Source: Sclerodactyla briareus (taxonomy: Eukaryota; Echinodermata; Holothuroidea; Dendrochirotida; Sclerodactylidae). Taken from it: a stretch of DNA of 64,000 nt. Below the pieces are notes generated by a model, which was given only the letters and a program-made list of their open reading frames with translations, had not been told where the DNA came from and searched no databases. Position numbers and translations under genes: made by a program. Positions 1-64,000 of this stretch are shown here, piece after piece; position 1 is the stretch's first letter; each line of letters starts with the position of its first letter. The stretch is from assembly GCA_026419785.1 (NCBI GenBank), contig JAODTK010001388.1, positions 267,971 through 331,970 of the forward strand. Reading direction: 5' to 3'.

Positions 1-170
1 CTCTACCGTACTGAGCTCATCCGCCTCCCGGAGCCATGGGGACGTTACCACCTATGTGTTCCTAATTTGCTGCCTTCCCGACGAATTTCCCCAAATAGGT
101 ACTTCCTTACATTCACTTACTACATTGCAGTTGTTTCAATGAAGCAACGGTCTGTCCAGAACCTATTCGA

Positions 171-596
171 TTAGGCGCTAAGAGTCTTAAATGTATTCCG
201 TGGGGGTCTACTCACCAAGTATCGTACGAACATACCTCTGTGTGGGATTGTCCAAGAAGCTAACCAGTCTTTCGTGTTGTTCGTTGTACGATCCTCTGTC
301 TGCCTGTAAGCGAGTTTTCCTCCATTCGCTCTAGTTGGCGACTGCTCCTGTCTTGCTTTGCGTATGCTGTCATCGTAACACTTTGGCTGAGAGCGAGTGG
401 GACACGTTTTGGTTTGTGCTTCGGAGTATGACGGTCCGGACAACTCCTCGTCATTCAAACTGCGGAAGAGCGCTTTCAGCAGTTCGAATAACGTAGGCGT
501 TTTCCATTCATGGATGCTTCTCAGTACACCCTGAAACCCCCATTTCGAGATTCCTTTGGAGGTTCTGTTGTTGTAGACCGCACAGCACCATCGCAT
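171..596 (-). CDS. hypothetical ORF, 141 codons, not recognised
   Basis: This is an open frame on the minus strand starting at an ATG at 596. The product is basic and rich in Thr, Ser and Arg, with no membrane helix, signal peptide or family motif I recognise. It is longer than most chance frames in this window, which is the only argument for it. The ATG lies inside a short sequence that is duplicated about 135 bp upstream on the same strand (see 565-734). It could be a chance frame or an exon of a gene extending beyond the window. Confidence 0.15.
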   Translation of the reverse strand: MRWCCAVYNNRTSKGISKWGFQGVLRSIHEWKTPTLFELLKALFRSLNDEELSGPSYSEAQTKTCPTRSQPKCYDDSIRKARQEQSPTRANGGKLAYRQTEDRTTNNTKDWLASWTIPHRGMFVRYLVSRPPRNTFKTLSA

Positions 597-734
597 GTAT
601 TGTAAATCTTGTAAGCATGTGAAGTGACAATGCTTAGCTTGATCAAGTAAGGATCAGTCAAGGAGTCACCAAGCCTTCGTATTTTTTTTTTGCTGGTTGT
701 TGTTGGTTGAAGACCGCACCGCCACCATCGCATG
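565..734. repeat. short direct duplication (two ~35-bp copies)
   Basis: Two similar stretches, at about 565-597 and 697-734, share the pattern GTTGTTG...GACCGCAC...CCACCATCGCATG. On the minus strand each begins ATGCGATGG, so each opens a short frame starting Met-Arg-Trp. The sequence between them is not repeated. Confidence 0.4.
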
Positions 735-1339
735 GTTCAAGTCAGGTTGAGCCAACTTCACACGTTTGATAATGCCCCCCTCGCTTTCACGTGTACTACA
801 AATCAATAGTGTGACCATCAACGTGGGTAGATCGAGTTGCGTGCTGGACTAACCCGTATGAGTACCATTGTACTGGATCGTATGACTTCTGCCTTCTGCA
901 GTTAGTCCACATGGATGTTAAAAATCTCCAGAAATAGAACTGTTGATATTGAAGTAAGTGTACGTACTTTTTTTTATTGTATTACAATATTCGTTGAGTT
1001 TTGGTTTTTCGAAGGCAGACCGTCCAATGGTTCAATTTTCCTCGTAAATACAAATTGATACTAGTCCACCACACGTCTTCCACTCCTCACTACGGTCTCT
1101 TGTTACCCGTTTTGATACGTCACTGTCAATCTGGCTTTGCAGTCACCATGTGTGCTAATGATCGGTGTGATTGCTGTTTTCGTCTGTCCTTATGTATTAT
1201 TTTGTCTGTCAGTTGTATATATATTCGTCGCCGATATCTCCTGAGGCGTGAATGCCCTCGTTATATGTTTATGTGAGCGGCAGAAATGCCCAATGGCGGA
1301 TGATGTTCGGGAGACCCATAGCTATTAGTGAGGTAGCTC
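735..1339. other. no gene recognised
   Basis: This is AT-rich sequence with several T runs. A 91-codon plus-strand frame (1001-1276) has no recognisable motif and looks like chance. Confidence 0.4.
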
Positions 1340-2115
1340 AGGACCAGATTTGAGAAGCATGGGGACAAGCGGATACAACACCAAATTGTTTCATATGCTC
1401 TCCATTACCATAGCTTTAAATTTTTGACGGAGCCACTTCATCAGATTAACGGATGGCGGGCCATCTTGGATTTTCAAGATGGCCTCCATGTAAAACCTAT
1501 AATTTCAACATCTCGGCTCCAAGCCCCTTAGAAGGCCAATCTTGGTTTCACATAATCATTTTCTGGGTCAGGAACAATAAAGGTAATTTAACATGTCACT
1601 AGGTGTTTATTTTGTGTCCGATACTAAGTCAATCGGTTCAATTCTGGCAATATCTCTACACAACTCAGCTCTAATAAAACGGATAAATTAATGTTACACA
1701 AAAACTACACCCCCCCCCCTCCCGAAGTTGTAAATGGCTCCTTTGAAGAGGACAATATTACTTTCCAACGGTATTCATGTTATGGGGGTCGATGTTTGTC
1801 AAATTCTCAGAAGCCTGAAAAGTCAGTTCTTTACTTGACCTTGATTTTCACTGTACAGTGACTCCGATTTCCACAAAATTGGTTACTCTGCCAAATAACA
1901 ACAGGAAGTGACCACCAACTTGCCGCAACCCTGGGCATAGTCGTCTGAAGCCATCTGCACAAGTTTTCAGTCCTCAGGTTATTGAGGGGATATGAATTTA
2001 TGAGAAACCTTTTTTTAAACGCCTTTTTTTGCTGGCATTTTTTTTTAATTTTGGGTAAAAAGGTGGGTCGCCTAAATCCATAAGTCAACAACGCTTCACC
2101 CGATCCCCACATTTG
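1340..2115 (+). repeat. left inverted-repeat arm
   Basis: This arm is the reverse complement of 5936-6712 with scattered substitutions and indels. It includes a C-rich run near 1710, mirrored by a G-rich run near 6313. The 93-codon minus-strand frame at 1831-2112 lies within the arm, and the right arm has a related frame (both contain ASWW). That is explained by the repeat and does not by itself indicate a gene. Confidence 0.72.
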
Positions 2116-2934
2116 TTGTTTTGATTTAAAGCCCTCAAATTGCTCACTGCTTCACGCGCCGGTGCGCATCACAACTGGCAATTTTACTTGGCAGTATCCT
2201 AAAACGTCGACCGCGCGGTTGACAAATGTGAAGTTATTGACTTACCAGCACCAAGTTTGGAGGTATTTCATTCATTTTTACATTTTAGGGTTTAGAATAA
2301 GATAATTATAGGTCAGGCCAATATCTAGAACAGACCTTGAGTATTGATAAACTCTGGAAAGTTTAATTCAGCTAATAGATAGATCCCAAAACATCAATTT
2401 TTCTTAGGCCTCATTCTAGCCGAATCTCCATTATGATAGTTCGTGAACCCGTTCCGCGAAATATTTTCCCTCAGATTCGTCCCAAAAATCACCCTAAAAA
2501 TATTTCTAAGGATCATACAGGATGGAATTATTATGTTCTATGATCATGTCCGAACACTTCTGCGTTTTTTTAGACTGTCACCATTTCATTGATTCATGAA
2601 GAATGTGACAAAAAATGTTCAAAAAATTCAAAACCGTTTGAAACGCTTTGGTGTTAGGGTTTAGCGGCCGATCACCTAGCTGATACAAACGTCACTGGCC
2701 ACTAGAACTCTCAATATTGGTGTCTGAATATTCTATGTCTGGGGCAGAGAATGCAATTAACCATTCGAAATAACATCAGATGTTTATTTTTCAAACCATG
2801 TTTGAACTTTTGTCCCACCAGCACATTACTTAGTAAGACAAGACACTGCTGTGTCTCTATAATATATTTATCTATCCTTTTTGTTTGTGTTTCTTTCTGT
2901 GCAGGTTGCAGCCTTCAACTGAAGTCTCGTGTAC
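2116..2934. other. interior of the element upstream of its gene
   Basis: This AT-rich stretch lies between the left arm and the first recognisable coding block. No family motif is seen. It could hold the promoter or an extra 5' exon of the element's gene. Confidence 0.35.
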
Positions 2935-5900
2935 ATATGAATTGGGCCTTGTGTATCATATGCCAACAGCCTCCACTGAGGTACCCGGTTTTGCCTTCTA
3001 AATGCACTCGGGACTTGGAGGCAAGATGCTGAGCCATATAAATCCTTCCTGGACCAATGTTAATGCTTTCAGGAGCTGGATAAACTGCCAGTACCACTCA
3101 CTTTTGGAGAGGGCATGATGTTGGACCAGTTTTCAGGCATCGGGCATAAAACATTGCATAAATCTTTCACACAAAATTCAATGTGACAAACTGCAAAAGA
3201 GCCCGCAAGAAGAGAGAGCCTGGAACTTCCACGAGCAGTGCTGCAGATGAGAAACGACATCAACATCGCTGAGCCTGAAACAAGAGTGCATGTATATTTT
3301 GTAGAAAATCAGATGGAATCTTCCACGGTTCATGACTATGAGGCGGCAGATGAAAATTGTAAGGGGTATGCCACCGACCGGCAGAAACTGAATTAGGTCC
3401 ATGAATTTGAGGGTGGGTGGTATTCTCATTGCATAGATGCGAACATATACTGGATTGTTAGTTGGACTCGAAATCGACATCGTCGCTAATGAGGCAATGC
3501 CAAAGATGGGGGGGGGGGTATCCTCTGACAGTCAGAAACAAGATAAGAAATCCCACGACAGGGTCTTGGTTGAGCTCATCACCCATGTGGAGAATTGCCT
3601 GGAAGGTGGTCAATTCTACTACAAGTTATCATACTTGCTGTGAACAGTATTGAAAACGCCCCTGCTGATTTGTATCAGCAAGAAGGAAATCAACAAGGTT
3701 TCGCTTCGAGGAACAAGTCCTGCGGTACTTTTCCCATGCCCAGAGCAGAGTGATGAAAGAATTGAACTTGTTTTCGAACAGGGTATGCAGGAAATGCATG
3801 GTATGAGATTTTTGTGCGGCCACAGAGAAAAGAGGTTTCCCCTATACGTGGGAGGCATTGAAGGGATCTTGGCCAATGGTTTCGCCCTTGATAACCGGAA
3901 CGATGGCCAGATAGAGTCCTGTTCACATTCCGTGACATGGAAAAGGCTGTTCACATCCATTCAGGAGGAATTTGAAGACATGTCAGGCTCCTGAGCAGAA
4001 AACGATCTGGTGAAGGGTTCTGGGGGTGCAGTGGGACTCACCGAAAATCCCTCCGCATTCAAGAAGTGGGGATGATCGCAGGGCCATGAACAGCACGGCT
4101 TCTTAAAGAGTTTGAGCAGAAGTACATTTCAGAGAAGACAAATAAACAAACAACACCTGAAGAAGGAATGTTACAAGAATACATTCAAAGAGAAAAGCAC
4201 TAGCTCTGGTGCACACATCAGGGGATGAGCACTCCGTCTAGATGATACCCCTGAACTTCTAATGTTGGACAAACGAAATGTGATGGACGAGTCTGTGGCA
4301 AGACAGTTTTCGCCACTATTAGAATCAGTGGGCAGGGATCAGACAGCAGTACATCAAGACAGTGGCGCGACCCCGACACACGCTCCATTCACGATCCCAT
4401 CAAAAAGGACTCACTGCCACTCTTAGATGCCCAACACAAGACCAAGACCAAGCAGGCAGGGCAGATCTTGATGCTGAAGGATGATTGGCACTCTTCTACC
4501 GATCTATATTATATATAAAGTCACTGCCAACCACCGAGAAGCGGGACAAGCGCGCGCCTCTTCAGTATAAAAACCATCCATACCCCCCCCCTCTCTATTG
4601 ACAGAGGCCGAAACCTACGGCTGGGATAGAAGTCAGATCTGCTTCCTGTTCTGACACAGAAGACACAGCCGGAGCCTCCAGGTAGTTTTGATTCAAAGAT
4701 ATCAGACGGTGCTGATGTGGTGCACTTCCTGTCCATACAACATACCACATTCGCACGAATATGCCCAGTGGTGTTTTTGTCCACACATCATGGAACACTG
4801 AGATGACCTCCTGAAAGAGTTGATGTGGTCTGCGAATACCTACATCACCAGCAGCATAAAAGAGTCAACAGGAGAAGCGAGGCAATGGGGATACGACGGA
4901 AGGTGGTTGGTCAGAAACAAGCTGCCAGGGAGGATGTGGCCAGATTTCCTGCGCGACCTATGAACAAGCAAGGAACTTTTGACTTTCATCTCCAGTAAGA
5001 TTCTCTACTGATCTGGCAGATGGCGAGCAGAGGTCTTCATACTTATGGAATCAGAGTGTGTTGGCACAGCAAAAGCCACTCCATGCTGCATGCAACATGA
5101 ACGAGGAACGACACCAGGAGACTGATTCACCTGCTGATGCCCTGCGAGAATGGCTCTTCTACATGTTGGTACGCACTGTGGATACGGATGTTGTTGTTAT
5201 CCTCATCTTTGTAGGCAAGTCCCATGCCCTGCTCACCAAGTATCCAGCTGCAGACATTTGGGTCGCTTTTGGCACTGGCAGAAAACTACAAATATATTCA
5301 TATAAACCATCTGCCTGCTCTGGCCAAAAGGACAAGTCAATAGCAACTACTCCTGCATGTCACGTTAACAAACCTCGGCATTCTGCGGAAGGCGGAAGAA
5401 GTCAGCATGCGAGGCTGGAATTCACCCCGAGGGGGTCACCCAGGCGTTCAACTACTTGGCAGCGAATCCGCACACTACCGTGACCATAGATGCCCAAACT
5501 TTCAACTTTTGGAGCGCTACACCGTCGTCCTACGACAAGACAGGCTGATTAGAGAATCTGTCATGAGCACGGCGAGAGTTGTTTGGCAGAGACAGAACAA
5601 TGCGAACATATTCCACCAACTAAGATCGGTGCTGCAGCACTAAAGCGAGTTGCCCTATCAGGCGCGGATTCTGGGGCGACATTCTGAATGAGTCCAGCAG
5701 CAGCCGACACCCAGTCCAGAAGGATGTGGTGGACATTAGATAGAGACAGCCACGTGTGGTTCATTGTGTGGGGCATTCATTCTATCGATGGCTTCGAAAG
5801 CCTCAGTTGCACTGGTCAAGTGCGGTTTTTTGCCAAAAGCGCGAGTGGCTGTGACGTGCAAGCGTCTAATGACCAAAGAAGGCGCACTGGAAATGCAGAG

Positions 5901-5935
5901 CCTTTCGCGAGTTGCAAATGTGACAGATAATTTAA
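2935..5935 (+). pseudogene. decayed transposon-type gene (CIICQ ... TVDTDVVV ... TGCDT family)
   Basis: Pieces of one long protein appear in order, switching frame at least ten times. First is an N-terminal cysteine motif LCIICQQP (about 2945), then TNVNAFRELDKLPV (about 3055), then a helical block with KEINK and CPEQSD...LVFEQGMQ (3650-3800). LTENPSAFKKWG follows (about 4040), then PIKKDSLPLL (about 4395), SIKEST (about 4855) and FLRDL (about 4945). The diagnostic stretch RTVDTDVVVILI followed by YPAADIWVAFGTGRK is at 5170-5290. Next come a degraded equivalent of the family's TGCDTTSAF block (about 5370), VTQAFNYLAANPHTT, QLLERYTVVLYDKT and a C-terminal KCG cysteine-rich tail (about 5820). 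I recognise this as a repetitive family annotated as uncharacterised in fish, molluscs and cnidarians. The Asp-rich core is suggestive of a nuclease-like fold, which is inference. No functional product is possible from this copy as read. Confidence 0.8.
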
Positions 5936-6712
5936 CACAAGCTCTGGGGATCGGGTGAAGCGTTGTTGACTTTTTACCCAAAATGCAGCAAAAAGCGCGT
6001 TTTTTAATTGTTTTTTTGTTTTTCTCATAATAATATCCCCTCAAATACCATAGACCTTGAAAATTGTCAGTTGCTGCATGAGACTTGCCCGGGTTGCGCG
6101 GCAAGTTGGTGGTCATTTCCTGTTGTATTGGCAGAGCTAATAACTTTTGGGAAATCGCGAGAGTCAATGAAACAAAGTGAAATTCAAGGTCAAGCCGAAG
6201 GTCACGGAATTTTCAATGCTTTCCTGAGAATTTTGACAAACATCGAACCCCTAACCATGAATACGGTTGAAGAGTAGTATGTTCTTCAAAGAGCAATTAC
6301 AACTTCCGGGCGGCCGGGGGGTTGTAAGTTTTTGTGTAAACATTAATTTATTAGTTTTATTAAGAGCATGAGTTGTTTAGATATATGGCCAGAGTGAACC
6401 GATTGATTTAGTCTCTGGCCACAAATAAACACCTAGTGACATTCTAAAGACAGTTATTGCATTCTTGACCCAGAAGAAAATGTATACTTTGAAACCAAGA
6501 TATGGCCTTCTAATTGGCTAGGAAGCCGAGATATTGAAAGTTATAGCGTTTTACATGGCGAGCGCCATCTTGGAAATCAAAAGATGGCCGCTGGCGCCAT
6601 CTTGATGAAGTGGCTCTGTCAAAAATTAAAGCTATGCGTAATGGAGAGCATATGGAAAAAAAAATGGGTTGCTTTATCCGCATGCTCCCCATCATCTTGA
6701 AGCGGCCTAACA
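5936..6712 (-). repeat. right inverted-repeat arm
   Basis: Reverse-complement partner of 1340-2115. The inner end begins immediately after the decayed gene's cysteine-rich tail. The outer end fades near the AAGCGGCCTAAC sequence at about 6700. Confidence 0.72.
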
Positions 6713-6949
6713 TATATGATTCAGACATTAAGCATGAACGATACACGATGATCGATCAAGGTGAAATTAATTTTAACGAACGTTGAAAAGGTACATAGGT
6801 TGGCGCGGCAGTAAGATCTTGGTGTGCTGTTGCTTGTATTTTGAACGGAAGAGACATTAATGGGGCATATCCGGAAATATGTAATTGGAACAGCCCTATA
6901 AATAGTGGCAAAATTACACCGCGGATATGCGTGAATACAGTATGGTAAA

Positions 6950-9060
6950 AATGTGGCACCCAGGAGGGAAGTCATCACATGCGGAATTATACCATTCACA
7001 ACTCTCCGCTGTGGTATTCATCTGAACACACCACGGCCTGTTTGCCTCATTGCATACATTGGAAGACAATTATCGATGTGGGTCTACCCCGTGGACTCGA
7101 TTACCGACCTGCTACGAACACCGGGCGTGAATTCCTCCTCTCTGCGTTGCGGTGTCTCACTCACCTCCTTGCCTCCAGAGAACTCTGTCCTGTGCAATTG
7201 ACATCTATGAGCCCATAGTTGTTACATATCCCGGGGTTCGTATTCGGGGTGTCCCTTGTACCCTCAAGATATTCATGTCTGTACATACAGTAGCATCATG
7301 ATGATTCGCTCATTCTTCATTATTTTTTCCCGAAACTAACGTTCCCCACCACTTAGAAATGCTTTGTGGTAGTGGAGTTTGGAGGTGCAATACGTCTTAG
7401 TGGAGTACTGCAGTATTCATATCGATAAAACGCTATGGTTCACATACTTCGTATCATAGACTACAGAGGAATATTTACGTTAACAAAGAGTTTGGAATGT
7501 AACTCATTAAAACCATACTAAGCCATGCTAAACCAGCCTGTGTACAAATTGGTCAAACTGTCATAAATTGTCGACTGAGGTGTCTTCGTCTCAAATATTC
7601 TCTTTCCGCTACCAAAAATACAATGATGAATCAGTAAATTAAACCAGTTATTAGGGCTGCGGCAAAAATGCACTGTGTCAATGAAGCACAAAACAGCTCT
7701 AGTGATGTGTCTCTCTAATTGCGTCTCGTTTCTCGTCATGAGTCCCAAATACAAGAAACAAACGGCAACAAGTGGGTTACGGTGCGGAGGATTTTGTCGG
7801 ACCCATTATGCTCATTTCATTTTCAATTTCATGGTCTTAATTTTTGTTTTCTTTCCTGGATATGTGGCAATATGGCATACGCGGACACTTCAGTACCATG
7901 CGAACAAACGGCTTAGGCTAGGATAGGATTCCATAGATGCGGATGTGGTGGATGCGAGGAAGGTCGATATTTTAAATGGAATTAAATGTCTATCGATGTG
8001 AGAGAGCCCTAAATATCCCACAAATCGCGGATAAAGACAATAAATGTTCTATGAGTAAGTATGGCCATAGAATCGATTTGCCTTGATGCGGCATCATTGT
8101 CAAGTCGGAAAATTGGTAATTTGCGCCTATTCGGTGTTTGTCCCATTATGATTGGAGATATTTTGCGCTAAGGAACCTGTGTGTGTCTATATATCCAACC
8201 AATTATAGATTAATGAGATACCTCTCATGTTCGTACTCGCGTGAATCCTATTTGTGCTGCCAAGTCGCATTCCGCACTGCACATATGGATTCGTAGCCTT
8301 ACGGTGAGATTACATAAGGGCGGGCTGTTGTAGTGCGTAGTGCTGTATGACTCCATAAATATCGGATCCACGATGCTTGCATGGTCGGTGTAAGTGTTCT
8401 TATTAGCTGTATTCGATATGTAGATTATATGGGAGCATTATTTATTCCAAATATCCAAATGGATCAAGCACTGCCTAGACAAAACTATCACTTGTACCAA
8501 TGCAGGACGTTATGTCGCATACAGCGGATGGACTCTTTGGAATATCTACGCCATGGCCAATCAACGTTCGTGTGCATGAGTTACTGCATTTCTATGACCT
8601 CGAGTATAACTTCATCCGCTCAATATCAACGTAACATTAGTTTTACACTCATACCGAACCCCGCATACGCGCTCAAGGAATCGTATCTTGACAGTAGAAC
8701 TTCAAACAAACGACGAACATATGTAATGTACATTACCACTGCTACTACGGGAACAAAAACAATCAACCAAACAATTGAAATGGTGTAAATGAACCAGGAA
8801 ACATGATCCGTTTTGAATTCACTTCCTCCTCAAGCATCTTTCATAATAATCCCTAGTGGGTTCCATTTTACATACGAATAATTTCATTGACCTGGGTTTT
8901 CTGTACTTTCTGAAGCATCTATTGTTTGACAGTAAGCGGGACAGTCTGAACATTCTTAAATTTCACCTGCATGTTGATCTGGTATGTAACCTACTGCGAC
9001 TCCATATTCCGAAATGTCACCGCGCGAATGCGTCATCACCTTCGTCCTTGTTAAGTATCA
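6950..9060. repeat. alpha block, copy I (matches 50780-52677)
   Basis: This stretch aligns in direct orientation with 50780-52677. Landmarks present in both are TTGACATCTATGAGC, GTTGTTACATA, TCGATGTGAGAGAG and CCTCGCATAAGG-type segments. Differences are mostly one-base indels. Around 7236 (50990 in the other copy) is a GGTTCGATTCCGGGG-like sequence resembling a tRNA gene B box, so part of this block may derive from a tRNA-headed SINE. I did not find a clear A box. Apart from the membrane-helix exon candidate at 8626-8820, no gene is recognised in it. Confidence 0.6.
8626..8820 (-). CDS. candidate transmembrane/tail exon, gene unknown
   Basis: Reading the minus strand from 8820 gives an open frame of 64 codons to a TGA at 8626-8628. 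It begins EFKTDHVSWF and continues into a strong hydrophobic helix (core SIVWLIVFVPVVAVVMYI, about residues 15-32). A basic stop-transfer YVRR and a short cytoplasmic-type tail ending KLMLR follow. The alpha copy at about 52240-52420 has the same beginning (FPFIY...) but is broken by indels. The helix differs from those in receptors A, C, E and B, so this may be the last exon of a related receptor or an alternative membrane exon. The 5' exon border is not evident. Confidence 0.35.
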   Translation of the reverse strand, partial: EFKTDHVSWFIYTISIVWLIVFVPVVAVVMYITYVRRLFEVLLSRYDSLSAYAGFGMSVKLMLR

Positions 9061-10320
9061 CTATGATTGGGAGCCGCCCTGGCCCGCTTGCGGTCTCTTG
9101 GTTTAGTTAACTACGGCATATAGAGGCCTCCCTCTTTTTCGTGTTGGTCCGGCCTGAACTCTTACAGGGCAGTGACTGCGGTCGTACTTCGTTTCCATTA
9201 TTCACTTTGGGAGGATCAATATGGTCACCGATGGGCTGCGTAAACTGAAACACACCATATGCAGCGTTGGGGACACAGTAATCGCCTCGTTCTCCTGAGC
9301 AATAACCTGTCCGTTTGATTTTTAACTTCCCTGCTCCGTTTGATGGCATCCCAATCCAGAACGATTACAGAAGCCATCAATGATACAAGAGACGAGCTCG
9401 CGCCGATCACTAGTTCAGGAATAAGCTGTTGGTTTACCGTGGCTTGTTATTTGCGTGCTTGATGCCGGAGGAGAACCATGCGAGAATATAACGCCTTCTG
9501 GGGAGGCGTTTTGCATTGTTGTAAACTGAAATTTGCGTGTATTTCCCGTACATTTACCGGTTTGTTGAATTAATAACGGTATCACTCACCGCCTAGACAC
9601 TGGTCCAAGGAACCCTCGGGTAAAAACCTGATCCTGAGATCGGACAAACCTCGTATTGCCTTCTCCGGGTGTCAACGGTCCAACAGTGACTCGTAGTAAT
9701 CTGTTTGTGTTGTCCATTATTTCAGTGTGTTTTCGTGCCATATCTATTCGGGAACCGAAAACTGTTCATCCACGAACCAGTTGAACGTCACATTATCATG
9801 ATAATTGGAGAATACTCCGACAGCGTATGCCTTCCAGATGTCCCATTCCTGAAGCATGCTAGATGACCGCTCTCGACTGTACACGAGCTCTCCTCTTCTT
9901 CTCCTTCGGGCTCACCGTTTATCGTTCACACAAAATTCACCCAACATACATATGTTCCATGTCTGCGTGTCCTCCACTTTGCGGTATTGTGTAGCGCCAA
10001 GAATTATCTTGTTCAAATTGGACTCGACTCGTCTCCCGCCCGGCTGTAATTAGTAATCGAATGTTTTGCCTTGTTGTGCCGGTCGTGCGGCATAATACTA
10101 AAGTAACATTTTCGTGTCCCCAATACAACTTCGTTGGATTCAGGGTCTTTCACATTAAACAAACCCTTAGAAATAGAAGAGGCTAACACGGACACATAAG
10201 AAGGATGTTTAACATTGGAGGTTGAACTGACATTCTTCATGTTGGTATACCTCCCCCAAAGATACAAAGAAACAACATCATTAGTTTTTTATTCGATAGT
10301 TTCGTCCCTACTCCCTGCAT
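9061..10320 (-). CDS. Ig-superfamily membrane receptor, copy A (frameshifted)
   Basis: Copy A of the receptor family. On the minus strand the signal-peptide exon runs 10320 to about 10251 (hydrophobic core LMMLFLCIFGG), then a GTATAC donor. The Ig region starts near 10166 and contains VKDPESNEVV, a TYVCWVNF equivalent broken by one indel, and CFRNGTSG-type sequence near 9860. A stalk follows, then a membrane helix IGASSSLVSLMASVIV (about 9350-9410). The tail has DPPKVNNGNEV and a frame-shifted PLYAVV motif near 9120, and ends at a TAG at 9061-9063, in the same place as copy E. The order signal-Ig-Ig-stalk-helix-tail indicates a type I plasma-membrane protein. Single-base indels interrupt the frame about every 50-100 bases, and the flanking non-coding sequence shows the same pattern, so assembly error and decay cannot be separated. 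No named orthologue is claimed. Confidence 0.65.
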
Positions 10321-10329
10321 CTTGCCATG

Positions 10330-13000
10330 CAACGGTGTGCAAAAACGACAGCAGACATGGTTTGGACTTGGATCCTCTAGAAAAATATTCACATACAATG
10401 GCGCGTAGATATCCTGTTATAGTTAACCACATATATTAGGATTCATAATAGCAAAACTGTGTCAGGGTAAAGGACATCCACAGGTAGAAAATTTTCTTTC
10501 CTCAGAGAAATAACGGATCCTTTCACAACAAACTGCAAGACGAATGCTTCCCTTGCCCCAGGTGTGTAACAAGACGGCCGATACTGCACAAAGCGCATGT
10601 AATGGTTGGGCCATCAGTCTTGATGGTTAGTCCACTTCAGCTTTTCATAGTTACTATTTGTTTTGCTACGCGCAAAACCCATTAACAAAGGCATCATTCA
10701 CTAAAATTTAGTCCCCCCCCGGACAATCATCCCCGAAATCCTTTGACCTATTCTGCCCCCGTGGCAGGTATCCTAGGTTCGGCAAACAAAATGGCGGAAA
10801 ATAACAAAGTATTCTAGCAAACTCTATTGATCATCCATCATGACGTTACCTGAACTTTTACCTGTTTCTATCGACTATTTTACAACTAAACCCCTGATAA
10901 CATTCGATTTGTACCAAAAATACATGAGAGGTAACGTTTATTACTTTTACCAGGTGCTGATTTTTTTGTGGATTCTGTTGGTGCGGGAGAAGACCTCCTA
11001 GTATCGTCTAGTATCGAAAGTTCCACAAGCGTGTCGAGGCTCGTCGTGAAATGCAAACTCATCATGAGTCGGCATTAAGCCTCATAATATTATACTTATA
11101 ATAAAAAAATATTCGATTAGTTACATAATTCTCAAACCATGATACGTACGCACTTTATGTTTTTTTGTGAACAACCAAGTTAAGTAGAACGAATACAGTC
11201 CATGCCCTTTTCATCCTGTCAGTGCCTATCTATCTAAAATTAATCATTTTTTTTTCAAGGCACTTTTCTTTCTTCTTTATTTTTTATTTAACAGCTAGGA
11301 CAAACTGTAAAACCCCAGAAATAAAATTAAGGGTGATTTAGCTCAGTCACACTTTATAACTTGCCCGGAGATTCTGTATCGATATGGCTACCAAGTAGTG
11401 GAACATGTCTATGTTAAGAAAGTGGAATATCACACTAGTCCTCTTAGCCCTTAGCATGCATTCCCTAATATATATATATAGGGAGAGAGAGGAAGGCCCG
11501 AAGGTCGGAAATCTGGGAGTGGTGAAAAGGTCATGGCTCCACCGAGATGCCAACCGCGGACCGCTCGCTTCACTTGCAGCCGCGCGCCCTGCCAATTGAG
11601 CTATGAGACCAACTGGTGGTTGAACTCAGTAAATGATACCGTTCAACGTGAGATCGTGCATCTATACTTTGAACATTCTAGTTTCTATTGTTGATGTCAC
11701 TATCCTTAGGGTCAACATTGATACATTCCGCCCTGGGCAACCACTTGGTACTCACTATAGGAAGTGGCGGAGGTGACTATTTCGTGTATGTAATTCCAGG
11801 AGTGAGTGACACCCTTTGGAGAAAATTGGAGAAAAAATAGAAAGAGCGGCCAAATTAAGACAGAACACAATCCTATTCCTGAGAGATGGACCCTTCATTA
11901 ATCAAAGCGGTCTATGCCTGTCATAGTCCCAGTTAAAAATATATTTATTATCTAGAGGCGAATTATGCGGGGCCCACGTAGGCCTGTATAAATCGCTACA
12001 TTTGGTTGTGTTCCCAAGCTGAAAACGCATGAAAGGGGAAACATTTCAAAGGTTCAACTATTTCACACATCAATTTAGTATGAATGCGTCATTTTAGTTC
12101 ATTTGCACCGATAGAGTTCAATGATAGTGCATTTGAAATGTTACTAACAACACATAGGGCTAGTCTGGATAGGCTGAAAACAGTCGGACAAACGGACATG
12201 GCCAGTGAATCGTCTGTGCGAACGAAGCTGTTATTTCGTTCTCTGAGGAATACTTTAGAACGACTGGGACTTTATTTCCTTGTTAAAGAATACTTTAAGG
12301 AACATGAAAAACGTAGACACAACCAAACTGTATATTCAACTATATATTGTGTTATTTATCTATAATGTTTTAATTCCGACTAGAATGCCTTCTCGTATAG
12401 TTATGTCTTTTAGAATATTTGGAGTCCCGTGGAATTCATAACTTCGTCAACAGGTCGGGTGGGCCTCGCCAAAAGACGTTTAAATAAACGGTAAGAAAGT
12501 TGCATAATCTGCAATATTCGCTGAATAAAGAATACTACGAAGGATTGTTTATTGATTACTATATAGGCTAACAAGGTTAGGATTTTCGGATGCGGGTTGC
12601 GGCATGGATCTAATTAAAATCGTATTCTCCGAGCAGACCTACGGACTGTCTGCCATGGCTTTGTCGGCTTGCAGAGATAAAGCAAGACAAGATCCGGATA
12701 TTATCAAACCAGTTTCTGAGTAGGCAGATGACTACGTGTACCGATGCTGCGTTGAATTGATGCCACATCACCGCCAAATGAAGTTCTGGAGTCTTTACTC
12801 TTTAAGTTATTCACACGTTCAATGTTGAGCTGAAGAATGACACACGCATCACACAAGCTTCCTCCCCTCTCCAGACACACAAACACCCCTCTTCTCCCAA
12901 AATTGCGAGTTCCCACTTTCAATGTTGCATTTCGGATCCGCACCTGTATGAACGGAAGATACAGGCCTCATTTCTCAGATAACCATCAAAACAACCACAT
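10330..13000. repeat. beta block, copy I (matches 36730-39450)
   Basis: Direct-orientation duplicate of 36730-39450, continuing without a break into the LINE at 13745. Fragments also occur at 34860-35170 and 55680-57030. It lies immediately upstream (in the minus-strand sense) of receptor A, so its first few hundred bases are the 5' flank of that gene. It contains a tRNA-derived SINE (11400-11640). No confident gene was found; a 93-codon plus-strand frame at 12084-12365 is only partly preserved in the other copies. Confidence 0.7.
11400..11640 (-). mobile_element. tRNA-derived SINE, copy I
   Basis: The minus strand around 11620-11535 reads like a tRNA head. An A-box region TAGCTCAATTGGCAGGGCG is followed about 45 bases later by a degraded B box (GGTTGGCATCTCGGTGG, where an intact box would read GGTTCGAATCCCGGTGG). 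It is followed by purine-rich GAGAGAGG and an (AT)n run near 11470. The same insertion sits at 37800-38010, so it predates the segmental duplication. It is too degraded to be an intact tRNA gene. Confidence 0.5.
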
Positions 13001-13744
13001 GGATCGAATATAGGGGTTCCTATTACGTATACGTTTCTCATTATCTGCGGGAATCTAGAGGTCAGGGTCATTCCACGGGTGCACTTTTGATTTAATTAGC
13101 ATACGTTAAGTACAGTACAGTACACTTATACATGTTCTCATCAGTAGCAAAATTTATATTTTTTGGTTTACAAACGCGAGGAGTAAAGATGCGAAGTCCA
13201 TCACGATTCTGAGAAGAATGTACACGTACTAACTTGACGGTGTGTCAACCGTATATACTCGGTTGCCATTTCCCAAATAACCTTCGCCACCCATTTTCAC
13301 ACACCGATTGCTTGTGGTAAAATTATATACTAAGAGATTATGATGGGCACATTATACGCGTGCCACATCACCTGGTAAAACAGAACCATACCGAACAAAA
13401 CGTTGGTGTTAACAGCTATAACAATATGAGACTCACCGTTAACCTAGTTTAATTATTTCAATAATGAATCCACTTTGAGTATTGTCTTGCTTTGTATAGG
13501 TTCGACCAAATGTTTCGAACCCTGCAAATTCCTGCACCATTACAACGGAATTTTTACTTTCCCTCCAAAACAGGTTGTGTCGGAAAACTACACCAACTTT
13601 GTCATTAGTGCACCACTCCCGAATGTGTCAATTATTACATTAGATGTGTGAGCGTTTTAAGTAATTGTTTTGCGCGTTGTGGCCTCGTTTAGGTATTTGC
13701 TCAACCTAATGTAGGTATTATCTACATTAAACCTCAAAACGCTA

Positions 13745-15060
13745 CAAGATGTTGTTGTGAAATCTTACGAGTTTGGAACCCATTTATCCAATCACCATCT
13801 TATTAATTATTTGGATCGTCATCAGCTTTTATAACAAATGTTCAACATGGTTTTCGGAAAATCACTCCTGTGAACTCAATTGGCCATAACAATCACGACT
13901 GGCTAGAAGCTTGGACGTAAAGCGCAAACTGATGTAGTGATTACAGGTTTCAGCAAAGCATTCGACAAGGTGCCACATAAGCGTCCGGCATACAAGCTTC
14001 AAACACTATGGCATTTCTTGCAGCTCCCCTCACATTGGATAAGGCTTCTTATCAACCGTACCTAGTGTGTTTGTTACGATGTGTCAATGTCACATGGTGC
14101 TGTCTGTCGGGAGTACCTCCTGAACAGTTCTAACCTATTGCTTTTCTCTCGATGTAATTAATGATCTGTCCTACACGGCATAAACTCTACCATATACGTA
14201 TGTTTGCTGATGACTGCATTTTGTAACGAACTATCGGTTGATCACTGACGTGATAGACTCCAACGAGACCTAGATGAATTTTTAATCATGGAGCAAATGT
14301 TGGTAGATCGATCTAAATGCTTCTGAGTGCAAGTCTTGATGGTTACCAATAGAAAGGATTTTCAAACCGATATTTCCTTGATAACACTCCTCTCGACCTG
14401 TGAAAGAACATACATACCTTGGTGTCACAATCACGAGTAATCTCGCATCGCATATCGCATATCAACAACATTGTTCGTAAAACCTTCAAAGTTCTCGGAT
14501 TGATTCGAAGACGACTGTGATATCAAAACTAAAGTTACTGCCTTTTAATCCTTGTTCGTCCCTGTTTGGAATATGCCTCCTCAGTTTGGGATCCATACAG
14601 CCCTTTAACATTACAAACTGGAAATAGTTCAGGGTCTATCAGCCCGCTTTGTTTGCAAAGCCTGTTCTAGATTAACCAATGTGAAGCCCTTCTTCAACAG
14701 CTTGGCTTGCCGACACTGCAGGAGAGAGAAGCGGGGATTCACGACTTCAAGCTTTTCTACAAATCAGTTACCAAGCTGGTGGCTCTCCCAGTCCCGGACT
14801 TTGTCGAGTTGACTAATCATCACTCAAGATCTTCATTGGCCAATGGCTCTAGCTATAGACACGCTTGTGTTTACACAGATGTTTTCAAGTGGTCATTTTG
14901 GCCAGACAATCACAGATTGAACAAATGGTGCTTTCAACCACCAAAAAAAACACAAATCCACTGTCTTTTCTGACATTGATAGAGATGGTTCATCATCAGG
15001 TCCCTAAGCTGGTGCATGTTGCGCCCTATGCAGTGTTCCCACTAGTTGTGTTCGCATAGT
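13745..15060 (+). mobile_element. 5'-truncated LINE (CR1/jockey-like reverse transcriptase), LINE-1
   Basis: Plus-strand pieces of a non-LTR reverse transcriptase appear in order with frameshifts. QHGFRKNHSCE is at about 13840, FSKAFDKVPHK at about 13950 and a GVPQGT-equivalent (GSTS + EQF) at about 14105-14130. The catalytic FADDC is at about 14205, DEFLIMEQ at about 14275, YLGVTIT at about 14415, RPCLEYASSVWDPY-type sequence at about 14560, and LPTLQEREAGIHDFKLFYK at 14707-14770. Early palm-domain and any upstream ORF are absent, so the copy is 5'-truncated as usual for LINEs. It is embedded in the duplicated unit: truncated relatives lie at 40100-40620 and 57040-58020. It is inactive as read. 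Confidence 0.8.
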
Positions 15061-15567
15061 AGCCGACAAGACAAGACAAGACACATTTCAAGAGTGTTGC
15101 ACTCGTGAATGTAGTGTAGTTTTCAAGCATCCTTTTCTAGAGTGTAGGAGTGATTGATGCCCCGTCTCTGTACAAACAGGGAATAGACATCCTACACACA
15201 AACGTCGTCGGCGTAGATCCAACATTCAGAAAAAGGCCCATGTATTTTTTAGGACATCACCATGTCTAACACGTATTAGATAGAAGTCTCAGTCTACCCT
15301 AAATCCGATTCGCCTCCGTTGGATATCAATATCTTATGACTCGAAACTCGAAAATATTCCTATGTGGACTATTAGAGCCAGGGACCTACATAATATCCAT
15401 ATTTATTTCTTAACATTTCCAATATGGACATTAGGTGCGAACCCTGACCTTGCTGAGCCCGACTTTTATATATACATTCCAGTGCGTATGTACTGGTACG
15501 TAAAACGGCCGATAATTATCTCCTTCTCCTCTTTTTTTTGGGGGGGGGGGGCTTCCACGAGGCTCAA
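15061..15567. repeat. delta block, copy I (matches 58021-58715)
   Basis: Sequence downstream of LINE-1 that is duplicated downstream of LINE-3. Shared landmarks are GGACTATTAGAGCCAG, ATAATATCCATATTTATTT, CATTCCAGTG and a T(n)G(n) run (about 15531-15551). The 5' part contains GACAAGACAAGACAAGACA. No gene was recognised. Confidence 0.6.
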
Positions 15568-15732
15568 ATCAGTTCATTCTCTGATGTTTTCATAACACTG
15601 CTTCTTTCAACGACCGACCCTTCTCTTTCTTCGACTTTCCTCTGTATTTTGGGATTTTCTTTACTTACCACTTCCAATAATATACCTATAGTCAATTTTG
15701 ATAGAAATGAAGAAATGTACTTGCTGACGCGC
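15568..15732 (-). CDS. weak candidate cytoplasmic-tail exon
   Basis: On the minus strand a pyrimidine-rich stretch ending CTTGCTTAG (about 15733-15755) is followed by about 54 open codons. These include KENPKIQRKVEEREGSVVER and end SENELI at a TGA. The charged, Ser/Glu/Lys-rich composition would suit a cytoplasmic tail of a gene lying at higher coordinates, such as receptor B. The paralogous delta copy diverges just before this point, so no comparison is possible. It may be chance. Confidence 0.15.
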
Positions 15733-15734
15733 TA

Positions 15735-17440
15735 AGCAAGAGCAATAGAGTAAATGCATTCAAGGAATAACAAGATCTCCAATTATGGCACCTCCTCATA
15801 TCCACAACGTTTAACGATTCTTGCTGTCGATTAGCGATCAGGCTCGTTAACGGTTAAGACCAAGAAGAGACCATTAAATCAAACATTTCGATACCTAATA
15901 AAGCGTTCATTCTCGATCAGCGTGAATAACTCTATATTGCTCGTTGTGGACACACATTTGAGACTGGCACCTCCTCTACCTATTACATGGATTCCGGGGG
16001 TAACCTGAAGACTTAGAAAACTACGACCCGCTCATAAATTGGCTTTAGAACTATCTCGGGCATAACCGAATTCTCTAAGTTGCGGGAGCGTGTGACAAAA
16101 AACTGAGAATTCTCAATTTTGGTTCATGCGGTTTGTAGACGACCTTTCAGCAGAGCCTTGGTCTTCAATTAGTGACGAATTGGCTTACGATGGAACAATC
16201 GTCACTATTCCATGATGCTCCTCTCTAGTTAGGCCTCAGCGAAACACACGCCATTATGACAATTAAGACATTTCTCCGCATCATTACACATGTTTATTTC
16301 CTCACAAGAGTGACCATTAACCTTCACGTTACTACCTTCCTGGAGCCTACAAGGCAAATATATTTTAATCGTGTATTTAGGCATTCAATCATGAGGCCAA
16401 GTATTGTTATGAAAAGCCCCGATTAGAGGGGATTCCTGACAATTCCTACTATTCCGCAGCAATTACGTTCACTTTCCGAATGTATTAAATATTGTTTCTC
16501 TAGCAACTACATGGTCCCTTTCCTCGAAATAACTCAACAAATAGTGGAGAATGAACACCTCATGCTTAGGTCGGCGACAAAAAAAGTTGAGACAGTTAGC
16601 GAAAAGCACCTCGGTTATTGACGGTATGTACATAGCCCGACATAAACATAATGCTGGCGCCTGCCGGGCGTTATACTGACCTGTCTTTCAACCTATTATC
16701 TCCGGGGTTCATATGTAGTGGATTTCTATTGCAAAACCTCTCTGAAGGTGTATAACATGATATAACCATTTTGCGTTTGAGACAGCACAACTTCAAGAAC
16801 GGAACGATTTGAACTTGTCTTTTTTATGTATCTGAACCCCTACATTTTTGTCTTCTGACCAGAAGTAGTATTTAAACTCGCAATAGAGAGCAGAGCTCAC
16901 AAAATGAAAAACAGATTTTCTATATAACTATTTCCAATACTTGGAATTAGGATTTTTTAATTCACCACCTGTCTCAGGTCATTATTCCGATTGCGATGTA
17001 CAAAGATTTACAATCCCTGTCGAAATTGTAGACGAAACATTGCATTCAGGCATGTAGCAGCAAATTCAGACATTTTGCTTCATTTTACTAATTCACACCT
17101 CTCCATCGAAAATTCAGAATGAAGAATTCTACCGCTTTCATCTAACATCAATTTTCTTGTGCTCCAATGAAAATATTTCATCTTTCACCGTGTAACCTGT
17201 GAATATTGATCAACAGATACGCAATTTCCGTGGACATCATTTTTAATAGTACTCTCCTTTTTATTGACTGGAGAATATTGTGGAGCCTCGCCCTGTCCCA
17301 TTGATCAGTTTTACTACCATAAGCAGCGGGGAACTACTCCATAGCTCGGTTACTCGGAATATTCCCAGGAGATTCGTATTCAGAAACACAATATGAAGGA
17401 TTGCCTGTCACGTATTCATCATCACTAACTTGTCTGACGA
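15735..17440. repeat. epsilon block, copy I; 3' flank of receptor B
   Basis: The segment from about 16830 to 17330 is duplicated at about 35180-35700. Shared landmarks are CTGACCAGAA.TAGTATTTAAA, CTTGGAATTAG, CACCTGTCTCAGGTCAT and ATTGACTGGA. About 15735-16830 is single-copy in this window. No gene is recognised in it; every frame is short. Confidence 0.5.
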
Positions 17441-17446
17441 TTAGTT

Positions 17447-18482
17447 TCAGTCGTTTGGGTAATTCCACTTCTTATGATGTTTCACGACGATAATAACTAA
17501 CATGATGATCAGAATGATGAAAGAAATAAGGAGCACAATTCCAAACAGATATGGTAGTAAGTGATAGGAGTTGTTCATCTACCAGTCCCATATCCTCGTC
17601 TGATGCAATATGCTTCAATATTATGAAGGTTTGTCCTGTGTTGTTATTCTGTGGTGTTATCGGCATGGTGATTGGCGCTGTTGCAGTGTTGGGTGTCGCG
17701 CATTCTCGTAGAGAGCTGTTGAACCCATTGGACTGATAACGGTATCGCGCACAGAATTGGATATGGGTCCAAGGGTACACCTCTGGCTAAAACCTGATCG
17801 TAGTAGCAGTTAACAACCTCGTATTACTATCTCCGGGGTAAACAGTCCAACAGTGACCCGTATAATCTGTTTGGTGTCGTCCGATATTCAGTGTATTTGT
17901 GTGTCATTGCTCTAGCGGAACCGAAAACGGTATAAATCCACGTACAGTTGAACGTTCTACAGTAGCATGATAATTGGAGAGTATTTCCGATAGCGTATGC
18001 CTCTCCAGATGTCCCATTCCTGAAGCATACTAGTTTACCTTTCTTGATATGCAAACGAAGCTCGCTTTCCTCTTCTGACACACCGTTATCGCTTACAAAA
18101 TTCACCCAGCATACGTACGTTCCATTATGTTTGTCCGTCAGTTGCGGTATTATGTACTCCAAAGAATTATCATTGTTTAAATTGGACGCGGCGCTCTCCC
18201 CTGCTGTATTAGTAATCGTAATGTTTGCCTGTCGTGCCTTTGTACATCATACTAAATGTAAACGTTTTCTTGTCCCACAAATACAACTTCGTTAGATTCT
18301 GGGTCTTTCAAATTAAATAGAACCCACTGAGAAATAGAGAGGCTAACACTGAATGAGAATGATGTTGACCACTGGAGCTGAACTAACAATCTTCATGTTG
18401 ATATTACCTTCCCACAACAAAAGGCGAACGGTATGTTGAGACAAAGAAAACCAACAATCGTTTTCGTGGTCATTCTAATCAT
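17447..18482 (-). CDS. Ig-superfamily membrane receptor, copy B (best preserved)
   Basis: The clearest copy. The signal-peptide exon is 18482-18408 with a GTAATA donor. The next exon starts at about 18326 after the acceptor CTCTATTTCTCAG and begins WVLFNLKDPESNEVVFVGQ. That is a V-like Ig domain: the first-Cys region is shifted by an indel, then come NITITNTAGES and the F-strand signature TDKHNGTYVCWVNF. A second Ig-like domain follows without an evident intron (KLVCFRNGTSGEAYAIG, LQLSCYC, CTWIYTVF). An Asn/Thr/Pro-rich stalk leads to a membrane helix (FGIVLLISFIILIIMLV, about 17480-17550) and the short basic end KHHKKWNYPND, with stop at 17447-17449. It predicts a type I surface glycoprotein with several NxS/T sites. 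Its helix differs from that of A, C and E. At least two frameshifts interrupt it. The ligand is unknown. Confidence 0.72.
18408..18482 (-). other. signal-peptide exon of receptor B
   Basis: Twenty-five codons from ATG to a phase-0 donor (AAG|GTAATA). The basic start (Arg, Lys) is followed by the hydrophobic core TIVGFLCLNIPFAFCC, a typical cleavable signal. Equivalent exons occur at 10251-10320, 36651-36722, about 41454-41540, 53876-53960 and 58749-58826. The longer copies insert a TKLST motif, so B has a short internal deletion. Confidence 0.62.
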
Positions 18483-18700
18483 GCGTCCTTTTCCAATGTA
18501 ACGGCGTTGCAAAAAAGAGAGCGGGCAATGGGTTAGACTGTATCCCTCCACGTAAAAATATTAATTGGAAGAAAGTGCAGTAAAATATGACTGGTATAGT
18601 TAACCACATAAAAATCCATGATAGCAAAACTGTTTTTAGGTGAAGGACTCCACAGGTAAGAGATTTCCCTTTTTTAGAGCGATGGTGGGATCCTTTCCTC
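18483..18700 (-). promoter_or_regulatory. shared 5' flank / putative promoter of receptor copies
   Basis: Directly upstream of the signal-peptide exon, about 200 bp are recognisably shared by copies A, B, C, D and F. They include GGTATAGTTAACCACA, CATGATAGCAAAACTG and CCACAGGTAAGAG as read on the plus strand. No canonical TATA box at fixed spacing is obvious; GTTAAC is an HNF1-like half-palindrome. Because whole blocks are duplicated, conservation alone does not prove regulatory function. Confidence 0.28.
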
Positions 18701-18702
18701 TT

Positions 18703-18885
18703 TCAAATTGCTAACCCAACAAACTGCCAGAAGGTAGTTTTTCCCCGCTTGTCCAGTGGTTGAAGACGCCAATCACTGAACAAAGCGCATGTCTTGTTGA
18801 AACCATCAAGTTTCGACAGCTTCCGCTCTTCATAATTATATGAGCCCATATGCCAAACACTTACACAATGGCGTCGTTTAGCCAA
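18703..18885 (-). CDS. reading frame partly conserved upstream of receptor copies; doubtful
   Basis: A 60-codon minus-strand frame contains YNYEERKLSKL and CALFSDWRLQPLDK. Similar words are readable in the same place upstream of copy C (YNYEKLKL...ALFSDRRLYPLGK, 36868-37119) and relic F (YNCEERNL..., 59128-59352). It might be an upstream exon of the receptor genes. It has no signal peptide or known motif, and block-level duplication could explain the similarity. Confidence 0.15.
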   Translation of the reverse strand: MAKRRHCVSVWHMGSYNYEERKLSKLDGFNKTCALFSDWRLQPLDKRGKTTFWQFVGLAI

Positions 18886-21800
18886 GACAATACAGTACCC
18901 GCACTTATCACCATATCATTTTACTATTCTGAACTCTGGCAGGTATCTAGGTCGGCAGACAAAAAGGCGGGAAAGTAACAGGGTATTCTAGCTACCCTTG
19001 ATCCTGTTGATTGATCAACCTTCCTGGCGTAACACTGAACTTTGAAGTGTTCCAGCAATCATTTACACCTCTGATAGCAGTCGATTCGAACTAAAAACAC
19101 AATGAAAAGGTAACGTTTATTACTTTTACCAGGCGCTGATTTCTTGTGGATTTCTTGTTCTTGTGCGAGCCTCCTTTAGAGAGAGGACCGCCTAGTATCG
19201 TCACGTATTGAACTCTAAACGGTCTGGTGCTTTGATCACCAAATTCTTATTTGCCCTGTAGCGAACATTGTGAACAATTTACTGTCGGATTGCAGAAGAG
19301 TTACAGGTAATTCACTGTTATTTGAATTGCCAGTAATATATATACAGTGAATTCTACAGTGAACTGTGGTCTTCTGTGAAATTCACAGTAAATCACTTTA
19401 AACTCAATTTACAGTAAATTATGGGCAAAATGCTGTGTTTTTTTACAGTGTGTGTCACGGCCAGTCTAAGATTACATTACAAACTTCTAAAGAGTCGATC
19501 AGCACAAAACCTCATCGACCTAACCACTTATGATCACAAAATGATCAGAATAGTTATAATAAATCTCTAACCATGATGTCACATTTGTATGTTACTTCAA
19601 ACAATAAAATGGAAAAGATGTAGTCATGTCCTCTACACTTTGCAATTGTCTGATCCGACTCAGTCACTGCTCGTGTCTGAGCTAGAAACTAATATATTAA
19701 AGACAGTTTTACATTTCAGAGATCCTGTACAGATTTGATCTCGAAAATTGTCTGAACATTCTGTGTTATGATGGAGAGAGTGGCAAGACACTATCCGGAA
19801 GTTCCCAATGATAAGTACTGCCGCTTCTGGGTGAACTTCTGCAAACCCATCCATTGATGCCTCTACGATAACTGTACTTATGTATTTATACTTGTGGGTA
19901 ATATGGTAGTTGAATATGATTTGAGTCAGCAGACGGACAGACGAATTTACTGAAACGTCTGCTAGAACGAAGATGGATATTTCAGTTTCTTCTCTCAGAA
20001 ATACTGGAAAGCAAATACATGTACGATTGAGTCATATCCCGTTTTGTTTGTTGCAGAATACCTATGGAAACGATAAAACGTCAAAATGAACGGGATGTAT
20101 ATTAGACTATATGATACATGGTAAATAATATATATTACATAATATTTATCTACGACTAGAATGCTTCCATCGTACAGTCTCTTACAGAAATATTTGGAGA
20201 AGAACCGAGAATGAATCATCGACCTATGGCCTTCGACCGCACATTGTTAGCTATATACGTCCTTACCCTCCTCGCTCATCCTATTCAACCCATTTATTAA
20301 AAAAATAAAAATAAAAATAAAAATCTGAGAGGGAATTAGTGTCATTGTGTCCTCAGGTCACAATGTCCTTCTCGAAATGGAGTTTTTACATGCCAGTGTG
20401 TTTTGAACAATGGACCGCTGCCTTCTTGGCATGAAAAATATGTCCTTCGCAGGCTTCTTGGTTTAGGCACAATGTACCCGAAAGTGCGAAGATGGGGCAA
20501 AGTCGTTGACTCCTTAAACGTTACAGCTTCTTACCAGTTTCGTTGTAAATTAGCTGAATATTAGTGCATTAGTGCATTAGGCAGCGAGTGAACATACTAC
20601 ACCTAGCGCAATTCTTGAGCCATTGAACATTTTGCAATTACTGACTCAACAGTCTCAACAATCTGATCAATAAATTCCCAGGACTCGTCAGCTTCTAACG
20701 TTGAGCTATTCGACGAACCCTTCTGTTTAAAGTGTTCTTCTGTGGCCCAACTGCCACGGGTCATCCTACGAAATATTATTTTGCTACATACAGCAGGGGA
20801 ACACAACTTCACCCCTAGAGCCTTCCTGTCTGCTTATCTCGGCCATTTATTGTAGGATGCGGGGTCAAACATTACATCAAGGGCACCTGTGGTAATATCC
20901 TATACTAATTGACGAGCAAATTTTATAGCCCTCAACTTCTATTTGGTTCTGAAAACCAAATAGGAAAACAATTTGAAAACAAAATACCTTATATAATCAA
21001 CGTTCCATTGTAGTTTCAAAGGACTCACAAATAGTGGAATATTCAGCATGTGTTCACTTCAAATTACCATAGGTTCTGCAGTAAACTATATATTTTAATG
21101 AGGGTTTTTTTCCGAACGGATAAAAAGAGCAACTACTCAACATATATATATAAAGAAATGCCGAAATTGAGTAATCTATACTTGTGTTGACCCCCGCCCT
21201 CGCCCGCGAACCAACATAAGGAATACTCGCAAAACTGTGATCCAGAGGGTACCGGGACATTTCGAAGTTAGGGATATGGTAGAACTGAAATCGCCAGAAC
21301 TTGAATAATAGGTACATAGAGGGGGCGTTGTGGCAGTATGAAATAGGCTTCGTCACTCATGTTTCTCATTTATTGGCTTGTTTTACAGTGACAAATCCAC
21401 GCTATCACCCCGATAGACCAAAACAGGCAACACAGCATAATTGCATTGGTTGGAGCGGGTCTAAAGGTAGGCTGCCATGATGTAGTAAGGAGAAAGTTCC
21501 AATAGTCAAATCATATTTACAGGACCCTTTGCCTTTGTTGACATTTCATTCATTTCCGATTTACCACACATCCAACCATTTTGTAAGTGCGCCACTGTTC
21601 TGACCAATCTGGCAACTGTATAAAGGTACGAACGCCTTGTTCGAACTAATTGCTTGACCATTTTTGGTGGCGGACTATCACATAACTGATAGGAAACCAC
21701 AGGTTTGAATACTCAGATTGTTCCAAGGAATAGCAAGAACCGCATATGTAACAGGGTTAAAACGAGCAAAGCGGATGATGCCGTTAGCAGTTTAACTTCA

Positions 21801-24800
21801 TAATGAAAAGTTAATCGGCATAATCTCTTCAAAAACTTACACAACATTTTGATACAACGACCACTGTCAAAATGACTGGATGTGAGGGACAGGTAAATTT
21901 GGCTAGCAGAAAATCGAGAACATATCAATGTCTTGACGCAGGACTAGAACGTTCCCAACAGAGTAGGAGACTAGGGACAGCGTCAGAACTTCGTTGACGA
22001 AACCCGAGTTTTGCCGGTTTTAGTGTAATTTCGAAAGGGGCCTGATATACGCGCACCTCGCTCTACTCCTTGCCCACTCCACCGGCATTTGGTCCATTTT
22101 AAGTTTTCGTTCACAATTCCTGATTTGATGATCAGAAGAACTTGTTACTTGAAACTCAACAAATTGGACTACACGATTTAGCTGTGCTAGTCGAATTCAT
22201 CCATCTACCTGTCTGCATAGAGTATCCTGATTAAGTGTCATTTTGGTAATGAAGAATGGTAGTAACCAAAACAAAAAAAAGGCAAGGAATCCCTCTCATC
22301 TGTCTGACGGGAGGGACCCAACGGCGGTCCTGGGCGTAGGGGAGGAGTGCGAATCTCAGTCTTATCCTGACTGGTCGTGTTTCCTAGGTGTCTTCAGATT
22401 CACAAGATTAAAGTTTTTTCATGAAACTAAGGTATTGCCGAATCCGTAGAACTGAATGATTATGATGCCATTGATCTTCACTGAAATTAAACAACCTTAC
22501 TATTAAACCTCGGTCGGAGGGCTTAAAGGGTTTTCGAAGAGTCACGTATAAAGGGTCTAACCCCGACGTCATGCGACTTTCCTTGGCGAACCAACCTATG
22601 AATCGAGTCATACTTCAACCTTGCATAGTCCTTCGAACGTACTCACCAGTAATAACAGTAATCCGTTTTAGCATTTCTCGACGATGTCCAAAAAAGTTGG
22701 CTAACTCACTGCTTAAGCAATGAGAAAGGAATGGTATCTTACGTTCGCCACAACATAAGCATTCTCCACAGGAATTACAAAATATACTACATTTATGACA
22801 TGAGGTAATGACCTGAAAGATTACAGTGGTTTCATTGAATAAGAAATATTGTATTTCTAGAGACGAAATAGTGGTGCACTTGTAAGGTGACGATCACTCC
22901 TTCTCCCGTCACCTTGAACTCTCACCTCAGGTCAATGATTGAACGTAGGTATAGTGGTTAGTTACGATAGAAAATAGCTGATGACAAAGATGACATTGTA
23001 TGTTCAGCAAAGAAATATCCAGTAGCTGTTGATAATAATTTGCGAAAATCACACGGGAAGATGTTTCTTTCTCTCAATTACTGGCGCACCGAAGCAGCTC
23101 GTTATGAACAACCTCTAGTATCATGTGTATCAATTTCAAGGGTACTTTCATAACGTCTGCGGTGAGTGTTCGATATATTAGATGCACATAACACTTTACG
23201 ACTACTAGTAGGCCTATTACTGATTTAGACCACGTAAAACAGTGATTAGTGATCTCTAATAGGATTCTATATAAGACTATAATGTGGAGTAATTCCTATA
23301 AGATGAGTCACATAAAGGATCGTTTCTCTTGACTGACCTTTTCAGATTCTCCTGTTCGAGAAAATCTTTATGGTTATGCAGATATGATAAACATTCTCTG
23401 CAGACCATTAGATACAAAATAGTCGTTCCCAGTTAATAACCCCCTGCGCTGATTCAGTAATTTAACATTAGGTCGATGTTACGTTTTGGTCCGAACTTGC
23501 GGCGCAACTTGATGCTACTACGGTCAATGTCACTCTCATTATCACTCACAGTTCTTTCCACAGCGAACTGATGTCGGAACGACTGTGACAATCTGATCCC
23601 AAAAAGCTCCCCCCGGAAGTATCTATTCATATTCCAAATATCTCGAATCTACATTGACACTACCCATCTCAACCGGGTTTTCTTGGTTGGGCACAAGATT
23701 CCTGAATAAGCATGAAAACTGAGGATTCTGACGGGAATGATTTTTCAAGAGGTGTGGAAATGAATGTGAAAGGAGTACAATATGGTAGTTTCATGAATAA
23801 TTCAGATCTCCTAAACAGGAGACAATTTAATTCACCCGAATAGGGATTTCCCGGACTGCCCATACTGATGTAAAACGTTTTTGTGGAATACTGTCCCATA
23901 TAGAAGTGTGTGGTCGTGCAGGCGCGTCGCAAGCGGGCGGCTGGGGCGGGCATGGCCGCCCCCACTTTTTAGCAGCCATACACGAAAATATATTGGGAAA
24001 ATAGGAGAGGCGCATGTGCATCTGCGTGACCGCGTAAGTAAAAAAACGTGTACATGGAAATAACAAAAATTATACGAATACAAAAAACAGTGGGCTAGTT
24101 GAATGGCAAATTCTCGGTTTCACTACTTTTGCGAGGCCAATGGATGAGTCGCACACACAGTCATTTCCAATTTACGTAGGCCCCTATGCTCGTTTTTATT
24201 ATCAACGTTTCCGTTAATTCAGCCTGTTTCCTCTATTTGCCACACGAGCGCTCCGCGTTCCGGCTATTTAGACCCGCGTCCAGCGACGTAAATTTCTTCA
24301 GGGAGGTTAGTGACTAGGCAACATTCAGTCACACCCAAATTTCCCCGAGATGAAACTTCTGGTTCCTCTTCTTACTTTTGACGTTGGAAAATAAAAGACC
24401 ATGCTCCATTTACCTAGACAAACCCACCCTAACTTTTTTTGTAAACCAATTTTAATTTGAAAACGGATTCGTGAAATCCCGTGGAATCGAATTGCCCTCA
24501 ACCATTTTTTAAATGGGAAAAAATTATGCGGCTGGCGTTGCCCTGTGGCTAATATTTACCCCAATTTTAGCAGTTGGTGGAATTGACCAATGAACCATTG
24601 CCCTTTCATAGAGTCAAGTTTCATACACCCATGCATAGACTGTTTCTTTTGAAAGTTATTAAGCAAAATATCTAGCAGACAGTGGTGGGACGGGACGGCT
24701 CCCACCCCAATATTTTGGTTTGAGGACGCAATGCATTTTATCCCAATATTTGAGCCTGACGGTTTTTTGCTGACACTGTATCTGACATAACCAGCAGTAA

Positions 24801-24890
24801 CCGTGTCAAATAAATGCATAATAACCTAAATGATCAAGTTGAGTTGATTGCGGTACTGCTCCATTTCGTAAATTTTCGAGCGCAACGCGC

Positions 24891-25406
24891 GTGGGTATTT
24901 TACGTACCGGTAGTGTTCACACATATGATGTGTCTTGTGCAGACAGATGTTCTGTAACAAAAAAAATGCCTGTAATTGAGTCTGGGTTGTTATTAAACCT
25001 CAATGAAATGAGGGTTTTCTTCAATCCTATCGTTTGCTTGCATAAAAATGGTTTACCAGCTGGTGTGTGCTCCTTCATTGGACGTTGTCGATTTCCTGCT
25101 AGGGGACCAGCTATTCATATAATTAACCAACTAACATACAAATCGCTGGTGGAAGGGGTTGAGGCGACGGGGGTAGGCTTACCATGGGTGGTTGTGTTTT
25201 GTTTTTATTCATGTTTTTTATTTTTTTTATCTATGGGTGACATGATTAAAAATTCCAAAAGTACAAATATTGCTGAATTTCCGTTAGGATGCATAAAAGT
25301 TTTAACCTGGTTGTTTGAAGGGAAGGAGGTTGAGGCGACGGGGGTAAGTCTAACACGTTGCGGGACCTGTGAATTATTAGCACATATGGTCTATTTGCAA
25401 ATTTAA
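24891..25406 (+). CDS. hypothetical ORF, 171 codons, low support
   Basis: This is the longest uninterrupted frame in the window. It encodes a Cys-rich middle (VCSFIGRCRFPARG) and one hydrophobic stretch (WVVVFCFYSCFLFFL, about residues 100-114). Two near-identical stretches, GVEATGVGLP and EVEATGVSLT, are encoded by a 26-base direct repeat at about 25160 and 25328. No family is recognised. AT-rich composition with few stops may explain the length. Confidence 0.17.
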   Translation: MGILRTGSVHTYDVSCADRCSVTKKMPVIESGLLLNLNEMRVFFNPIVCLHKNGLPAGVCSFIGRCRFPARGPAIHIINQLTYKSLVEGVEATGVGLPWVVVFCFYSCFLFFLSMGDMIKNSKSTNIAEFPLGCIKVLTWLFEGKEVEATGVSLTRCGTCELLAHMVYLQI

Positions 25407-25576
25407 AATAGAGTATCCAGCAATCAATTTGGGAGTGCGACCACTTGTTGAAAGTTGGGTGCGTACACGGTACACATCATCACATGCTAATTGGGGCAGG
25501 GACACGGTACGGGTGGAAACCTCTTAAAGTGGGTATGCAATGTGATTTCAGACTCACTGGAACTATCACAGTCTTA

Positions 25577-25797
25577 TTATTTGGACAAATTGATATCCAA
25601 AACTTCTTTTGCTTTCTGGATAGCATGCAGGAATCTTGAGATATCAGTTTTTCTTGACACCGCCTCAATGAGCTTCAATAGAAATCCCCATCTAGCAGAT
25701 GTGGAGTATGACGTGCATGTTAGCAGTAAGACTCACAGCCTGTTGAGAATGACACCGCAATCAATACACACATAAAATAGCCTACAATAGTGAGCAT
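25577..25797 (-). CDS. candidate small secreted protein (one frameshift)
   Basis: From the ATG at 25797 the minus strand encodes a clear signal peptide (LTIVGYFMCVLIAVSFSTG) followed by CESYC. After one apparent base shift near 25725, a frame continues TCTSYSTSARWGFLLKLIEAV and a charged amphipathic helix (DISRFLHAIQKAKEVLDIN), ending SK and two stops at 25577. The total is about 73 codons. An alternative is a two-exon gene: GGCT|GTGAGT after the signal peptide is a good donor, but I found no acceptor that restores the frame, so a sequencing indel is simpler. Cysteines cluster just after the signal. I recognise no family; a secreted peptide or small ligand is inference. It lies in the block missing from the second unit. 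Confidence 0.35.
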
Positions 25798-26302
25798 ATT
25801 CACCTTTAAAAAGGCTCGATTTACGGAGGATATTTCATTCTTCATTTTTCTGTTCCTGTACTCAAAAGATAACAGTGACGTGGTTGAAAATATGGAAAAT
25901 GTCACGAGTGACGATAGTGACGATAAATCAGTTCAAATACATGTTTGTCTGTCAGAGAGGAAAGGAAAAAGCTGAGAAAAACTATGGCGTAGATTAAGAC
26001 AATTGCAGGCACCCCAATTGCAACAATACACAAAGTTAATGTGACAAAAGTCTCGAACTCACCGAATTTCGAAAATGAAACTTCTCATGCCTCCTAAAAT
26101 TAATGGTGGGATGACGAAATCATCAAACGAAGGGATTCATTACAAAAGTAAAGCGGACTTCATTACATGGTCTCTTTTTACGAGAAAATGGACAGCAGTT
26201 GTGCGTAATGATTTACCGGAACGAGAAAGCCGATCATAACACAAAGCCAATGTGAAGTTCCTACTTAGTTAACTGTGTGCGAGAAAATTCCACACTAAAT
26301 TT

Positions 26303-26338
26303 GTATATACGGTGTTCGCGTGTCCCTGATTGGCCAAT
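26303..26338 (-). promoter_or_regulatory. possible CCAAT/TATA promoter pair
   Basis: Read on the minus strand, the palindrome ATTGGCCAAT (26329-26338) is followed about 19 bases later by GTATATAC (26303-26310). A start about 30 bases further would lie near 26275, some 480 bp upstream of the secreted-protein ATG at 25797. The CCAAT-TATA spacing is shorter than usual. Confidence 0.2.
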
Positions 26339-26950
26339 TGTGTTTAGGCTGTTCTGTATGGTCATTACACCCTCTGTGCTGACGTCGTTTCGAATTACGA
26401 TTTTTCCAAGGCCAGTAAGGTTACTCTAGGAAGGTATGTATTCTTCACGCTTTATAGTATTTTTGTCAAAACTTTCCTGCTCGTTTCAGTCGTTTCTTCT
26501 CAACTTAGTTGAAATACTGTGAATCAGGGGGGCTATATGTTTTGTGTGTGATTTGTGTGTGATTCGGTAATGTCAACAAAACGTCCTAATGGTATGACGT
26601 CATACCAAATGTACATTTTTTCTCGGAAGTTCTCACGGAGACTGCTGGAGTCGCTGTATTGTGGGGCCTCCCATGGGGGAGGCGGGTGATTTCGGGAAAC
26701 AAAATTGATGAATACGGTTTCAGAGGACTGCTATTCACAATATAACAAGGATTTGGGCATATTCTTGGCACTGGCATACCCACTTTAAAATAACCATCGA
26801 AGATTCGGCCAGGGAACGCCACAAATTCGTGCGAAGACATGATTAAAAAATTCAGGTGAAAATAGGTTTATATCCAAAGATTGCCTGACTTAAATTTTCG
26901 CAATCGCTTCGCGCGCAGCTGCGGTTTTCTTCTGTGTTATACTCATGACA

Positions 26951-27156
26951 CGAAACTTGGTGAATATGGTCTACCTTCAGTCACAAAACTTTCTTAACAA
27001 ATATTCGGGGTCAATTGAGGTCATTTAATGTGTCGCATAATTTATGCGAATCTTGAAGTTGCTCGGAATTTCATGAAACCTGGTGGCTATGGTTTACCTT
27101 CAGTTCCGAATTGTTTCATCATGGATTCAAGGTCACTGTAGGTCATTCGATGTGTC
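26951..27156. repeat. ~125-bp tandem repeat, left part
   Basis: GAAACTTGGTGAATATGGT(C)TACCTTCAGT recurs after about 123 bp as GAAACCTGGTGGCTATGGTTTACCTTCAGT. Each unit ends with AGGTCATTyrATGTGTCG and GCATAATTTATG-like sequence. The array continues after the hAT element (29507-29760), so the element inserted into it. Confidence 0.55.
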
Positions 27157-27164
27157 CTAATTTG
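27157..27164. repeat. 8-bp target-site duplication, left
   Basis: CTAATTTG immediately precedes the CAGAGATGG terminus; an identical CTAATTTG follows the right terminus at 29499-29506. Confidence 0.8.
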
Positions 27165-27360
27165 CAGAGATGGTGACAAGTCACTTGTTGCAAGTCCAAG
27201 TCAAGTCTCAAGTCAGAGAGCTGCAAGTCCAAGTCAAGTCACAAGTCATTCGCCTCGGCTCCAAGTCAAGTCAAGTCACAAGTCGAGCATAGCAAGTCCA
27301 GTCAAGTCACTTTAGACTTGAATGCAAGTCAAATCACAAGTCAAGTCACAAGTCACTATT
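27165..27360. repeat. subterminal AAGTC minisatellite of the hAT element
   Basis: Dense tandem variants of CAAGTC / CAAGTCACAAGTC / CAAGTCCAAGT fill the left end. A related, diverged set (CAAGTCG, GACTCGAGTCC) lies near the right end at about 29370-29490. Confidence 0.8.
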
Positions 27361-29369
27361 AAATGTATCAATCTTGTCTTGCGGGATCCCACTGCATGGA
27401 CCGATGGAGTGCGACCTCCTATTTGTCCTCATCATATTCCACTCTGAGCGACAAAGGATCATGTATGAGGCACCTTTCTACATGGAGACGGAGGACAAAA
27501 CTGAAATATGTGAATTGGGGCAGACTGATCATGAAACGGACATCACATCCCTTCAAAGCCTTCGTGTGGTCAGTTGTGCCACCATGACCACTTTGTCTGT
27601 AGTACCCCATAGCTCAGGAGTCAGTGAGTCATAGACAATCGGTACCATTCATGCAAGGATTCTCCCACCTTTCAGCACATCACAGATCATAACCACCAAA
27701 TTCACACCTTGAGTGCATACTGTGAGGAAATCCACACAATAGCAACGCCCTCCATTAGTAAAGATACAACACACATGTTGCAACCCTTAGTAAACAAACC
27801 ACCGAATATTCAGTCAACCATATTTAATGTAATGATCAAGAGACAATTATGAGGAATGATGTGATCTGCAAATATCCCCCAAGTCTGGGGGTACATGTTT
27901 TAGCAGAATGTAAAAGGGCCTTACAACAGTGACTAGACAATTGAAAGAGAGAGCTGAGTTCAAAAGCCTGATAGGCCTATAACTGTCTCAAGGGTATGAC
28001 ATTGGGTGAATAAACTGTATAAAGAGAACTCTGAAAACAAACAGATGTCAGTACTTAATGTAACCGTGACTGGCAACAAGGTGTGGCTCCATGAAGTATA
28101 ATACTCGTATGGCAATGTGAGCATGTCAACTGTCGAGTGATGAGGTAGCCTTCACCGCAAAATGTCTCGTACTGTAACTATATACAGAGATCCTAGCACA
28201 ATGGACAATGAAAAATCAGTGATGGTGCACCATCAAATGAGCTCTGGCTTGAAAGTGGTTTATACATTATCAAAACTACAAAATATATCTAGTGTTTTGG
28301 AAAATGGAGAAGAGGGACTAGGGAATTATTTATGTGCAGGAAATGGTTGTACTCCCAAGGAGATTGGGATGACTGAAAGATGTTGAGGGACCAAATACAG
28401 AGCTGAAAAGCCTGAATGTGGATACATGTGCACTGTTTAGACAAGGAATTATGACCTCCTCTGTTTACTATACTAAACAATGGTAAACCGTTCGTCTGAA
28501 GACAAAACATGGAAGAGGGCCTCACTAGCTGGCCCTTGACAGCCCTATTGTATGGTGGACTTTCAGCATTCAAATAATCCCCATAAAGCTCCAAACTAGT
28601 CACTGAATCACAACTCTGGAAACATATTGGTTGGTGTCCATTATGATTAACATGTAACAAATTCTGTGTCAGATTTAGTCTCGAAATATATTGGTTGAAG
28701 AAGCCACTTGGGTAAGTTGATTCACAGTTCCCCTGGCTTCCTGACACTCCCTGCCCAACCGGAACCATAGACATCAAGAGAAGATGCAACCTGACCCATT
28801 ACACCACAATGCAGCTGTGTGGATCGTAGATTCCAGAGTAACCTCCATTTGCCCTGGAACTGAAGGTAATATCAGCCAGGGTCTACTTAATGACACCATG
28901 CCACATTTCATTACTGTAAGGTACTGTACCAATTCCAACTTAGTACTAATTGGTAAATTGGAGAAGAAATGCACAGGTTTCACACAATGTTGAGTTTGTC
29001 ACTCATAAAAGCTGATATGAACAAAACATGACAAGACAGAACGGTAGCACCATCCCGGTACGTGGGGTATGGTCCGATATCAACGACAATCGGGTATCAG
29101 CGCAGTGTCATATTGACAATCTGCAGTCTGTACTCTTTGCTGCTGCATGCTTTAGAATATCATATGCCGGTAGACTGTTCACGGTGCAAAGGAACTGGGA
29201 TACCAAATATCGCGGGGGCGGGTACCCGATTTGGTGTTGTTCTACGGATTGCCATATCGTTTACTTGTACGTTTACGGATCGATTCTGTAGGGCCGGGAA
29301 GCCCGAAGTCGGGAATGTTCTAATGGCCCAATTTTGTTTTGATCATTATGAAACGGAGATATCTCACAA

Positions 29370-29490
29370 GTCGACGGCTGCAGTACAGTCAAGTCTCGAG
29401 CTCAAGCGCGAGAAAAATTCAATTCAAGTCGCAAGTCACGAAAATAGTGACTCGAGTCCGACTCGAGTCCGATCAATTGACTCGAGTCAA
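29370..29490. repeat. right subterminal GAGTC/AAGTC repeats of the hAT element
   Basis: Includes CAAGTCTCGAGCTC and repeated GACTCGAGTCCGA. On the opposite strand it matches the style of the left end, with GACTCGAGTC units next to the terminus. Confidence 0.7.
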
Positions 29491-29498
29491 CGTATCTG

Positions 29499-29506
29499 CT
29501 AATTTG
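29499..29506. repeat. 8-bp target-site duplication, right
   Basis: CTAATTTG directly after the CGTATCTG terminus, identical to 27157-27164. Confidence 0.8.
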
Positions 29507-29760
29507 CATAATTTATGAATTGCCGGATTTTCATGAAACTTGGTGGTGAAACTAATGGCTACTTTTACTCTTTAACATTTTTAACATAGACTGGAGGTCA
29601 TTCAGTGTGTCGATTTTGCATAGTTTATTCCAAGTTTCGAGGTTTGTCCGATTTTTATGGGTATGGTCCGCTTTCAGTCCGCGAAAATGTTAACATTGAC
29701 CCAGGTCACTTCCACTGACTTTGTATAATTTGCTCTATCCTACAAAACCTTGAATGACCA
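29507..29760. repeat. ~125-bp tandem repeat, right part
   Basis: Continuation of the array at 26951-27156: GCATAATTTATG, TTTTCATGAAACTTGGTGG and AGGTCATTCAGTGTGTCG recur, increasingly diverged. About 29760-29930 shows nothing further. Confidence 0.5.
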
Positions 29761-29932
29761 CTAAGGCGATTTTGGAGAACCTTTCCTAAAATAAAAAATT
29801 GTTTTCAACTTAGGAAGCTGCTCACTACCCCATAAGGCACGGGAGGTACCGGTTCCTGCAATCTAGGTGGTCTGTTAACGAAAATTTCGGGGGCGCTTCG
29901 CGCCAACCTGTGGTGGCGCTCCGCTTAGGTAG

Positions 29933-30056
29933 CAGTGCTGGAGTCGAGTCATCTCATCCGAGTCCGAGTCCGAATCATCAGTATCCGAGTCCGAATCATT
30001 GGCTTCCGAGTCCGAGTCACAGTGTCCGAGTCACAGTGCCCGGGTCCTCGAGTCCT
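29933..30056. repeat. second hAT-like terminus with CCGAGT minisatellite
   Basis: CAGTGCTGGAGTCGAGTC opens a run of (TCCGAGTCCGA)n-type repeats to about 30056. The start matches hAT terminal style (CAGTGNTGG) and the repeat style of the nearby element. I could not find a partner terminus or duplicated flank (left flank TTAGGTAG), so it may be a solo end or a plain minisatellite. About 30057-30880 has no recognised gene. Confidence 0.4.
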
Positions 30057-30879
30057 TATGCAAATTTGACCTGTTGCTTTTCTTTACAAATTTAAGGTAT
30101 AACTTAACAACCGCTGTATTGATTGCTATATACAGGTAATGTTTTTTGAAATGCAGTCGGCCTACTGATTTAACAATGTACTAAAATAACGAGAAGTTCA
30201 AGAACTAGAGAAATAGAGGACTGGCTAGTCATACCTAATGACAGGTGCCGAAGATCAGAGGTGTAATGGTTTTTATTACTCTTATAACTTGGATGCAAAC
30301 GAAGGGCATTGACCATACTTCGGGTGCAACACAAATGGGCAGTTATCTGTAGGCCTGGACTCCCGTGGAGCGTCAGGCACATTTGAATTAAAGAAAGAAA
30401 AAAATTATAAATTCGAAATTCAATTGTAAAATATCGATTGCCATGCATTATATATGCATTGAAAAGCATAGAGAATGAAATTGCTCTCTTTCCATTCACC
30501 TCTTTTTTATGGAGGCTTTCTTCCCATTGTACCCATGTCATCCCCCCCCCCAAAGAAAAAAACTCCCTATGAATCATTCTTTCAATTTACATACATTTAT
30601 CTATTCAACTATCTCACTATTTATTATCTATGGCCACATGAATAAAATGAATAGAATAGAATGATAAAAACTTTAATTGCTCCATAAGTGGAAATTGTGA
30701 CACTCGCACATGAATTGAAACAAAAATGAAACGCATTAAAATACATTTGTTATAACTATAGAATATTGCTATTAGTACCAAGACGCTAAGAGAGATAAGA
30801 GGGTAGTAAGCGTATAGAATAGGGTAAAAAAGTTAAACAGGGGGGGGGCACCCAAGACGAAAGTCACAAGTCCCAAATC

Positions 30880-31270
30880 TAACGAATTAACCCATCGTAA
30901 GAAGCTTCATTGCACGGGGTAAGAAAAAATCCTGTAACGATTAATCTTAAGCTGAGGAAGCCTTATTCCACCAATACCTCTACATACGGTTATCGGTGAA
31001 AATTGAATAAATAGGATCGATCATGTCAACCCAAATAGAGTCTACTTCGACTGAAGCAGGGCCACTGGTAAACTGAGTCAGTCGCCGACTGGGAAAACCC
31101 CAATCACCCTCCCAGCTTTCCTAATGATGTCATCGATTCGATCAACGTCTCTCTTGGTGACATTCCCACTCCAACATATCAGGGGGCAATATCTCCAGAC
31201 CCCGCAAAGGGTGGCTTTGTAGAACATGTCCAAAATCACTGACCTTACATTGAAATTAGCCATTCTGAGC
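30880..31270 (-). mobile_element. LINE 3' fragment (L2/CR1-like reverse transcriptase C-terminus)
   Basis: On the minus strand from about 31263: NVRSVILDMFYKATL, then WRYCPLICWSGNVTKRDVDR and IDDIIRKAGRVIG. This is the classic C-terminal block of L2/CR1-type LINEs (FYK..IESVL....WYGN....D...L..VV..A..IIG). Further on, out of frame, are a DPIYSIF-like piece and LPRAMKLL at about 30905, corresponding to the family's last conserved block. It is truncated and inactive. Confidence 0.65.
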
Positions 31271-32279
31271 TAACGCATATCGATCGAGAGAAATCGAAAG
31301 TGTTGGGCCTAATGCAAATGTTCGCAGGGGCAGAAGCAATTGCACCCCAACTAACACAAGACTCACACACCGCCTGCCGGTAATTTCCGCCATGATCTAT
31401 TCACATAGATTTACCATGTAGGCAGGAAAATAGAATACCCACTGCCAGTTACGATAACAAAATATGAAGAGACCATGGTTAAGAAAATATCCTAAAATAC
31501 ACTGGCCCAGGTGAAATGGCAAGCCCTAGGCTATAGCCCATATCCCCCAAAACAGATTTGAGTATTTCCAGGTTCTGTTAATGTGTCACGTTTCGTTAGT
31601 ATGTATCACATTTATTTGAATCGTTTCGCAAATTTTATAGATATATTTATCCATGCTGATTTATGAGGATGCGAACAAGTTCTTTGTACTCGCGAAACTT
31701 ATTACGGCCCACAATGTATAGTTTTTCGTTCGCATGTATCTGTCATCTCATGATTGATTATGGGCACCGTCTAAACATGCTGAGCGTTTGTTGTGATGTC
31801 TGTGGAGAGAATGGATGCCACTTATCCCTACCTGATGTTTAGACATAGCCCGGCCAGTCGGAAAGCTACGTGGGAAAGGTTTACGCTACATTCTGTCAGA
31901 GCATGTGCGCGATTATTTTGGGTAGTCTTGTTACGCATCGTAAAATTCAGGTTCTAGTATGGGAAAAAGAGAGATCGCAGTCCTCCAGCACTGTTACATA
32001 GTATCAACTGGGCCTTCCTCCCAATCGCCCACACCAATCGCCGCCCTTGGGTGGTCCATGCTCCGGTGCCCGGAAATGGGCCTTTCCAGGCAGCTCAGAG
32101 GTATCTGAATCAAAGAAGTCTCTGTGTGCGCTTCCCCCCAAGTATGGGGGCGCTACTCTTAGATAGCACTTCTGTCCCATTTGGCCGCCCCACTTTTTTT
32201 GTAGCTTGCTACGCGCCTTGTTGGTCGTGCCACACCAGTTGGCGACATAACAGGCGTGTTCGATCCATTTTATGAACAG
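31271..32279. other. no gene recognised
   Basis: AT-rich sequence with only short frames, e.g. 32051-32275 plus strand. No domain, repeat or RNA gene is seen. Confidence 0.35.
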
Positions 32280-32443
32280 AACTGCATTTGATTTCTATCG
32301 TCTCAACCAATCTCACTCAAGAGACAAAATTCCCTGTTTTTTCATTTGAAACATAACGTCGTTTGCTGCTAACGATACTCGCCTAAATGCCTCGCTAGTC
32401 ATATAAGTGTTCTAATGACCAGCGATAATCAAAAGGATTTTTA

Positions 32444-32701
32444 TTATCTCACTATAACAACGAGAAGCTTAAGATACACGGGAACGGTGACAATAACGAA
32501 CTCACACAACACCGGAAGTAAAACAAACAAAACATAAATCAGAATGACGCAGTGTAACCCACCACAGAAATGAAATAACGATACTACGTCCTCGAAAATG
32601 CAGTATCGTTGTCTGAGTTGTTCCTTGGTAGGTAAACCCACTGAACGTTTTATATCATAATACGAAGAGTAATCTCCAAGACAACAACAAAGGGTATACA
32701 A
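32444..32701 (-). CDS. candidate terminal membrane exon with poly(A) signal
   Basis: The minus-strand frame ends in a long hydrophobic run (VILIYVLFVLLPVLCEFVIV) with YLKLL after it and a stop at 32444-32446. AATAAA follows within a few bases on the same strand (GATAATAAAAATCC). Before the helix is TKEQLRQRYCIFEDVVS. This would suit the last exon of a small membrane protein. The paralogous position (about 47880-48070) is similar in DNA but broken in frame. Upstream exons were not identified. Confidence 0.28.
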   Translation of the reverse strand: MYTLCCCLGDYSSYYDIKRSVGLPTKEQLRQRYCIFEDVVSLFHFCGGLHCVILIYVLFVLLPVLCEFVIVTVPVYLKLLVVIVR

Positions 32702-33498
32702 GTTCCTTTCGAAATTTCAAATAAAGCATTGATTCTTCCTCTATACGGAATAGCTAAATTCTACTTATCTATGATTGTTCTACTGCCCAAGCAATAATAG
32801 TTTTTAGCCACAATAGATCTGCACCTTATTAGCAACGAAACATTGTTTGGCCAAGGAAGCATCGGGCTGCCACTAAGCCAACCATTGATATGTTACTTGA
32901 GCCGTCTGAAATAAAATATCTCAAAACGGCAAATGCGCAACATTTGCACTTTGAGTGGATTTGACAACTCAAAATTTGACAACCAAAAACCACCTGCAAA
33001 TTTTTAACAAAAAAAAATATCACCACCTCTTTAGTTGTAACTTGTGTATATTTGAAGCCCTCTGCATCTCTACTGCCAGTCCTATAGCCTGAGGCGCGAA
33101 ATCCTCGTTGATAGACCATCTCATCGTGATTACGAAACGAGAACCATTCTTAAAATTCTTTCTTTTAGAGGCGATAGGGCGCTTTATATGTGAAGGTGTG
33201 TCACCGGGTCGAAATCAATACAAAATTACATGTCGGCAATCCATGTAGAAGTCCAATGCACGACAAAGTGGAATCCCTTTGGATTGAAAAACGATACATA
33301 TCGACCAAACCTTTATTATCGAGAGCGCAATTTGATGAACTTGAAGAACCGCCACCGATAATGTTTCCGATGCACAAGGTATATCAGTAAGGTAATTACC
33401 TACCGTGTTAAGATCTCAAGTGAATTACTAATACAGATGCATCAATTTCTTTAACATATATTAGACCATGACAAAACGTTTTTAATACCAGTTGAGTT

Positions 33499-33828
33499 AT
33501 GGAGCGGTGTTGTAAATTCAAGTCCACACTTACTACTGAAAACTTGATGAGATCACGAAATTATCGCCAATTCACTATGAGCTATAGTACGAACCGGAAC
33601 AGCTCAAATCGATCTACATCCAAGAAGAAAAACACGCTCCCAAATGATTTTGCGAATGTAACGTGTGAGGCCATGGAAAAGCACTGCACAATGATAGGGT
33701 CTCAAAAGTTTTTAAACCACCTTAGTATTTACAGTTTACCAGGAGCCTCCTCGAGAGGTTCAATATATTGCCGCGCCGAACACTTTCGCCCATATGCATC
33801 TTCCTTTGACAGATATACGGAGGCATGA
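33499..33828 (+). CDS. hypothetical 109-codon ORF, possible Ig-domain remnant
   Basis: An open plus-strand frame, Ser/Asn/Lys-rich at the start, then FANVTCEAMEKHC and RGSIYCRAEHF. The VTCEA...IYC pair resembles the cysteine strands of an Ig domain but lacks a clear tryptophan and the D.G.Y.C signature. The eta copy at 48810-49165 keeps the DNA similarity but not the frame. It may be a real exon or chance. Confidence 0.22.
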   Translation: MERCCKFKSTLTTENLMRSRNYRQFTMSYSTNRNSSNRSTSKKKNTLPNDFANVTCEAMEKHCTMIGSQKFLNHLSIYSLPGASSRGSIYCRAEHFRPYASSFDRYTEA

Positions 33829-34165
33829 CGTCGTATCATATTGGCATTTGACACCCGTCTGGCAGTCTAAACAATTCGACAACACAATGTTGTGAATATT
33901 CGATTCCTAACGCGCTATTCATCCCTATTTTTCCAATAATATCCACGCAATTAAACAAAACGTTTGAATACGGTAATATCTCCAGCGTGATCCATATGAT
34001 AGGCTGTCGGATGGCGCCAATTCTGATTCACTTGATGAAATACGGAATCCTATACACAATGGCAATTCCCTTTAATAAGGGTGAAAATTCCGGAGGTCGG
34101 GTGTTACCGGTGTAATTTTGCCCCTAACGGTCGAGACAGTGGGTAACCAGGATAGGAAGGACTTG

Positions 34166-34859
34166 TATCAACCTCACATCGTCTTGAGGCAATATGACCC
34201 ACGTCCAGCACCACGCTGATATTGTAACTGTTCATAATTATGTCTTCTCCCTTCTATTATTATGTCTTCTCGTCTTCTCCGCTATTACCTGAATGGCCAT
34301 CGAAGGTCGAAGGTCTGCCTATACCGTTGTTGGTTCAAGCTGGGTAGCAGGGCTGATTGCGCACGGCAACTGAACAATGGTAATAGTCAAAGACAATGTT
34401 GGCGTTGCCTGGGTGACTCACAACATTTCAGTCTGAGCATCCCCCCTGCCCGTACAATTTTACCGACTGTCAATTTTGTGTGAACCACTATCAATCAAAA
34501 CTGGAGCACAAGCAAAAGAAAACAGATCTGTTTATTAGGTTCATGTCATAGTAACACCTCTGCTTATACATACATGCTTCATTGCCGTAGAGCAGCACGG
34601 CACTGTCCAAAGTTCGGATTATGAATACTAGCATGGGCATCATGGAAATCCAATAGTAACCTGACCTCCAACGCTGTGTATCACAATCCTAGCCGTCCCC
34701 AGTCCGAGAGTCGAGACCGCGGTTCGTCCAGTTATACAAGCGAATTCTAATTTCTAAGTGCACTGCTCACCAAGGACAGTTCGGGGGAATAGACCGAGAT
34801 TTCGGTCAGACCCCCCCCCCCCCCCCCGCCCCGCCAATAGCATATATCGTTATAGACGT
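34166..34859. other. no gene recognised; poly-C run
   Basis: Contains a 17-base C run at 34811-34827. Frames are short and unremarkable. Confidence 0.35.
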
Positions 34860-35170
34860 AGTGAGTTGCTGCATAAGGTTTGAATGGCTTGCAGAGGTGG
34901 AAGCAAATATAATTCCACACGTCCGTTATTGCGCTGAAATTGGCTATTCCACGCCCACACACAGATCTCCCCTTCTAACACTCACCACTCTCCCCAAGTT
35001 GGATCTCCATTTTATGTCGCAATCCCCATCCTCAACTATAATACAAGCGCTCGTTCCTCAGAAAACCAGCCAAGCTCACATAGACAAATATAGCGGTAAC
35101 TACTACCCTATCATTACTGTTCTAACTTGACGGAGCGTCCACCGTAATTTACTACTTTTACTCCGTTTTT
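34860..35170. repeat. beta-block fragment
   Basis: Resembles 12650-13250 and 56060-56610 in order: TGGCTTGCAGA, a C-rich stretch near 34970, AAAACCA..CA.ATAG.C.AATATAG.GGTAAC, then ACTTGACGG.G.GTC.ACCGTAA. It joins epsilon sequence at about 35175, so it marks a unit junction. Confidence 0.5.
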
Positions 35171-35174
35171 ATAT

Positions 35175-35690
35175 GCGTAACTTCGATTTGGAAACATTTT
35201 TTTTTAATCTGAACAGCCACATTCATCTGACCAGAATTAGTATTTAAATTCACAATAAAAAAGAGTAGAGCTATACAATACAAATGAGTTATATAAAAAC
35301 TTTTTCAATACTTGGAATTAGATTTCCCATTCGCACCTGTCTCAGGTCATCTTCCCAATGCTTATTGATTCCAACAGACCTACCATCCCCACAAAACTGT
35401 AGAATCAAAACATCGCATTTAAGCCTTTCGCATACAACCTCCATGAAAAATCCTAGAATGATGAAATTTCCACCGATCTCATCTAACATATCACGTATTC
35501 GCGTACATCAAATGAATTCTCGGGCTCCGATTAAAAAAAAGGTCTCTACTTCACCGTGTAACCTGTGTATATGGATCAGATACAGATAGACAGATGCGTA
35601 ATCTCCGTGACCTCACTGTTGTAGTAATCTCTCCTTTTTTAATTGACTGGATAATAATTGTGAAGCTTCCCCTGCCCCATTTGATCAGTT
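35175..35690. repeat. epsilon block, copy II
   Basis: Matches about 16830-17330, including the AGTATTTAAA..CACAATA and CTTGGAATTAG landmarks. Here it abuts an A-type membrane exon (receptor C); in copy I it abuts the B-type helix. Confidence 0.6.
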
Positions 35691-36722
35691 CGCCCATAAC
35701 CTGTCGTGTAGGTTTACTTTCCTGCTTTCCGTTTGTGGCGATTTCCAATCAGAACGATTACCAGAGCCGATCAATGATACAAGTGGAAGAGCTGCGCCGA
35801 TCACTGGGTAGGGAATAGGCTTGTTTGGTTTTTAAACCGTTGCTTGTGTTGCGTGCTTTGATGCGGAGGAGAACTCATTCGGAGAATATCATCCATTCTG
35901 GGAGGCTGTTTGCATTGTTGGTACCTGAATTTTCGGTGTATTTCCGTACAAGTTACCGGGTTTGTGTAATTAATAAACGGTTCACTCCTCACCTGAACTA
36001 GACCACCTGGTCCAAGGGACACCTCGGGAAAACCTGATCCGTAGGAGCGGACAAACCCGTATTGCCTTCTCCGGGTGTCAACGGTCCACAGTGACTCGTG
36101 TAATCTGTTTTATGTCGTCCTTTACTTTCAGTGTGTTTATCGGCCATACTCTATTCTGGAACCGAAAACGTGTTTCAATCCACGAACATTTGACGATTAC
36201 ATAGCATGATATTGGAGACTATCTCCGCAAGCGTATGCCTCTCCAGATGTCCCTTCCTGAAGCTCTAGATGACCGCTCTCGACATGTAAACGAAGCTCTC
36301 TCTCTCTTCGGGCACCCCGTTATCGTTCCAAAATTCACCCGCCAACATAATATGTTCCCTTCTGCGTGTGTCCGTCACTTGCGGTATTGTGTACTCCAGG
36401 GCATTATCTTGTCCTAATTGGACGCGACTCTCTCCCCTGCTGTATTAACGTAATCGTAATGTTTGCCTGTCTGTGCCCGTCGGCGGCAATACTACGTAAC
36501 ATTTTCTTGTCCCACAATACAACTTCGTTGATTCACAGGGTCTTTCAAATTAAACAAACCTCCTGCGAAATAGAGAGGCTAACACTGACCCAACAATAGA
36601 AGAATTGTTTTGAACATGGGAGTTGAAACTGACTTCTTCATGTGTATTACCTTCCCTCCAAAGATACCAAGAAACAACACTCATTAGTTAGTAGTCGATA
36701 GTGTTTCGTCCATACTAATCAT
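35691..36722 (-). CDS. Ig-superfamily membrane receptor, copy C (frameshifted)
   Basis: The signal-peptide exon is 36722-36651 with a GTAATA donor; its hydrophobic part is interrupted by one indel. The Ig exon starts near 36565 after CTCTATTTCGCAG and contains NLKDP, a shifted NEVV..GQEN block, and TYVC/CW remnants near 36350. The second-domain end and stalk read well in one frame (SLGPGGLVQVRS, INYTNPVTCTE, HQSTQHKQRFKNQTS; 35801-36022). The membrane helix IGAALPLVSLIG (about 35745-35795) is of the A/E type, then a short tail (KSPQTESRKVN) runs into epsilon sequence. The A/E-type tail with the Tyr motif is missing, so C has lost or exchanged its cytoplasmic end at about 35690. Confidence 0.62.
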
Positions 36723-36729
36723 GCTTATT

Positions 36730-39700
36730 AGCATGACGGTTTTGCAAAAACGACGCAGACAATGGGTTTGGACTGGATCCTCTACGAAAATATTCAACAG
36801 ACAATGGCGCGGTAAGATATGACTGGTATAGTTAACCACATATATCGGATTCATAATAGCAAACTGGTCAGGTACAGGACATCCCAGTCAATAATTTTCT
36901 TTCTTCAGAGAAATACGGATCATTTCCACACCAAACTGCAAGACGATAGCTTCCCTTGCCCAGTGGGTAAAGACGCCGATCACTGAACAAAGCGCATGGT
37001 CTGGTTGGGAGCTCAAGTTTGAGTTTAGTCAGCTTCAGCTTTTCATAGTTATATATGCCTACGCGCAAAACACTTAACAAGGCAATCGTTTCAGCTAAAA
37101 AATTATCCCCCCCCCACAATCATCACCAAATATTTGACTATTCTGCCCCGTGGCAGGTATCTAGGTTATCATAGTCCCGGCACACCAATGGCGGGAAAAT
37201 ACAAGTATTCTAGCAAACTCCTATTGATCAGCCATCCTGACGTTACACTGAAGCTTTGACCAGGGGGAGGGGGGGGGGCTGTGTCTACTAATCGCTATTT
37301 ACACCCCGATACTTCGATTTGTACAAAATACAGGGAGTAATGTTGATTACTTTTATTTTACCAGGTGCTGATTTTTCTGTTGGATTTTCTTGTTGGTGTG
37401 GGACGAAGACGCGCCCTATTATCGTCTAGTACGAAGTTCAAGCGTGTCGAGCTCGCTTGAAATGCAAACTCATCATGAGTCGGCATGAAAGCCTCATAAA
37501 TAAATAACTTTAATAAAAAATAATTCGATTAGTTCAATAACTTCAACCATGATTACGCACTTTTTTATGTTTTTGTGACAACCAAGTTTAAGTAGCAGAA
37601 CGAATACAGTCAATGCCTTTTACAACTGCGTGCCTATCTAATTAAATCATTTTTTTTTCCAGGCCACTTTCTTCTTTTTTATTTACAGCTGTTGACAACT
37701 GAAACCCCCAGAAATAAATTAGGGGACGTTTGTCAGGCACTTTTACTTTCCGAGATTCTGTATAGATATGCTATCCCAAGTAGTGTGAACATGTCTATGT
37801 AGAATGGATATACACAGTCCTCTTAGCCCTTAGCCATGCATTCCCTATATTATATTAGGGAGAGAAGAGACGGCCCGAGGTCGGATCTGGGAGTGGGCGA
37901 AGCTCACTGGCTCCACCGAGATGCCCCCCAACCGCGGACCGCTCGCTCACTTGCAAGCGCCCTGCTGCCAAGTGAGCCTATGAGCCAACTGGGGTTTCGA
38001 ACGCGAGGAAAATGATGACCTTCACTGTGCGATCTGCATCTCTTGAACAATTCTCGTTCAATGGTTGATGCACTATCCTTAGAGGTCCAAAATTGATCAT
38101 TCGTCCGACCTGGGGACCAATTGGTACTCACTATAGGGAGGTGGGGCGAGTGACTATTTCGTGTATGTAATTCCAGGAGTGGTTGACACCCTTTTGAGAA
38201 AATTGGAGAAAAATATAGAAAGCGAGGCCCAAATTTATAGACAGCATAGACAATCAATCCTATTCCTGAGAGATGGACCCTTCATTAATCCAAAGCGGTC
38301 TATGTCTGTCATAGTCCCAGTTCAAATATATTTATATATAGAAGGCAATTATGCGGGGCCCATTATGCCTGTATATCGATACATTTGGTTGTGTTCCCAG
38401 ATGCGCTGATAAGCATGAAAAGGGAAACATTTCAAAGGTTCAACTATTTCACATAATTTTTTTTATGACTTCTGTCATTTTAGTTTCATTTGCACGTATG
38501 ATTCAAAGATCGTGCATTTGAAAGTTTACTACTCACACTAGGGCTGTCTGGAATAGTCCGAAACAGTCGGACAAAACGGACATGCTAGTAAATCGTCTGT
38601 GCGAACGAAGCTGTAATATTTCATTTCTATCTGAGAATACTTGAGAACGCGGGACTTTATTTCCTTTGTTAAAGAATACTTTAGGAAACAATGAAAAACG
38701 TAAGACAACCACCACAATTTATTCAACTAGATCAGTATGTAGTTATTTATCCTATAGATGTTTATTACGACTAGAATGCCTTCTCGTAATAGTTATTTCT
38801 TTTAGGAATATTTGGAGCAACCGTGGAATTGTCATAACCTTCGTCACCGGTGGCCTCTGCCCCAATACGTTTAAATAAACGGTCAAGAAGTTGCGATAAT
38901 CTGCTTAATATGCGCTGATCAATGAATAACTCCGAAGGATTGTTTTTGATTACTATATAGGCTAACAGGTTGGATTTCGATGCGGGTTGCGGCATGTCTA
39001 CTTAAAATCGTATTCATTCCGAGAACGCCCCCGTACTGTCTCATGGGCTTTGATCGGCTTGCAAAGATAAAGCAAACAAGAATCCGGGATTTAATCCAAC
39101 AGTTCTGAGTAGGCAAGATGACTACGTAGTATACCACCTGCTGCGTTAATGTCACATCACCGCAAATGAATTACATGGAGTACTTTACTCTTAGTAGGTC
39201 ACGTTCATATGTTTGAGCTGAAAAAATGACACGCCATCACACAGCTTCCCCTCTCCCACAAACCCCCTCTTCCAAATTGCGATTCCCACTTTCCATGTTT
39301 GCAATTCCGGATCCCACCTTAGGAAAGAAATACAGGCCTCATTTCGCAGATAACCTCAGAAACAACCACATGGGAAAAATCGAATATGGGGTTCCTATTA
39401 CTTACTTATACATTATACTGCAGGAACGCTAGAGGTCAGTCTTCCACCGATGCACTTGATTTATTAGCATACGTTAAGTACAGTAAGTACATTATAACAT
39501 GTTCTCATTCGTAGCAAATTGTAATATTTTGGTTTTACAAACGCGGGAGTAAAGATGCGAATCCCATCACAGATTCTGAGGAGAATGTACACGTACTAAC
39601 TTGACGGTGTGTCAACCGTATATTACTCTCGTCATTTCACAAATAACCTTAGCCCCATTTCACCGAACTTGCTTGTGGTAAAATTATCTAGACTAGAAGA

Positions 39701-40100
39701 TAGATTATGATCAAATTATACGAGTGTCCACATCTAACTGTAAAAACAGAAAGATACCGAACAAAACGTTTGGTGTTAAAGCTAGTAACCTATGAAGACA
39801 TACAGCCGTTAACCATTGTTATGTCAAATGAAAATACACTTTAAGAGAATTGGTCTTTCTTTGTAATGGTCTACAACTTTTCGAACCCTGCAAATTCCTG
39901 CACCATTACAACGGAATTTTCCTCCACTCAAAAGGGTGTGTGAACTACCACCAAACTTTGTCATTGTGCACCACTCCTCACCACTCCCGAATGTGTAAAT
40001 TATTACATTAGATTGTGAGGAGCGTTTTAGTAATTGTTTGCGCGTTGTGGCCTCGTTTAGGTATTTCTCAACCTATTGCAGGTAGTTCTCTAGCATTAAA
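36730..40100. repeat. beta block, copy II, continuous into LINE-2
   Basis: Aligns with 10330-13745. Shared features include the SINE, GAGATGGACCCTTCATTAATC and GTTGCGGCATG. A G-rich run at 37262-37278 is not in copy I. Indels outnumber substitutions in most of the alignment. Confidence 0.7.
37800..38010 (-). mobile_element. tRNA-derived SINE, copy II
   Basis: Same insertion as 11400-11640: reversed A-box area (AAGTGAGCCTATGAGCC as read on plus) and GGCTCCACCGAGATGCC for the degraded B box. An AT run and GAGAGAAGAG lie alongside. Confidence 0.48.
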
Positions 40101-40620
40101 CCTCAAACCAGCTATCATAGATGGTGTGTGAATCTTCGAGTTATTGGAACCCATTTATCCATCACCATCTTATGCATTATTTTGGATCGTCCATCAGCTT
40201 TTATAACAAATGGTTCAACATGGTTTTTTGAAAAATCACCCGGAACCTCAAATTGTGCTATAACATCAACGATCTGGCTAGAAGCTTGGACTGTACAGCG
40301 CAAACTGAGTAGTGATACAGATTTCACAAGCATTCGACAAGGTGCCACATAGCTTCCGGCCTACAAGTTCACCACTATTGACATTTCTTGCAAGATCCTC
40401 ACATGGATAAAGGCTTTCTTATCACCGTAACCTAGTGTGTGTTATCATGGTGTCAATCGTCACATGGTGCTGTCTGTCGGGAGTACCTCAGGAACAGTTC
40501 TTATACATTGTCCTTTTCTCCGCTTTTCTCTCGATGTATTAATGATCTTACCTACACCTACACTCTACCATGAGGGGTGGGGGACGGATGTTTGTTGATG
40601 ACTGCATTTTGTACTGAACT
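40101..40620 (+). mobile_element. truncated LINE (LINE-2)
   Basis: Copy of LINE-1 with the same 5' end but cut off after the catalytic region. QHGF equivalent is at about 40215, GFHKHSTRCHI (a shifted SKAFDKVPH) at about 40330, GVPQEQF at about 40480 and a FVDDC-type word at about 40600. At about 40622 the sequence switches to receptor D stalk sequence, so this is a recombination junction. Confidence 0.72.
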
Positions 40621-40639
40621 ATCGTTGCTCGCTTGTTTG

Positions 40640-41540
40640 GTTCCAGGGTGGCTTGTAGTCGCGTGGCTTGATGCGGAGACTCATGTGGAGATATATTTCA
40701 TTCTGGGAGTTGCTGTTTTGCATTGATTTGTACACGCTGATTTAGGTGTCTTTCCGGACAAGTTAATTACCGTGTTTTGTTGAATTATAACGGTAGCATG
40801 CACAGAACTGACTGTGATTCTAGGGAACACCTTGGTCAGAGACTGCTCCGTAGTAGCAGTCAAACCTCGTATCACTTTCTTCGAGTGTCAATCTCGTAGA
40901 TCGTTGAGCGTCCATATATTTCAGTGTGTTTTTCGTGTCATTCGATTTTCCGGAACCGAGTATGTATCAACCACTTACAGTTTAATGTTCCTACAGTAGC
41001 ATGATAATTAGAGAGTATATCCGACAGCGTATGCCTCCCCAGATGCCCATTCCGAAGCAGCTACTTTACTGCTCTCGACATGCCACCAAGCATCGCTTTT
41101 CTCTTCATACGCACCGTTATCGTTCACAAATTCTCCCAACAATACGTACGTTCCCATTATGTTCGTCAGTCCATTGCGGTATTGGTGATCCAGCGATTAT
41201 TTTCTTGTTCAATTTGGACGCGACGCTCTCCCTGCTGTAGTAGGATCTAATGTTTGCCTTGTTTGTGCGCTGTCCCGCCGGAACTAGGTAACATTTTCTT
41301 GTCCACAAATACAACTTCGTTAGATTTCGGGGTCCTTTTCAAATTGAACAAAACCTCCTGAGAAATAGGAGAGGCTAAACACTGATACCATGAGAAGATG
41401 TTGACCACTTGAAGCTGCACAACATTCTTCATGTTGATATTTACCTCCCCCCCACAGAAGCACCCCCTAACGGACGTGGAAAAGGAACAACAACGTTTTT
41501 CGGGGTCGAGAGTTTCGTCCCGTACTCTCTCGCGTCTTTT
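40640..41540 (-). pseudogene. Ig-superfamily membrane receptor, copy D, lacking its membrane end
   Basis: The signal-peptide region is at about 41540-41454 (TKLSTPKNVVVPF in a shifted frame, no clean ATG). The Ig exon follows from about 41358 (acceptor CCTATTTCTCAG) and includes NSNEVVF-type sequence, then ESVASKLNKK and IPQWTDEHNG. Second-domain remnants extend to about 40900 and stalk sequence to about 40640. No membrane helix or tail follows: LINE-2 begins at once. Upstream flank is zeta type, like B. As read it could only give a secreted or degraded product. Confidence 0.62.
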
Positions 41541-41752
41541 CCGTGAAACGGGTTGCAAAAGCGATAGCAGGCATGGGTTGACTGGATCCCCCAATTGAAT
41601 TATTCGATAGAAAATGATGCAGTCAAATATGACTGGTATAGTTACCCACAGATATTAAGATCGATGATAGCGAAACTGTTTCAGGTAAAGGACAACCACA
41701 GGTAAGAGTTTTTCTTTCTTCAGACCAATGCTGGATCCTCTCCTCTCTCGAA

Positions 41753-41779
41753 TTACCAACGTTGCCAACGTTACCAACG
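41753..41779. repeat. three 9-bp tandem units
   Basis: TTACCAACG, TTGCCAACG, TTACCAACG in a row, expanding a site that is single in the zeta copies at about 18708 and 54160. Confidence 0.7.
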
Positions 41780-44700
41780 AACTGCTAGAAGGTAGCTTCC
41801 CTTGTCGCAGTGTTTAAGACCGCAACCACTGAACAGAGCGCATTTCTTGTTGAACCACCAATGTTTTCGACCGTCGGATTACCTTCCGCTCTTCATAATT
41901 ATATGAGCCCATATGCCAAACACATCCAATGGCGTCGTGTGGGCCAAAAGAAGTACCCCCAACTTACCACCATACCATTGACTATTCTGAACAGTACAGG
42001 TGTCTCGGTCTTCACACAAATAGGGCGGGAGAGTAACACGGTATTCCAGCTACCCTTGATTTATCAGCCTTCCTTGCGTTACCCTAGAACCTAATTGACC
42101 TGCTCCAACAATTATTTAACACCTCTGATAACAGACGATTCGTACCAAGAGCACCATAAATAGACAAGGTAACGTCGATTTATTTTACCAGTTCTGATTT
42201 CTCGTGTGGGGTGTTGGGTCGTTGTGCGAGTCCCTTCAGTTAGAGGGCCACTAAGTCTGGTGCTTTATTACCAAATCCTTATTTGCTCTGTACGAACACT
42301 GTGACCACTTCCTGTAAACCCTCACAAAAACTCACCAAAAAACCTCATCGACCTGACACTTATGACATCACAAATAATCAGAATAATTATAATAAATCTC
42401 TAACCATGATGCCAAATTTTATGTTATCCCAAACACTAAATGGAGTATAAAGAATTAGTCCTTGCCCTCCCATACTGCCATTTTCCAATCCGGCCTAGTC
42501 ACTGCGAGTGTCTAAGCTGAAACTATATATTCAAGACAATTTTACCTTTTCAGAGATCCTGTACAAAATGGATCTCTGCAAATGTCCTGTGTTAGCTGTA
42601 GAAATTGAAATTAACACTATCCTGGAGTGGCTGCGCTTCTTGGAGGGTTCGTTGGCTTCTTTTCTTCAACATTCTATGTTCTATTGGTGCAATTCCCATG
42701 AATAAGTACTTACTGACTGCCGCTCTTCAGGACAAAAAACCTATTGATGCCCTCTACGATAATTGGTATTATCTGTTTATCACTGTGGTTAACATGGTAG
42801 TTGAATATGAAATGATCAGACAGACGGACCACCAATTACTGAATGCTGTTAAAACAAAGATTGCATTCTTCTCTCCAAACATACTGAAAACAAGATACAT
42901 GTACGATTGAGGCTAGTCAATATCCATATGTTCTTTATTGCAGACTACCTTGAAAACGATAACAAAAAAGTTCAAAACACAACGGATGTAATATTTCAAC
43001 TATATGATATTAAGCAAATATTATATATTATATAATATATATCTAACGACACGAATGCTTTCATCGTATAGTCTCTTACAAAAATACTCGGAGAAGAATC
43101 GAGAATAATTATTGACTCACGAATCCAACGAATGCAATGGGTTACTGGGATAATGCTGTTCATTTATGTTTCTTATTATAAACCCTCGTCCAGACACCAG
43201 TAACCTCAATGTAACAACACTTAAACTGCTACTATGGCATTAACACTTTTTGCATGTATGATGTGAAAGGAAAGATTATATAAACTGTAAATGTCAATAA
43301 ATGTTTCTCTGCTAAAAGTGTGTTTTATTATAACATCCCGAATCTTCCATCATATGCGAGTCGTCCACTTATATTTTAAATATTCGTATTTCTTGCGATT
43401 GTCACTAACTTCTCACTTAGTTCCTGCCCACTTCCATATTACCTTCGAAACCGCATATTGTTAGCTATTCCTCTTCACAGTTTTCTTTACCCTCGCTCTC
43501 CTATTCAATCCCTGTTATTTTTCAGGAAACTCTGAGAGGGAATTAGTGTCATTGTGTCCTCAGGTCACAGTTTCCTTCCTCTCCTCCTCGAAACAAAGTT
43601 TTTTACATGCCTGTGTAGTTTTGTACAGTGACAGTGAAACGCTGTCCTACTGGCAGAAATATCTGTCCTTCGCAGGCTTCTTGGTTTGGGCAATGTCCCC
43701 GAAAGCTGGAAGATGGGGCGAAGTCATTGAATTTTACATCTTCCTAATAGTTTCGTTTGTACTCAGCTGACTATTTTGTGTGAAGAGCATTAGGCAGCGA
43801 GTGAAAATACTACACCTAGTCCATAACCCTGAGCCATTGAACATTTTGCAATTACTGACTTCCAACAAGAAAATTAATCAATACAATCATTAGTAAGAAA
43901 AATTCTCAACAATCTGAATAAATTTTCCGCTTCCCAGGGCTCGTCGGCTTCTAAAGTTGAGCTATTCTATCTACGAACCCATTGTTTTCGATTGTTCTTC
44001 TTTGGCCCAACTGCCCAATGCTCAGTCCTCCGAAATATTCCTTTTTCTGCTACATACAGGGAACACAACTTCGCCCCTGGAGCCTTCTACCTGCGTATCT
44101 CTCGGCCATCTCATGCTATGATAGTGGTAAACATTACAACAAGCACCTGTGTAATATCCTAACTATTGACGAGGCAATTTTGATAGCCTCACTTTCTATT
44201 TGGTTCTGAAAACAGTCAGATGCTGGCTTGAACCACATGAACCTCGGGAAATGCATCATAATTTTAAGATACCTTGTAATCGCGGCCATGGGCCACCACT
44301 TAGGACTAGGCCTACACAACTCAGGGGTTGTAACATGGGCTCCCTAGGCTTATCTACCATCCAGTATTAGTATGAAGATTTTCAATTACCTGTACAAATA
44401 AATTATATCAAGTGCAGTTCTATGGTGCAACAAAAGATACCTTTAGTTAATAATCCAACCCTTCACCCTTGGTAGTTTCAAAGGATCACAAGGAGTGGAA
44501 TAGTCCTCATTTGCTTTCCCCTTCAAATTACCATATCTGCAGTCATCTGTATATTTGGTTTGATGTTTTTAGGCGATAGAAAGAGCAACTAATCACATAT
44601 ATAATACCAGAAAGGCAGCAGGTTGATTACTCTAATTACTTTCTGTTTGTCCCCCCGCCCTTTTTCAAAGAAAATCATAACGCTGTCCAAGCTACGCGTC

Positions 44701-46129
44701 GAACTGTGATGTATAAGTTACTTGGGAGACTTTTCAGGATTGTAAAGCCTAGAAATCGCAAGAACTTGACTTGACTAATAGGTTACATAGAGAGGAGGGC
44801 CGTTGTGGCATATGAAAGAAGCTTCGTCACTCATGTTTTCATAATTGGCTTTTTTACAGTGATTCCACGCTTCCTCCGCCGGACGTCACACAGCTAATTT
44901 TGCAAAATTGGGGTGGTTGGAATTCGGTCTACAGGTATGGCTGCCATAATGTGATAAAAGAGAAAGTCAAGTCATATTTGCAGGACCCTTTGTCTTTGTT
45001 AACATTCATTCATTTCCATTTACCGCACATCAACCATTTTGTAAGTGGGGGCGCCACTATTAGGAAAGGTACGAACGCCTTGTTCGAACTAATTCCTTAC
45101 CCAGTTTGGGGGCGGACTATCACTTAACTGTGATAACCACAGGTTGAATACTCAGATTGTTCCAAGGAATGGTTTAAACGTATCATGACTGGGATTAATC
45201 TCGTCCGGAGATTTACACCAATTTTGAACAGTGGACACATATGGGGCACTGTGGCAATGATTGGATGTGAGGGACAGGTAAAATTAGCTAGCAGAAATCG
45301 GGAAAATATCAATGTCTTGACTCAGGACTAGGAACGTTCCCAACAGAGTAGGAGACTAGGGGCGGCCCAGACTTCGTTGACGAGAACCGGCGAGTTTTCC
45401 GGGTTTTTTTGTGTATCATTTCCGGGGGTCATCCATTGCCCCTGATAGACAGACGCGCACCGCGTTTTACCCCTTGCCCACCCCGCATTTGCCCCATTTC
45501 AGTTCGTTTACAATTTCGATTTGGATGATCAAAAGAACTTTCATTTATCTACCTTTCTGCATAGACTTATATCATATGTTAGAGTACCTGATAAGTGTCA
45601 TTGTGTCAATGAAGAATGGTAGTAACCAAAACAAAAAAATATGGATAGGAACCCGACGCCATGTTGCGTTTCTTGTTTATATTACCCTTATAGTCTTTTC
45701 ACGCACCCCTTTCAGTCGTTGGAGTAATTGGTCTAAAGACTGGAATATGGTCTTTCATCTGTTTGACGGAGGGAGCCAACGGCGGTCCTGCGCTTAGGGA
45801 AGCGTGCGAATCCCTCGTCCATCCTGACTGATCGTTCTCGGTCGATTAGTTACTCGCCGGAAAGAGTTGTCCGCGAGTCGTCACAGGTGTCGTCAGATTC
45901 ACACGATTGACGTTTTAATTATGAAACTGGAAAGGGTAGTGCCGAAATCTGTAGAAAAGAGAAACTGAATCGAATATGAAGCCATATGGTCTCCATTGCA
46001 AAGAAACCCTTGTCATCAAACCGATGTAGGAGTGCTCAAAGTGCACGTATACGTAATAAAGGGTCTGAACCCCAACTTCATGCGACTTCCTTCGCGAACA
46101 TATCTGCCTATTGTATTTCGAAGTTGTGA

Positions 46130-46625
46130 GTTAGAGATATCATGTGCATTGCACAATACCACAACAAAATCCTATCGCGAAATCATTTAAGACGGATTGT
46201 GTCAAACAACCTACCAAACAATTTCAAAATGATTTCCTAATGTTGTTGATGTTTAAAATTACTGACATTGCTCAAACGCCCGCATGTTGGGTGTTCAGCC
46301 GGGGCGGGAATGGATAGCACAGCATATCTATATACACAACTCATCAAAGTGAGCTTTACTGAAAACCGATTGATTCTTTTAAGGAGAAGAAAATAAACAT
46401 CAGAACCACACAGAAAAAATACCCAAAAACAGTTGAAAACACAGTATACAGTTTCTTCTTCTATTTTCGGAGGTCTGTAATGAATGTCGTCAGATGTGTT
46501 TGGACTCTTGGTCAATATTGTGTTGTCCTTTCTTAGAAGTCGAGTCAAATCAACCCGTCAAAGTCCTTTACACTCACCGTCTTGTCGTCTACTATGAAAA
46601 CACCAATGTGGTTTGTGGGTTATCA
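46130..46625. other. insertion present only in zeta copy II
   Basis: Copy I runs directly from the equivalent of 46130 to TAATAACAGTAATCC at about 22650; here about 480 bp intervene. It holds a 103-codon minus-strand frame (46237-46548) with a hydrophobic patch (FNCFWVFFLCG) but no recognisable family. No terminal repeats were found. Confidence 0.4.
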
Positions 46626-47750
46626 CTAAGCATTAATAACAGTAATCCGTTTTAGCATTTTTCAACAAAAAAATTCACTGCTTAGACAATGCGAAAGTAA
46701 TGGTATCTTACGTTCGCCACCACACAAGCATTATACACAAATTACAAAACATATAATTAATGACATGGAGAGTAATGACCTAAGAGATTACATTGCTTTC
46801 ATGGACTAGGAATTACTGTATGTAACTGCTATCGGAGGAGAGGGAATGGTGGGACTTAGCACTTAAGATTTTGCCAATTTGTTCTTCATATGAGTGAAAT
46901 ACATCAGTGATGATATTGATGAGATGAATTATTTAAGGTGATGATCATTTCCCGTCACCTTGAACTCTGGGCTCTGGTAAATGAATGCACGTAGGTTTAG
47001 GTTAATATGAGTATTCGTGGTTAGTGACTATAGTAACATAGGCCGAATTTATGTTTCGATACAGAAATATCCAGCCGCCGTTAATAGTAATTTGCGAAGA
47101 CCGCACGGGGAAATGCTTGTTCCTCTCAAGCTATTGCATACCGCAGCGGCCCGTTAAAACAACTTCTTATATTATGTTGTATCAGGTCCCATAATTCCGA
47201 TTTTTAATAGCGCCCTTAATGTGGTAACTACATCTCAAAGCGGTTTCACAATCATTGACCAGTACAAACGATTGCGGTGAGGTTCGATGTATAAAATCAC
47301 AGTATGCACTAGGTACGCTATATTATTACTAACTTAGATTGAACGTACAACCTTGATCAGTGACTCTTCTAATAATATGATTCGATATCGATGGCTATAA
47401 GCCGTTGGTTTTTGATAGTGTAGTTGTAGATGTAGATTGCTACATAGTAGGTGCGTTCTTATGACTGGGAAAAATTTTTCACTTCAGTTTTTAACTAAGA
47501 AAAAAGGACGCCGTAATCTGATGTGAAATGTTGCAAAACCCTCACGAAAACCTATTCTGAATTCGCCAGAGAAGTGACATCCCATATAGAAGTTTCGGTC
47601 GTGCTAACAATTTGCGACATCTAAGTCGTGTTTGATTGTGCACAATTTAGTTACGTATCGGTGGACGTTTTACGCACACGAACTAAAAAAGAAGAAAGAG
47701 GGTTGAACGAATTAACTTTCCGAACGCTGTAATCCTAATCTTCTATATCT

Positions 47751-49510
47751 GTTTTGACTCTATTTCTCTCTATGAAACCTTCCCGATTATCCATTTTCAT
47801 GTAAAACCACTGGAACATCGGTTGCTACGTAACCGCACATAGCAAATGATACCAATTAGCCTGGTCGATATATAGTGGTCTAATGACCCGCAATAATTGA
47901 ATTCGGAACGGTGGGCAAAAAACGGATCATCAATACATGTGGAGATATAACAAACGAACATGAATTAGTAATGTACTTAGTGAACCCACAACAAAATATT
48001 CAACAAACAAAAATCCTATAAAAAAAAAATTGAGAAAAGTATCGTTGTCTGATTGTTCTTGGTAGAGAAAACCACTAAGAGTTTTCCATCATAGGGCAGA
48101 AATATTGTAGTTTGGGCAGCGATAAATCGTTCTCTTGATAAATAAAATAAAGTAACCCATGTCCTCTCAGAAGAAGGTTTCAATGATTTTCCTAAAAAGT
48201 TTTCGAAAGAGCAGCATTCTCTTCTGTAGAATTGCTAAATAATAACTTGTCTAGTTAATTCTTATGAGGGCTCCTGCGAACAATAATTTTCGAGCCACAA
48301 TAGCTCTGCACGTTATGAGCAACAAAACCCTGTTGCAAATTAACAATCGAGCTGACACATAACCACCATGATATTCAATTCCAAACATTTCACTTCGAGA
48401 GGGTTTTGGCAACCAACCCACTTGTAAAAGTACATACACAAACATCTCTGGATTATCAACTTGTGTCAATATTTTAAGGACCACTGCAGTTTCGTCTGCC
48501 AGTCATACATGCTTGAGGCACGATCTCGTTGATACCATCTCATTCGTGATGACGACGAGACCATCACCAACATTTCGAGAGGCAATAGGCGCTTTATATG
48601 TGAAAGCTGACACTGGATGAAATCAATACAAAATTGCATGCAGGCAACCATTGTAGAAGTCAAATGACACGACAAAGTGAATCCCTTCGGATTGAAAAAC
48701 GAAATGCATATAGACCAAACTTATATAAGTCGAGAGCTCAATTTGATGAAACTTGAAACTCGCCATATATAAGACATCAATTAGACCATAACAAAAAGTT
48801 AGAGCTATGAAGCAGTGTTGTAAATTCAAGTCACACCCACTACTGAAAACTTGATGAGATCACAAAAAGTAATCGCTGATTGCAATTATGGCTATATGTA
48901 CGATCGGGCAGCTAAAAAAAATCGATTTAATAAGACAAAAACAGCGCCAAATGATTTGCGAATGTAAAGTGTGAGGCCATGGAAAAGCATTGCACAATGA
49001 TAGGGTTCAAGTTTACCTAAAACCCACACACAACACCACTTACAACCTTATCACATACAGTTTAAGTTTACAACGAGCATCCTTTAGAATAAGGTCAATA
49101 TATTGGCCGCGCTGATCACTTCGCACCATATGCATCTGTCTTTGACAGATATACGGAGGCATGACGTCACTGGATTATTGGATGTGACGACACGTCTACA
49201 AGTCTACCTTCAACAACATTCTCTCTCAACCATCGTGTGAGTCTTTCGGATTGCTTACCGCATTCATCATAGTTTTAACTATCTTCCTGATAATATCATG
49301 GATTAAGCAAAATTTTCAAAGTAGTTCTCAAGCTGATCCATAATGATTGGTTGTCGTGATGGGCGCCAGGTCTGAATTCACTCGATGGAATACGGATGCC
49401 TATAACACAAAGTCATTCACCTTCATTACGGTAAGGGTGATAATTTCGAAAGGTCGGGTGTTATCGGTGTATGTTGCCCATCCGGTCGAGACAGCGGATA
49501 ACAGGACTAT
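47751..49510. repeat. eta block, copy II
   Basis: Partner of 32280-34165. The coding candidates of copy I are broken here. A perfect TGACGTCA (CRE-type palindrome) lies near 49164. Confidence 0.62.
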
Positions 49511-50779
49511 AAAATCCCCCACCCCACCATAGCGATAACATTACGGCTCATTTTTCAACTGTCAAACAAATAGTTGAAAACGCAACCAATTCATCCATGT
49601 TTTCGAGTGTATGTTAATAGGTATGGGGGGGGGGGGGGGAATCTTTTTGTTTGTTTTTGTGTTGAGGGTTTCGTAATTTTCGCAGGAGAGTTTCGAAATA
49701 TCGTTCTGCACACACCGTACGGTTCAAGGCGACACTGCGAGTCAATTCCGCACTTGACCTTTGCCACAATTATCATATCATAACCTAACTTGTAACTCCC
49801 GAATGGCTTATCCGTCGTGGCAGTAGCACGTCAGGGTACAGTAGTGTCGCCCTAAGAAAGGGAGTCTGTGGAGATCATTGCGGATGATGAAGCCTGTTTA
49901 GAGTTTCTACGTTTCATATGCAAGGTCCGACAAACTAACGCACTTCGCTAGTAGTAACGGTCTCTCCGTGCGGATTCGTCATAAAATGACATGTAGATAC
50001 ACGATAGCTAACCAGCATAGCTGGCTGAACTAAAAAAGCGTCATTCGAGAAAAACAAAAACCAGGTCGGTCAGATCGGTAAAGAGGGAAATTTGAGGCCT
50101 TCTTCACGTTGCACTTTGAAAACTTCACACGAGTTTTGGGTCGACGTAGTAAAATATTGACTTCAAACCGAGTAAAACTGTGGACTGTTTAATTCGACAA
50201 ATGACGGTTGTGTTTCAGACTGAGAATTCATCGAGCTGAAAACACTTACCTAGAACGGGAATTTAAGTTGTCATAGCTAAGCTGTGAGATATTCCTTAAC
50301 ATTTGGTGTCATTGTGAAGCAACTTCTTATTGGCCTCTAGTCCCATGCATTCACTGCTCACGTCTGTATTGAAAGAGTGCTGTGGTTCCTGGTAGAAAAG
50401 GGGTGACGGGGGGAGGGGGGGTCTGGTCCCAGGTATTTCGGATTTAAAGGGATATTGATGCATAGGCAGAATGGGAAATGTCAGTCCATATTGGCAAGGG
50501 TGTTGTAACGTGTTAGGTGTAAGGTGATACGCTGCGACTCTACATATACAAGAATTTGGTGAATATGAGCGCCCCTGTTTTATTTTGTTTTTGCAGTATG
50601 CAATACCCACACAATTTTCATACATGTAGACAGTTCCAGTTATTAGCCCATGTGTGCGTCCACCCAGGACCAAGGCGTGAAGCATCACGGGCTCGTATAT
50701 AACATTTCAACGACTCTCCAGCTGGTGGCTTATGTCATCTAGATACGGGCCACCAGCAGTTGTGCGCTTTTTGCGTAGT
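49511..50779. other. no gene recognised
   Basis: Contains a G run at 49626-49639 and GACGGGGGGAGGGGGGGTC near 50405. A 130-codon minus-strand frame (50296-50688) is proline-rich over the G/C-run and has no motif. Confidence 0.35.
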
Positions 50780-52677
50780 ACATTGGAGGCATTTGTCGAT
50801 GTGAGTCACGTGTGACCGATGACCGACCGGCTACGAACATGCTACACGGGAATAAATCCCTGGGAGCCGGGCGTAGATTCATCTCTCCTGATCAGCTGGT
50901 TCTGGGCCTCACTCACTTCGTTGCCTTCAAGAGGCTCTGTGGGTCCTGTACAGTTGACATCTATGAGCTCACAGTTGTTACATAGCTCGAGGTTCGATTC
51001 CGGGGTGTCTTTGTACCTCTCAAGGGTCTTCATTGATTCCATACAGTAGCAATGATGATCGCGCGCATTCTTTTTATAATCCGAACTAACCACCTTTGCC
51101 TTTGTGTAGTGGGAGTTTCGAAGGTTGCAATCCGTTCCTTGTATAGTGGAGTACCGCAGTATTAATATTGTAAAACTGATATGTATAACATATTCGTCAT
51201 CATATGCGTACATAGGAAATATTACTTAAAACAAAATAGTAGGGTATGTAACATTCAAAACCATATGAACCATGCTCAACACAGCCCGGGTAACAAATAC
51301 TTGGCTAAATTGTCATAATTGGTCGACTGAAGTTTCTTCGTCTGAAGTTTCTCTCCGCTACCAAATTACAACTGATTATCAGTGAATTAAAAAGTTGATA
51401 GAACTCTGCCCAACAGTGTATTGTGTCTCATTTCTTTCTCACTATTTCTGGATCTGTGGCCAGATGCATACTCGTGATCTTACTGCAGTAACATACAAAG
51501 GAAACTCTTATGCTCCATAATGCGGCATGTGGTGAATGTGAAAATTGTAAATTTATGCGAGGAAGGTCGCTATTTTTAGATGTAATTGAACTGTCTATCG
51601 ATGTGAGAGAGGGTCCTAAATATCTAGCAACCCATGGCTAAAGATGATAAATTGTTCTATGAGGGAGATATTCCATGACATCATTTTCCGTGATGGCGGC
51701 ATCAATTGTCACTCAGTACACATGGTCCATTTCAGCCTATTCGTGCTCGTTCACATTATGATTGGATGATATGTTGACGCTAAGGACTTGCTCTATATAT
51801 CCAACGAATTGTAGATGGATACTCTGTCCCATGTTGTACTCGCGTTAATCCGCTATTGTGCTGCCAGTAGCATCCCGCATCCGCACCTATGGCATCCTAG
51901 CGTTTAAGGTGAGATTCCATAAGGGCGGATGCGTAGTGCTATACGCCTCCAGATTCAAATTGTTACGTGTGCTGGTCGTGCGAGTGTTCGTATATGCTGT
52001 ATTCGATATTTAGATGTGTGGATTCTATGGGGGCAAATAATTTTATTCAAATAGAATGAACAAGCACTAGTAGAAGCACTCCCCTTGTAGCCAAGCGACT
52101 TTGATGTCGCGTACTGCGGATGACTCTATGGAATATCGTCGTCATGAAGCCAATCACGTCACGTATGCATGAGTTGCTCTGCGTTTTCCTATTGCTCATA
52201 CACTTCATCCGCTTCTATATAACGTCAAAACTGATTTTTTCACTAATACCGCACTTCCGCATTACCGCACTCAAGGGTATCCTACCTCGACGGTAGCACC
52301 TCACAAACGACGAATAAATTGTTTGTCACTTCACCACTAGCATACTATGGGAAAAACAGAGCACCAAACATTGAAATATGTAAATGAACGGGAAACCCGA
52401 ATCCATTTTCAATTCACTTTCTTCTCAAGAATCTATCAAAATAATTCCCACTGTACCAGTGTGTCCCATTTTCCATACTAACAATTTCATTGACCTGGGC
52501 TGCGGCTAGTTGCGTCTTGTATTTTCTGAAGCATCTCTCTGTTCGACCTGTAAGCCCGTCTGAACATACATCCTAAACATCAATCTACATGGTTGATCTG
52601 TTATGTAAGCTACTGCGACCCATATTCCGCCGATCAACCGCGTCCGAGCGTAATCACCTTCGTCCTTGTCAGTCCCA
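50780..52677. repeat. alpha block, copy II
   Basis: Partner of 6950-9060, again directly downstream (minus sense) of a receptor copy with an A-type helix. A GGTTCGATTCCGGGGTG B-box-like sequence is at about 50991-51007. Confidence 0.6.
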
Positions 52678-53960
52678 CTATGGATGGGAGCCATCCTGGC
52701 CCACTTCGGCCTCTTGGTTCATTACTACAGCATATAGTGGGAGCTTCCTCTTTTTCGTGTTGTCGGCCTGACTCTTGACAGGGGCAGTAAGTGAGGTCGG
52801 TACTTCGTTTTCATCGTCCATTTTGGGGAATCCATATAGGCACCAGTCGATGCGTAATCTGGACCACGTCTATGCAGCGTTTGTGGGACACAGTATCGCC
52901 CTCGTTATCCTGCCCAGTAACCTGTTCGTTTGATTCCCATTCCTGCTCCGTGTGTTGACGATTCCAGTCAGAAACGATTGCCAGGACCATCAATAATACA
53001 AGCGAAAGAGCAGCGCCGATCACTAGGTAGGGGAATAGGCCATGTGGTTTAATCGTGCTGTAGTTGCGTTGCTTAATGGCAGAGGAGGCTCGTGCGGAGA
53101 ATATATTTCATTCTGAGGAGGTTGCTTTTGATTGGTGAGCTGGAATTGAGGTGTTCTTCCGGACAAGTTACCGCATAAGTATATGTTGAATAATAAACGG
53201 TATCACGCGTAGATTGGGACGTTGGTCCAAGCGGAACACCTCTGCTGAAGTACTCCTCCGTAGTAGCAGTCGAACCTCGTATTAATATCTCAGAGGTCAA
53301 CAGATTAACGGTGGACCCGTATGATCTGTTGGTGTGTCCATTATTTCAGTAGGTTCTTGTGCCTATACTGCCCTCCGAACAGCCGAAACCCTGAACTAAC
53401 ACTCCCGTACAAGGCTTGAACAAGTTCTACCGTCGCATGATAATGGAGGAAGTACTCCGACCGCTATGTTATCCAATGTCCCATTCTGAAACATGTAGAT
53501 GACCGTCTCAAATGCAAACGAAGCTCGCTTTTTCTCTTCATACACACGTTATTGTTCACCAAATTCACCCAACATACGTAAGTTTTCTATGTGCGTCAGT
53601 CAATTGCGGTATTGTGTACTCCAAGCAATATCTTTGTGAAAATTGATGCGACGCTCTCCCCTGCTGGTATAGTAATCGTAATGTTGCCTTGTTTGCGCCC
53701 GTCCAGCGGCATACTAAGGTAACATTTTCTTGTCCCACGAATACAACTTCGTTGGATTCAGGGGTCTTTTAAATTGACACAAAACCTCTGAGAAATAGAC
53801 GAGGCTAACACTGAATACAATGCGAAAGGATGCTGACCACTGGAGCTGAAGTTACAGTCTTCATGTTGGTATTACCTTCCTCCAATAAACAGCTAAGGTA
53901 CGTTGAGACGAAGAAAAAAAAATCGTGTTCGTGGTCGATGTTCGTCCATTACTAGTCCAT
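52678..53960 (-). CDS. Ig-superfamily membrane receptor, copy E (best tail)
   Basis: The signal-peptide exon (53960-53876) is followed by a GTAATA donor but is frame-broken by an A/T-run indel. The Ig exon from about 53797 gives ESNEVVFVGQENVTLVCRW in one frame, the clearest first-cysteine strand in the family. Later blocks are shifted (YPNIRKFSMC-type region near 53570). The membrane helix VIGAALSLVLLMVLAIVSDW (about 52965-53023) is intact. The cytoplasmic tail runs EQVTGQDNEGD, then KMDDENEVPTSL, SQADNTKKRKLPLYAVVMNQ and DGSHP to a TAG at 52678-52680. YAVV fits a YxxPhi sorting or SH2-type tyrosine motif; the residue two before Tyr is Pro, so it is not a standard ITIM. Type I surface receptor; partner unknown. 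Confidence 0.68.
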
Positions 53961-55400
53961 GTATTCTTTGCCCAGGTAAGGGTGTTGCCAAATCAATAGC
54001 AGGCAACGAGTAGAACTGGATCCTTCGAGAAAAATATTTATGGAGAATAGTGGCAGTGGAAATTGAATGGTTTAGTCACGGACATCCGTTAGGTTACAAA
54101 TGTTCTTCATCGAGCAAGGTGGATCCTTTCCCATGTTTTTAACTTGGCCGCGTTGTTAGCCCAATAAACTATAGAAGGTGGCTTCTTTGTCCAGTTAGAC
54201 GACAACGACCCTGAACAAAGCGCATGTCTTGTTGAAAAAGCATTCATTTCGACGGTTTTCGTTAGCTTCAATTTCCATATAAAGGTCTTCATGCAAAACA
54301 CATACAATGACGTCGTTCGGCAGAAAAACATGTATCTAGGTCGGCAAACAAAAAGGCGGGCAAGTAACAAGTATTCTAGCTACTTTGATCGGCCTTCATG
54401 GGTTATACTGAACTTCGACCTGTTCCTTCAATGTTCACACCTCTGAACTAAAGTCGATGCGTACCAAAAGAAACACGGTAGATACGGTATGTCTGATTGA
54501 ATTCTGTGAGGGATTCCTTTGGGAGAGGACAGCATGGTACGTCTAGTATGAACTCTAAAATGGTAGGTGATTCGATTACCCATTCTGTTACACTATAGAA
54601 CAAAGTTCTTAGGACTACGAACTTTAAAGAGACAACACAAAAAACTCATCGACTTCAAAATTATAATCACGAAATAATCTGGATGTTATAATAATTATCT
54701 AATCATGAAGACAACCTATTTCTGTAAACAATAAAATGGAGTGAGTATCAAAAGATTACAGTCAAGGTACTTTGCATACTGCAGTGATTAGTCAATGCGA
54801 AGTGCATACAAATAATTAATTAACATTTTCAAGAACAGTTCCCCTTTTCAGGATCTCTGTACAGTTTTCTCACTACGAAGTTGTAACTGAACATGATGAT
54901 TCAATAGTAAAAATTGAAAGAACACTAGCTGGACGTGGTGCGCTTATCGAAGCGTTTGTGGGGTTGTCGGAAAAATCTTTCTTCGAATTTTAAGTTTAGT
55001 GTGCAAAGTTCCCGATTATCAGTACTGCTTTCTGGAAGTTTTCGACTCGAGAGGATTAAACAAGCACCCACGTGATGCTCTTAGATAATTGAGGTATCAA
55101 CACTGTAGAGAATTTAGATTTTTATAAGGAAATATAAAGATACTAAGACGTGGTTAGTTGGAATGCGTATGTGCAAACGAACTGCATATCCAGTTTTTTT
55201 CTTCTGGAATTTCTTGTGGAAAGCAGAAACCTGTGTGATGAGGCTAGTCAATATCCGTTTTCTTTGTTCAAGAATACCCGTGAGAACAATCAAGCACGTA
55301 GAAGTGAAAAAAAACCACACATAATGTTCGTAGAATATTTAAACTACGACTAGTAGCCTTTATGTTAAAGATCTTTCTTCAGGGAATACTTGGAAAAAAA
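53961..55400. repeat. zeta-type 5' flank of receptor E (diverged)
   Basis: Resembles 18500-20210: GCAGGCAA.G.GTAGAACTGGATCC, AAAGCGCATGTCTTGTTGAA and AAACAAAAAGGCGGGCAAGTAAC. It is shorter, with the GTTAACCACA core mostly lost. No gene was recognised; 55400-55680 also shows none. Confidence 0.5.
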
Positions 55401-55679
55401 TCCGAAAGTAGGTAGGCAATGTGGCCTGTCTACATCTCAAGGCGTTCGAGAACTAGATGTAAACAGACACGATAGCCCTAGATTTCTTCAGATGACCTAG
55501 ACATGAACAGATAAACGCCCGTGCAGGTGTAAAATGAATAAATGAAACTATGATGTACATAGGTCCGGTCTTCCAGAAATAGGTGAAAACCAAGTGCGTT
55601 CACCATCAAAAGAAATGACAACAAGTTGGAGTTACGAGTTGGACATTGTACAAAGCTTTGGCAAAAAGCGGGACCCGTC

Positions 55680-57030
55680 CAAAGGACTCCATGTAGGACC
55701 ATTCATTCATTTAATTAAACGGTAAGAAATTGTTGTAATGAATTGGGGAGAATACTCGCTGAACCACAATCACGATGTGCACCATTCAAAAAGAGAAATG
55801 AACAAGTTTTTGGAGTTACACGTTGGGAATTGTCACAAACTTTGTCAACGCGATGACCCCGTCCAGAGAGTTCCTTGTGACATTTCAATCTCAGTTCATC
55901 AAACGAATTTAATTAATTATACGCTGATTCAGAAAATATGGTTTAAGAGGATTTCATCATCCACTACATGAACTAACAATGTTAGAATTCAGACGGTGAC
56001 GTGGGATGTGGGATGCGCATGACTATCAAATCGAATCACCTGAGAAACATACGTGGGAAGTGTGTGAATGGGCTTTGATCGGCTTGCAGACGTAAACCCA
56101 AATATCATCAAAATACATTGAAAAACAGCATTGAATAGGCGAGATGACCACGGTGTACCAATGCTGCGTTCAATTGATTGCCACATCACCGCAAATGAAT
56201 TGCATGAGTATCGTTCCTCATAGTAATGCCACGTTCATAGTAATGAAGGAAATGACACGCCATCACAACAGTTTTCTTCTTCTAACAATCACCTTCTCCT
56301 CGAAATTGCGATATCCGCACCTAGGGAGTACAAGAATACAGGCCTCATTTCTCAGATAACCATCAAAACAACCACATGGACCCAATATAGGGGTAACCAT
56401 TACGCCTATGACCAGCTAGTTAGAGAATGCATTATACTGCAGAACAGCCAGAGGTCAGGTCATTCCACGAGTGCACTTTTGACTTAAGTAGATACGTTAG
56501 TACAGTAACAATTGATACATGTCTCATCGGTTAGTAAAATTTGAATATTTCTGTTCACAACGCGGGAGTCGAAATTGACGGTGTGTCAACCGTAAATTAC
56601 TCGTCATTTCACAAATAACTTAGCACAGTTCACCGAACTTGCTTGTTTGTAACATCACATACTAGAGAGATTATTGACAAAATTATACGGGTGCCCTCAT
56701 CCACGTAAGAAAGAACAGAAGACACCGAACGAAAAACGTTTGTGAACAGCTATAAAAAATCTGAAACATACAGCCGAACCTAGTTAATTATGTCAATAAT
56801 GAAAATCCAATTGTAGGAGTATGGTCTTGCCTGGTAATAGCCAACAAATGTCCCCAAACCATGCAAATCCCTGCACCATTGCAACGGAAATTTTCACTCC
56901 ACTCCAAAACATGGTGTTCGAAAATACATCAACTTACAATCTTAAATATAAAGCGCGTTGGGGCTCGTTTAGGGATTGCTCGACCACCTTAATGCAGATA
57001 TTTCTACATTAAAACACCTCCAAAACAGCT
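55680..57030. repeat. beta-block piece, copy III
   Basis: Matches 12480-13740 (TTAAACGGTAAGAAA, GGGCTTTGATCGGCTTGCAG, CCATCAAAACAACCACATGGA, GACGGTGTGTCAACCGTAAATTAC) with internal losses, and leads into LINE-3. Confidence 0.6.
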
Positions 57031-57039
57031 ACAGAGATG

Positions 57040-58020
57040 GGGGGTGAAATCTTTCAAATTATTGGAACACATTATCCACCACCATCTTAGGAATTAACTT
57101 GGATCGTCATTCAGCTTATACAAATGTTCAACATGGTAGAGTACCTCAGGGAACAGTTCTGGACCATTGCTTTTCTCCATGATTAATGATCTACTTACCG
57201 AAACTTCAGCTGATCACTGAAAGCGATTGACTCAAACAAGACCTGGAAAAGAATTTTCATCATGGAACAATGTTGGTAGATCGCATCTAATGCTTCTGAG
57301 TGCAAGTCTATGGTGGTTACCAATAGAAAGAGAGTTATTACAAAACCGAATATGTCATGGATACCACTCCTCTAGAGCTCCCAAGAGGGAAAGTGAAAGA
57401 AAATACATTCCTTGGCGGTCCCAATCACTGAGTAATTCTCTCTTAGAAATCGTATGGCAAAGAACCATTGTTTGTAAAGCTTTCGAAGTTCTCACGACTC
57501 TTCACGATTGTGATATCAAAACTAAAGCTAACTGCCCTCATAAATCTCTTGTTCGTCCCGGTGGGAATATGCCTCCTCAGGTCGGGATACCAACAAGGCA
57601 TGTTACTTTACAAACTGACGATAGTTCAGCGTAGAGCAGCTCGCGTTGTTTGAAAAACCTATTGTCGACAACCCAGTGGGACAGCCCTTTTTCCCCAGCT
57701 TGGCCTTGCCAGACACTGCAGGAGGAAGGCGGGATTCGGGATTTAACGACTCAAGCTTTTCTACAAACCAGTTAACAAGCTGGTGGGTCTCCCAGTACCA
57801 GACTTAGTCGAGTTGACTAATCATCACTCAAGATCTTCATTAGCCAATGGCTCTGCTATAGCACGTTTGGTTTACCAGATGTTTCAAGTGGTCATTTGAA
57901 GAACAATTCCAGATTGGAACACTGTGCTTTCGAAACAGCCACCCAAAAGAACACGAATCCACATTGATAGAGATGCGTTCATCATCAGGTCTTCAAGCTT
58001 TGGATGATTGAATGCTGCCC
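57040..58020 (+). mobile_element. LINE-3, internally deleted reverse transcriptase
   Basis: Same LINE as 13745-15060. After the NVQHG word (about 57125) it jumps straight to VPQGTVLDHC (about 57140), losing about 300 bp that in LINE-1 encode FSKAFDKVPHK. The FADDC region is also missing. YLGG-type, VRPGGNMPPQ and TLQEEGGIRDL words follow to about 57760. It cannot be catalytically active. Confidence 0.72.
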
Positions 58021-58715
58021 CCCTATGCAGTGATGACCATAGTTGGTGTTTGCAGTAGACGACAAGACAGACAAGACCATCTTTGGGAGGGTCGCATTCG
58101 TGACATGTATGTGAGTTTCCAAACTCCTTTTCTCGAGTGAGAGTGATTGATGCCACGTCCTTCGTACAAAAAAGGGAATGCCATCCTACACAAAACAAGA
58201 ACATTGCGCCGTATAGTCACAGGAACGTTATTTCTGTAGATATAATACTGTTTTCTGCTATAATGTGTATTTATAGTTCTCCCCTTTGTATATCCGAGTC
58301 GTCGGCGTGATCCAAATCAGAAAAAGAACCTTATGTTCATCTTTAGGAATCACCATGTCTCTAAAAACGTATTATGATAAGTCTCATTTACACCTAAATA
58401 AATGACTTCAGGTGGATCTCAATATTAGGCTGAAACTCGGGAAAAATATTCCTATATGGACTATTAGAGCCAGAGCCCCTACTGTGAATAATACATAATA
58501 TCCATATTTATTTATAACAATACCAATAGGAACATTTTAGGTGCGAACCTCGAACGTAGCTGAGCCTCTGAACTTGTTCCTTATACACCGACTGTCAAAT
58601 ATTACATTCCAGTGACGTATGTACGGGTACGTGAAAAGCCGCCCGATATTATTTTTTCTCCCTTTTTTTTTGGGGGGGGGGGGGGCTCACGTGGCTTCGA
58701 ATCAGGTAAATCTCG
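58021..58715. repeat. delta block, copy II
   Basis: Partner of 15061-15567, ending in the same T(n)G(n) run (58663-58687). About 30 bases later it switches into the receptor signal-exon region (relic F). Confidence 0.6.
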
Positions 58716-58748
58716 TGTGTCATAAAAACATGCTGATTATTCAAAAGA

Positions 58749-58826
58749 CTAACGGTAGTGAGGACAAAGAAACAGAGATAACAACAAATCGTTTTTCGTG
58801 GTCGAGAGTTTCGTCCGACTAATCAT
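58749..58826 (-). pseudogene. receptor relic F: signal-peptide exon only
   Basis: ATG at 58826 opens SRTKLSTTKNDLLLSLFLC and stops at 58749. It matches the signal exons of copies A-E, with an intact TKLSTT motif and hydrophobic core. No donor, Ig domain or membrane helix follows on the minus strand; delta sequence starts at once. It is a recombination remnant of a sixth receptor. Confidence 0.6.
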
Positions 58827-59426
58827 GCGGTCTTTTACAATCGTAACGGCCCCATTCGTTGAGAAACAGATAGCAGGTAATGGGTTAGACTGGACCCCCT
58901 CAAGTGAAATATCAATAGAAAATGTGCAGATATAGACGAGCTAGTGAACCACAGATATTAAGATCATGATAGCACAAAAACTGTTTCAGGTAAAGGATAT
59001 CCACAGGTAAGAGATTTTCATTGAGACCATGCTGGATCATTCCCTACTTTGAACTGAGAGAGTTGCTTAGCCCCCCAACAATTTCCTAAGAAAGTAGTTT
59101 TCTTTGTCCAGTGTTTGAAAACGCCAATCACTGAACCAAAGCGCGTTTTTTGTTGAGAACGTCAAGTTTACGGTTTTGGTTAGTTAGATTCCGCTCTTCA
59201 CAATTATATGGGCCGTATACCAACACACATACAAAATGCGTCGTGTGGCAAAAAAAAAGTACACTACCCGCCAAATTATCACCATGTCTTTTGACTATTA
59301 TGAACCATGGCAGGAATCTAGGTCGGCAAACAAAAAGGCGATAAAGTAACAAGGTAGTCTAGCTACCTTTGATTGTTCAGCCTCCCCTAGGTATACTGAA
59401 CTTCCATTTCCAATCATGTTCCAATT

Positions 59427-59507
<81 letters not shown>

Positions 59508-59640
59508 CAACCTCTGAGAAACAGTCGATCGTACCATTAAACTTTTTAATTAATGTTACAAGGCTCCTTGGTGAGAGGACGTCTAGTATCGCAAGTTCCA
59601 AACTCTAATGGCCGGAAATTTAATCAATTGCCCAATTGAA
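58827..59640. repeat. zeta-type 5' flank of relic F
   Basis: Resembles 18483-19260: GGTAATGGGTTAGACTGGA, GATCATGATAGCA, CCACAGGTAAGAGATTTTC and AATCTAGGTCGGCAAACAAAAAGGCG. It is interrupted by the poly-T at 59432-59507. Confidence 0.6.
59432..59507. repeat. poly-T tract, 76 bases
   Basis: An uninterrupted T run sits where the related zeta copies have none (CAATCA-TTTACACCTCTGATAG in copy I). It could be the poly(A) tail of a minus-strand retroposed sequence or an assembly artefact. Confidence 0.85.
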
Positions 59641-60559
59641 GAGTTAAAATGTGATATGGTTGGTCTTATTATACTCACGCGCTCGGCAGTATAAAAAAAA
59701 TTGGGCAGACATTTTCGGCTCGTTCCAAAATTGGAAGGGTCCCGCGTACGCGGTGAGAGGGGTCGATTACTCACTGAAGTCCAATTTTTACGGCAAAGAG
59801 TTACACCCATTGCAATTGAGGACCGTTTAAATATTCGAAATTCCAAGGGGGGACAAACCCTCCCTAGAGGACTCCCCCCCCCCTATCAGTCACCATTGTC
59901 AGATCGTCGGCAAAACATAAGATCTACCCACCCCATTATCAACCTACGCCCCTGTTTGAGGGTAGGTAATTTCGTCTCGAATTTTCACTGTTTGAAGGGA
60001 TAGGAGCACGCGTTGCCAAAGCAAAATCTCTATAGTTCCAATGAACGAGTGATGATGCAATAGTTGTCGAAGTAGGCCTGGACAAGGTATATAGCGTAAG
60101 TGCATCTCTCATCTTGCAGGTTATCCCATATAGGAAGACGAACCTGATCTCCTCGGTAAAAACACGTTCAGCAATGTAAATTCTATACCATTAGCTGTAT
60201 AGCAATTGAGCCACATGATATCCCAGAGACAAATTTAACATTTCCACTTGTTGTATGAGATACTCGATCAGTTGGCCAACGATTCGCCTGAATCATGCTT
60301 CCAAAAATCAGCAATTTGATTGAAACGAACTGATGACGGAGTTGAGTTGGGGGAAATGGCAAGACGGCGAATGGACACAAACGTAATGCGTTACCTCCCA
60401 CGAATACACGCTCATGCACTACCTGGCTCACATAAGAGGACTCGCTACAATCGAAGGGAATTTATTCGTTTTAGTTTAGTTCGGTGAAAATGAAAAGGAA
60501 GTCAGGAAGACGAAATCATCATGGAAGACCTCGAAGTCACAACAAACCAATAAGGAAGA
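59641..60559. other. no gene recognised
   Basis: The sequence no longer matches the array. A plus-strand 100-codon frame (59701-60003) has no motif. Confidence 0.35.
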
Positions 60560-61870
60560 ATAACCAGATGCCTAAAGAGTTGCCACAATGCTGGAATAAG
60601 GCGGTTCTTGAACTCATCCACACTCTTTAGACAGAACAACTCTTCAGGAAGGCTATTCCACTCATGTGATAACTCTCTGCGAGACGAAAATATTGGCGAA
60701 TGTCCAATCTACAGCGTTTGCCACGGGCTTGATAAAATAACCCAAACTGGTGGTAACTTTGGAAAGACCCTTCTAAGAGGCAAGACGATTTCGGAAACAT
60801 GAATCAAATCACCTGAAATTGTACAGAGCAACGAAGTTAGACCGAGACACTCCTTCCTCGTAAGGGAGGACATCTCTAAGACAGGAGAGTAATCGAAGCC
60901 CTCCTCTGAACATTCCCAAGTGCCGGCTTATCTTTCGAGAAAGAAGGGGATTCCATACTGAAGTGCCATCTAATCAAGCCAAGGAATTTCAAATTATCTT
61001 TCCTCGCAGCTCAGCACATGCTCAGAGGGTTTCAAGAAAGAATAAGAATGAAAAGAACTCCGAGATCCTTTCTCGGAATTCACCGAGAATAGTTTGGCCA
61101 TTAACTTGACGGAGGCGTCGCGAAGTGTGGAACCCAACATACCTAGCTTTGCACTTGTCGGCATTGGAAAACATTGGCCAATCAAAAGACTAATTGCAAC
61201 ATCTTCGTTCGAAGCAGCAATTTCCCTGATACAAATTAGTACCGTCCGCAAAACCTGGTCAATTCGGAATGCACCGAATCTGCAAGACCGTCATATACGC
61301 CAGAAAAAGTAATGGCTTAAGAACCGATCCTTGGGGAACACACTAGTGACTTTTGGCATAGGCGACGAAAACGCCCATTGATGGCAACACGTTATTCCCT
61401 ATAAAGAGCCACTGAAGAATCCATTTGAGAGACATTCCCTTAAGCCGAAACGTGTCCCCCAATGTATTGAGGCAGGAGGACGCTCATGGAGAACATGATC
61501 AAGATTTATATCAACAGCACTGCCGTCACAACAGCACTGCCATTGTTAAATCCAATATTAAACATCTTCTTATAAGGATATGTCAAATACGAACGATTTT
61601 ACCTAAAACAATGCTGAGAACCACGAAATAGGGACTATACTCATTACAAACATCGACCATATGATCGCGATTAATGGATTCCAACACCCTGCGGACAAAC
61701 ATAGTGAGGACTCAGGGCCCTGGGAACACAGATAAACAACACCTGCTTGGGAAAGGTTAATAAATAAATAAAAATAGCCAATGGGACAGGCTACTGCTCG
61801 GCGAAAAACTTCCATAAGGAGTAAGATCCGTCCGGACCAGGGTCTTACCACTTAATGAGTTCTGCAGTTT
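60560..61870 (-). mobile_element. LINE fragment (CR1-like reverse transcriptase), minus strand
   Basis: On the minus strand in order: a degraded PDGxY...PLAIFIYLLTFPKQ block (about 61840-61740), DHMVDVCNEYSPY-type sequence (about 61655), VPQGSVLKPLLFLAYM (about 61340) and FADGTNLY (about 61265, where the active form has FADD). NADKCK comes next (about 61170), then a frame-shifted EKDLGVLF, LKPSEHVLSC (about 61015) and HEWNSLPEEL plus SVDEFKNRL (about 60660-60610). This is the standard order of CR1-like LINE palm, thumb and C-terminal blocks. It is a different family from LINE-1/2/3 and in the opposite orientation. It is decayed by frameshifts and by substitution of one catalytic Asp. Confidence 0.72.
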
Positions 61871-63264
61871 CTCCCGCAATTTACTAATTATGAGGCAAAC
61901 CAAACACGAGTCGCGAAGTACCCAAATCTCCTAACGAATATCACTTTACTTTGCAGACAAAAACTTCCAGCAAGCGTGCTGTAGTTAAAAACAACATCTT
62001 CTCGATATGCTCGGTGAATTTGGGAATATGTAGCTGTAGGAAGTCATTTCTCAAAGAATCATGACAGATCATTCTCGACAGGCTAGATGGGAAACATGAC
62101 AGATGATAGCACACGAACATCGTAAAACCTTTTAACTGCAAATTAAAATTCGTTCTTTTCTGGAGGGGTCATATCTCGGTGGTGGACGAACCGGCGAGCG
62201 GTTCAAACCAATATTGATTGTCGTCTGCAATTAGACATCGCGTACGGTAAAATGGATGGGAGCATTACAGAACCGCATTCAACACTACGTTCCAGTTTTA
62301 TTCTGTTCTACCCAAAATTCAAAACTATCCGAATTTTCGTCTTCAGTAGCCGCCCGGTCGAGAAATCGAGAAAGAATACTGACCGTTTCACCTAGATGAA
62401 GTGAAAATGAAAGTTGTGAAGCAGCGGATGTGGAATGGGAGGTTGCGAGGGAAAGAGAATGATGAACATGGACGGAACCCCGGAAGCAACGGGGAAACCT
62501 GGGTCAACTTGGGTGAGAAGGTCAAATCCCAATTTTTTCGGATATGGTGATCGAGATTAGAAGCGATTTAAACTGTATCATGATGAAAAACTGTTATAAA
62601 AATTATATTAACGCATCAACGAGGGCTGTGAATAGGTCTATGGAGAAGATATTTCACCGTTACTATGGCAACAAGCACCGTCATGTAGATGGGCTATTAT
62701 CAAATCGTCGGAGAAGTTGGGCTCACCATCGCTCTGATCATGCGATGGTGATTTGCGCTCTAAAAACAAAAACCTTCAAAGATTAGCCTTTCACGAGAAC
62801 CGTCTTGACTTAGGAATCTCGGAAATGAGGGGGGTTTTCAGGGTGAAACGAAGAGCAGAAAGAACGCCATTCCGGCAGATGTGAGCAAGGCTCTCCATCA
62901 GTCGAAATAAGTAGAATTTGTGAGGGACCGTCAAGCTTCGGAGCTACCAACTAGAGCGAAAATGGAGGAAGACCCGCTTGCAAGGTGGACAGAGATGCGT
63001 ACAATCGCAACACAAAAGACTAGTTAGACTCATTGACAATGCCAAACAAAGGAAATTTTCACATACGGATACTTGGTGATTGACCCCACGGAATAATTTA
63101 TTGCGTTTAGTCTCTCATTTGAAGGGTATGACAAGCAGTCGCCTTCTATGAAACACCTGCCAGAACCCCTCTCCCAAGCCATGGCCTATCAATGTGAGTT
63201 CCATACATGAGCCATGAGCCTGGACCAGGTTATGGGTTATTATTGAGTCGTGGTGGCGTACGAA
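61871..63264. other. no gene recognised
   Basis: About 61871-62160 may be 5' continuation of the LINE. The plus-strand frame 62544-62786 (80 codons, basic, His/Arg-rich) has no known motif. Confidence 0.3.
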
Positions 63265-63560
63265 AACTTAAAGAGAGCGTGGTGGCCTAATTGGTTAATA
63301 AGCCGTCGAGCTCGTAACCCAGTGGTTTGTGGGGTTCGAGTACCGCCGCGTTGTACCTTGAAGCAAGGTGTTTATCTCGATGGCTCACTCTACCAAGGTT
63401 TTTTGTGTAAATTTATGGGTTGCGCTCGCTGTGTATGTGGCTGCACCTAGTGGAAAGTTCCCCAGGGGACCGATGATGTGGACATAAGGTGTTCAGTGTT
63501 GCATGTACACATGGAAGGCATTGAAAATCGAATAAAAATCATTCATTTTAGTCCATCAGT
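63265..63560 (+). mobile_element. tRNA-headed SINE
   Basis: The plus strand begins GAGCGTGGTGGCCTAATTGG (A-box region). CTCGTAACCCAGTGG follows at the anticodon-arm position, then a B box GGGGTTCGAGTACCGCC about 50 bases on. The body has GCAAGGTGTTTATCTCGAT and GGCTCACTCTACCAAGG, then AAATTTATGGGTTGCGCTCGCTG and an A-rich end near 63530. This resembles tRNA-derived SINEs of deuterostome invertebrates. A two-base insertion in the D-arm and one in the T-arm argue against a functional tRNA gene. Confidence 0.65.
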
Positions 63561-63639
63561 TGAAAGTCCCCGCTTCCTGGATGCTCCCCACTTGGTGGCA
63601 AGAGCAGAGTGTAGCGGTTAGAACTCAATACATTACCGA

Positions 63640-63945
63640 AATAGCGAGGAATGGTGTGTCCCTGCCAGCCTGGACTGACAGCAGTTGTCACTCCGATATT
63701 AGAGAAATCAAACCTCGATAGTAATGACTTGGCAAATTATAGACCTATAGAACATGTCATCAGTAAAGTTATGAAAGGGCAGTGATAAGCCAAATCAAGG
63801 AGCACATTTGAAACTAATGAATGCATGACGCGCGCAAATCGGCCAAACCAAACAATGCATAGCGCTGAAGACGCTTTGCTCGGAGTTACAAAAAAGTGAA
63901 TCTGGTGCCCTTGAACAAATAATAAACGATGTTTTAATACATGTC
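63640..63945 (+). mobile_element. LINE fragment (CR1/L2-like), early palm domain
   Basis: The plus strand reads AVVTPILEKSNLDSNDLANY then RPIEHVISKVMKG in one frame (about 63683-63775). A shifted VISQIKEH and a degraded RPN.SAEDALL.VT block follow to about 63900. These are the first conserved blocks of CR1/L2 reverse transcriptases. The fragment stops being recognisable before the end of the window. Confidence 0.7.
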
Positions 63946-64000
63946 CTACAAGTACCACTGGCCAACTGTAGTTTTCAGGGTTAGCGTTAGATGTGTGCTT

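What the first reader, a model, noticed from the sequence alone, without database searches (positions are those of the whole stretch)
9061..58826. Tandem cluster of at least five Ig-superfamily type I receptor genes plus one relic
Seen directly: six signal-peptide exons, at least five Ig regions and several distinct membrane helices, all on the minus strand, embedded in directly repeated blocks. The V-like domain signature (NGTYVC after a D-K-H turn) and the phase-0 signal intron are shared. Inference: a fast-evolving receptor cluster of immune or self-recognition type. I found no match to a named receptor family by memory.
Basis: partly seen in the sequence, partly recalled or inferred. Interest (0 to 1): 0.72.

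Follow-up and report, generated by a model that had tools for sequence, protein, structure and literature searches.

The report
Tandem cluster of Ig-domain receptor genes
An animal-like genome carries a row of related genes that look like cell-surface receptors, each with an immunoglobulin domain outside the cell and a tyrosine-bearing tail inside, and they seem to have swapped parts with each other; it looks like one more example of the receptor clusters animals use for immune or self recognition, but the sequence is error-ridden and the species unknown, so the function is only a guess.

Summary
Five paralogous minus-strand genes (A-E) and one remnant (F) lie in directly repeated blocks. They belong to a family of 13 located copies that two genome searches found only on this 332-kb contig of a 319-Mb assembly, always on one strand. 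Anatomy: signal peptide, Ig domain D1 (Pfam Ig_3 1.8e-5 in an unedited open frame at 218k, below Pfam's cut-off; Ig_2 1.2e-6, above it, in my edited version), a domain D2 that no library recognises, stalk, hydrophobic helix, tyrosine-bearing tail. New here: two tail classes, and ectodomains shared across them. Copies 139k and 218k are 89% identical in the ectodomain, 72% upstream, 53% in the tail; copy C joins one class's helix to the other's tail end. Best reading: a receptor cluster, probably for immune or self/non-self recognition, with exchange of modules. New member of a known kind; organism unnamed.

The parts
8983..10240 (-). Copy A (contig 276953-278210): signal peptide, D1, D2, stalk, helix (about 9350-9413), class-2 tail
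   Evidence: 22 frameshifts in 398 codons
17188..18396 (-). Copy B (contig 285158-286366): signal peptide, D1 (about 18045-18323), D2 (about 17765-18042), stalk, helix (about 17470-17545), class-1 tail; best-preserved copy in the window
   Evidence: 9 frameshifts in 381 codons, 2 in-frame stops
35554..36635 (-). Copy C (contig 303524-304605): D1, D2, class-2-like stalk and helix (about 35735-35804), then class-1-like tail end: mosaic
   Evidence: (class-1 tail score 105; maximum 44 in 24 random pieces)
40676..41432 (-). Copy D (contig 308646-309402): signal peptide, D1, D2, class-2-like stalk; no helix or tail recognised
   Evidence: tail scores 33 and 34; maxima 44 and 50 in 24 random pieces
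52602..53864 (-). Copy E (contig 320572-321834): signal peptide, D1, D2, stalk, helix (about 52960-53026), class-2 tail
   Evidence: 26 frameshifts in 401 codons
58742..59404 (-). F: remnant; only flank upstream of the gene is recognisable; no D1, D2 or tail match; a run of 76 T lies at 59432-59507
9302..14246 (.). Directly repeated block with copy A, 79.8% identical to 35696-40633
35696..40633 (.). Directly repeated block with copy C, partner of 9302-14246

Best explanation
This is part of a single-locus tandem array of type I transmembrane receptor genes of the immunoglobulin superfamily, in an animal (inferred) whose genome is held as an error-rich assembly. Each full gene encodes a signal peptide, an Ig domain (D1), a second cysteine-containing domain with a Cys-Trp-Cys pattern (D2, fold not shown), a stalk, one hydrophobic helix and a cytoplasmic tail with conserved tyrosines. 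Two diverged tail classes (34% identical; shared N-x-x-Y-x-x-S-x-Y-x-S-T-G and A-P-x-Y-x-x-V motifs) sit behind ectodomains that are exchanged between genes. Inferred mechanism: D1/D2 bind a ligand on another cell or a microbe, and the tail tyrosines are phosphorylated and recruit SH2 or PTB proteins; duplication plus gene conversion makes receptors with like binding faces but different signalling tails. Shown: array, domain order, tail classes, mosaic copies. Inferred: expression, ligand, signalling, immune or self-recognition role.
For: Family found on one contig and strand only: Ig fragment 15 matches (18 candidates scored), class-2 tail 12 matches (13 scored). 13 copies located, 12 with D1. 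At 139k one open frame of 249 aa runs from the end of D1 through D2, stalk and helix into the tail. D1: unedited open frame at 218k Ig_3 1.8e-5 and Ig_2 2.8e-5, both below cut-off; after frameshift-tolerant reading Ig_2 1.2e-6, 29.1 bits against 27; Ig_3 at E up to 1 in 6 of 8 D1 sequences scanned, Ig_2 in 4 of 8. Tails related: BLASTP 2e-8 over 34 residues of helix (single comparison), shared tyrosine motifs in one class-1 and two class-2 tails. Module exchange: 139k vs 218k bins of 78-95% from -100 to +600, 65-73% in the seven bins from -800 to -100, 41-59% beyond +600. C mosaic. dN/dS below 1 in D1 and tail of the better copies.
Against: Every copy has frameshifts under the model (2 to 33). 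D2 matches no Ig model (0 of 9), no Ig structure and not D1. The fold of the window fragment is poor (pLDDT 45.7). The Ig score above cut-off comes from an edited sequence, the unedited ones stay below. No transcript evidence. Over all pairs the median dN/dS is 0.58 (D1), 0.68 (D2), 0.74 (helix and tail), and substitution and indel rates are equal in coding and non-coding parts, as neutral decay would also give. The ATG-to-D1 length is a multiple of 3 in only 3 of 12 copies. The tail tyrosine motifs lack the -2 residue of a canonical ITIM (recalled consensus).
Confidence: 0.6

Rival explanations
1. A graveyard: most copies are pseudogenes of one or a few live receptors, decaying neutrally by small indels and stops.
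For: 9 of 13 copies have 4.1-8.4 frameshifts per 100 codons, above the 1.2-3.4 of three control exons that I had chosen because they looked broken; the four low copies include three (134k, 139k, 218k) that supplied the reference, so their counts are biased down. Coding and non-coding parts change alike. D lacks a helix, F lacks the gene, 134k lacks D1.
Against: Frameshifts also break conserved actin and HSP70 exons that are 86-90% identical to the human proteins. Indels are 69% single-base in coding parts, with 2.6 substitutions per indel. Non-coding indel excess around each copy tracks its coding frameshift rate (Pearson 0.77, 13 copies), as consensus error predicts, though shared age of copy and flank predicts it too. 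Tail motifs persist through the shifts.
Confidence: 0.3
2. An ordinary adhesion or pattern-recognition IgSF family without a self-recognition role, expanded like many lineage-specific receptor families.
For: Type I architecture and YxxV tails are compatible with adhesion molecules; no polymorphism data; nothing here ties the locus to allorecognition.
Against: A single-locus tandem array with module exchange between genes of two tail classes is more typical of recognition receptor clusters (established knowledge, recalled).
Confidence: 0.35
3. The duplicates are partly assembly artefacts: uncollapsed haplotypes or mis-joined reads.
For: Error-rich assembly; copies alike over kilobases.
Against: Substitution differences alone are about 11-35% between copies in the ectodomain, above haplotype divergence in most animals (recalled), and the copies sit in tandem at different spacings with different tails.
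Confidence: 0.07

Closest known systems
Hydractinia Alr family (allorecognition complex)
   Same: Clustered single-pass IgSF membrane proteins in one interval, with apparent pseudogenes (PMC11067881, passages seen)
   Different: Huene et al. 2022 is not held and was not seen
Botryllus fester co-receptors (FcoR) and fester family
   Same: Linked type I proteins with Ig domains and long tails that can carry Y-x-x-I/L/V core motifs (PMC12065747, passages seen)
   Different: FcoRs have a variable-type Ig, a sushi and two C2-type Ig domains, 520-610 aa; here about 400 aa, one recognised Ig domain, no sushi recognised. A tunicate marker search (GH6) was empty, but its control rang nowhere either
Vertebrate paired receptors (CD300; KIR and LILR recalled)
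   Same: Like ectodomains joined to different cytoplasmic parts, with gene conversion (CD300A/C: PMC12447643, search listing with start of abstract only)
   Different: Both tail classes here carry tyrosines and no short tail was seen; no charged residue inside the class-1 helix, a Glu near the inner end of the 134k class-2 helix (by eye); no homology shown

Membership tests
Immunoglobulin superfamily | At least one domain recognised as Ig | tested here: met
   D1 of copy 218k: unedited frame Ig_3 1.8e-5, Ig_2 2.8e-5, below the gathering cut-offs; edited reading Ig_2 1.2e-6, above cut-off; Ig_3 at E up to 1 in 6 of 8 D1 sequences. Window copy B alone: V-set 0.029
   V-set 0.029-0.032, about 15 bits against a 26-bit cut-off
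Immunoglobulin superfamily | Second Ig domain (D2) | tested here: inconclusive
   0 of 9 D2 sequences match an Ig model; no Ig hit among solved structures; only a Cys-Trp-Cys pattern
Type I transmembrane receptor | Signal peptide, ectodomain, one helix, cytoplasmic tail in order | tested here: met
   By sequence and eye only, no topology program: 139k frame from the end of D1 into the tail, signal peptide by majority reading in one alignment; D lacks the helix
Hydractinia Alr family | Sequence or structural homology to Alr1/Alr2 | not testable with these tools
   No Alr sequences in the collections on hand; source paper not held
Hydractinia Alr family | Polymorphic ectodomain controlling fusion | not testable with these tools
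   Single assembly, no population or phenotype data
Botryllus FcoR family | Variable-type Ig, sushi and two C2-type Ig domains | tested here: not met
   Pfam scans of three long frames, 8 D1 and 9 D2 sequences find one Ig domain and no sushi
Paired receptors | Much alike ectodomains with different tails | tested here: met
   139k (class 1) vs 218k (class 2): 89.3% ectodomain, 53.0% tail, 71.8% upstream
Paired receptors | One inhibitory (ITIM) and one activating partner | tested here: inconclusive
   Both tails have YxxV-type tyrosines; no canonical ITIM by the recalled consensus

The most novel reading that the evidence does not exclude
The contig is an undescribed recognition complex of a non-model animal: a single-locus array in which an exchangeable ectodomain is paired by gene conversion with two different tyrosine-bearing tails, a paired-receptor system evolved independently of the vertebrate ones and used for self/non-self discrimination.
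Probability: 0.2. Interest if true: 0.75.

Novelty: new member of a known kind. Interest (0 to 1): 0.45.

Why it matters
Clusters of Ig receptors that pair one binding face with several signalling tails are known from vertebrates and from a few colonial invertebrates. Another such cluster, with visible module exchange, would show how often animals have arrived at this design and would offer a locus for testing self-recognition in its species. It also shows how easily an unpolished assembly can make a possibly live gene cluster look dead.

Tried and rejected
The elongation-factor search returned three matches that I take by eye for eRF3 and mitochondrial EF-G exons, none that I take for EF1A. 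'Animal' is my inference from exons that look titin-like to me (by eye).

Structure: the window copy B fragment folded at pLDDT 45.7, so no fold search was run. D1 vs D2 profile comparison: no similarity. Profiles against solved structures: D1 best E 0.075 (an Ig protein), D2 best 0.25 (not Ig). Pfam on ten long frames of the contig outside the family: nothing at E up to 0.1. Rfam on the window plus eight 10-kb pieces: nothing.

Signal exon or fused signal peptide: in one alignment the majority sequence of 12 copies reads from an ATG straight into D1; in a second alignment, with another column rule, the consensus has one base more there and is out of frame. Substitution scores by reading frame did not decide. 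The octamer CATGAAGA is invariant in 12 of 12 copies, which favours a start codon there.

Controls and dropped rows: my three control exons were chosen because searches had shown split frames, so their rate (9 shifts in 428 codons) is biased upward; other actin and HSP70 matches in those calls are unbroken. The reference protein was built from copies 139k, 134k and 218k, which lowers their shift counts. A fourth control piece (a weak histone match, L046) was looked at and not counted. D1 profile A1 used 8 of 12 copies (B, C, D, 54k left out, because of stops or shifts); D2 profile A2 used 9 of 13 (134k, 218k, C, E left out). In the profiles residues inserted relative to the reference were left out. 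Contig 200001-267970 was not read except 216.6-219.9 and 245.4-248.7 kb. No formal recombination test, topology or signal-peptide program was run.
Full report
WHERE. The window is the last 64 kb of contig C1380 (331,970 bases) of a 319.5-Mb assembly with 3171 contigs. I read contig positions 1-200000, the window, and the patches 216.6-219.9 and 245.4-248.7 kb.

THE OBSERVATION. Self-comparison of the window shows direct repeats that carry one gene type on the minus strand. Five copies, A to E, hold the Ig region; F keeps only upstream flank. A 139-aa fragment of copy B finds 15 places in the whole assembly, all on this contig and strand (18 candidates scored); a class-2 tail finds 12, again all here (13 scored). 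With tblastn and a frameshift-tolerant aligner I place 13 copies at about 26, 32, 38, 54, 134, 139, 218, 246, 277 (A), 285 (B), 304 (C), 309 (D) and 321 (E) kb of the contig. The one at 134 kb lacks D1.

ANATOMY. An uninterrupted 249-aa frame at 139 kb runs from the end of D1 through D2, stalk and helix into the tail, so I take these parts to lie in one exon. Helices and signal peptides are judged by eye. Upstream, the majority sequence of 12 copies in one alignment reads a start codon and a hydrophobic signal peptide straight into D1, and the octamer around this ATG is invariant in 12 of 12 copies.

IS IT IG. The unedited open frame at 218 kb matches Ig_3 at 1.8e-5 and Ig_2 at 2.8e-5, both below Pfam's cut-offs. 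In my frameshift-tolerant reading of the same D1 the Ig_2 score rises to 1.2e-6, above the cut-off; 6 of 8 D1 sequences match Ig_3 at E up to 1. No frame of the window itself reaches significance (4 scanned, best 0.029). V-set stays below cut-off, the cysteines are 46 residues apart and I see no C-strand tryptophan in the consensus, so D1 looks nearer to C2/I-type than to V. D2 has a Cys...Trp...Cys pattern but no Ig model, Ig structure or similarity to D1; calling it Ig is a guess. The window's own sequence gave only a poor fold (pLDDT 45.7).

ARE THE GENES ALIVE. Every copy shows frameshifts under the model, from 2 to 33, that is 0.8 to 8.4 per 100 codons. But actin and HSP70 exons of this assembly that are 86-90% identical to human proteins also carry 9 shifts in 428 codons, 1.2 to 3.4 per 100 in the three exons. 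I chose those exons because they looked split, so the figure is an upper guide; other matches of the same genes are whole. Across the contig's repeats, indels are 6% per base in coding and non-coding parts alike, 69% and 62% of them one base long, with 2.6 and 2.8 substitutions per indel; the ratio runs from 1.3 between the A and C blocks to 5.3 between B and 218k. The non-coding indel excess around each copy correlates with its coding frameshift rate (Pearson 0.77, Spearman 0.62-0.66, 13 copies). Patchy consensus error predicts this; shared age of copy and flank would predict it too. Four copies (134k, 139k, 218k, B) lie at or below the control range, three of them being those the reference was built from; the nine others exceed it, so some may be truly dead. 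Selection: among the better copies dN/dS is 0.29-0.48 in D1 (6 pairs), 0.48-0.67 in helix and tail (4 pairs) and 0.50-1.54 in D2 (10 pairs); over all pairs the medians are 0.58 (D1), 0.74 (helix and tail) and 0.68 (D2). This is mild constraint, with error noise.

TWO TAILS, ONE EXCHANGED ECTODOMAIN. Class 1 tails are in 26k, 38k, 139k, 246k and B; class 2 in 32k, 54k, 134k, 218k, A and E; C is mixed; D has none that I can recognise. The classes share the helix (BLASTP 2e-8 over 34 residues, single comparison) and two tyrosine motifs, so they are old relatives. Yet ectodomains do not follow the tails: 139k (class 1) is nearest to 218k (class 2) in the ectodomain (89.3%), while its upstream flank is nearest to B (79.9% against 71.8% for 218k) and its tail to 246k (86.6% against 53.0%). 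In 100-base bins the 139k-218k identity is 37% in the outermost bin, 65-73% in the seven bins from -800 to -100, 78-95% from -100 to +600, then 41-59%. C resembles class 2 through the helix and class 1 at the tail end (score 105, maximum 44 in 24 random pieces). Copy 54k has an upstream flank nearest to the class-1 copies B and 246k (77.8%) and a class-2 tail. Gene conversion or unequal crossing-over would explain this; I did not run a formal recombination test, and constraint on coding sequence raises ectodomain identity in general.

WHAT IT DOES. Inferred: cell-surface recognition with tyrosine-based signalling. The design works like a paired-receptor cluster and resembles Hydractinia Alr and Botryllus fester co-receptor loci in layout (passages of PMC11067881 and PMC12065747), but homology with Alr could not be tested and the FcoR domain set is not met. 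Searches of the held library returned general papers or nothing; no listing named this locus, which says little because the species is unknown.

Noticed in passing
L041 1501-3135 (C2289, about 127.5-129.1 kb): The end of what looks like a mitochondrial EF-G exon (RYQVPCIAFINKLDR) recurs many times in tandem, as if an intron minisatellite had captured an exon end.
   Followed up: no
C1260:170250-170850, C2792:267400-268000, C2424:94800-95180 (L043-L045): Conserved actin and HSP70 exons carry frameshifts: the assembly has consensus indels.
   Followed up: yes
window 59432-59507: A run of 76 T next to remnant F.
   Followed up: no
C1380:27858-30013, 144267-145337, 327547-329689: Further repeated block of 75-82% identity upstream of copy 26k, near 144 kb and beside F; the duplicated unit may include about 3 kb of flank.
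   Followed up: partly
C1380:62497-64665, 105832-107694, 127747-129874: A repeat of about 2 kb, two copies direct and one inverted, 79-82% identical, perhaps a transposon; not scanned.
   Followed up: no
whole assembly: The PF00009 search gave three matches, none that I take for EF1A; histone matches were four, weak and partial, best 8.5e-11.
   Followed up: no
L002, L003 (C2804, 67-75 kb): Ig exons that look titin-like to me; not compared with the family.
   Followed up: no
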